A stretch of DNA of 64,000 bases, taken from contig OX442321.1 in assembly GCA_949358305.1 (NCBI GenBank), positions 7,837,605-7,901,604 of the forward strand, written 5' to 3'. Below are positions 1-64,000 of the stretch, piece by piece. The notes below the pieces were generated by a model, which saw only the letters and a list, made by a program, of their open reading frames with translations, ran no database searches and had not been told where the DNA came from. Made by a program: the position numbers and the translations under genes. Source of the DNA: Strigamia acuminata. Lineage: Eukaryota; Arthropoda; Chilopoda; Geophilomorpha; Linotaeniidae. Position 1 is the first letter of the stretch. Every line of letters starts with the position of its first letter.

Positions 1-1310
1 TCCTCATCTCGGACGCGGACGAATACTGCTTGAAACACATGGAAGATCACCCCGAACAGTTTCCCCAAGCAAGTGTCACTCACATTATCACGAAAATTAG
101 AAATTTCACTGAAGTCCAAGGCAATGCGCACCAACTGGACGAAGCGCTGGTCAATTGCGACCCAGAGCGGACCGGCAAATTGGAGTATTCGATTTTTAGG
201 TTGATTTATTGGCGATTTTTATTTTAGAATTCGGAATGTTTGATTTTTAGTCATCCGTTTACCACAGGTACGCCTTGATGAAGTTTGTTGATGAGGGTTT
301 GTTGTCGGAACACGAGTACATCACTTTAGCTCGGCATTACAGCAAGGAGTTGATGACGGATTTGTTTTCTCTGGAAACGTTGACAGTGGTTGCTCAAAGG
401 GAGCTTCATCGTCAGGGATTTGAGGATTTCGATCAATTGCTTACGCTAATTAGTCATTATGATATTACAAGGTAAAAAGTTAAGAAAGGAGAGAGTTCGT
501 AGTGCCAAAAATGCGTTTTATGTGCCAAAAATGCATTTTATGTGCCCAAAATGCGTTTATAAGTGTAAAAAGCATTTTAATGTGCAAAAATGTCATTTTT
601 CGGTGCAAAAATGCCTTTTTTCCTTGCAAAATTGCCATTTTTCGGTGCAAAATTGCCATTTTTCGGTGCAAAATTGCCATTTTTCGGTGCAAAATTGCCA
701 TTTTTCGGTGCAAAATTGCCATTTTTCGGTGCAAAATTGCCATTTTTCGGTGCAAAATTGCCATTTTTCGGTGTAAAATTAGTCAAAAGTGGCCTCTTCG
801 CGCCTACACGCAAGCACTTCTGCCACTAGGTTAATAGGAATTTCATTTTTGATTCTTTTTATTTCTGCTTTAGGAAACAGACACTCGATAGAAAGAATTT
901 ATATCGAGCATTGCGATCATATCCGTTGCCTTTAGCATCACAGTTGATAGAGATGTTTGTGGAGAAGTAAGAGAAGTGACACGTTATTTGTAAGGAATTC
1001 TTGATTGATTTTTATATTTTATTAGATTGGAACCGTCCGAAAAGAACGACATTGATTACAAAAAGATGGTGAATCTTCTAAACTATAAAAAGTTTCCATC
1101 CATACAATATTTAGAACCGCACGTTACCGTAAGCCTTTATTGACACATTGTATCAATGTGTTAATAAGTGTTGATTAATTTCAGTTTGACACCATGCGCT
1201 TGGAAATGCAACCGAAAACCGGACCGGTTCATCATTTGGTGGAATATAAAGATTTTCTATACGATTTGACGAAAGCAGGAAATGAAAAGGACGAAAAAAA
1301 ATCCGGATAG
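1..1310 (+). CDS. EFHC1/EFHC2-like protein, C-terminal part (5' end outside window)
   Basis: Exons 1-199, 268-471, 874-966, 1026-1128 and 1185-1310 join in frame and end at TAG. The first visible residues, LISDADEYCLKHMEDHPEQF, match the end of a DM10 domain as found in the EFHC1/2 axonemal proteins. Two EF-hand-like regions follow, around DPERTGKLEY and SHYDITRKQTLDRKNLY. EFHC proteins are inner-junction proteins of ciliary doublet microtubules. The DM10 N-terminal part lies upstream of the window. The intron at 472-873 holds a 21-bp minisatellite. The family call comes from the DM10 end motif plus the downstream FUNDC1-KDM6A neighbourhood. I cannot tell EFHC1 from EFHC2 here, and a divergent DM10 protein remains possible. 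Confidence 0.68.
583..777. repeat. 21-bp minisatellite in EFHC-like intron
   Basis: Near-perfect tandem copies of a unit containing TGCAAAATTGCCATTTTTC, about nine repeats, lie wholly within the third visible intron. The array is open in several frames by chance and shows no sign of coding. Confidence 0.9.
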
Positions 1311-1626
1311 ACGGATAGAAAATTTTGTTTGTGTAAAATTATTTGATTGTAAATATGAAATATTAAAAAGATAATAAAGAAAACGTAGGAGGGATTTGTT
1401 TGAGTTTGAAATTTGAACGTACAAAACGTATGGAGACGAAGCTAGGGCCGCCATTTTTGTTTTTGTTTACATTCGTGGAACAATTCGAGTGCACTGTGTG
1501 AAGAGCCATTATTGTGTCGAAAGGTGATAAGTCACAAATAGATAAATTTTAAGTGTCAAAATTTAGAGTTTACATCTAATGCCAAGAAATAAATTTATTG
1601 TTTATTTTTATTTGTAATTTTCCACA
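1311..1626. other. Intergenic spacer between EFHC-like gene and family copy A
   Basis: A 316-bp AT-rich spacer. It contains several AATAAA-like signals (for example near 1371) that could end the EFHC-like transcript, and a GCTAGGGCCGCCA stretch near 1441. It must also hold the promoter of copy A, but I see no recognisable element. Confidence 0.5.
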
Positions 1627-3454
1627 ATGATGAGATTCGTTGATTTGAACAGAAACGACGACGAGAGCTCTTTCGAGAAAGTCCTCAGATTGGGCTGTGG
1701 ACCTAATTTTGTTCGAAATCGTGCGGAAGAATTTGAGCAGATGATCAGAGAACAGGTAAAATAATAGGAAATTTTAAATTAGGCTTAAAATAATTGTAAT
1801 CGCACGTTTCGATGAACAGGGTTTGCAATTTTGGTTTCGTTTCTGGCTGACGTTTTGTTACAACAACAGTATGAGTGAATTTGAAGAGGTAATTTTCTGA
1901 GTTTTGTCAAGTCTGTACTATTTTATCTTTATCATTTCAGATAAACAAACTGTTGCCAGGAGTGATCAACTGCTTGCTGAAGGATATTCATGTAAATTTT
2001 GTCCAAGGTGCAGTTCCCATTAGTGGACAAAGTGGTCCAAAAATTAATTTCGGTCCAAAAATGGATTTTCGGTTCAAAAAATGAATTTTTGGTCCAAAAA
2101 ATGAATTTTCGGTCCAAAAAATGAAATTTTGATTCAAAAATTCGTTCTAAGATCAAAAAAAGTTCATTTTGAGGCAAAAAAAATCATTTTGAGGCCAAAA
2201 AAAATCATTTTGATGCCGAAAACAATTTATTTTGGCCAAAACCATCCAATTTTTTCTTCCTAATTTCTTAATTTCTCACAGCATCAAGCGACGATTCAAT
2301 TAATTATTGTTGGAATATCATATTTCCAAGTATATAATTCACTTGTTCATAATTTATATTTAATTTATTGGTTTGTTTAATTTATTTTCTAGAGTATCCA
2401 CCTATTAGAAGAGTAAGTTTCCACAGAAAGAGAGTTTTATCTTGTTGGATAATCAATATTGAGGTTTGAAAATGATTTGATAAAGGTTCTAGACGAAATG
2501 TACCAATTTATGGAAATTGGGTTCGGATGTGCACTGGGCGAAGTGTTCTTCAAATGGCTCGTGGCCAAAGATGTTTCCAGCAACCTCCAAGACCCTAAAG
2601 ACTACAAAGAGTACTGGACAATTCCTTCTCAATATCTGAATCCAAACTTCCAACCTGGCCAACTAGAAAAATACTTGGTCAAACAGTGGGGCAACAAATT
2701 CGCCAAGCTTCTTGGCGTTTCCAAAGATCAAGTGTCATGGATCCGGAAACTATTGGTCTTCCAAGGCAGTCTTGAGTCCGATCTAGACAAGAAAGCCTTG
2801 CACCATTATCACATTCAATACAACCAGAGCAAAGCTGTCAGGAAAATTGTGGAAGGATGGAAAGTTAAACTTAAACAGATGAAGAATGCACTTCAAGAGA
2901 GTGATGAAGTAAAGAAAGTTGAAGAAAGTCTGACTGGAGTAAAAATTATAAAGTTCAAACCAAATACAAATCAAGTGGACAAGTTGCCGCCGCCACCGCC
3001 AGGGAAAGCGAGCTCTGTTGACACTAGTGATACTAGCAGTGGCAGTGAGAAAGAAATGGTTCCTATTCGCCATTGTGCGTGCTGCACGTTGTCTAAAAGA
3101 CTGAAAAAATGTCAAAGGTTGGTAAATAAATGTCAAATTATGCTGTAAAGAGCGTTGGAGTGTACAAACGCTGTGTTTTTACAGGTGTAAAGAGGAAAAT
3201 TGGCCGCAAGCAAGCTACTACTGCGGTGTAGCTTGTCAAAGTATACATTTTTACGGATTATTATGCATTTTGATCATTTTTTGTTGTGGATTTGTGTTTG
3301 TCTAGGCAAGGATTGGTTCGCTAAGCACGAAAAAGAGCACTGCCAGTTCCTGCAAAAGTCTTTAATCGAAACAGCAAAGTTACACCAATTTTTACAAACA
3401 GCAACAAGGCCTAAACTGTTACAAAATCCATTATATGTTGGAAAAAAGTGTTGA
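1627..3454 (+). CDS. Family copy A: GCGP-core protein with C-terminal MYND-like zinc finger
   Basis: Eight exons: 1627-1755, 1820-1888, 1941-2007, 2282-2329, 2393-2412, 2486-3117, 3185-3240 and 3306-3454. They sum to 1170 nt, 389 residues. The start is ATGATG, as MMRFVDL. Exon 1 gives GCGPNFVRNR, exon 2 FWFRFWLTFC and exon 4 NYCWN. Exon 6 carries the core, with CALGEVFFKWL, YWTIPSQYL, LEKYLVKQWG and WIRK. The MYND-like finger is split over exons 6-8: C-x2-C, KKC-x2-C, YYC-x3-CQ, DW and H-x3-H. Such fingers usually bind proline-rich peptides, often in transcription or chromatin factors. The protein has no signal peptide or membrane segment. The N-terminal half is not a family I recognise, so the function is unknown. 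Confidence 0.82.
2035..2215. repeat. ~20-bp degenerate minisatellite, copy A intron 3
   Basis: Repeats of a GGTCCAAAAAATGAATTTTC-like unit, then TTCATTTTGAGGCCAAAAAA-like units, fill most of the intron between exons 3 and 4. Confidence 0.75.
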
Positions 3455-3817
3455 ATTTTATTTTTGTCTGATTTTAGCATTTGTTCGTACATCCTGTCGA
3501 TGTTTCCAAAACAAAACATGTTTTTTTTTCCATTTTTATTTATACGTATATATTTTATTTATTATCTTTAAAAAAATGTAAAACCAACAGAATTCAGAAA
3601 AATAAAGTCGATTAAACACACTTGAAATTGTTGATAATTTTGGTCGACAATCGGTTGCAATAATGGTTCAGAAAATGCCAATAATGGACACTAGGAGTTA
3701 TCCAATCCAACCGATTATTATATAAAATTTACAACTACACCCGGCGTTTGTTTTCTGGAATACATTTCAAAATTTGAAGTTATCACATCCACCATTCATC
3801 AGAAATAAAAAACAAAC
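3455..3817. other. Spacer between copies A and B
   Basis: 363 bp, AT-rich, with an AATAAA at 3600 that probably serves copy A. No conserved promoter element or open frame is seen. Confidence 0.5.
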
Positions 3818-6127
3818 ATGCGATTCATTGAACTGGATAGAAACGGGATGACATATTTCGACGCAGTCGTTAAACTCGGCTGCGGCCCGGGTTTTGTGCG
3901 AAATCGATCAGACGCCTTTGAACAGATGATAAGAGAACAAGTACAACTGAAAACACTCAATAAACAAATCCAAATTAACTAACCCTCATTGCCCCAACAG
4001 GGATTACAGTTTTGGTTCAGATTCTGGTTAACTTTCACCATGCATCATGAAATCAAAGAGTTTTATGAAGTAAGTAAATGCATTTTACGCAATAAACTCC
4101 TCGAATAGTCAATCACATTTCTATGTAGATCAATCGTGACATACCCGGTTTGATCGCAAGTCTGTTCAAAGGACTCCATTACCACTTTGTGCAAGGTAAC
4201 TTCGGTCTAACGTGCAAAAATATGGAATAAAATGTGGGAAATGAACAAAAAATTACAGAAATTATTATGTAGAGGCCCAAAAATTGTCTAGAAAAATGAA
4301 TTTATTTCAAATAGGGCTCTAAAAGAGATTAACTGGGGCCCTGGGCCCGGGCCCGTAAGTTAAGACTTGACTAAAATTTATCTTTTTCTACTCAAAACTA
4401 GCATCCAACGAAGAAGCGATAACTTATTGCTGGAACACCATATTCGCATGTATTTGTGTTAAAATATCGAACTTGGAGATGTTTGTTTTATTTTTTGTTT
4501 ATTTCAGGTGGAGCACCGGCCAAGAGAGTAAGAAAACTGGTGAGAAATATTTTTAATTAATTAAATTAGTTATTTTGAAACGTGAAATAGATCTTGGACG
4601 AAATGTATCAATTTTTGGAGATCGGGTTCGCTTGCGCGCTCGGCGAAGTGTTTTTCAAGTGGCTGTACGCCGAAAACGTTGGCGGTCACTGCAAACGGAA
4701 ATACTGGACCGTGCCGAAGAAATATCTGGATCCCGAGTACAAACCGGGGTTTTTGGAGGTGTTTTTGCTGTGCGAGTGGGGGAACAAGTTTGTAGAGCTG
4801 CTGGGTGTGACGAAGAACGAAGTTCCTTGGGTGAAGAAGTTGTTGCAGATACCTCTGTATCTGTTTGAGGACCGGAAAGGGATGAGCATGTATCATATGG
4901 AGTACACAAGAGCTCTTCTCGTGAGAAAGTGCTTGGAGAATTGGAAGTTAAAGATCAGAAATATGAGAGCAGCAATTCAACAAGCCGATTGTAAAAGACA
5001 AATGGACGATACCTTTGCTCCAAAGAAGCCTAAAAAAGGTAAATGAGTTTCAACAAATTTGTAAAATTCACATGTACGCCAGTGATATTTGCAAGAAATT
5101 TGCGAAATTTGCGAGAAATTTGCGAAATTTGCGAGAAATTTGCGAAATTTGCGAGAAATTTGCGAAATTTGCGAGAAATTTGCGAAATTTGCGAGAAATT
5201 TGCGAAATTTGCGAGAAATTTGCGAAATTTGCGAGAAATTTGCGAAATTTGCGAAATTTGCGAGAAATTTGCGAAATTTGCGAGAAATTTGCGAAATTTG
5301 CAAGAAATTTGCGAAATTTGCGAGAAATTTGCGAAATTTGCGAGAAATTTGCGAAATTTGCGAGAAATTTGCGAAATTTGCGAGAAATTTGCGAAATTTG
5401 CGAGAAATTTGCGAAATTTGCGAGAAATTTGCGAGAAATTTGCGAGAAATTTGCGAGAAATTTGCGGAATTTGCAAAATTTGCGAAAAATTTGCAAAATT
5501 GGCGAAAAATTTGCTAAAAATTTGCTCAATTTGCGAAATTTGTAACATTTTTGGAGAAATTTGCTCAATTTGTAAAATTTTTGGAGAAATTTGCAAAATT
5601 TGCGAGTAATTTGCGACATTTGCGGCAAAACTTTGGATTTTTCGATTTTAAACACGTTATTGTCTATTTTCAAAGTTAACAAAGTTCGGTTTCTGCTCTC
5701 GGACCTTGGCAAGATTGCTGCTGAAGCCGACGTCTATTTGGCTGCTGATTCGAGCAGCAACAGTAGCAAGGAGATCGATTTACGAGAGTCGTCAGCCCCC
5801 AACTTGATGAACTTTTTCCCCGAAGAGTCAAAAACACAAAGGATAGAAGCGGAACGTGTTATTTTGATGCCAAATGGTTCTGCAGTGGCTGATCTTAACT
5901 CGGTCATTCCAAACATCAACAATTGTGCTGCAGTCATTCAGAATTTAAAAGACATTCCCATAGTGGCTGATCATCACGCGACGAATGTCCGGCCTGCAAG
6001 CTCCGACCGCACGCCGGCAATTGATCGTTCTGTCGTGGTTAATTGTCACGAAATGTGCGATCAGCATTCAGTGATTCAAAATTTGAAGAGTCATCATCGA
6101 CTTCATGGAGTGAAGTCCAGAATATAA
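3818..6127 (+). CDS. Family copy B: GCGP-core protein that has lost the zinc finger and gained a new C-terminus
   Basis: Seven exons: 3818-3940, 4001-4069, 4129-4195, 4402-4449, 4508-4527, 4591-5038 and 5676-6127. They sum to 1227 nt, 408 residues. Exons 1-6 follow the family closely (MRFIELDRN, GCGPGFVRNR, FWFRFWLTF, ACALGEVFFKWL, LLGV..VPWVKK). After KKPKK the exon ends in phase 1, where other copies run on to the finger. The intron is filled by a 20-bp satellite. The only downstream exon that fits the phase encodes about 150 residues unrelated to the family, starting NKVRFLLSDLGKIAAEADVY and without zinc ligands. The last exon is inferred from phase and open frame. A stop just after 5038 (at 5046) is the alternative if the intron is retained. 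Confidence 0.72.
5088..5470. repeat. 20-bp satellite in copy B terminal intron
   Basis: About 19 nearly identical tandem copies of GCGAAATTTGCGAGAAATTT. Decayed units (GCAAAATT, GCGAAAAATTT) extend to about 5610. The unit is two 9/11-bp half-repeats, GCGAAATTT and GCGAGAAATTT. It lies entirely between exons 6 and 7 of copy B and is open in all frames because it lacks stop triplets. Confidence 0.95.
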
Positions 6128-6464
6128 CGGTTCAGTTGACGTTTTCATGTTTGATTTGTGAAAAAATAATAGCATGCATTTACGAAAATTAAATATTGTA
6201 AAATTTGTAAAATGTGCTTTTGAAAAAAAAATGTAAAAGCGAGAAAAGTGTAAATAAAAATCTGATACTTTGAATTTTTTGATGTTTGCTGCGGTATCGT
6301 GCGGGTTTTAACTGCTGTTTTGAAAAGCCGTTTGTCTTTCTTGCGTTGCATTGTGGATAATGTACATCTTCCATTTTGATTTTCGCCTTCACGAATAGAA
6401 TTTGACTTTTATCGGTTTTTTTAAATTCAAATTTCTGGTGTAAAAACGTGTCCAAACAACTGCA
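6128..6464. other. Spacer between copies B and C
   Basis: 337 bp, AT-rich, with AATAAA near 6254. No conserved element is seen. Confidence 0.5.
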
Positions 6465-8416
6465 ATGAAGTATATAAATTTAAACAGAAATATCAACGAC
6501 GAAAGTTATTTAAGTGCAGTGTTGAAAACGGGATGCGGACCCAATTTTATCCGCAATAGACCGCAACTGTTTGAAGCGATGATAAAAGAACAAGTAAAAT
6601 GAAAAATATGAAATTATTTTATTTCAAAAATTGATTTTATAATTAAAATTTGCTCATTTGATTCAGGGTTTAGAGTTTTGGTTCCGTTTTTGGCTGTCAT
6701 TTTGCTTGAATCACAACGTTACGGAATTTCATGAGGTAAAAAAAATATAAAAAAGAATAAAAGATGTCCAAATTGATTTTGTTTTTTAAAAGAAATTCGA
6801 AAAAATTAGTTTGTAATTTTATTTTTTATTTATGAAGTTTGAACAAGAAGTACCAGGTTGGGTAATGGCGGTGTGTCAAGTTCTCCACGATAATTTTGTA
6901 GAAGGTAGATATTAGATTTTAGATATTTTCAAATTAATGAATGTATTTTTGTTTTCAGTTTCAAGTAAGGAAGCGCTCAGGTTTTGTTGGAACGTTATCT
7001 TAAGTAAGTGCAATTATATTACTTGTTTGTACGGTAGTTTGTTTGGGTAAAGCGTACATATCTCACAGGGATACGTAAATGTTAAGTTTATAAGTGCATT
7101 ATTTTCAAGCAATGTAAAATTCATGTAAAATGTGCACTCTAGCATGTAAAATGTGCACTCTAGCATGTAAAATGTGCACTCTAGCATGTAAAATGTGCAC
7201 TCTAGCATGTAAAATGTGCACTTAACTTATAAAACATGCATTTTCGCATCTAATAAATGCAAAAATATGCATTTTTGCATTTAACTTGTAAGAAATGCAT
7301 TTTTGCATTTAACTTGTAAGAAATGCATTTTTGCAACTAAAAAATACTTTTTTTGCAACTAAAAAATACATTTTTCCATCTAAAAAATTCAGTTTTACAT
7401 ATAAAAAGTGCATTTTTGTATTCAAAACATGCAATTTTGAATCTTTACTCTTCTAGTTTTTATTTTAGCTCATTTTCGTCTAGCTAAATGCATTCTTACA
7501 CATAGAAACGGATAAAAGTTTAAATAGTTTGTTACCGTGTATTTTGTCCTGTCTATACAACTACAGTCTGCATGGTGTCGAGATTTCATTGTACTTCATT
7601 CTCTGCTAAGTGCTAAAAAAATCCCAAATATAGGAAATAAGCTCCTCTCTCAAATATTATCCATCTCACCGGCCGAATACAAGACCCCACTGAAAACCAA
7701 GCCAGCATTTTATAGACAACAAGTATAAATGCAAACAATTCCAAACGATCTATCATACTATACAGAAAAATCAAAGTTAGTTTGCAGAATCTACATCGGA
7801 ATTTGTTCAAATCGCTTTCGCGTGCGCACTCGGCGAGATCTTCCACAAATGGCTGAACACGGACGAGAACGACGCTGGCAAGAAATACTGGTCCGTTCCG
7901 GACCGTTATTTAGAGCCGGACTTCAAGCCGGGAGTCCTGGAAAAATTCCTGGTGGACAAATGGGGCATCAAATTGGCCAAGTTTTTCGGCGTCGGTGCAG
8001 AACGGCTCCCGTGGGTCCGCCAAATGCTGCGATACGACAGAGGCATCTTGAAGTACGTCGACGATCCGACTTTGGGCAGACCGACCGGTCCCGCCGCGTT
8101 GATTGGTTTGCCGCGCCCTTTGGAGGATCGCATAGACACGTGGAAGTCGAAGGTGAAACAAATGCGACATGAAATTCAAACGGTTGACGAAGGGCGGAAA
8201 AACGATTACGGCAAGCATTTGAAACGTTTGCAACTGAGGAATCGGGACAAGTCTATCTCTAGTCACTCGGAGGTCTTGCTGCAGTCCGAGGCCAGTGGCG
8301 ACACGAGTAAAGAGAAGGGGAGCACGCGCTTAAAGAAAAATGGACAGTTTTCGTCGTGCACAAACACGTGTTGTGTAAATAAGGGCCGGAGAAACAACAA
8401 GGAAATAAAAATGTGA
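6465..8416 (+). CDS. Family copy C: shortened member with decayed zinc finger
   Basis: Exons 6465-6593, 6667-6735, 6838-6904, 6959-7003 and 7788-8416 sum to 939 nt, 312 residues. It starts MKYINLN and has GCGPNFIRNR, FWFRFWLSFC and RFCWN. The small exon 5 seen in every other copy is missing; exon 4 (phase 1) joins the core exon directly in frame. The core is intact (FACALGEIFHKWL, YWSVPDRYLEP, LEKFLVDKWG, LPWVRQ). The finger region has shrunk to CTNTCCVNKGRRNNKEIKM followed by a stop, and I found no exon for the second half of the finger. It is either a finger-less functional variant or a gene starting to decay; the intact core frame argues against an old pseudogene. Confidence 0.7.
7115..7440. 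repeat. ~20-bp minisatellites in copy C intron 4
   Basis: Five copies of a 21-bp GCATGTAAAATGTGCACTCT-type unit are followed by looser TTGTAAGAAATGCATTTTTG units. All lie inside the long intron before the core exon. Confidence 0.85.
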
Positions 8417-8765
8417 AATTTGGATTTTTTTTATTTTAAATTTTTTTTTTTAAATTTAAATTTTTTTTTTTCAGAGGTAACGGTAAAAAGATTTCTTCCT
8501 TACCTTAAAATCTGTGTGTTTTTAAATTTTAAGGCGAATGTTTTGATTTTTGGAAGAGAAAAAAAACAGAAAAATGAAAGTAAAATAAAAAGGAAACGAA
8601 AAAACGAGAAAATGTTTATTTGAAATTCCGTTGCCAGATGGCGTTTACACAATAATTTGTAGAATTTGTAGAAAATTTAGGAGTTTCCGTTCTAGCTGTC
8701 ATCAAAATTCTGAGTTGAATTTTAAACACAAATTGGTGATAAATAAAAAAAAAGCCAGGATAAAA
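8417..8765. other. Spacer between copies C and D
   Basis: 349 bp. It begins with T-rich homopolymer-like runs (8425-8472). A CCAGATGGCG site lies at 8634, about 120 bp before the start of copy D. No gene is seen. Confidence 0.5.
8634..8643 (+). promoter_or_regulatory. CTCF-like core motif upstream of copy D
   Basis: CCAGATGGCG matches the conserved right half of the CTCF recognition core (AGRKGGCR). Similar sites stand before copies E-H and CMC4. Binding is inferred from the motif only. Confidence 0.4.
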
Positions 8766-11564
8766 ATGAGATATATTGACTTGAGAAAAGGGAAGAGGAA
8801 AAGTTCGGTTCATGCGGTCCTCAAGTTGGGATGTGGGCCTAATTTCGTCAAGAATCGCGCCGAAGCTTTTGAGCAGATGATTAAAGAACAGGTTAGGCTA
8901 TTTTAAGCCTGTTGTTGTCATCAGAAATTTGATAAATTTTACAGGGAGTGGAATTTTGGTTCCGGTTTTGGTTAACGTTTTGTTTCCAACATGGCATCAG
9001 AGAATTTGACGATGTAAAATAATAAAAACGGGCAGAAAAGAGATGATTTTTACCTATATTAATGCTTTTCTTTTTCTTTAAATTTAAGGTTGATGATGAA
9101 TTGCCAGGATGGACTACAACACTACTGAAAGACCTGCACAGGAATTTTGTTGAAGGTATAATGGATGCTGGAAGCTTAGGTGTCATTTTATTTTTTTAAA
9201 TGTCACAAAATGCACTTTTTAGGTGAACGAGCAATTGATTATTGTTGGAATGTCATATTTGAAAGTATATCAATCACGACTACAATTTATCTATTCATTC
9301 ACTACAATTTATTTGTTTTTGTCTTGAAAAGCTGGTCCACCTATGAAAAGAGTAAATAGTGTAAATCCTCCAATTAGGTTCCAACTAATTGCATCATTTA
9401 ATTGCCGCATCGTGCTCAGAGGGGTCCCGAACTTTCAAATTTCTAAGAAAATTTGATGATTTTTCAATAAATAAATTCGTTTTTGCTAATATTTTGGGGC
9501 CCCACTAATCACTTTTTCCTGAGGTCCTGCAAAACCTGGTTGTCGGCAATTAATTGTCTGGATACTGTACCCCTGGGTTCAGCTAGGGAACTGTGTACCG
9601 TATTATCCCACTTTAAGCCGCATGCATGCCTGTATATACTCGAAACCACCACAACGTTGACCTAATTCAGCCGGTTTACGCCTAACTGTGTACTGTGTTC
9701 GACTACGCGGGAAAAGTACTTCTGTGTCAAAGCATCACCTTTGACAATGTTGGTAATCGATCACAATGTCTGGAGTTTGATTACAATTCTGGTGTTTTGG
9801 GCTACTTTTTTGTGTCACTACACCAGTGAAATAGGTCAACGTTGTGGTGGTTTTGAGTATAGTGCGAGTTTTACTGGCATGCCAATATAAACCGCGTTGC
9901 CAGTGTAGGTGAGTAAGAATTTGTTTCAATCAGAATTGACTCAAAACAAGCGTAAAAAGCATTTTTAGATGTCCAAAATGTAGGAAATCGGCCTAAACTT
10001 TTATAAATTTTCCCAAATTTTAGTAATAATCTTCAGAATATCAAGAAAACTCAAATTTCTGGCCCAAATTCCAACATAATTATTCATCCCAGCTGTTTAA
10101 TAAAAATAAAAAAACCAAGTTTTTCACTTACACCTGCACGTTTCACTTTATACCGGCATGCTGGTATAAACTGTTTGACTGTAATTCCAAAAACCTAGTA
10201 AACCCATGTCCAACGACATGCAACTTAAAGCGGGATAATACGGTAGGTGACTATTGGAGGATTTGTGGTGACTGAAATGTTAATTTGAAGATTGACCTTC
10301 TGTATAACAGATTTTAGATGAAATTTACCAATTTGTGGCAATGGAATTTGCTTCTGCTCTTGGCGAAGTGTTTTTTAAGTGGCTTGTTGCTGACGAATTG
10401 AACGGCCAAGCTAAAGAGTATTGGAAAATCCCTGATGTTTACTTGGCTCGAAACTTCCAGCCAGGAGTGTTGGAAAAGTTTTTGGTGGCACAATGGGGCA
10501 AGAAACTGCTGCATCTTTTGGGCGTGTCGAGAAGAGACGTCTTTTGGATTCAGGCGATGCTGAGTCGGAAAAAACCAGCTGAAGATAGCGATTACGGTGT
10601 GGAATTCTTTGAGAATGCGAAATTAATTCGTAAACGGTATAAATATGTTTGGAAACTGAAACTGAAAGGAATGAGAAAAGCGATTGATAATGCTGATGAG
10701 TTGAGAAAACTACATCAAAATAGAGCTGGAACAAAAATAATCAAAATTGCCAGTGATGTTAAGAAAACTGCAACTGCAACTCAACAGACTGCGAAACAAC
10801 CGCAGTGTTCGTGTTGTGGTACCATTGCTCGAGTAAGGAAGTGCCAAGTGTAAGTACTGGATTATTAAGGAAAAGTTAAGAGGTTTGAATCCATCCATAT
10901 ACACACATTTTAACACTGCGAAACAAAATCGGAACGTATCTATCATATAAAAACAGAATTGGGAGAACAGTCGAGTGTCGTTACAACGAATCACAAGGGA
11001 CCAGAAAAATCGATTCGTTATAATGAGAATTTGTTATATCGAAATTTTTTAACATGGTGTTCTATGGCCAGCCAACCAAACGGGCCATTTTTAGGTATTC
11101 GTTATATCGATAATTTGTTATATCGCGATTCGTTATAAAGAGTTTCGACTGTATACCGTGTACATTGCGGTTTTTATGGAAACCGCACCGCACTTGCAAA
11201 AAGAAATAACCGCACAACCCTACTAAACACCATGGACAGGCATTCTGATTGGTTAATGCTAGAATTGTTTTCTTATTTTGTATTAATATATATTCTTATA
11301 CTTATGTAGATGCGTTGACGAAAACTGGCAAAAGCCTAAATACTACTGTGGAATTTCGTGTCAAAGTAAGTTCACTTTAATTTTGTAATGATCATGATGA
11401 AACTTAAAAAAAAATTAAATTAACAAGGTAAAGATTGGTACGAGAAGCATAAAAAAGAACATTATAAATATATGAAAAGGAGAAAACATGTAATGTTGAA
11501 GGCGAATGCGAAAATGTTACAACAGGGTTGTTATGAGAAAACTTCATCTTCAATTGAAAGTTAA
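8766..11564 (+). CDS. Family copy D: GCGP-core protein with MYND-like zinc finger
   Basis: Eight exons: 8766-8891, 8945-9013, 9089-9155, 9223-9264, 9332-9351, 10311-10849, 11310-11365 and 11428-11564. They sum to 1056 nt, 351 residues. It starts MRYIDL and has GCGPNFVKNR, FWFRFWLTFC, DYCWN, FASALGEVFFKWL and LLGVSRRDVFWIQ. Its alanine-serine at the usual alanine-cysteine of the core is unusual. The finger is complete: CSCC, RKCQVC, YYCGISCQ, DW and HKKEH. Intron 5 carries a 646-bp inverted-repeat element and intron 6 a pogo-like one. It is the most compact complete member and probably closest to the ancestral layout. Confidence 0.82.
9598..10243. mobile_element. Non-autonomous inverted-repeat transposon in copy D intron 5
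   Basis: The terminal inverted repeats begin CCGTATTATCCCRCTTTAAG and are flanked on both sides by TA (9596-9597, 10244-10245), as for Tc1/mariner-like insertions. A second inverted pair lies inside (about 9634-9668 against 9831-9866). Part of the interior resembles the element at 31248-31624. It encodes no transposase. Confidence 0.75.
10968..11151. mobile_element. pogo/Tigger-like MITE in copy D intron 6
   Basis: The ends read CAGTCGAGTGTCGTTACAAC and, on the other strand, CAGTCGAAACTCTTTATAAC. Internal GTTATATCGA repeats are also present. Ends beginning CAGT with TTATAACGA-like sequence are typical of pogo/Tigger elements. A TA follows the right end; the left flank is AA, so the target duplication is not clean. 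Confidence 0.65.
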
Positions 11565-12150
11565 AATAGCGTCGTTTTAAAACTAGATTGTTTTATAAAT
11601 TTTTTTGTTGGAAAAAGATACAAAGTAAATTAAAACAACTTACTTAATTCTTCACTATTGCCAACGACTGCTTATTTACTCATCCAAGACGACTTGTTAC
11701 GTTTCAAACTTCATCCAAGGTTCATCTGAACAACAGCACAGAAACTTAAATAGCCAGACCTGGGAACGTTGTGTGAAGGTTTTGTGAATGTTTTCTAAAC
11801 GTTTTTGGAATAGAATGACTTATATTATGTTTCATCTCACTGGAAATATTCCGTGTGCATAACTGTCATGTAAACAGGGATGACAAGGATTATTCGAGTA
11901 GTGAATAATCCCTCGCAGAAGGTTGTTTAATTCGAGTGAACTCCAACTATTTTTATTGCGCATGCTATAAATATTGAGGTGGAAGAGCCCAAGAATTGCC
12001 TAAATGAAGAGGTATGATCGTTGTAAAATATTTCTAAACCCTCCATACAAAGCCTAGTAAATGAAGTAAATGTCAAAACACTTTAATTTATTACGAAAGT
12101 TTTATTTTGAATTATCTATACATCAAATTTCGTATTATTTTTGTTTGAAA
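11565..12150. other. Spacer between array 1 and the cystine-knot gene
   Basis: 586 bp of convergent 3' flank. A 9-bp perfect hairpin, GGATTATTC/GAATAATCC, lies near 11889-11913. No open frame or known element is seen. Confidence 0.5.
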
Positions 12151-12658
12151 TCATCCAAAAAAATCTGCGCCTGCACTCACAGCATTTTTAGCCAGAGAGA
12201 GTAATGACATTCCTGATCCACCATCAGAGGATAATGGTGTTTTTACTGCTACTACTGATGGTATTTTAGGCACTACTGCTACTGGTATTTTAGGCACTAC
12301 TGCTACTGGTATTTTAGGTGCTTTTAATGGTATTTGAGCTGCTCCTAATGGTATTGGAGGTGCTCCTATTCCTACTGGTATTGGAGGTGTCTTTGCTGCT
12401 ACTACATCATTCGTAAGGTTGTTTGCTGCAGACGATACTAATGCTTTGGCTGCATCTACTGCTAGTTGTGCTGCTCCTATTGCACCTTTCGCTACGACAG
12501 CCAATCCTGCTCCAATAATGCTTGAAGAAACAAAGTCACCTATGGACTTGATTGAAGTGCGACATACACCAGGACCAGGAAAACCTTTGAGTCTTCCACA
12601 TCTGCGAGAACAGCAATCGTTGTTTCCCATACAATGTCCTTTTACTGGTTGACACGAC
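12151..12658 (-). CDS. Inhibitor-cystine-knot peptide with long hydrophobic, proline-rich tail (5' exon not found)
   Basis: The open exon runs from an acceptor near 12658 down to TGA at 12151. It starts with six cysteines spaced C-x6-C-x5-CC-x3-C-x10-C, the classic knottin (ICK) pattern of many arthropod secreted peptides, including antimicrobial, regulatory and venom types. Unlike those, it continues for about 125 residues: a hydrophobic Ala/Val segment, then PKIPVAVV repeats and a short Ser/Gly-rich end. A signal peptide should lie on an upstream exon that I could not place. The sequence does not tell a toxin from an ordinary secreted ICK protein, and nothing suggests a venom role. It is probably exported. 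Confidence 0.6.
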
Positions 12659-12879
12659 CTTTTTGTGGAAAAAGAGAAAAGAATTTATTGCTGACTGTTT
12701 ACTTGTATTATACTAGAATTGCAATATTGTTATGAAATGCATCTAGGGCCGCCACTGTGCAGCAAGAAAAATTTTGAAGAAAACTTTAATTAATTAATTT
12801 TAATTTTTTAACAAACATAAAATTACAAACATTAAAATTACTGCTAAAAAAATTAAAAAATTAAAGTAAAAAATTTTCA

Positions 12880-12949
12880 CAGACAGCAGGATTTGAACCT
12901 GTGTGGAAAGATTCCTAGTCCATTACCTGAACCACTGGACCACCACTAC
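12880..12949 (-). repeat. tRNA-derived SINE head or tRNA pseudogene
   Basis: On the minus strand an A-box-like TGGTCCAGTGGTTCAGG and a B-box AGGTTCAAATCC stand 25-30 bp apart. The anticodon arm and acceptor stem do not pair well, so this is not a working tRNA. The AT-rich sequence downstream is consistent with a SINE body. Confidence 0.6.
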
Positions 12950-13487
12950 AAACTATTATTGTCTTCATGAAGACAGTCATGTTGGTGAACAAAGTTCTGA
13001 TGTCATATGTCATGTGATATCAAATGAGGAAATGACATCATTAAATATCAAATGATAAAATTGAACTTGGATCTTGGAACTATTTTTTACCTAGCAACTG
13101 TTGTTTACAGTATTCATACACTAGGCCTGATTGCTCAGATTTGATGTATACACAGACAAAATAGTGCCAACTTTCAGCTCATTGTTTGCATTGTTGGCTG
13201 TTTATGGAATAAAATTATTTTAGGGTCTCATTCAGCATGATATAACAATCCTTCTTGTTTAATATTACAACAATCTGTGATAGCTTATTGGTGCTCTCCC
13301 CTTGTAAGTTTTAGGTTAGGTTAGGCATCAGGGTCGAATCCCACGCATTTGGAGTGGTACTGAACCCTCAGGCATTTTTTTTTAGATTCTTTAGACCAAG
13401 AGCACGAAAAAATTATCTGCTTGTGGTGCGATTTTGTCTCATAGCGTCTCTGCATGCTACCAGAAGCAAGAAAGAAATACCGCATTT

Positions 13488-13633
13488 CAGTAGCTGTATT
13501 CAAAAATTAAAATAACAATTTTAGTTTAAGTGTATTTTAAGTTTTAACATGGGTTTAAACAGGAAATGATGGCATTTTTGGTTTAAAATTGAAGTAAAAC
13601 ACAAAATATTTTAGTTTTTGAATGCGGCTACTG
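13488..13633. mobile_element. MITE with CAGTAGC ends, copy 1
   Basis: A 146-bp element with ends CAGTAGCTGTATTCAAAAA and the inverse of CAGTAGCCGCATTCAAAAA. The same sequence recurs at 16114-16542, interrupted by an insertion. Confidence 0.7.
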
Positions 13634-13651
13634 GTAAAGAGTAGCACTTGA

Positions 13652-14929
13652 TTAGTGTTCTATCATGCTCTTTTTTACATTCTTGGCCGCTTTTGTAATT
13701 GAGACGCGAGAAAGAGATGATTTGAAATAAAGCCTGCGATTCTTAATCACGGAAATAAGATATTTATCAAAATCAGAGGCTACTTTAGAGCTATCAAGGC
13801 AGTAGACATGTAAAGTTCTAGGCAGAACCCTTTTCATTAGTCTGAAATGGAACTACCTATGATTAAAATGTTTCACTTACGGTGCTGCAGTAGTAGTTAT
13901 TTCTTCTGTAGTTGTTTCATCATCGGAAGTTGTGTCAGCAGGGGTTTCGTCATATTCGGATGGTGGTGATACATTTTCACCTGCAGGTGGCGCATTTCCA
14001 TCTGGCGGTGCTCCACTAACCGGCGGAGCTCCGCTTGGCGGCGGTGCTCCACTATCTGGCGGTGCTCCACTAACCGGCGGAGCTCCGCTTGGCGGCGGTG
14101 CTCCACTATCTGGCGGTGCTCCACTAACCGGCGGAGCTCCACTTGGCGGCGGTGATCCACTTGGCGCCGGTGCTCCGCTGGCCGCCGGTGCTCCGCTGGC
14201 CGCCGGTGCTCCACTTGGCGGCGGTGATCCACTTGGCGCCGGTGCTCCACTGGCCGCCGGTGCTCCACTGGCCGGCGGTGCTCCACTGGCCGGCGGTGCT
14301 CCACTGGCCTCCGGTGCTCCACTTGGCGCCGGTGCTCCACTGGCCGCCGGTGCTCCACTGGCCGCCGGTGCTCCACTGGCCTCCGGTGCTCCACTTGGCG
14401 CCGGTGCTCCACTGGCCGCCGGTGCTCCACTGGCCGCCGGTGCTCCACTTGGCGGCGGTGATCCACTTGGCGCCGGTGCTCCACTGGCCGCCGGTGCTCC
14501 ACTTGGCGGCGGTGATCCACTTGGCGCCGGTGCTCCGCTGGCCGCCGGTGCTCCACTTGGCGCCGGTGCTCCACTGGCCGCCGGTGCTCCACTGGCCTCC
14601 GGTGCTCCACTTGGCGCCGGTGCTCCACTGGCCGCCGGTGCTCCACTGGCCGCCGGTGCTCCACTTGGCGGCGGTGATCCACTTGGCGCCGGTGCTCCAC
14701 TGGCCGCCGGTGCTCCACTTGGCGCCGGTGCTCCACTGGCCGCCGGTGCTCCACTGGCCGCCGGTGCTCCACTGGCCGCCGGTGCTCCGCTGGCCGGCGG
14801 TGCTCCGCTTGGCGCCGGGGTCGCATTTCCACCTGCTGCTGGTGGTGGTGGTGTGTCTTGTGCAGTTGTTAATGACAACGTAGTTAATAACAGAAATAGA
14901 AGAAGTATAAAATTTAATTTAGTTTTCAT
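13652..14929 (-). CDS. Secreted Gly-Ala-Pro-Ser repeat protein
   Basis: Exon 1 is 14929-13881 and exon 2 is 13841-13652, joined in phase 2. The start MKTKLNFILLLFLLLTTLSL is a clear signal peptide with likely cleavage after TTAQ. About 270 residues follow of a six-residue repeat, GAPAAS/GAPAPS/GAPPPS, encoded by 18-bp units, then a Thr/Glu-rich hinge (TTSDDETTTEEITTT). Exon 2 adds about 63 non-repetitive basic residues (LPRTLHVYCLDSSKVASDF...). The repeat is far richer in GC than its surroundings. Such proteins are often mucin-, cuticle- or silk-like extracellular material. No homologue comes to mind and the exact role is unknown. Confidence 0.72.
13993..14820. repeat. 18-bp coding tandem repeat
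   Basis: Dozens of copies of GGTGCTCCACTGGCCGCC-type units (plus-strand view) form the repeat region of the secreted protein. The opposite strand also stays open through the array, a by-product of composition. Confidence 0.95.
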
Positions 14930-15595
14930 GCTTTAAGCTAATTTCTAATTTTTTATATTATTGGTTTTTCTATGAAATGGTATCCTGGTGTGTAGATATC
15001 AAACCAAGAAAAAGATTTTCAAAAACAAAAATAATTACAGTAGATTTCTAATAGTCAAATTTCTAATAGTCAAATACATAATAAATCTTACCAAAGTATA
15101 GTTTCAAAACTTGGCAATATGCTAAATTTTGCAAAGGTGGTAAGCAAATTTATGACGCAAGGCTAAAGTATGTATGCATTAAATCTTTTAAGTCTACATT
15201 AAACCATTGTGTTGAAATGTAATTAAAAAATAAGTCGTATATTCAAATGACTAATAAAAGATCAGTTCAATTCATGTCTAGTTTGATTCAGGGTTTGCAA
15301 TATGTAACCACATTGATTGGAAATATCTTTCAATGGTCATTCTTTCCAAGTTTAGTTTATTCTTTTTTATTTTAAGTACATTTACATATCTTGAACAATC
15401 TACATTGACTGCTAACTGACCAAACTGACCAAACACTTGAATTTTTTTAAGAAAGCAACTGATTAATTAATTGTTTTCGTTGTGGTGAGACCACAAAACC
15501 GCCTCCTGGGAATTCACCCTGTTAAAAAAAAGATTTAGCAAATTTATCTATTACACCAACAAGTCCTTTCCAAAAATTGAATTATTCTATCGGAA
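14930..15595. other. Spacer between secreted repeat gene and coiled-coil gene 1
   Basis: 666 bp, AT-rich. A direct repeat TTTCTAATAGTCAAAT occurs near 15046-15074. The promoter of the secreted gene should lie just above 14930. No gene is seen. Confidence 0.5.
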
Positions 15596-17491
15596 TCAAA
15601 GGACAACTTGTGTTAATCTAACTCTTTTTTCATTAACAAAATTCTTTACATTTTCGGTGGAAACTTTGGAACGAGTGCTGCCACTGCTGCCGTTACTGGA
15701 ACTTTTACTGCTTTTACTGCTTTTACTGCTTTTGGTTGTTTTGGCACTGCTGGAACTTTTAGTGGTGGTTCCACCCACGAGTGACTCTGAAACTAAATGA
15801 CAACAAATTCAGTTTACAATTTACTGGAACAGTCAAATAAATATTTGATAGTTTAATGCGTTAACATTCCAAAGGCCTTTTGACCGTTACCGGTCATCTT
15901 CAGTGGTTAAAAGGCTCATATTTCCCATCCATCAATCAGATTTCTTGTTTGGGGTTGCCAACGTGGTTTCCTGACCATTTCCAAACTCTCCCACATACCT
16001 AGTACTTGCGGTGTTTGCAGTACATCAACTTTTATGTGCAAAATTGTAAAAGTGTCGTTTAATAACCGCTGAAGATGATCGGTAACTGTCGAAAGGCCTT
16101 TGGAATACTAACACAGTAGCTGCATTCAAAAATTAAAATAACAATTTTAATTTAAGTGTATTTTAAGTTTAAAAATGGAAAAATAGAAAAATGAAAATTG
16201 ATGGATTTTATAAAACCTGAAAAAGTTAAAAACGGAAATTTTGGTTACAGACACATGCAATTTTAAATACATCTTTTTTTCCGATATAGATGATTAAACT
16301 ATATCTAGTCAATCATAAATTGCGTATATATGTGTATATTTTACATTATTGCACAAAAATTTATCATTTAGTCATTAAAAATTAATAAATTTTGATTTTC
16401 TCAACCGGTCATTATGACCGGTTTTGGCCTTTTTAGGTAGGCCGAAATTCCGGCCCTTCTAGTGTTAAACAGGAAATGATGTCATTTTTGGTTTAAAATT
16501 GAAGTAAAACACAAAATATTTTAGTTTTTGAATGCAGCTAGTGTTAAATAACTCACTTTCCATAACGTCACCCTTCAACTGTTCCAACTCGAGAGTAAGC
16601 AGTGCGTTATCCTCTTTGAGCGATTCGTTTTTCTGTTTACATTTTTCGTACTTATTTAACAGTTCTTCGTTGGTTGCTTGAAAGAGCACGCTTCTTCCTT
16701 TACGCTTGTCGTACTTGGACTGAAGCTCGATGTTTTCTTCCTGCAGGAGATGATTCTCCTGTCTCACTTCCTCAATGTCCAATTTGACTTTATCGTATTT
16801 CATCTTGGTTTGTTCGTACTGCGATTTGTAAATCTCCAAATCCTCCACCAGTTTCACATTGTCCTGCTTCACCATCAAATGTTCTCTTCGGAAAAACTCG
16901 TAGTCATTCAGCACCAAATCCTCGCTTTGCTTTAAAGTTTCGTTTTCTTCCTTTAATTTCTCCAACTCCAGGCTCATCGTCTGCACACTCTGCTTCAGTT
17001 TGTCACTCTCCAACTTCACAGCTGCGTATTGTCTTTTCAACTGTTCGTATTCCCTTTGCACCTGTTCGATGCTCAGATAACCCAGGAGCGAACCCTGTTT
17101 GGAAGTTTTATTAGTCGAGACGGATTCTGGTTTAAGTGGAACAACATCAAGTTTGGCTTTGTCTTTATCTTTACTGCCACTGAGGTCTGAATTTTTGCAA
17201 GTAGAATTTTTGCAAGTAGAATTTTTGCAAGTAGAAGAAAATACGGCGAGGGTTCTTTTTAATTTCTTCTACAAATTAAAAAATATATATATATAAAACA
17301 GAAACAAAAAATGAAATAAACTTTACCTTTCGGCTCAGGCAAACGCTCGGATTGCGCGATCCATCATCGTCAGTGGCCTTGTGATTTGTAGTGCCGAAAC
17401 CAGATTGGCTCGACTCGGTTCGTTTATTTCTTTCTTGTGCCCTTCTGAATTCACTCTTGCGCTTGCTAAAATTGTTTTGGATCTTATTCAT
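15596..17491 (-). CDS. Coiled-coil protein 1
   Basis: Exons 17491-17327, 17268-16557 and 15786-15596 join in frame (phases 0 and 1). The N-terminus is basic (MNKIQNNFSKRKSEFRRAQE). Three copies of STCKN follow, encoded by a 15-bp repeat, then a linker. A continuous heptad coiled coil of about 180 residues runs from SIEQVQREYEQ to LEQLKGDVM. The tail is Ser/Lys-rich (KTTKSSKSSKSSKSSS). The last exon is assigned from splice phase and is the least certain part; read-through after 16557 would stop after a few residues. Coiled-coil gene 2 next door ends its helix with the similar LESMKGDVK and shares the upstream palindrome, so the two look like local duplicates. No known family is recognised. Confidence 0.65.
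15858..16114. mobile_element. MITE with ~50-bp terminal inverted repeats
   Basis: The left end, GCGTTAACATTCCAAAGGCC, is mirrored at the right end as GTGTTAGTATTCCAAAGGCC. Both continue through a TTACCGGTCATCTTCAGTGG-like block. It lies in the last intron of coiled-coil gene 1 and abuts the next MITE. Confidence 0.75.
16114..16542. mobile_element. MITE with CAGTAGC ends, copy 2, interrupted
   Basis: Same ends and arms as 13488-13633, but about 290 bp longer through an inserted block (about 16175-16465) that contains the palindrome AACCGGTCAT/ATGACCGGTT. Confidence 0.65.
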
Positions 17492-17523
17492 GTCCGGGTG
17501 AATTTATACAGAACGAGTTGTCC

Positions 17524-17549
17524 GCATAGCAGACCGAAGTCTGCTACGC
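17524..17549. promoter_or_regulatory. Inverted repeat 5' of coiled-coil gene 1
   Basis: GCATAGCAGAC and GTCTGCTACGC are separated by four bases, about 33 bp upstream of the ATG. A matching site precedes coiled-coil gene 2. It may be a promoter element or a 5'-UTR hairpin. Confidence 0.5.
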
Positions 17550-18180
17550 AGACCGATGGAGGCTGCTGGAGGTTATGTTTCTATACATGAAATTTCGACG
17601 TTTTCGCAAAGCATAAATAGACTTTTAGTTGCAACAATCACCCGAGTTGTTGTCATTGTCGAGAAATTAAATAAATAAAAGACAGATGAACAGAAAATTT
17701 TTTTTGTACGTTTTATTACACGACTTAGATGCATTTATTATCAAATCGACTTCGATTTTCCTCATTTCTTTATTATTGTTTTGTAATTTGACAAGTTATA
17801 ATCTTATACATGACCAAAATGATAAAAAAAAATGCATTTAACATTTGGTCTGTGTCTTGTCCAATGGCGGTTGTCGTGTGAGCCTTCTATCTCCGCCATA
17901 TTGGCTCGGATTCATCGGTTAATGCGTTGGTGGAATAACACGTACACGAATTTGAAAATTTCTTCACAACTGTAACGAAAAAATAAACACAAATTGGTGA
18001 GGAAAAGAGTGCACATTTTCTCTTTACAAGGCGTCTATTATCCAGGACCCCCTGGACTTAAGATTAATTAAAATTGAGTATTAAGTATATTCAGAAATGA
18101 CATCTTCACAACATATTCAAACAAAAATATGTATTTACGGGTGGAATAATGCGTTTTTATGAGAAATTGAGCTTCATTGT

Positions 18181-18350
18181 GAGCTAGGAAATTGCAAAGT
18201 GATGCATTTTCCAGTGAAATCATGCATTTTCTAGTAAAATGATGCATTTTCTAGTGAAATGATGCATTTTCCAGTAAAATCATGCATTTTCCAGTGGAAT
18301 CATGCATTTTCCAGTAAAGAAATGTGTTTTCCACTGAAATAAAGCATTTA
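18181..18350. repeat. ~20-bp minisatellite
   Basis: Seven to eight copies of an ATGCATTTTCYAGTRAAATS unit. Confidence 0.85.
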
Positions 18351-18399
18351 TTTTTTCGATTGCAGGCCCCAATTGGGTGCAATAAGATTTAGCCTCATT

Positions 18400-18941
18400 T
18401 TATTTCACATCACCTTTCATGCTTTCCAACTTGAGATGGAGTCTTTCGTTTTTCTCTTTCCGTTTTTCGAGTTTAAAAACAAGATGCTTAAGCTGTTGCT
18501 TGATTTTCTTGCGATCTTGAACCAATTTTTCGTTCTCGAGCTTCAATTTTGCACTCTTTTTCTTGTAGTAAGTGTAGTATAAAGTCAATACGGACTCGTT
18601 GTGTTGGAGAGATTTGTACTTGGTTTTCAAGCTCTTATATTCTGTTTGGAGTTTTGTGTGCTCTTTAAAAAGTGCTTCAAACTCGCAGGAGTTTCCACGT
18701 TCATTCCTTGTGTCCAACTTACTTCGACACGACAAAACGGGCTTCGAAGCCTGTGTAATAAATTTAAAATTAATATCAACTCTTAGATGAATCGCCTAAT
18801 GCATTTTACGTGTTTATGTGGACTTTCAGAACTGTAATTTGTGCTGCTAAACCAGCCTTCATTGTTATCGGCATATCTTTGAGATGAAATTGAACTCGAT
18901 CTTATGTGTTTTGAGCTGACGCGAGACTCAGTGCTGGTCAT
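18400..18941 (-). CDS. Coiled-coil protein 2
   Basis: Exons 18941-18810 and 18750-18400 join in phase 0 to give 160 residues. The N-terminus is Ser-rich (MTSTESRVSSKHIRSSSISS). A heptad coiled coil of about 95 residues (FEALFKEHTKLQTEYKSL to LHLKLESMKGDVK) then ends at the stop. It looks like a shorter paralogue of coiled-coil protein 1, with a similar helix end and a shared palindrome 5' of the ATG. It could be a structural or self-associating protein; no family is recognised. Confidence 0.68.
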
Positions 18942-18988
18942 TATTTAATTTTGACTGGAAGTTATGTTGGTTTTCAGAGTCCACGTCC

Positions 18989-19017
18989 GCACAGCAGACC
19001 CCATTGGTCTGCTATGC
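18989..19017. promoter_or_regulatory. Inverted repeat 5' of coiled-coil gene 2
   Basis: GCACAGCAGACC and GGTCTGCTATGC are separated by five bases, about 48 bp upstream of the ATG. It matches the element at 17524-17549. Confidence 0.5.
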
Positions 19018-19091
19018 TTTTTTGGCCGCATTCAAAGGAAGCCCAAAGGAAATTCTCAATTTTGTGCTGTTTGTTTTTGTTTTTGTTTTTG

Positions 19092-19106
19092 GCGCCATCT
19101 GTGGGC
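19092..19106 (-). promoter_or_regulatory. CTCF-like core motif upstream of copy E
   Basis: The minus strand reads CCCACAGATGGCGCC, containing the AGATGGCGC core known for arthropod CTCF. It lies about 200 bp before the start of copy E. Confidence 0.45.
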
Positions 19107-19307
19107 TAAATTTGGAAACTCGATTTTTGTTCGAATAAATTCAAGTTGGCCGTGTGGTAAACGGCGGCACGAAAAATGTGAAATTTTACAAATAAATTCG
19201 GAGGAGGTTGTCTGTTTGAAATTACCGATGGATTTCTAGGAATAAACTCGGAAGATGTCGTCTGTTTAAAATTATCGATGGATTTTTACGAATGAACAAG
19301 AGAAAAA

Positions 19308-22300
19308 ATGAGATTTGTTGATTTGAGACGAAAAGAAGGCGACACTTATATTGATGCTGCGGTGAATTATGGTTGTGGGCCTAATTTTGTGAGGAATCGA
19401 TGGAAACTATTTCGCCAAATGATTAAAGAACAAGTGCTTTCTGATGAATTTTAGCCGATAAAATGTTTCATTTACCATATTTTTGTTTTTATATTATAGG
19501 GTGTCAAGTTTTGGTTCCGCTTTTGGCTGACATTTTGTTTACAACCTGACATGAAGAAATTAGACGAGGTGAATCGATGAGTTTTTCTGTTAAAAAATGA
19601 ATTAATTTTTGTTTCCAACGTTAGTTTTCGAAACATTTACCGATTGTAACACCTTTGCTAAGCCAATTTATCCACTCTCGGTTTGTTCAAGGTATGTAAT
19701 ACATAATAGGAACGTGCCAATCCAATTTTTCTTTTTCTTTTTTATTAATTTAACATAAAATTAACTTTGTTAACAACTAGTTTCGGCTAGAGAAGCAGTT
19801 AATTATTGTTGGAACACAGTTTTCGATGGTAAAATTAAATTTGTCATCAAATTGTGATGGAAATTAAACAAAATTTTGTCTTCTTAAAATAATAAATAAA
19901 TAATAGATGATCCAAATCCAGTTCGGATAATTGAATTAGTGCTTTCTGATACTCAGGTAAAAGTGTAAGTACTTAAAAAGAGGTGGATTTATAAGTAGGG
20001 CCAATGTGATGCACGAATTTCTACAATTTTGTCAGAATTTGTCACGAATTTCTAAAATTTTGTCAAAATTTGTCACGAATTTCTAAAATTTTGTCAAAAT
20101 TCGTTACGAATTTCTAAAATTTTGTCAAAATTCGTCACGAATTTCTAAAATTTTGTCAAAATGTGTCACGAATTTCTAACGTTTATCATCCAACGTTCGC
20201 ATGGTGCCCCATTGATCACCTTCTGCACGACTGTCCCCACAGAAATCCACCACTACGTGACCATAAATCCGCCTTCATCTCCAACTTAAACTCCCTTTGA
20301 ACCAAAACAACTTTAAAAATCATTTTAGTTTATAGATGAAACTTATCATTACGTGCAAACCAACTTTGCTTGTGCTCTTGGCGAAGTGTTTTACAAATGG
20401 CTGCTGGCCGACGACAACTACAAAACAGACCAGACATATTGGGAAATCCCACCGCAATATTTGCACGCCGATTTCCAGCCCGGCCAACTAGAAAGATTCA
20501 TGTCGAAACAATGGGGCAGAAATCTACCGAGCATGCTCGGTGTAACCATGGACCAGGTCCCATGGATCCGAAAATGCCTGCGACCCAGGGGCAGCAAATA
20601 CTACAACGCTGTCGAACAAGTCTTGACCTACCACACGCCCACCTCGGAATGCCTGAAAACGAAGCAAGTGTCGCGACATTTGAAGTGCTGGGACCTCAAA
20701 GTGAAAAAAATCAAAAAAATCATAACCGACATGGACGAACAAGTGCCAACGACGCCAAAACGCTCCAGCAGGGACTCCCGGGTCTGTTACGGCTCCGAAA
20801 CGTTCTTGAATACACACAAAGACGCGCCCAAGCCCAAAGAAGGCTTAAAACCGTCCAGAATTCCAAGATATCAAGATATGTCGACCAACACCAGTGTCAA
20901 TACCGACTCGAAAACCTACAGACTAATTTCTCCAAGTAGGAAGCGCCTACCGGGTCTAAAATCGTCCAGTAACGACCGATATGTCGCTAGGGAAACGACG
21001 GGCAACGACGGCAATTGTAGGCAAAACCAGGCGTCGAGTTCCATCGAAAAAGCGAATCGAAGTTGTGGGTTTTTCAACAGCCAAAAGAAGCATCTTCAAC
21101 GGGCCTCTTCCGACAGCACCATTTACAAGCTGCTAGCGACCGATTCGGCCTCCGACAGCTTGGTGACGTGGGCCAGCAACGACGATAGTTTAAAGGGTCG
21201 AAGGTTTTCCGATTATGGCGTGAGTCGTATCCCCGTCCGCCGACCGAGCGAGGATTATTTCAATATTCTTCGGCTTACCAGTAAAAGCAATTTTAAACCT
21301 GGAAAGTTTACTTCCACCGATGAGGAAAATAATTACAACGTTCAAATGCCCACCACGACTGACGAGGAACGTGTTTACAGTGGTAATAAACGGACGACAA
21401 CTAGCGACGATGAATCCAGCGAGAAGGTTAGTGTTGACCGTTGACAAAGTGTTTTGCTGCTTCAAATGTTTACTTATTTTTTACATTTTAGGAATATATC
21501 ATTCCTATGGGCAGTCCCCATGGTTATGTATTTTCCAGAGACCAAACTTGTCCTACTAAGTGTACTGATTTTGTTGATACACAACATAAGTTAATCGGTA
21601 CTGCTGATGCAGTGACACGATACTGCAGGTTAGCCTCTCCTGAACCATCATCACAATTTTTTCCCTCATCATGTCGTAAGTTAATCAGTACTACCATGAA
21701 CCAAGGATAACATGGATACGTCTGTTATTTCCTATTGATTCGTTGTTCCGTACACTGTTTGGATGATAGCAATCACGTGTCATGCATTGCTTGCCATCTA
21801 AGCATGTTTGTTACCTGTTGTCATCCCAGAATACAGTGTGGCTATACATTATGTGGCGCCATTGGTGGCAAAACGCTCTGAATATATGATTACGTGTCCA
21901 TGTTATCTTTGGTTCATGGTACCACTAAATACTAATACAAAAATCCTAAATTCCACAATTAATTTTCTTTACTGATCCACCAGTATCCTATACAGAAATT
22001 CATGGTGTTTCATCAAGAATGGACAATTGCAAGCTAATCGGTACTTCTGATACAACGATAGAACATTGCAAGTTAGTCGGTACTTCCGATACGACACTAG
22101 AAAATTGCACGTTAGTCGGTACTTCTGATGCACCAGTAGCCCGCATGTTAGTCTGTACTATTGATTCAGTGCAGGACAATTGCAAATTAGTCGGAACTGC
22201 TGATCAACCGGTAGGCCGTAAGTTCATCTGCTCTGCTGATCAATCAGTAGCCTGTCAATTCATCTGTGCCCCCGATCAATCAGTAGCCAATAGGTTAATC

Positions 22301-25300
22301 TGTACTATTGATACAACACCAGAAAACTGCAAGTCAGTTGGTACTTCAGACACACCAGAAAATTACAAATTAGTTGGTACTTCTGATACAGCATCACAAA
22401 ATTGCAAGTTAATCGGTACTTCTGATCCACCATCAGCCCATAAGTTAGTTGGTACTAGTGATATATTATCTGTCAACAAGTTAGTTGGCACTACTGATCC
22501 ACCAACAGCCAGGAAGTTAATCGGAACTAGTACAGCACTGCTCACCAGAACAATTGATGTGTTACCAGTCAAAACATCATACAGGACAACCAGTACATCA
22601 CCAGTCAACAGATCATACAGAACAACCAGTACATCACCAGTCAACAAGTCAATCGGAACAACTGCTACAACTCTAGCATACAGAACAACCAGTACGTCAC
22701 CAGTAAACAGAAGACCCAGTACATCACCAGTAAACAGAAGAACCAGTACATCACCAGTAACCAGAACTACCGGTACATCACCAATCTACAAATCACTCAG
22801 ATCAACTTGTACATCACCAGTCAACAAATCAATTCTGATAATTGATTCAGCACTGGTCAACAAGTCAATCAGAACAACTGATAGGGGCACCACTACAGCC
22901 AATAGGTCGGTCAGAACAACTGATAAGTGGACCATCACAGCCAACCAGCCCAACCACTGTTACAGAACGATTGGTACCAACAGCAAATCCACGACTGATG
23001 TTCCCGTACCGCTTGCCACCAATACTGGTGGTGTCATATACTATTCCAGTCGGCCCAGTAGATCGGAAGCCTTTACTAATACAGATTCTAGAATTGACTA
23101 CACCAGTACGGACAAAGTTGACAGTTCCATCAGTACCAACTGTATCGGCGTAAAACGAAAGGGAAACATTTTAAGAACAGAATCGACACTTCATTCACTC
23201 GGTACTTGCACCAGAGGTTCCATGCTCAAACCGGTTTGGATTGAAAGCAATGACGAGCGACTGGCTAGGACCACCAGTAAGGAGATGGCAATATTTTCCC
23301 ACGCACGGCGAATGGACAAAACAACCGATACATCGCTCCTCAACTGCTCGGACGACTGTACCAACACCGAGACGCCAAATACGAATCATACATGGACCGA
23401 CACTCGATACGACGGATTTATTGCCGACAATTCGACCAACACTACTCTGACAATATCCGTGCAGAAATCGGTCGATTGCTTGTTTAAGACTTTCAACCGC
23501 GACAACTCTTCGAACACGGTCCAATTCAAGACGATTCAGAAGTGGACCGACACGTTGCTGGACAAGCCCGTGAAAGATTCATCGACATCTACCGAGATCC
23601 AATACGCGCAGAAAGGAACCGACAACGATTTCGTCTACGCCAACAAGGGCGTGAACAACGCCGACACCGATTCGAGTGCGAGTCAAAACGACGGCTTGAA
23701 TAACATGCCCAACCTGTGCTATTGCTCCGACGAAAACACGAGTCAAATGATCGGTCCTGCAGGAAAAACGAACCTAAGACCCGCCAGGTCTTCTAAAGTC
23801 AACTTGGCGATTCCAACCGACACGAAAGTGAATTCCGCGCGGAAGACAACTGCGACCAACAGTGGACAGAAGGCGAGTTTGAGCCGCGATCAATCCGTCA
23901 AGACCAAAGGCGAAATACTGTCTCGTGAGAAGGCGAGCGGTAGCAACAAGACCGGCACCGGCACCGCTTTTCATCCGATCAGCAAGCAGAAGAACAAGTG
24001 CAACTACACCGATTCGAACGGCTGTTATTCCGGTAACACGCTGGTTGTAGAGAAACGCACGCCGGCGTTGCGAAAAGCGGAAGACGTGGAAAATTTGGAT
24101 TATTTTATCGACGACGGCGACGGTTTTCCTACGCCGGACATCATCGAGTTTAGCTGGCCGAACAGCGACAGTATGCTCAAACCGCCCACGCTGGCCGTGG
24201 GAGAATCAAAAAGTGGTAATCCGAGTTCGTCGAACAAACAAGGTGACCGGAAAGGATCGAAACTCCGCGCGGCAAAATGTTTAAATTTGTTTACGAAGCG
24301 TTCGAACCAGAAAATCGATGTAAACGCGAGAGGATCGGAAAAATTGGCGGTTAGTTCATCCGACGGGCGATGTAGAAATGCTTGTTTGGCTTTCAAGCCC
24401 GTGCCAGGCGGGAAGGATCAGTTTGGGATGAATGATCCGAGGAAGATACTACGGCAATGTTCGGGTTGTTACAACACTACCGGCAAGATGAAGAAATGCC
24501 AACAGTAAGATTTTACCTTTTGGTGTTTAATTCGTACTGCTGTGTGTGCTTATTAATTATTAGATGTGTTGACGAAAATTGGCCAAACCCGAGGTACTAC
24601 TGCGGTATTGTATGTCAAAGTTAGTATAAGATTTGCAATTGTTTTGCTTACGTATAGGTAAAAGAGGGACGTCGCCGAGGAGGCTGACATTCATTTTAAA
24701 CAATATATTTAAACTGCTTTTTAAGCTGCTTGTTTCGATTTAATTTCAAAATTTAAAGTTAAACATGCATCATATTACGCATGGATTTATAAATCAGCAA
24801 AGAGAATCATAGTATTTGTTAAATCCACCCACATGGTTCAAAAATACACTGAAATTGTATTTTGAAATGCATTGAGTTTTACTAGAATGGATTTACAATA
24901 TTATTTATTATTTGTCAAATAAGAATGCATTTTCAAATGCACTTTTTCAATTGTATTATGGAATGCATTATTTAATGTACAAATAACTCTAATATATTTA
25001 ATTCTGTGAAATGGTGTGCATTTTGGAATGCATTAAGTGAAAAGCAATGTATTGTAAAATACATTTTTGAACCATATGAGCAGCTGTAGCAAAGTGCTCT
25101 GGGTGAAACCTTTTCAGCAAGCACTTGGGCAGGTGTGATTTACACATTTGCAATAAGATTTGCATCAAAATTTGATTGATTTGCTGGATTTTCAACTGAT
25201 TTGCTGGATTTTCAACTGATTTGCTGAATTTTTAACTGATTTGCTGAATTTTCAACTGATTTAGTGTGGATTTCCAACTGATTTGCTGGATTTTCAACTG

Positions 25301-25608
25301 ATTTACACATTTGTAATAAGATTTGCTGGATTTCCAATTGATTTGATTGATTTCCAATTGATTTGCTGAATTTACAACTGATTTGCTGTTTGAGGGTTTG
25401 CTGGAATGTCGGCCCCTTCGGATATGACACTTGTCGTAAATATGTTGGGGGTTTTGATTGGGTATACTGGTCACATGGCCAAAACAGAATCGTGTCCCTG
25501 TTTATTGGGGCTTGGTTGCCACTGATACCGTATACTTTTCTTTTTTTAATTCCAGCTAAACATTGGTTTACTAGACACGAAAGAGAGCATTATTGTACAA
25601 GTTTGTAA
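19308..25608 (+). CDS. Family copy E: giant member with Thr/Ser-rich repeat extension and MYND-like finger
   Basis: Ten exons: 19308-19433, 19500-19568, 19625-19691, 19781-19828, 19907-19956, 20329-21426, 21492-21675, 21984-24504, 24564-24619 and 25556-25608. They sum to 4272 nt, 1423 residues. It starts MRFVDLRRK and has GCGPNFVRNR, FWFRFWLTFC, NYCWN, FACALGEVFYKWL and VPWIRK. Exon 5 is the long form (DPNPVRIIELVLSDTQ). About 1100 residues of disordered sequence lie between core and finger, with CKLVGTSDTT-type repeats, then TTSTSPVNR repeats, then STNT/TSTE-rich sequence. The finger is complete: CSGC, KKCQQC, YYCGIVCQ, HW and HEREH. The exon 7-8 junction (phase 1) spans an intron holding a MITE. 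Confidence 0.8.
20015..20185. repeat. ~31-bp minisatellite, copy E intron 5
   Basis: Five copies of a CACGAATTTCTAAAATTTTG-type unit with a TCAAAATTYG spacer. Confidence 0.85.
21694..21919. mobile_element. MITE inside copy E intron 7
   Basis: The terminal inverted repeats begin CCATGAACCAAGGATAAC and are flanked by TA on both sides (21692-21693, 21920-21921). It makes up most of the 308-bp intron that splits the repeat-coding region. Confidence 0.8.
22019..22830 (+). repeat. Coding repeat arrays in copy E exon 8
   Basis: About fifteen degenerate units encode CKLVGTSDTT-like peptides (unit roughly 45 bp). They are followed by ACATCACCAGTCAACA-type units encoding TSTSPVNR. The DNA units often contain GTAAGTT or AAGTTAGT, potential cryptic splice donors. 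Confidence 0.8.
24830..25078. mobile_element. Inverted-repeat element with CACATGGTTCAAAAATACA ends
   Basis: The left end, CACATGGTTCAAAAATACA, pairs with TGTATTGTAAAATACATTTTTGAACCATATG-like sequence on the right. The same ends recur at 61500-61794. It lies in the last long intron of copy E. Confidence 0.6.
25155..25395. repeat. ~20-bp minisatellite, copy E last intron
   Basis: A dozen degenerate copies of a GATTTGCTGGATTTTCAACT unit. Confidence 0.85.
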
Positions 25609-25795
25609 AAAAATTATTCGGTAATTCGAAACTCCAACTTGGATGAAAAAAAAAATTGTAATGTTATAAAAAAAAAATTTAAAAAAAAAATTGTAATGTG
25701 ATAAAAAAATTTTTTTTAAAAAGGTTGTAATGTTTTAAAAATTAAAATAAAAAAATTGTAAAATATAAAGATTCGTTGATGGTTTTCTTATTCGC

Positions 25796-25810
25796 CCGTC
25801 AGATGGCGAG
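25796..25810 (+). promoter_or_regulatory. CTCF-like core motif upstream of copy F
   Basis: CCGTCAGATGGCGAG carries the AGATGGCG core and lies about 165 bp before the start codon. Confidence 0.42.
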
Positions 25811-25880
25811 AGCGAAAATCGCCTGCAATGTATTGTGGGTAGTTAATTATTAAATCAATATGTGTTTTTAAGTTAAAGTA

Positions 25881-25935
25881 AACCTAGAAAAAAGCACCTT
25901 TTGAATTTTCTAAATTTCCAGTGTATTTGCTACAG
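25881..25935 (+). promoter_or_regulatory. Conserved 5' block of copy F
   Basis: AACCTAGAAAAAA, CTTTTGAATT, CTAAATTTCC and GTGTATTTGCT occur in order. They match the same block before copy H almost base for base and that of G partly. This is likely core promoter or 5'-UTR sequence kept after duplication. Confidence 0.55.
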
Positions 25936-25962
25936 CGTCCGACGTGAACAAAAGAAAACAGA

Positions 25963-28900
25963 ATGAGATATATTGATTTGAGAAGAAACAAAACCGAATC
26001 TTATTTCGATACAGTCATCAAATTGGGCTGCGGACCAAATTTTGTTCGAAATCGTCACGAATTATTTGAACAGATGATACAGGAACAGGTGAACTAAAAT
26101 ACAATTGTTTTCGTTTAATCAAAAATTGGATATATTTTTATTTTTCCGACGTAAATCTTTTTCGTTTAGGGGAAGGAATTTTGGTTTCGATTTTGGTTAA
26201 CCTTTTGTTTTCATCCAGACATCAGAGAAGTTGATGAGGTACAGTTGTGTGCATTCGGTGAATTAATAATACCCATAAATTAAAACTTTTATATTTTAGT
26301 TCAATCAAATTTTACCGATTAGAACCACCTCTTTACGTCAACTTCTTCACAGCCGATTTGTTCAAGGTAAAATCAAAATTTACCAAGCAGGGCTGGACTA
26401 AGGAGATTGATGGACCAGCTAAAAACGCATTTTTTTAATGTACAAATCATATCTCTGCAGCTAAAAATGAATATTTTCTGCTTGACATGCATTTTTTTTA
26501 ATAGTAATGTGCCCATTTCCGCCTAGAAATGCATTTTTTTCGCCTAGAAATGCATTTTTTTCGCCTAGAAATGCATTTTTTTGGCTTAAAAATGCTTTTT
26601 TTTGGCTTAAAAATGCTTTTTTGGGCTTAAAAATGCTTGTTTTGGCTTAAAAATGCATTTTTTTGGCTTATAAATGCATTTTGTGGTTTATAAAATGCAG
26701 TTTTTAGCTTAAAAATTCAGTTTTTGGCTTAAAAATGCACTATTTGGACCAGTACGTTGATTTTTGGCCTAAAAATGCACGTTTTTCATTCAGGGCCCCC
26801 TCAACAAAGCCTTAATCCGTCCCAGACCAAGCATGAAATAAAATTTTTAATAGAAATAATTTTATATTCACGATTTCAGCTTCGACTGATGCGGCAATAT
26901 CTTATTGCTGGAAGGTTGTTTTCGAAAGTAAACAAATGTTAACTTTTAATTTCTAACAAAAAAGTTGTACATGTGATGTTTATTTTAAGAGCCAACACCG
27001 GTTGGAGTGACGGAAGTCATTCTGTCTGATGGCCAGGTAAGAGAACGACAGTTAATACCGGAAGTTTATTTATTTATTTATTTTTTTAAAAAAAAAAAAA
27101 AAAAATTTTAGTTCATAGACGAAAGTTATCAATTTGTCATAATCAACTTCGCTTGCGCTCTCGCTGGAATTTTTTACAAATGGCTGCGTGCAAAGACCGT
27201 TGCAAGTTCCTTTACCGACTACTGGACCATTCCTCACGAATATTTAGACCCAGAGTTCATGCCGGGCGCATTGGAAAAATTCATGATCAAACATTGGGGA
27301 AGTAGATTGCTGCGTCTTCTCGACGTCAAACGCAGCCAGGTCCCCTGGATCCGCCAGCGCTTGGTTCCGCAACAAACACTCGTCCCGTACCAACTCAGCG
27401 ACGAGAAACTAACCAACGACAACGCGGACTGTCTACGGTCGAAAACCATCGCGAAAAGACTGAAAACGTGGACGCACAAAGTGAAGAACATCAGATCGGT
27501 GATTGGCGACATCGACGAGGTCTACTTCGGCACCAAGGACAACCAACGAAAGAACACCACGACTGCGAACAAAGTGCAAACTCTTGAAAAAGGAGCGAGG
27601 AAATCTTTGAGTCAAAACGAGGCCGACAAATACGGAGAGCGGTCGAAAAACGAGACGCACCAACAGCAAAAAACAAAGAGCATCCACTGCACGAAGAACA
27701 AACCAATCGCACCGAATACGAGGAAAATGCCGAGAAAACTGCAGCATACGACGAACAAATTGCGCTCGAACTCAAAGCAATCCGCAGCAGATGCAATGAC
27801 CAACACTGACGTATCGATTTGCTTACACAGTTTAGTGACCCACCCGTTTGTTACGCACGCAGGAATGAACAGCCTTTCCGGATACACTGCCAGTACCACT
27901 TCTTCCGCTAACACGAAGAATTGTCAACAGTAAGCTCTAACAAAAAACGCGTCGAAATTACTAAAAGCGCAGTGCAGAGACAAACTAACCCGCATTACTT
28001 AACTCCATCAGGAGTGACCATAATTTCAGAGTTCGAAAGGTCAGCAGCAACCCCAGTTCCGATTTTCTGACTGAAACACTCGCCAACGAACAGTATTTAC
28101 ACAAACAGAAGCCGAGCAGCAACGACGACACTTTGAAGGTTCGCCGCAAGATCCCCGTGCGAAAATTCGCCACGATCGGTACCAGAACTCCAAAGTTCTT
28201 CCATTTTTCCGACACGACAACACCCGACGCGCCGCCGAAGCTTTACGGCCGCAAATCCATTCGAAACACCACCAGTATGCCCGCCAGTAAACTCGCCACC
28301 TCACGCCCCACTGCTATGTCTACTAATATTGGTACCAACATTGATACCAACATTGATATCTGTACCGGCACAGATAATAAAGTTGATATTTGTACGAGTA
28401 CCGAGAATAAAGTTGGCAATATTGATAATCCTTGCTTTCAACAGAACGAAGTGAGAACGTTCGATTCACATTGCACCTGCACCAAAAGTTCTTTGTCCGT
28501 TGCCGTGTCGAATCGGTGCAGCGAGCACCGAATTGCTCCGCAAAACCATCCGGAAAGCGGCGACAAACCGGAAATAACTGCTTCCTACGGTTCAAATAAT
28601 TCGACCAACACCATTCGCATTCGAGGCGGCAAGCAGAAGCGAACCAACACTCGAAACGATCGTCTAAATTCGCGCAGATCGTCCACCACCATCGTCCCAA
28701 AAAGGAAAAGATCGAAAGGTTATTGGAGTGACGCAAGTTCGGATTCGGGTTCGACGGAGCACGTCGGCAGGCGTTCAAGATTGAGTAATAAATTCACCAG
28801 CACCGAGGACAAATCCCGAGATAAATCCACCGCTACCACCGCCGCTGACGTCGAAGTAAAAAATCACTCGAGCAACAAATGCACCGCCACTGACGTCGAA

Positions 28901-30245
28901 GTAAAAAATCACTCGAGCAACAAATTCACCGCCACCGAGGTCGAATCGAAAAACAAATTCACCGCCACTGACGTCGAAGTAAAAAACCACTCGAGCAACA
29001 AATTCACTGCCACTGACGTCGAATCGAAAAACAAATGCATCGCCACTGACGTCGAAGTAAAAAACAGTTCGAGCAACAAATTCACCGCCACTGAGGTCGA
29101 ATCGAAAAACAAATGCACCGCCAGTGACGTCGAAGTAAAAAACAGCTCGAGCAACAAATTCACCAACACCGATGCAATGAAATGCGACAAGCTGACCAAC
29201 ACTGATGCTAAACGAAGGCCTAATAAGCCGTTGTTTAATCCATTTTGCTGTCAGCTGTGTCCGAAAGCCCAAATGCCGATTAAAAATGGCAAATTCGGCT
29301 GTCTGAAAAAGCCGAAAATCGTGGAAAAACCCAAGCCGTGTTTGGTCGGTTATAAATTCGGTAAATTCAAACCTAAACTCGCGTTCAACGAGAAATACAA
29401 CTCTCCCGTCGTCAAAGCGAAATCCACGAATGCCACCATGACCGATCCGATTCCAAAACAAGAGGTCGGTTGCATCGAGTCGAACGATTTCGGTTCCAAC
29501 ATCGAGATACTCAAGTCGGTGATTAAAAAATTGAATAGTGGCGGCCAATCCGACGATTTTCCCACGTCGGACGCCGCAAACGGGTCGAAAAGGTCGACGA
29601 AAATCACAATCGACGTGCAACCGCCGGAGATACGCGAATCACAAGACGCACGACAAAGCGATGTGCAAGACAAGCGATATTACAACGATTTGCAAGACGC
29701 ACGATACGTCGGCGATTACCAAACTAAGCGGCAGCTAGTGCAGACGCCCGATCGTGGTCCTGGGGTGGCTGAACCTGGCAAAATGCTTCCCTATTTTTCG
29801 ACTCCCTCGATAGATATTTGTGTTAGAAACACGACGAATGGTAGACCGGTTGTGGCGGAAAGAGTGTTGCTTGGAAAAAATGCAAAATTAGAGCGACCGG
29901 TTGGTTACACGTCCGAATTGTACGAGCGACGAGCGCCGTCTAAATTACTCATGTCACCGCTTCAATGTTCGTGTTGTCACGACACTCGGAACCCGCTCAA
30001 GATTTGCCAGAAGTAAGATTTTGGTGCGTAGTTTGCGGTTGTTATAGTGTGTGATTTATTTTTGTTAGATGTGCGGACGAAGATTGGCTAAATCCGAGAT
30101 ATTACTGTGGTATTGTCTGTCAAAGTTAGTATGAAAATGTGACGTTACGCAAGTTGGTTTGTTTTTAGTTTTTCTTCTTTTAATTGCAGCAAAACATTGG
30201 TTTCAAGCGCACGAAAGAGAGCATCGTTTACGTTCAAATTTGTAA
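25963..30245 (+). CDS. Family copy F: giant member with cassette extension exon and MYND-like finger
   Basis: Nine exons: 25963-26088, 26170-26238, 26300-26366, 26880-26927, 26990-27036, 27112-27929, 28030-30012, 30069-30124 and 30190-30245. They sum to 3270 nt, 1089 residues. It starts MRYIDLRRN and has GCGPNFVRNR, FWFRFWLTFC, SYCWK, FACALAGIFYKWL, LEKFMIKHWG and VPWIRQ. Exon 5 is the long form. Exon 6 ends with a decayed finger start (KNCQQ, phase 2). Exon 7 (1983 nt, frame-neutral) adds a disordered region with NKFTATDVEVKN repeats and TNTD motifs, and ends in a fresh finger start, CSCC..KICQK. The last exons complete the finger (YYCGIVCQ, HW, HEREH). Skipping exon 7 would keep the frame. 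Confidence 0.8.
26390..26823. mobile_element. hAT-like non-autonomous element carrying a minisatellite, copy F intron 3
   Basis: The left end, GGGCTGGACTAAGG, pairs with the right end CCTTAATCCGTCCC. A direct repeat ACCAAGCA flanks both sides. The inside is mostly ~20-bp CGCCTAGAAATGCATTTTTT-type repeats. Similar ends flank minisatellites in copies G and H. Confidence 0.6.
28845..29165 (+). repeat. Coding repeat in copy F exon 7
   Basis: Alternating units encode VEVKNHSSNKFTATD and VESKNKFTATD. They are highly similar at the DNA level (GACGTCGAAGTAAAAAA). Confidence 0.9.
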
Positions 30246-30414
30246 ATTTTTGTTGAAAAAAATTGTAAAATACATATTGATTAAAAAAGAGAAAAAATTA
30301 TTTTATAATTAATCATTTCGTCGTATGATTTTGGACCAATCTAATTTGGTGGCGCACGTATTGTTGTGGTTTTCGTTGCAAGGAGTGCAGTTGTCTTTGT
30401 TTCATTCAATGTGT

Positions 30415-30431
30415 CGCCCACAAGAGGGCAG
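30415..30431 (+). promoter_or_regulatory. CTCF-like motif upstream of copy G
   Basis: CGCCCACAAGAGGGCAG differs from the vertebrate CTCF core CCASYAGRKGGCR at one position. It lies about 140 bp before the start codon. Confidence 0.5.
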
Positions 30432-30494
30432 TAAATTTGTGCAGGGTGATGTGGGTAAATTATTTATTAAAGAAATAAATATGAATTTAAATTA

Positions 30495-30545
30495 AACCTA
30501 AAAAAAAAGTAAACATCTCTAAAATTTTCCGTGTATTCGCTGTAG
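30495..30545 (+). promoter_or_regulatory. Conserved 5' block of copy G
   Basis: AAACCTAAAAAAAA, TCTAAAATTTTCC and GTGTATTCGCT occur in the order seen before copies F and H. Confidence 0.45.
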
Positions 30546-30569
30546 AAATCAGGATTATCTCGACGTACT

Positions 30570-33500
30570 ATGAGATTTGTTGATTTGAGAAGATCCGCAT
30601 GTGAATCCCACTACGATTTCGTGATCAGAATGGGTTGTGGACCGAACTATGTTCGAAACCGTCTTGAGTCATTTAGGGAGATGATAGTGCAACAGGTATA
30701 GAGCCCTTTCTTATACAAGTTACTTAATGTCTGATTTTTTTCCTATTTTTCAAATGTCAATTCAGGGGAAGGTGTTTTGGTTTCGTGTTTGGTTAAGCTT
30801 TTGTTTACAGCCAGATATTAAAGAAATTGAACAGGTATAAATACAATTGTGTGCAAAATATAAATATAAGAAAGCATAATTTCTTTTATTTTTAGTTCAG
30901 TCAAGAATTACCGATTAAAACCACCTCTTTGAGTCAACTTCTTTGCAAGCGATTTGTCCAAGGTTAATATAGATTAGTAAACATAAAATCCAAAGGATTA
31001 AAGGAAATTAAATGCTTGTACAATTTCAGATACACCTGATGCAGTAATTACTTATTGTTTGACCGTCGTTTTTGAAAGTATAAACAAATATCAATTCTAG
31101 TTTATAAGAAAAGTTTTGCATTTAGTGTATATTTTAAGAGCCGGCACCGGTTGGGGTAACTGAAATAATACTGTCAGACGGCCTGGTAAGTTGCTACAAA
31201 TATGTGCGTTCAAAGTTTCTGTTTATGCCATAAATCGCAAAGACTTAAGTTGGGCCTTTCTCTCTTTCTCCCATTGGGCGAGCCTCATTACTCTTAACTG
31301 TAGACTGTGTACTGCCACCAGGATAAGTAGTTTTGTAGTTTTTTTAATTTTTTGATTATTATAATGGTTAAAATGATTTAAATTTATTTGTTTTTTATAA
31401 TGAAATGTTTTTTCCATTCATAAAATTAAGTTTTATGCCGTTTTTAATTCATAATACATTTTTGTTTAGTTTATTGCTGGCTTTGTCAGGAAAGCAAACA
31501 ATTTTTGAATTTATTTTTTCGATTACAATGTCTGTACATCAAGTGTAATTCTGTTGTTTTTGGTCTGTTTTTTTGTATCACTACACAAGTGAAATGGCTC
31601 GGCCAATGAGAGAAAGGCCCAACTTATAGTGGGTTAAAGTATAGAGTGGTCTTCGAAAGGGTTTATTACGTCTCGTTTCGGCTTTTACAAACAGAAACTT
31701 TGACATCAACCTAACGCTTTGCACTTTAGTTTTTTAGAACACAACTTATAGTTTATAGATGAGAGTTATCAGCTTGTTTTAATCAAGTTTGCGTGTGCAC
31801 TTGGAGAAATTTTCTACAAATGGCAGCGCGCTAAAGTGATTAAAGATGACGACGCCGCGTACTGGACATGTCCTCAGCAGTATTTGTCTGCGAATTTCGA
31901 GCCGGGAGAGTTGGAAAAATTCATGATTAAACATTGGGGTACAACATTGGAGGAGCTTTTTGAGGTCAACCGCAGCCAAGTTCCTTGGATTCGAAAATTG
32001 ATGTCTACGAACGAAATCGACGTCGATCACAGTGACAAACTGTCGTACTCTAGCTTCGACTGCTTACAAAACAAAGATATCACACTCAAACTGAAAACCT
32101 GGATATTCATAGTGAAGAAAATGAACCAGTCCATCTTAAATTCCGACGAGGTGTCGATTTTTCCGCCAATACAGAACGTTGAAGAAAGCAAAGAGGCCAC
32201 ACCCGCGAAGCCACGGATTGATTTGAGCAATTGGGAGGGCACTGTTTGGCCGGAAAAACGGGTGAAGAAAGCTGCCAGTCAGAGCGACCTTAGTAGCCGC
32301 CAAGAAGAATTGAGAAACTACGAGGAGGAAGAAAAGTCATTGGAATGTTCGAACAAAAAGAAAGAAAAGTGGAACAGTCTGGAGAAAACTGACGAACAAA
32401 CACAGAAGAAAAAGCAGCAAATGAGGAGCAAGAGCCGTTCGAAACACACAGACATTGCAGACCAACCAGCACAGAACAATGCAGCCGAACATGGTTCGAA
32501 TCGTCGTTTGGTCAAGGAAAATTCTGCACATGACCCCTTAGTCATTCTCCGAGGAGGAAATGTTAGAACAGAGTCCAGCGACGATCTTTCTCCACTAATT
32601 AGCACAAAAAGCTATGGCTTTACCGCTTTCGGTACTCCTGAACTGAAGAAATGCCCTCAGTAAGCTTTAAATTTGTGGCAACTAAAGATGTCCTAATGTC
32701 TTCCCTACGATGGAAAAGCAATAGGCAATCTTAGCTGTTGGAATATTGCGCATGAGGAATTTAATTATAATGGTTATGGCTAAACAACATCGACACTTAC
32801 CATGTTTACATGTACCCAGTTATCTGGATAAATGAAAATGCGAATTTTACTTTACTGGAAAACTGATCATGTAAACAAATCAGTTTTCTAGAAAAGACAG
32901 ACTTATCTGGAAAACTAAATTCCACTTGTACGAGCTAGATTTTGGCCGTTTTGCGCATTGAAAACTGCATATAAACACCCGTGCATGCAAAAATTCAAAA
33001 ACTTGGATCGAGTTATTGTCGGATCGTTGTAGTAAAAATACGTGTTCATGTGGTAACAGTTTTCCAAATAAGTGAAAATTCGGATTTTATTTATCCGGTT
33101 AACCGTGCGAGTTTATGTGACGTTAGTTTTTTGGTAAACTTGACGTATGTGAATTATCCATAATGCATTTTGATTATCTGGAACAACAAAATGGTTGTCG
33201 ATCTATTTCAGCCCTTCAACAAATCAAATTTAGCTCATGTAACCTCTCCCAAAAGCAAGAAGCATTAAAATTTGTTATAAAACAAAGGAATAAGGGGTAC
33301 GAAATATTACGGTCAGTACGCCATTTTTAGGCGTGCACAGGTGTTTACATGTAGTTTGCAATATCTAAAACGCCCAAAATCTATCTCGTACAACTGGAAT
33401 TTGGTTTTCTGAATAAGTCTGTCTTTTCTAGAAAACTGTTTCGTTTATACGAGCATATTTCCAGAAAAGTAATATTTGGATTTTCACTTATCTAGATAAC

Positions 33501-36500
33501 TGAGTACATGTAAACAGGGTAAATGTTAAGATTTAAAGGAGCGGATTGAGAACTAACAATAATTTCAGAGTTTTAAGGCTTAACAATAACTCAGTGACGT
33601 TAATTTCAGAAATCGATGGGTTGAATGCATCTCCAGTGGCAATTTTCAGAGTCAATCTTTACCCAGTGTCAATGAAAAGTGTTCAACGACTGAAAAGTCT
33701 TCTAACACTGATGATGATGATGATAGTTCTAAGGTTCATGTTTGAAGTTTCAAATGTTTACAAAATACTGATGAAGCGTTTTCTTTTTAATTTTTAGGAC
33801 TATCTCAACACTAAGAACAAAACCTCTGCATATAAATTTGAGTCAACTATTACCAGTGCTCATAAGTCTACTTACACTATTGTTAATTATGATCGCAAAA
33901 TTATTACTCCTAACGACACTGGGGCTGCTAGTAAACCCAAGACTAAAGTTAACGTTCTTCTAATTGATAAGTCCACTGGTATTGGTGGTACCAAAGTTGA
34001 TACCAGTACCAGTACATATAATGCCTACACCATTAGAGATAGTAAGGTTGATACCCACACTTCTACAGCTAGTAAGGTTGATACCCACACTTCTACAGCT
34101 AGTAAGGTTGATTCCCACACTTCTACAGCTAGTAAGGTTGATACCTATACTGCTACAGATAATACGGTTGATACCGACACGGCTACAGATAGTAAGGCTG
34201 ACACCTACGCCAGTACAAATAATAAAGATATTACTCACACCAAAACAGATAGTAAGGTTGATACCTATACTGCTACAGATAATACGGTTGATACCTATAC
34301 TGCTACAGATAGTAAGGTTGATACCTATACTGCTACAGATAGTAAGGTTGATACCGACACGGCTACAGGTAGTAAGGCTGACACCTACTCCAGTACAATT
34401 AATAAAGATATTACTCACACCAAAACAGATAGTAAGGTTGACACCTTTACTTGTACAGATAGTAAGGCTGACACCTACTCCAGTACAAATAATAAAGATA
34501 TTACTCACACCAAAACAGATAGTAAGGTTGACACCTTTACTTGTGCAGATAGCAAGGTTGACACCGAAACCAATACAGATTGTAAAGACGATATCTATAC
34601 CAGTACAGATGATCATGGTGATACCTATACTGGTACAGACAATAAGGTTGACATCTCTACTAGTACAGACAGTAAAGATGATTCGTATGCCCGTACAGAT
34701 GATAAAGGTGATACCTATATCAGTACAGTTAGCAAGGTTGACACCAGCACCAATACAGATAGTAAAGTAGACAGCTACACCGATATGGATGATAGAACTG
34801 ATATTTTTACCAGTACCAATACACATAGTAAAGTTGACAGCTACACCGATATGGATGATAGAACTGATATCTTTACCAGTACCAATACACATAGTAAAGT
34901 TGACAGCTGCACCGATATGAATAATAGAAGTGATATCTTTACCAGTACAGATAACACCTACACCGATATGGATAATAGAACTGATATCTTTACCAGTACC
35001 AATACACATAGTAAAGTTGACAGCTGCACCGATATGAATAATAGAAGTGATATCTTTACCAGTACAGATAACACCTACACCGATATGGATAATAGAACTG
35101 ATATCTTTACCAGTACCAATACACATAGTAAAGTTGACAGCTACACCGATATGGATAATAGAAGTGATATCTTTACCAATACAGATAACACCTACACCGA
35201 TATGGATAATAGAAGTGATATCCTTACCAGTACAGATAACACCTACACTGATATGGATAATAGAACTGATATCTTTACCAGTACAGATAACACCTACACC
35301 AGATCAGACACTAAAATTGATACCTGTACTAGCCCAGATATAAAAATTGATACATATTCCAGCCCAGATATTCAAATTGATACCCATACGAGCCCAGATA
35401 TTCAAATTGATACCTTTACCAGCCCAGACATTCAAATTGATACCTTTACCAGCCCAGATATTAAAATTGATACCTATACCAGTACAGATACTAAATGTGT
35501 CGGGACTGATGGTTCTAACGATATACCAAACACAAATCGTGGGAGAAACAAAGTGCGAAGTTTTCAATCGCGAGGCACCAGTACTAGAGAGTCTTCCCCG
35601 CATCATCTTCCGACCATTCTTTCGTCATCTACAGTGACTTCAGCCGATCCAATTGGTGCAGATATTCGAGATACTCATCAGAAACCACCCACTCGTCGTC
35701 GCGTGAATTTTAAACTGGACAATACTCCCATACCCATACGTGGAATTTTATCGAACCACCATCGTTCTCGAGACAAGTTTGACAAAGTGAGCTTCTCGCC
35801 TAAGATAAAGAAACGGCCCGACAGGTATTTGGACAAACTGAAGCAGGATTCGGCAACCGAGCTGGATGCCACCAGCACCGATGCTGTCACCGATTCCAGT
35901 ACGTGGGTGTCCAGTTCGCTGGATAGTTGCTACATAAATAGTGACAGTACTGTAGGAAGCTTTCCAAGCAAACCAAATCGCCTTTCGAACAGATGCCGAA
36001 GTTCAAAACACAGCGTGGCTTTTAAACATTGTAAAAGACCGTTTAAGCCATGTTTGTATAAAATTAAGAGCGAGGAAATGTCTGACAGTAATAATTATAT
36101 CGAAAAATGCAAGTCGCTTACTGCCAGCACTGGTGCTAAGGATGAAGACTTGACCTTTGTGGAGAAATTCATCCTGAACAAAGAAGACAATGGCGACAAA
36201 TCTGACAATGGGGATAAATCAGACAAATCAGACAAATCCGACAAATCCGACAAGTCCGACAAGTCCGACAAATCTGACAAATTCTATAAATCCTATAAAT
36301 CCGACAAATCCGACAATGGCGACAAATCTGATAATTATAGCGACGATGAGTTTACCAACACAAATTCGGACATCAGCAGTATAATTTGGCCGAAAAACAT
36401 TTTGAAAAATTCGGCCGAAGTGAGGTGCGTTTTCACCGCCGACGAACAACCCGTGTGCCCGTCTGTGAGCAATTTAATCTGGCCGGAAAAAATTTTGAAA

Positions 36501-37274
36501 GTAAGAAGAATTAGTACTGACGATTCCACCGACACGCAAACTGAACAGAAACCAGTAAAATATTCTCGGAAACTCTTAGAAATGGGGGACAGCGACAGTG
36601 ATACAGATATTTTGTTGCCTCCAAAAAATCGTAAACTCGAAAAATGTGCAAAGCCTTTGCAGAAACCAGGGAGCGTCTTGGACTTTGATAATTTCTGCAA
36701 GGAGAATAAGCGTCAGCGCCAACATATGTGTGCAAATTGTTTAAACACTGTGGGCAAGCTGAAAAAATGCCAACTGTGAGATTTTATTGACGTTTTTCAG
36801 GGCCGGATTAATAAGGCAGTGCATGTACAAAATGCATATTTTTGTCCATAAAGGCATTATGTGTCTGAAATGCATTTTTTTGAGTCTAAAATGCATTTTT
36901 TTTTAGTTTATAATGCATTTTTTTGAGTCTAAAATTTATTTTTTCATACGAAATGCATTAATTAGCTTAAATATGCAATTCTTAAACTCAAAATGAATTT
37001 AATGCTCATACAAAATGCCCCCGAAGCTTTAATCCGGCCCCGAATTTTATAATTTTGTCTAAATGCATTCTATTTATTCATTCTCAGATGTGTGGAGAAA
37101 AAATGGCCATCTCCAAGATACTACTGTGATATTGCATGTCAAAGTCAGTATGATGTTTTACTATACACAATTATTTTTGTTTAAAAATCCATAATTTTTT
37201 TTTCTGTTTTAATTATAGGTATACATTGGTTTCAAAAACACGAAAGAGAGCATTGTTGGAGAGATAAAAGTTAG
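30570..37274 (+). CDS. Family copy G: largest member, TSTD-rich repeat extension and MYND-like finger
   Basis: Ten exons: 30570-30695, 30766-30834, 30896-30962, 31030-31077, 31139-31185, 31752-32659, 33610-33733, 33798-36775, 37088-37143 and 37219-37274. They sum to 4479 nt, 1492 residues. It starts MRFVDLRRS and has GCGPNYVRNR, FWFRVWLSFC, FACALGEIFYKWQ, LEKFMIKHWG and VPWIRK. Its exon 4 has YCL where others have YCW. Exon 6 ends KKCPQ, a finger-start remnant. Exons 7-8 together are frame-neutral (3102 nt) and encode about 1000 disordered residues: ten-residue SKVDTYTATD repeats, then TDIFTSTNTHSKVDSYTDM repeats, a DKSDKSDKS run and two SxIWPEKIL-like motifs. The finger reads CANC, KKCQLC, YYCDIACQ, HW and HEREHC. 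The exon 7 acceptor was chosen as the one in-frame option. Confidence 0.78.
31248..31624. mobile_element. Inverted-repeat transposon in copy G intron 5
   Basis: The ends AGTTGGGCCTTTCTCTC are inverted and flanked by TA on both sides. The interior shares TCACTACAC-AAGTGAAAT-type sequence with the element at 9598-10243. It has no coding capacity. Confidence 0.75.
32800..33519. mobile_element. 720-bp inverted-repeat transposon in copy G intron 6
   Basis: Inverted ends CCATGTTTACATGTA / CCCTGTTTACATGTA continue for about 45 bp through CAGTTATCTRGATAARTGAA. They are flanked by TA. Further mirrored blocks (GTTTTCTAGAAAAGACAGAC) lie inside. Confidence 0.75.
34040..35510 (+). repeat. Coding repeats in copy G exon 8
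   Basis: 30-bp units (GATAGTAAGGTTGATACC plus ACT-rich triplets) give way to longer TGATATCTTTACCAGTAC units. The array encodes regularly spaced TxTD/TSTD peptides. Confidence 0.92.
36800..37040. mobile_element. hAT-like element with minisatellite, copy G intron 8
   Basis: The ends GGGCCGGATTAATAAGGC and GCTTTAATCCGGCCC are inverted. About eight ~20-bp TGCATTTTTTTGAGTCTAAA units lie between them. Confidence 0.6.
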
Positions 37275-37386
37275 AAAAAAAAATCTTTGTGTACGCATTT
37301 TTTCTATTCAAATAAAAATAAAAATAAAAATGGCAACTTTGACTCGTTTGTCGTTTTGTTTTTCAAAAATCTTAATTCAATAATTC

Positions 37387-37402
37387 CTCACTAGAGGGCG
37401 AG
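37387..37402 (+). promoter_or_regulatory. CTCF-like motif upstream of copy H
   Basis: CTCACTAGAGGGCGAG matches CCASYAGRKGGCR at 12 of 13 positions. It lies about 150 bp before the start of copy H. Confidence 0.5.
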
Positions 37403-37459
37403 GCTGCGCCTGAGCGATGATTTATGGGTACAAATTAAATAAATAAAATATTTAACGTA

Positions 37460-37514
37460 AACCTAGAAAAAACCGCCTTTTGAATTGTCTAAATTTCCCG
37501 TGTATTTACTGAAG
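37460..37514 (+). promoter_or_regulatory. Conserved 5' block of copy H
   Basis: AAACCTAGAAAAAA, CCTTTTGAATT, CTAAATTTCC and GTGTATTTACT match the block before copy F. Confidence 0.55.
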
Positions 37515-37538
37515 AAGTCGGGAACGGGATCACAGAAC

Positions 37539-40237
37539 ATGCGATTTATTGACTTGAGAAGAAAGAAAACCGATTCATACTTCAATGCAGCTATTAAATT
37601 GGGTTGCGGACCAAATTTTGTTCGAAATCGATACGCATTGTTTGAGCAGATGATAAGGGAACAGGTGACATAAAAAATCCAATACTTGTATCTCCTCAAG
37701 TTGGATATATAATTTTTCCGATGTAAATTTTCGTTGTTTAGGGGAAGGAATTTTGGTTTCGATTTTGGTTGACCTTTTGTGTACATCCAGATATTAAAGA
37801 AGTTGAACAGGTAGAGTCAAAGAATAGTATTCTGTGGTACAGTCGTGTACATTCGGTGCGTGAATAAACGAAATGTGCGTAAATTGTAACGTTTACATTT
37901 TAGTTTAGCCAAGAATTACCGATTAGAACCACTTCTTTAAGTCAACTTCTTCACAGCCGATTTGTTCAAGGTATATAAAAATCTTAATTTTGCAAACATA
38001 GGGCTGGATTAAAGGCATTAATGGATCAGTTAAAGACTAAAAACACTTTTGTACACGTTTAAATACATCTCTACAACTGTACATGCATATTTTTTCCTCA
38101 AAATGCTTTTTTGTGTTAATCTGCTACTTTTCGCCTAGGAGTGCATTTATTTGGCTTTGAAATGCATTCATTTTGCTTTGAAATGCATTCATTTTGCTTT
38201 GAAATGCATTCACCAGGCTTTGAAATGCATTCATTTGGCTTTGAAATGCATTTTTTTGGCTTTGAAATGCATTTTTTTGGCTTTGAAATGCATTTATTTG
38301 GCTTTGAAATGCATTCATTTGGCTTTGAAATGCATTTTTTTGACTTTGAAATGCATTTATTTGACTTTGAGGTGCATTTATTTACTTGTAAAAGCGTTTT
38401 TCGGCTTAAAAATGCCTTTTTCTGGCTTAAAAATGCATTTTTCTTGCTTGAAAATGCATTTTTCTGGCTTAAAAATTTATTTTTTGAACCTAAACACGCA
38501 TTTTTGGACTAAAAATGCATTTACAGTATTTGACTGGGAAAAATGCATTTCTTTTGGTCTAAAATACATTTATTTGATTGGAATATTCATTTTTTGGCCT
38601 AAAGAAGCATTTTTTATTGTCTAAAATGCGTGTTTTTATTCAGGGTCCTCTTTAAAAAACCTTAATCCGCCCTTGATTAAACTTAAAATAAAATGTTTAA
38701 TGGAAACAAAATTCTGTATTCACGATTTCAGCTTCGAGTGATGCGGCAATATCTTATTGCTGGAAAGTTGTTTTCGAAAGTAAACAAACCTCGAGTTTAA
38801 AATTTCTAACAAAAAAAAATTGTTGATGTTGATGTTTATTTTAAGAGACGACACCAGTCGGAATGACCGAAATCATTATGTCTGAAGGCCAGGTAAGCTC
38901 CCGACGGTTAATACCGGAAGTTTTTTTTTAAAAAAAAACAACACAATTTTCAGTTTATAGACGAAAGTTATCAATTTGTTGTAGTCAACTTCGCTTGTGC
39001 TCTCGGTGAAATCTTCTACAAATGGCTGCGCGCGAATGACGTTGGGACCGACAAATCAGACTACTGGTCGGTTCCCTCCGAATACTTAGAGCCAGAATTC
39101 ACTCCGCGAGAACTGGAAAAATTCATGATCAAGCAGTGGGGTCAAAAATTGGTGGATCTTCTCGGCGTTAGCCGGAGCCAAGTGCCCTGGATCCGCAAAT
39201 ACGTGCTGTCGAAACCAAAAAGCGACCACAAGAACAAATTGTTCTACACGAGCTCGGATTGCCTGCGCTCGAAAGCGATCGCGAAGATGCTGAAAACGTG
39301 GCTTTTCAAAGCGAAGAAAATCCGCAGGGCCATTCGGGAGATCGACGAGAAGCAGATTTTGGTGTCGGGTAAAGCCAGCAAGAAACGAGACAAACTCGCG
39401 GTCGGACCGAGGAAGCCGAGCTTTAATCTCAGCTTCCACGACGGCAAAAACTACGAAATCAAACGCGAGATGATGGAACAGCTCGAGAAACGAGCGCGGC
39501 GAGCGCTAAAGCGACAAGAAGCTGAGAAATTGGAAAAAAAGGCGAAAAAGGTTAGCAAGGATAAGATCGATTGGGCGAAGAAGAAGAAAATGTCATCGCA
39601 CCATTCGGATCCGCAGTTAAAAAAAAAGAAAAAGCAGCATCACAGCCACCACAAAACGCGTTCGAAGCAGTCGATCGTGCTCGACGCGGCAACCAACACC
39701 GACTTTGACAACATTCCTCCGCCCGACGGTTCCTCCAACACGACCACACTTAGCGACCAAACAAGCCCCTCGTGTCTTCCAAGATTACCGTTAAATGCAT
39801 TTGCTGGTGTTCCTTCCCACCAAGACGTCAAATTACGTCGCTGTTTCACCTGCAATGCCGCTAGTCTTATCAAAATGAAGAAATGTCAACAGTAAATTAT
39901 ATATTTTATATTCTCTTTAATTTTATTTTTTTCATTTTTATTTTGCAGGTGCGTGGACGAAAAATGGAGCAACCCTCGATATTATTGTAATATTGTGTGC
40001 CAAAGTGAGTTTTGGGATGTTTTTGTTTTGATTTTGGATTTTTGATGGAAAAAATTGAATTTTGCAGCTAAAGATTGGTTTCGGCGGCACGAGCGGGAAC
40101 ACAATATGTATACGCAACACGTGCTAAAGAACTGCGGGGTTTATTTAAAGAACAATGATGTTGTTGTGAAGGGACAGAGTGAGACGAGCGGCAGCTCAGA
40201 AACGATTCCAAATCAAAATCCCCAAGCAACGTTCTGA
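37539..40237 (+). CDS. Family copy H: GCGP-core protein with lysine-rich linker and MYND-like finger
   Basis: Eight exons: 37539-37664, 37742-37810, 37904-37970, 38732-38779, 38846-38892, 38954-39891, 39949-40004 and 40068-40237. They sum to 1521 nt, 506 residues. It starts MRFIDLRRK and has GCGPNFVRNR, FWFRFWLTFC, SYCWK, FACALGEIFYKWL, LEKFMIKQWG and VPWIRK. Exon 5 is the long form. The linker is moderate in length, with a Lys/Arg/Glu helix-like stretch (EKRARRALKRQEAEKLEKK), a single TNTD motif and an H/K-rich run that could act as a nuclear localisation signal. The finger is complete: CFTC, KKCQQC, YYCNIVCQ, DW and HEREH. A 43-residue polar tail follows it. H is probably the ancestral form of the E-H subfamily. 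Confidence 0.83.
38001..38672. mobile_element. hAT-like element with minisatellite, copy H intron 3
   Basis: The ends GGGCTGGATTAAAGGC and CCTTAATCCGCCC resemble those in copy F at the same intron. The inside is an array of GGCTTTGAAATGCATTTTTT units (about 38140-38640). No target duplication is visible. Confidence 0.6.
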
Positions 40238-40575
40238 CTCTCGATTCAATGGTTTCTTTTAATTTGCTGCACATTTTGTTTCTGTTCGACTATTTTGACA
40301 GGACTATTTAAACAGGAGTCTGAGATTTGACTGCAAATATGTTTTATCGATAGAAAAAAATTTGAATTTTGACGGAAAAATGTATAAACATTGCAACATA
40401 CAATAAAATTTTAAAAAAATTTCAAAACCCTACAAATTTGATTCCATTACTTGTCAAGATTCTCACTAGAGGGCGGAACTTGACACATGCGCGGTGCAAT
40501 TGTTTGAGCATTCTTATCTCGTGCATTGCAGTTCGACCGGACGTTTTCTGTAGTTACAAGTTCTTCTTTCCTTTA
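40238..40575. other. Spacer between copy H and CMC4
   Basis: 338 bp with AATAAAA at 40401 as a candidate polyadenylation signal of copy H, then a CTCF-like site and the presumed CMC4/PIGM promoter. Confidence 0.5.
40461..40476 (+). promoter_or_regulatory. CTCF-like motif upstream of CMC4
   Basis: TCTCACTAGAGGGCGG is almost identical to the site before copy H and lies about 100 bp before the CMC4 ATG. Confidence 0.5.
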
Positions 40576-40872
40576 ATGGTGAAACTACGGAAGGACGATC
40601 CGTGTCACAAATATGCGTGCGAACTGCAGGCCTGTCTCGTGGGTAAAAGTAAAATCGCAATTTCCTAGCAGATAATTTCAAAAAATGCAAAAAAATGCAA
40701 ACAAATAATAAAAACCTTTCTTTTTAAAGCTAAAAACTACCAACAGGAGGCCTGCGAATATGTCATCGACAAAATAAAAGAGTGTTGCAAGAAATACGAC
40801 TACGAACCCTTCACCTGCGATGGATTCAAGCCGAAAAACAACGAAAAAGACTCTTCTTCCTCCCGACACTGA
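40576..40872 (+). CDS. CMC4: CMC4-like twin-CX9C mitochondrial intermembrane-space protein
   Basis: Exons 40576-40642 and 40730-40872 give 69 residues, the usual length of the family (about 68). It starts MVKLRKDDPCHKYACELQAC. The second helix carries EACEYVIDKIKECCKK and ends in FTCDGF, the standard cysteine layout of CMC4 (p8, MTCP1 neighbour). Such proteins are imported by the Mia40 disulphide relay and fold as a helical hairpin. The stop lies 53 bp inside the PIGM reading frame, so both proteins are probably read from one transcript or from overlapping ones. Confidence 0.85.
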
Positions 40873-42070
40873 TGCCAGGTCAATCGACACAAAATGGCTG
40901 AAATCCCAACTCGTCATTGCCGCGCTTCTGCGCATCTGTCTAGTCCTCTACGGAACGTGGCACGACTCAAATTTCGCCCTAAAATACACGGATGTCGATT
41001 ACCACGTGTTTAGCGACGCTGCGAAGCTCGTAACCGACGGCAAATCGCCATACGCCCGTCCAACGTACAGATATTCGCCCATATTGGCCTGGATTTTGAC
41101 TCTAAACGTTTATTTACATCCAATTTGCGGCAAAATATTGTTCGTAACCTGCGACATCGTCACCGGATACTTGATTTACTGCCTGCACAATATTTACGGC
41201 ACGAGCAAACGATGGACGCGTGTATCGACATTCGTGTGGCTGTTCAACCCGTTGACACTCGTCATTTCGACGCGCGGAAGTGCGGACAGTCTAATGACGT
41301 GTTTGGTTTTGTCTACTTTATATTTGCTGCAAACCAAACGCTATTTCGTGGCCGGCTTGACGTTCGGTTTGGCCGTGCACGTGCGGATTTACCCGCTGAC
41401 GTATTGTTTACCTTTTTATTTCTCGCTGCAGATTCCACACGCGATTAAAACGACGTTTTGGGCTCTGTTTTATCCAAATTTTCGAAGAATTCGCTTCACA
41501 AGTGCGACAATCATCTCTCTGGCGTTGCTCACTTTTCTCGGATATCTCTGCTACGGCGAACCGTTCGTCAACGAGACGTATCTGTACCACGTCTTCCGGA
41601 AAGACGTGCGGCACAATTTCTCGCCTTATTTCTACATGTTGTATCTGACTAGCGGCGCGGACGTGCCGTTTTTAAACGTGCTCACGTTCCTGCCTCAGTT
41701 CGTGTTGATTTTGGCGATCGGATTGAAATTTTACGAGGAAAAAAATCTGCCGTTGTGTCTGTTTGCGCAAACGTTTGTTTTTGTCAGTTTGAATAAGGTG
41801 TGCACGTCTCAGTACTTCTTGTGGTACGTCGGTTTGATTCCGTTCATTTTCCCGCGCCTGACGATGAGCCATAAGCGCATTTGGTGTTGCGTCGCCATTT
41901 GGTTGATTTCGCAGTGCGTGTGGTTGTTTTTTGCATATCTGCTTGAAATTCGAGGTTTGAACACGTTTTTTTGTCTGTGGTTGTCCGGTTTGGCCTTCTA
42001 TTTGGGCAACATGTACATTTTGGCTGAAATAATTCGAAATTTCGATGTAAAAAGTTGTAAACAATTGTAA
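40820..42070 (+). CDS. PIGM: GPI mannosyltransferase 1 (PIG-M)
   Basis: An intronless frame of 416 residues (family about 423). PIG-M adds the first mannose to the GPI anchor precursor from dolichol-phosphate-mannose, in the ER lumen. The N-terminal membrane segment (LVIAALLRICLVLYG) is followed by YTDVDYHVFSDAA, which carries the catalytic DxD motif, then SPYARPTYRYSPIL, both hallmarks of PIG-M. About ten membrane segments follow. The ATG at 40820 is the only one before the first membrane segment and the DxD, so the overlap with CMC4 (40820-40872, other frame) is real unless initiation is non-AUG. AATAAAACG at 42078 may serve polyadenylation. Confidence 0.95.
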   Translation: MDSSRKTTKKTLLPPDTDARSIDTKWLKSQLVIAALLRICLVLYGTWHDSNFALKYTDVDYHVFSDAAKLVTDGKSPYARPTYRYSPILAWILTLNVYLHPICGKILFVTCDIVTGYLIYCLHNIYGTSKRWTRVSTFVWLFNPLTLVISTRGSADSLMTCLVLSTLYLLQTKRYFVAGLTFGLAVHVRIYPLTYCLPFYFSLQIPHAIKTTFWALFYPNFRRIRFTSATIISLALLTFLGYLCYGEPFVNETYLYHVFRKDVRHNFSPYFYMLYLTSGADVPFLNVLTFLPQFVLILAIGLKFYEEKNLPLCLFAQTFVFVSLNKVCTSQYFLWYVGLIPFIFPRLTMSHKRIWCCVAIWLISQCVWLFFAYLLEIRGLNTFFCLWLSGLAFYLGNMYILAEIIRNFDVKSCKQL

Positions 42071-42268
42071 AAACGAAAATAAAACGAAAAAATTAGATTT
42101 ACAAAGACTTGTTTTTTAGTTTACAGCTAGAATTTATTACGCTAAGCAAATGGAGTTGAGAAAGTCTGATTTTACATCTTAAAACGAGCTAATTAAACAT
42201 TCTAAAACTTTTCCATTGATTCGTTTTGCAGTCTTCCAGCCACAAACTTGCTTCTCTGAGTTACGGCG

Positions 42269-42873
42269 TCATGAACACGCAATTCCCAGTAAGAATCCAC
42301 CGGCAAAACTAGTACTTATAATTGCATTTTCATGAATAAATCTCTGAACCTGAAATTTAAAATTCAGACATTTAATAAACGAGACGTTTTGGACGTTTTA
42401 ATGTGCAAATAAAACCGTTTTAGCAATTCTAGGTCCTTGCTGTTTCGCTTCCTTCTCGATTCCTTTTCGCGCCTGTTGCATGTGGTCGTTAACTTTGTTC
42501 CAGTTGATGCGAATATATCCCTGATGATTTGCAATCTGAACGAATAGAAAAATAATTAATATTTTCATTTTTTTCGTTTTAATCGAGCACCTGGAGCAAC
42601 AGCAAACCACCACCGATTGAAACGGCCGCAAATTTCCCAACTTTGGTGAAAACAAAACCGGATAACCTGCGAATCTGAATGTAGTTTTTGCCTCGAATTT
42701 TCATTTTTCAATTGCGATACTAACCAGCCGGTGATGCCGCCCACAGCAGCCTGCTTGGCTGCAGATGCTTTGCTTAAACCACGTAGATAATCTTTAAACG
42801 AATTATTGGATCCTCCTTGTCCGCGTATATCCAAAAACTCAATGATTTCGTCTTTTTTCGATTTGGAAGTCAT
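42269..42873 (-). CDS. FUNDC1: FUN14 domain-containing protein (FUNDC1/2-like)
   Basis: Exons 42873-42725, 42666-42591, 42535-42416 and 42349-42269 sum to 426 nt, 141 residues (human FUNDC1 155). FUNDC1 is a mitochondrial outer-membrane mitophagy receptor. The FUN14 domain is clear: AAVGGITGWLSGFVFTKVGK, GGGLLLLQIANHQGYIRINW and a final membrane helix FAGGFLLGIACS. Near the N-terminus EIIEFLDI contains FLDI preceded by acidic residues, a plausible LC3-interacting (LIR) motif in place of the vertebrate YEVL. A donor-like GTGAGT near 42979 (minus) and an acceptor near 42902 suggest a 5'-UTR intron. It lies head-to-head with KDM6A. Confidence 0.9.
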
Positions 42874-43433
42874 CTTTTGCACGCCCAAATGAAATATCTA
42901 TAAATAGATACTGGTGAATATAGTTAAAATGAATGGTCAATTTTATTTTTTTTTTCGATAAAATCCTATACTCACTATTCAGATGTTTGAAGTATTTTCT
43001 CTTCTTAGTTTTTATACATTCAATCACTTCTTGATGCTGGGGATGGATTATTATGATTATGCTAGCAATGCGGAGGAAAGTGTAAGAAATCGTCTGTTTT
43101 TCTGTGATTTATCACAAATTGTTACGTCATACCGTTGTTGTCGGTACGGGCTTACGGAGTCTGAGGAAGATACATCGATTTGGTTTCCAAATTATTTTTG
43201 AAAAAAAAAATTGTTTCGTTGTATTAATTTGGAAATAAATATATTTTTATTTAATAATTTTCTAATTTCGTAAGACGAAAAAATAAACTTTATGCAACCA
43301 CCGCAAGTTGGCGCTTTTCAAGCAGGGCGCTCCCTACGATGGCGATGATTTTCAACGTTTAGAGTGTTTCGTGTACGAATTTGGCTTTAAAATCGTAATC
43401 TCGGTGCTATGGGAGAGTCGTTGTGTGTTAGAA
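42874..43433. promoter_or_regulatory. Bidirectional promoter region between FUNDC1 and KDM6A
   Basis: 560 bp separate the two divergent start codons. The FUNDC1 side contains a probable 5'-UTR intron (about 42902-42979, minus). The KDM6A side contains AAGTTGGCGC and GATGGCGATG near 43310-43345. I see no TATA box on either side. Confidence 0.5.
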
Positions 43434-59825
<16,392 letters not shown>

Positions 59826-60630
59826 CATATCAGCCTGCTAGACTCAATTCCTAAGTACCAACTAGATCCGATTCCTAAGCACAGAGATAAATAAAAGCCT
59901 TAATAAATCGTGGGGAGTAGATCGAAGAGAGAAAAGAGAGAAGAAGAAAAAAAAATTAAAAAATAAACGAAAACATGAAATAATTTCCAAATTCAATTGG
60001 AAATCGGCTGTGCAGGTTTTTAAATTCAGTTTGGCCAGTATTATGTTGGTTGATTTTGTGTTTTTATTTTTTACTTTTTTTGCTTTTTTTTTCGTTTTTA
60101 ACTTTTTCTTTTCCGTTTCTGTTTTTCCCTCGAGCCTGAAACATGCGACTATGCAATGATTACGTGCTGAAAAAATAGTTGGTGGAAGTTTAGAATTTCG
60201 AAAGAGATTTTGAAGAAATTTATTATTAATAGCTAATTTAATTGAATTTAAATTAAATATATATATATGTATTATATATATATATATATTTTTTGTTTTT
60301 GTTTTCTTATTGTTTTTTGTTCGTTTTTCTAGAATTATTGTCACTGCCAAGAGAGAATTTCTTTCGTTTTTTGTCTTTTTCACAATTGTTTTCTTTCTCC
60401 AGAGCAAAGAGATATGTGATAACTTATCAGCAATCAATCATTTTATATTTATGTCTCATAAAAAAAATCATAATTGTATCATAAAATAGTTTTTAACAAA
60501 AAAAAAAGAAAGTACACAAAGAAATCAACACATTGCTTCTGCACAACAGCATTCACACTGCGTTCCGTAATTTTTATGTCCGATGTAATTAATCTAGATT
60601 TTCGGTTCGACAGTATTCATATTTGGAATT
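59826..60630. other. KDM6A 3' UTR and spacer
   Basis: About 800 bp, AT-rich, with AATAAA at 59889 soon after the stop, a second at 59961, and an (AT)n tract near 60258-60290. No exon is seen before the small gene at 60631. Confidence 0.5.
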
Positions 60631-61987
60631 ATGGAGCGCAGTTACGCTGGCATCATGACATCACTTGAGGTAATAGGAAGTAAACAAGTTGGCAATTATT
60701 TTTAATTTTAATTATAACGGAAAGAAGACATTGTGCGCGTTGAATATCGTTTCACTTTACCGTTTCCTGTGCTGGAAAAGAAATAGCGAAGAGTGGTCAA
60801 GTGGAATGATATTTGTAACGACGCGTTTGGATGTTTTGGATTTATGTTTGTTTAGTGTGTTTTTTTCTTTCCTTTTTCATTTTTACCAAAAACGCCATTT
60901 ACTTTTTAATTTGGAGTTAATTTTTTTGTTTTTTTTTAGACCTAATTCAATTGGATGAATTTGTTGTACAAATAATGTCTTGTACGAATTTGTTGTCCAT
61001 CATCTTTTATACTTGTTATTCTTTTTTTCTTCTGTGAAATTACTTTTAAACGAAAAAAATAACAAAAGAGGAAAAAAAAATACATTGTAAATGTCATGTT
61101 CTGTATTATATTACAAGGAAAATACAAAAATACATATTTATTGAGAATGAAATGGTTATGTTGGATCCTTGAAATAAAAGTGATTGCTATTACTATTTTT
61201 TAAAGTAGTCATTTCTCTCCTTTCCCACTAGAAATCTTTAAACAAATTAAAAACGTTTTATTTGGCACAAATGAATTTACACGCGGCAATTGATATTTTT
61301 TACAAACTACGCAAGCTCGTTAATCCTACGACTCCGAATTCAGGTAGGAATGTCAGATTGTCCCTCGAAGGTGAAGTAAAGCGCAACTAAACGACTACAC
61401 TCTCCAGAAATGATTTGGATATTTCTCTTTTTCGGCCCGGAGTGCTTGTATGATTGAGTCCTAGTTGGTAAATATTGAAATAAATAAATGGTTTACATCC
61501 ACATGGTTCAAAAATACATCAGGCGCGTTCAAAGTTTTGGTTTTTACGGTTTTTACACCTTCTATAACCAGAATGGCATTAAAAACAGCCAAAAACTATC
61601 ACCAAAACCACGACTGGGGTGGTTTATGAATCGGTTTATACAGGAATTTGGTTTTTACAACCAAATTCAAAATGGCCGCCACGAAAGTTAGGTACGTTTT
61701 TGCATGCTATTTTGGTCGGTTTTATAAACGGTATAAACCGAAACTTTGAACAATGTAATACCGTGTATATCGTAAAATATATTTTTGAACCATTTCAATT
61801 TGGCCGGTAACTTACTTTACTTAACATTTGTGAATCGATGTTTTTTAATTCCTCCGTTCCACTGGTTTCAGGTATCGTGTTGGACGTGTTTGTTGTCGTC
61901 GTTGTTGCACTCAACGAGCTGAAGGCGGCGACCACATCCGCTATACAACTACTGGCGCTCGGAGAACGAGCTGCAAGTTTAGTTTAG
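60631..61987 (+). CDS. Small unrecognised protein, three exons
   Basis: Exons 60631-60669, 61232-61343 and 61872-61987 have clean GT-AG borders and matching phases (0 and 1) and sum to 267 nt, 88 residues. It starts MERSYAGIMTSLEKSLNKLK and continues through YLAQMNLHAAIDIFYKLRKL. It ends in an Ala/Val-rich helix-like segment (VALNELKAATTSAIQLL). It has no cysteines, signal peptide or confident membrane helix. The stop lies 25 bp from the stop of the angiomotin gene on the other strand. Intron 2 carries an inverted-repeat element. I do not recognise the family; the model rests only on splice signals and frame. Confidence 0.42.
61500..61794. mobile_element. Inverted-repeat element, second copy of the 24830-25078 type
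   Basis: The left end, ACATGGTTCAAAAATACATC, mirrors AAAATATATTTTTGAACCAT on the right. Inner arms (GTTCAAAGTTTTGGTTT) are mirrored too. It lies in intron 2 of the small gene. Confidence 0.6.
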
Positions 61988-62012
61988 AGATGAATTTAAT
62001 TTATTCAGTAGG

Positions 62013-63567
62013 TTAGCTTAGTTTATAAGGTGAATTACTTTGAGATTCTTCGTTCAATAAGGGTGCTGATGATAGTTGTAAGGATGGATGTGGCGTGTGC
62101 CTGGGAGATCTCATAATCGCGTTTTGGAACGCCATGGCTTTTTCCATCGAGTGTTTTTGAAGGACTTTGATCATCGCTTCTTTCTCTGCTAATTTCGACT
62201 CCAGATCTTTAATTCTAGCGAATAAAAAAATCGTTTTTTTTTAGAAGTTTATTTTAATTTTGGGTATGGGGACTTCAAACCTCGCTTCTAAATCTGCGCA
62301 TCGTTTATTAACAGTGTGTAAATCCTCCATTTGTTTGAGTTTTTCCGTCCGCGCTTGTGCGATTACGCGCTCGTTCTGCTGAGATGTTTTCTCCAAAGCT
62401 GCGATTTTCGCATCTCTTTAAAACAAAACAAAAATAATTATAAAATAATTTTCTTTTAATTATTTTAAAATGAAATTACTTTGGCATTGCAGCTGCATCG
62501 ATGACAATTTGTCTCATCGTACTTTCCTCCAAATATCTTTGCTCCCACTTGCCAATTTCCGACTGCGCATTCATCAACCGCTCTTCGTTTTCCCTCAACT
62601 GTTTCTTCAATTCCGTCGTATCGTTGACGCTATCCGCTTTCGAGTTCCCTCCACGCGATCTCAACTCGAGTATCTCCTTCTCCAACTGATTCCTCAACCT
62701 CTTCTCCATCTTCTCCCTTTTATCACTCGCCACTTCCAACGCTTGAAGCGCCTTCTGCAGCTGCCCAACGCGCTCAACGTAAGCTTGTTTCTTACGATTC
62801 TAAAGAAATAAATTTAAAAAAAATCAATTTATTCGGAAATTTAACTCTTTTAACCCTCCAAACTCACCTCCTCCTCTATCTTGACAACATTTGCTTGAGT
62901 ATTTGTCAAAGCGGTGTCCAAAATATCAATGTGTGTCCTTTGTTCTTGCAAAGTGGCCCGCTGCGCCGATAATTCGATCTCCTGACGTTCTTTGGCCGCA
63001 ACCAATTCCTTATCTAAAACACATTCGTAGCTATTACCACAACTCGTTATCTCCCGCAAGTTATTTTCGTCTTACTGTGCGTTAATAGCTGCGCAATAAG
63101 AACGTCTCGTCTATTCAGTTCCCTTCTGTACTCCAAGTCGTCAAAAGCTTCCGGTTGTCTTTCGCCCAAATGTGACGCGGCAATATTCAATTGCGCTACA
63201 TAAAAAATATAAAATATTTTAGTCGCAAAAAGTCAAGAAAACGCGAATTTCGTACCCATGAGGTCGCGATTCGAGTCGTGCAGCCTTTTAATCTCCATTT
63301 CGTGTTTGATTCGAATGGCCCTCGCCAACTGTTCCCTTTTCTCCGAAGATTTCACCAAATCCTCGTACGACTGATGAACATTTTGAATCTCCATCTCCAA
63401 CTTGGGCAACTTGGATATCTTACTATGATAACTATCCAGCTGCGCCTTGAGATACAAATTCTCCTTTGTAAACATGACTATCATCTCGGGCCCACTCGCC
63501 ATATACATCTCGTTCCCGGCTTCCGAAGCCGCTCGCCCCCTCGTCCTCCGCCTAAAAAATAAAACAA

Positions 63568-63598
<31 letters not shown>

Positions 63599-64000
63599 CA
63601 AAATAAAACTCCATCAAATAACCTTTGCGGCAACGAATGAATCTCGTCCCACTGTCCCACCCTCGTCAAATCGGGCTGCGAGCGCGAAATCGTCATTTTT
63701 CCTTTGGCACATTTCTCCATGGGCGAAGCGCATCTTCTGGACGAAGGGCCCTCCAAATTCCTCCATTTGGGGTAGACGGGCGCCGCCGGGGGTAGATGAG
63801 TCGGGTTGTACATGTGTTTGGCGTCCATGTCCCCCTGCGAATACTGATTGGAGGTTTCCGTCTCGTTGGTCGATTCGATGTTGGCCTGGTAGATGAGATT
63901 GGCGACGGGCGACCTGTCGTACGGGTGCCGCACGTGCATGTTGTTCCGCTGCATGATTTCGCTCTCGCTGATGTGCAGCGGGTTCGAGTCTTGAGATTTG
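62013..64000 (-). CDS. Angiomotin-family protein (AMOT/AMOTL), C-terminal part
   Basis: Exons 64000-63623 (continuing beyond the window), 63551-63256, 63195-63076, 63013-62868, 62799-62480, 62415-62281 and 62214-62013 join in frame. Motins link actin and junctions to Hippo signalling by holding Yorkie/YAP and activating LATS. The coiled-coil Motin domain is clear: FTKENLYLKAQLDSY, KLEMEIQNVHQSYEDLVKSS, IKRLHDSNRDL, HIDILDTALTNTQANV and EAMIKVLQKHS. The C-terminus, YKLS, does not end in the PDZ-binding EYLI of vertebrate AMOT. PPxY motifs and the LATS site would lie in the missing N-terminal part. Confidence 0.9.

What the first reader, a model, noticed from the sequence alone, without database searches (positions are those of the whole stretch)
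1627..40237. Eight-copy tandem array of an apparently undescribed gene family
Eight plus-strand genes share exon-by-exon architecture: GCGPNFVRNR block, FWFRFWLTFC block, LLxxxHxxFVQ block, YCW block, and an ACALGE-FKWL-LEKF-WG-LLGV-PWIRK core. Most end in a MYND-like finger. The N-terminal ~300 residues match no family I know. Hand-built models of all eight close in frame. Such local growth of a nuclear-type zinc-finger protein suggests fast lineage-specific evolution, perhaps in germline, chromatin or defence roles (inference).
Basis: partly seen in the sequence, partly recalled or inferred. Interest (0 to 1): 0.88.

Follow-up and report, generated by a model that had tools for sequence, protein, structure and literature searches.

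The report
Centipede MYND-like finger gene array
Eight neighbouring genes in a centipede genome belong to a much larger, old and still-maintained gene family that joins a so far unnamed front domain to an unusual zinc-finger tail, probably used to hold other proteins together.

Summary
The array is real: eight plus-strand genes (1627-40237) splice in frame from ATG to stop. The genome matches Strigamia acuminata qcStrAcum1.1. It is not a local oddity: at least 56 core exons lie on seven contigs, none with an internal stop. The window's eight form one clade (99/90). Synonymous sites are saturated in 14 of 28 window pairs; the other 14 give dN/dS 0.10-0.29. The one outside relative found, S. maritima T1IVL7, is the close orthologue of one chromosome-1 copy, so duplications in that part of the tree predate the species split. 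The N-terminal ~230 residues have no credible match in Pfam or the PDB. Six of eight genes end in a MYND-like finger whose last ligand is His, not Cys; all 22 last exons found among 24 other finger-bearing copies agree. Most likely these are intracellular adaptors; function is inferred.

The parts
1627..3454 (+). Gene A, 8 exons: 1627-1755, 1820-1888, 1941-2007, 2282-2329, 2393-2412, 2486-3117, 3185-3240, 3306-3454; N-terminal domain + MYND-like finger
   Evidence: Pfam zf-MYND 21.3 bits, below cut-off 22.7
3818..6127 (+). Gene B, exons 3818-3940, 4001-4069, 4129-4195, 4402-4449, 4508-4527, 4591-5038, 5676-6127; no finger; last exon uncertain
   Evidence: core exon hit at E 9.6e-27
6465..8416 (+). 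Gene C, exons 6465-6593, 6667-6735, 6838-6904, 6959-7003, 7788-8416; exon 5 missing, no finger
   Evidence: core exon hit at E 1.7e-22
8766..11564 (+). Gene D, 8 exons: 8766-8891, 8945-9013, 9089-9155, 9223-9264, 9332-9351, 10311-10849, 11310-11365, 11428-11564; MYND-like finger
   Evidence: Pfam zf-MYND 18.2 bits
19308..25608 (+). Gene E, 10 exons; large S/T-rich tail with in-frame repeats; MYND-like finger within 24459-25608
   Evidence: repeats
25963..30245 (+). Gene F, 9 exons; tail with 78-nt in-frame repeat; MYND-like finger
30570..37274 (+). Gene G, 10 exons; very long T/D/S-rich tail with many in-frame repeats; MYND-like finger
   Evidence: (exon 7 acceptor before 33610)
37539..40237 (+). 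Gene H, 8 exons: 37539-37664, 37742-37810, 37904-37970, 38732-38779, 38846-38892, 38954-39891, 39949-40004, 40068-40237; Lys-rich tail; MYND-like finger
   Evidence: Pfam zf-MYND 20.1 bits
39949..40004 (+). Exon 7 of H, second half of the MYND-like finger; same 56-nt exon at 3185-3240 (A), 11310-11365 (D), 24564-24619 (E), 30069-30124 (F), 37088-37143 (G)
33798..36775 (+). Large tail exon of G, 2978 nt open, tandem repeats with periods all multiples of 3

Best explanation
An array of eight working members of an old, large centipede gene family (at least 56 core exons in this genome). Each protein has an N-terminal region of about 230 residues of no recognised family (helical in a low-confidence model), a variable and probably disordered linker or tail, and in most members a MYND-like finger with ligands C2-C2-C2-H2. 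Most likely mechanism (inferred): intracellular adaptors. The finger docks a short peptide motif on a partner, as MYND fingers are known to do (recalled knowledge), the N-terminal region binds or self-associates, and the tails differ between copies and give each copy its own partners. Copies without the finger (B, C) would act through the N-terminal region alone. Shown: genes, exon plan, copy number, selection, finger ligand pattern. Inferred: expression, zinc binding, peptide docking, location in the cell, biological role.
For: Open, spliced models for 8 of 8. No stop inside 56 of 56 core exons. dN/dS 0.10-0.29 in the 14 of 28 pairs with estimable dS. All 26 of 26 tandem-repeat rows inside exons have periods that are multiples of 3, against 7 of 20 in introns and spacers of the array, a sign that the tails are translated (rows overlap). 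The finger exon was found in 24 of 41 non-window copies read and the closing W-x3-H-x3-H in 22 of those 24, in 6 of 6 window fingers and in S. maritima P0001. zf-MYND is the only Pfam family that all 3 window proteins match; it is matched by 2 of 10 rows, where most rows are cut before the finger.
Against: No expression, structure or binding data. Pfam zf-MYND stays under its cut-off in all four full-length proteins for which I saw the score (21.3, 18.2, 20.1 bits; 18.9), and the last Cys ligand is replaced. Both AlphaFold models are poor (mean pLDDT 58.8 and 59.9), so no fold supports an adaptor reading. In 9 of 41 non-window copies I found no finger exon in the stretch scanned and in 2 only a degraded one, and B and C lack it, so the finger is not essential to every copy. 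The first half of the finger was matched by a loose pattern in 19 of the 24 finger-bearing copies, a few of those doubtful; 5 showed none.
Confidence: 0.5

Rival explanations
1. Transcription or chromatin cofactors in the style of MYND corepressors: the finger recruits a nuclear partner and the Lys-rich tails (H, F) take the protein to the nucleus.
For: K is the commonest residue in the tails of A, C, D, F and H; H has long K/H-rich runs. A MYND-like finger is present in most copies that could be judged.
Against: No confident DNA-binding, SET, PHD or bromo domain in the proteins scanned; one weak MerR_1 match in H (E 0.038, under its cut-off). Nuclear location is untested, and K-rich disordered tails are common.
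Confidence: 0.2
2. Fast-evolving defence or germline-conflict family, expanded by an arms race.
For: High copy number, tandem clusters, several copies without a finger, very different tails.
Against: dN/dS 0.10-0.29 over the N-terminal domain in 14 of 28 pairs, the rest saturated. The only orthologue pair available is conserved: 200 identical residues in a 274-column alignment of which 42 columns are gaps, nearly all from exons left out of my model. Pairwise averages do not exclude a few positively selected sites, and tails were not tested.
Confidence: 0.12
3. Ciliary or axonemal assembly factors, like the MYND proteins of cilia (ZMYND10, ZMYND12).
For: Best sequence match of the finger of A in the PDB is ZMYND12, but only at E 0.076; the neighbouring gene is EFHC2-like.
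Against: The match is not significant; SMYD2 chains follow at E 0.14. Neighbourhood says little in animals. No TPR or armadillo repeats reported in the proteins scanned.
Confidence: 0.08
4. Decaying or silent copies of a transposon-borne gene.
For: Dispersed over seven contigs.
Against: Shared introns, no stop inside 56 of 56 core exons, purifying selection, in-frame repeats, no confirmed viral relative in one scan of viral contigs. Flanks were not searched for transposon features.
Confidence: 0.03

Closest known systems
T1IVL7_STRMM, 'MYND-type domain-containing protein' of Strigamia maritima (UniRef; P0001)
   Same: Same N-terminal domain, same finger with W-x3-H-x3-H; profile E 2.5e-75, 35% identity over 93% of A
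   Different: In the tree it is the orthologue of a chromosome-1 copy (core at C1:18625664-18625906), not of any window gene
zf-MYND (Pfam PF01753)
   Same: C-x2-C, C-x2-C, YYC-x3-CQ and the following W; matched in 3 of 3 window proteins scanned
   Different: Last ligand His in place of Cys, one extra residue between W and the first His, longer loop with a conserved W before YYC (canonical spacing recalled); scores under the Pfam cut-off
SMYD (SET and MYND) proteins
   Same: MYND finger; SMYD2 chains match the finger of A at E 0.14
   Different: No SET domain reported in A, D, H or P0001
Sel1-repeat + MYND single-exon genes of the same genome (e.g. C3:35,771,751)
   Same: Amplified MYND genes in the same genome
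   Different: Intron-free at the one locus read, finger over the Pfam cut-off, Sel1/TPR-like N-terminus (label by eye)

Membership tests
zf-MYND (PF01753) | First three Cys pairs of the finger (C-x2-C, C-x2-C, YC-x3-C) | tested here: met
   Present in 6 of 8 window genes and P0001; B and C lack them
zf-MYND (PF01753) | Final ligand pair His-Cys (H-x3-C; consensus recalled) | tested here: not met
   H-x3-H in 6 of 6 window fingers, P0001 and all 22 last exons found among 24 other copies (the scan accepted H or C at the last place but required the first His)
zf-MYND (PF01753) | Score over Pfam's curated cut-off of 22.7 bits | tested here: not met
   21.3, 18.2, 20.1 bits, 18.9 bits; profile positions 1-38 of 39 matched; E, F, G not scanned
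zf-MYND (PF01753) | Binds zinc and a short (Pro-rich) peptide | not testable with these tools
   needs protein
SMYD | SET domain around the finger | tested here: not met
   no SET match listed for A, D, H at E up to 1 nor P0001; E, F, G not scanned
ZMYND10/ZMYND12 ciliary MYND proteins | significant sequence or fold match | tested here: inconclusive
   finger of A to ZMYND12 at E 0.076; fold models too poor
Family of T1IVL7_STRMM | shared N-terminal domain and C6H2 finger | tested here: met
Family of T1IVL7_STRMM | shared exon plan | not testable with these tools
   S. maritima DNA not held; the plan is shared among S. acuminata copies

The most novel reading that the evidence does not exclude
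The N-terminal region is a new domain family restricted to centipedes, or even to Strigamia and its kin. It was joined to a finger that changed its last zinc ligand from Cys to His, and spread to more than 50 genes, mostly before the Strigamia species split. Genes E-H then multiplied a short T-x-T-[D/E] motif in their tails into ladders (7, 12, 26 and 1 copies against 1.9, 0.8, 4.0 and 0.07 expected from composition; none in A-D; one of six patterns tried), which would act as multivalent docking or phosphorylation sites.
Probability: 0.3. Interest if true: 0.65.

Novelty: new variant of a known kind. Interest (0 to 1): 0.47.

Why it matters
A family with at least 56 copies in one animal, kept by selection and in part older than a species split, yet without a named domain over its first ~230 residues, is a sizeable blank in myriapod biology. 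It offers a natural series in which a zinc finger changed its last ligand and kept the change, and in which tails grew by in-frame repeats. It also shows how a reader of one window can take a genome-wide family for a local burst.

Tried and rejected

Not answered: a wider protein search with the S. maritima protein or the ten-row profile, so the taxonomic reach rests alone (one profile, relatives sharing five-residue words, the length limits of that tool); paper searches on centipede or arthropod MYND genes other; the 2014 S. maritima genome paper; a genome search with P0001 as query.
Full report
What is there. I rebuilt the eight genes from the raw sequence. Each starts with an ATG exon of 123-129 nt, a 69-nt exon 2 (FWFRFWLTFC), a 67-nt exon 3, a 42-48-nt exon 4, a short exon 5 (20 nt in A, B and D; 47-50 nt in E-H; absent in C) and a long exon 6 with the conserved core (ALGE, FKWL, YWxxP, LExF, PWIRK). 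All eight translate to one terminal stop with GT-AG splice sites. Two of my first models failed: C only works without exon 5, and G needs the downstream acceptor before 33610. A, D, E, F, G and H have a 56-nt exon and a last exon that complete a MYND-like finger; a scan of B and C found none.

The tails are coding. The inner exons of E, F and G are long and open (one of 2978 nt in G). Of the 69 tandem-repeat rows, the 26 that lie inside predicted exons all have a period divisible by three; of the 20 in introns and spacers of the array, 7 do. I left out of this count 4 rows upstream, 7 in the D-E gap and 12 downstream. Rows overlap, so these are not 26 independent events, but the contrast is what a translated frame would give.

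Which genome. The genome search places the window at C10:7837605-7901604 of a 237,517,015-base assembly in 157 contigs. Contig C1 has 66,985,994 bases, the exact length of the longest scaffold of Strigamia acuminata qcStrAcum1.1, whose stated span is 237,534,282 bp in 158 scaffolds (PMC10556566; first of three parts of the text and passages seen). C10 at 10,363,448 bases fits chromosome 8 (10.36 Mb) in that paper's table. The species name is therefore an inference from lengths, a strong one.

Not eight but at least 56. A search of the whole genome with a family-like core found 56 core exons at E <= 0.001 among 58 candidates, none with a stop inside; the tool calls such counts lower bounds. They lie on seven contigs: 33 on C1, 9 on C10, 5 on C3, 5 on C9, 2 on C5, 1 on C4 and 1 on C8. 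The largest cluster (neighbours under 100 kb apart) has 23 on C1 at 18.495-18.706 Mb; the window's eight are the second largest. I read 41 of the 48 outside the window. In 36 of the 41 exons 1 and 2 were also found with the expected splice sites; three had no exon 2 and two no exon 1 by my scan, and these five were dropped from the tree. Two copies on C1 at 39.94 and 40.35 Mb have identical scores and lie on opposite strands.

The finger. Among those 41 copies, 24 have a finger exon with AG and GT in place (score 48 or more), 2 have a degraded one, 6 had under 850 bases of room to look in, and 9 showed none (sorted by me from that output; in three of the nine the room was under 2000 bases, and in finger-bearing copies the exon lies up to 2000 bases downstream). 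In 22 of the 24 I found the last exon, and in all 22 it reads W-x3-H-x3-H, although the scan would also have taken a final Cys. The first half of the finger was matched by a loose pattern in 19 of the 24, a few of them doubtful. The six window fingers and S. maritima P0001 agree. The usual MYND ending is W-x2-H-x3-C (recalled). Pfam's zf-MYND matches A, D, H and P0001 over profile positions 1-38 of 39, below its cut-off, whereas 51 of the 55 hits of that family elsewhere in this genome pass it (I recognised no split finger of the present family among them). The change of the last ligand is therefore a family mark, not a sequencing slip. Zinc binding is not shown.

Relatives. The profile of A, D, H, B and C found one protein among 6500 candidates at E up to 1: UniRef T1IVL7 of the centipede Strigamia maritima, E 2.5e-75 (taxonomy). 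No further protein search could be made. Pfam, NCBIfam and the PDB gave nothing credible for the N-terminal region (the weak hits are listed under Tried and rejected). The two AlphaFold models have mean pLDDT 58.8 (P0001, 17 rows) and 59.9 (H core, 9 rows); in the first, residues 171-210 reach 89-95. Fold searches gave nothing usable. So the N-terminal region is unassigned; it is not proven to be a new fold.

Age and selection. In a tree of 45 rows (36 other copies, 8 window genes, P0001) the window genes are one group with 99/90 support, E-H one group with 99/90, and A-D weakly one (88/18) (FastTree has the window group at 0.919 and E-H at 0.885). P0001 pairs with copy L015+1756 at 100/98, with branches 0.034 and 0.044 against a median end branch of 0.38. 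So the neighbouring copies split long before the two Strigamia species did, at least in that part of the tree; for the window clade itself no orthologue was available. Among the 28 window pairs dS is beyond estimation in 14; in the other 14 dN/dS is 0.10-0.29, with dS from 0.52 (F-H) to 3.22. Constraint is clear; a recent burst is not.

Tails. T-x-T-[D/E] occurs 7, 12, 26 and 1 times in the tails of E, F, G and H against 1.9, 0.8, 4.0 and 0.07 in composition shuffles, and never in A-D (one of six patterns tried; for E the largest of 500 shuffles was 6, for H 2). Much of this in F and G comes from tandem duplication, so the counts are not independent, but TNTD itself occurs in all four of E-H. 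It could be a docking or phosphorylation motif. F and G also end exon 6 with a copy of the finger exon's end (KNCQ, KKCPQ), a likely trace of an internal duplication (seen).

How it most likely works. The simplest reading is an adaptor: an N-terminal domain that binds or self-associates, a flexible tail, and a peptide-docking finger, with copies that differ in tail and in whether they have the finger. The steps from finger to docking rest on what is generally known of MYND fingers (recalled), not on a test here. A chromatin role, a defence role and a ciliary role remain possible and are ranked in the rivals.

Surroundings. The 5' neighbour matches EFHC2 at E 7.1e-18. Downstream lie PIG-M at 40820-42070 (PF05007, E 1.2e-80) and a KDM6/UTX-like gene (JmjC 2.4e-29 and KDM6_C-hel 4.5e-28, protein 2). 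Between D and E are minus-strand ORFs unrelated to the family by inspection.

Print. Two completed paper searches bear on this: MYND + gene family expansion + springtail listed one paper, on Tudor genes (listing and abstract start seen), and Strigamia + MYND listed none. All later paper searches on MYND genes failed.

Verdict. Observation confirmed. Interpretation partly supported: a family with an unassigned N-terminal domain, yes; a local, fast-growing array, no. New variant of a known kind: a MYND-like finger family with a changed last ligand and an unassigned front part.

Noticed in passing
12151-14929, minus strand: An ORF with a signal-peptide-like start (by eye) and an 18-nt repeat (45 copies; P/A/G/S-rich), and a Cys-rich ORF downstream of it; no Pfam match for either. 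Possibly one secreted, cystine-rich protein.
   Followed up: partly
16465-17061 and 18400-18735, minus strand: Two coiled-coil ORFs, alike by eye, inside the D-E gap; the first matches HALZ at E 1.4e-7, probably through its heptads.
   Followed up: partly
introns and spacers of the array, e.g. 506-780, 5087-5624, 26516-26739, 38142-38522: Minisatellites with periods near 20-21 nt, several with an ATGCATTTT core, in introns of several of the genes and of the 5' neighbour.
   Followed up: no
L029 (C3:35769501-35774000) and one search hits on C3 and C4: A second amplified MYND gene set in the same genome: long single frames; the one read has Sel1/TPR-like repeats (by eye) and a canonical finger.
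   Followed up: partly
C1:39,940,795 and C1:40,346,604: Two family copies on opposite strands with identical scores, and three MYND hits nearby with equal scores in 305-aa frames: looks like a recent inverted duplication or unmerged haplotypes.
   Followed up: no
43371-59600: KDM6/UTX-like demethylase gene (TPR part by eye, JmjC and KDM6_C-hel by Pfam) with long introns, next to the array.
   Followed up: partly
8338-8416: Gene C ends in a Cys-containing stretch whose last bases resemble, out of frame, the end of the finger's first exon in its neighbours (by eye); it may be a lost finger.
   Followed up: no
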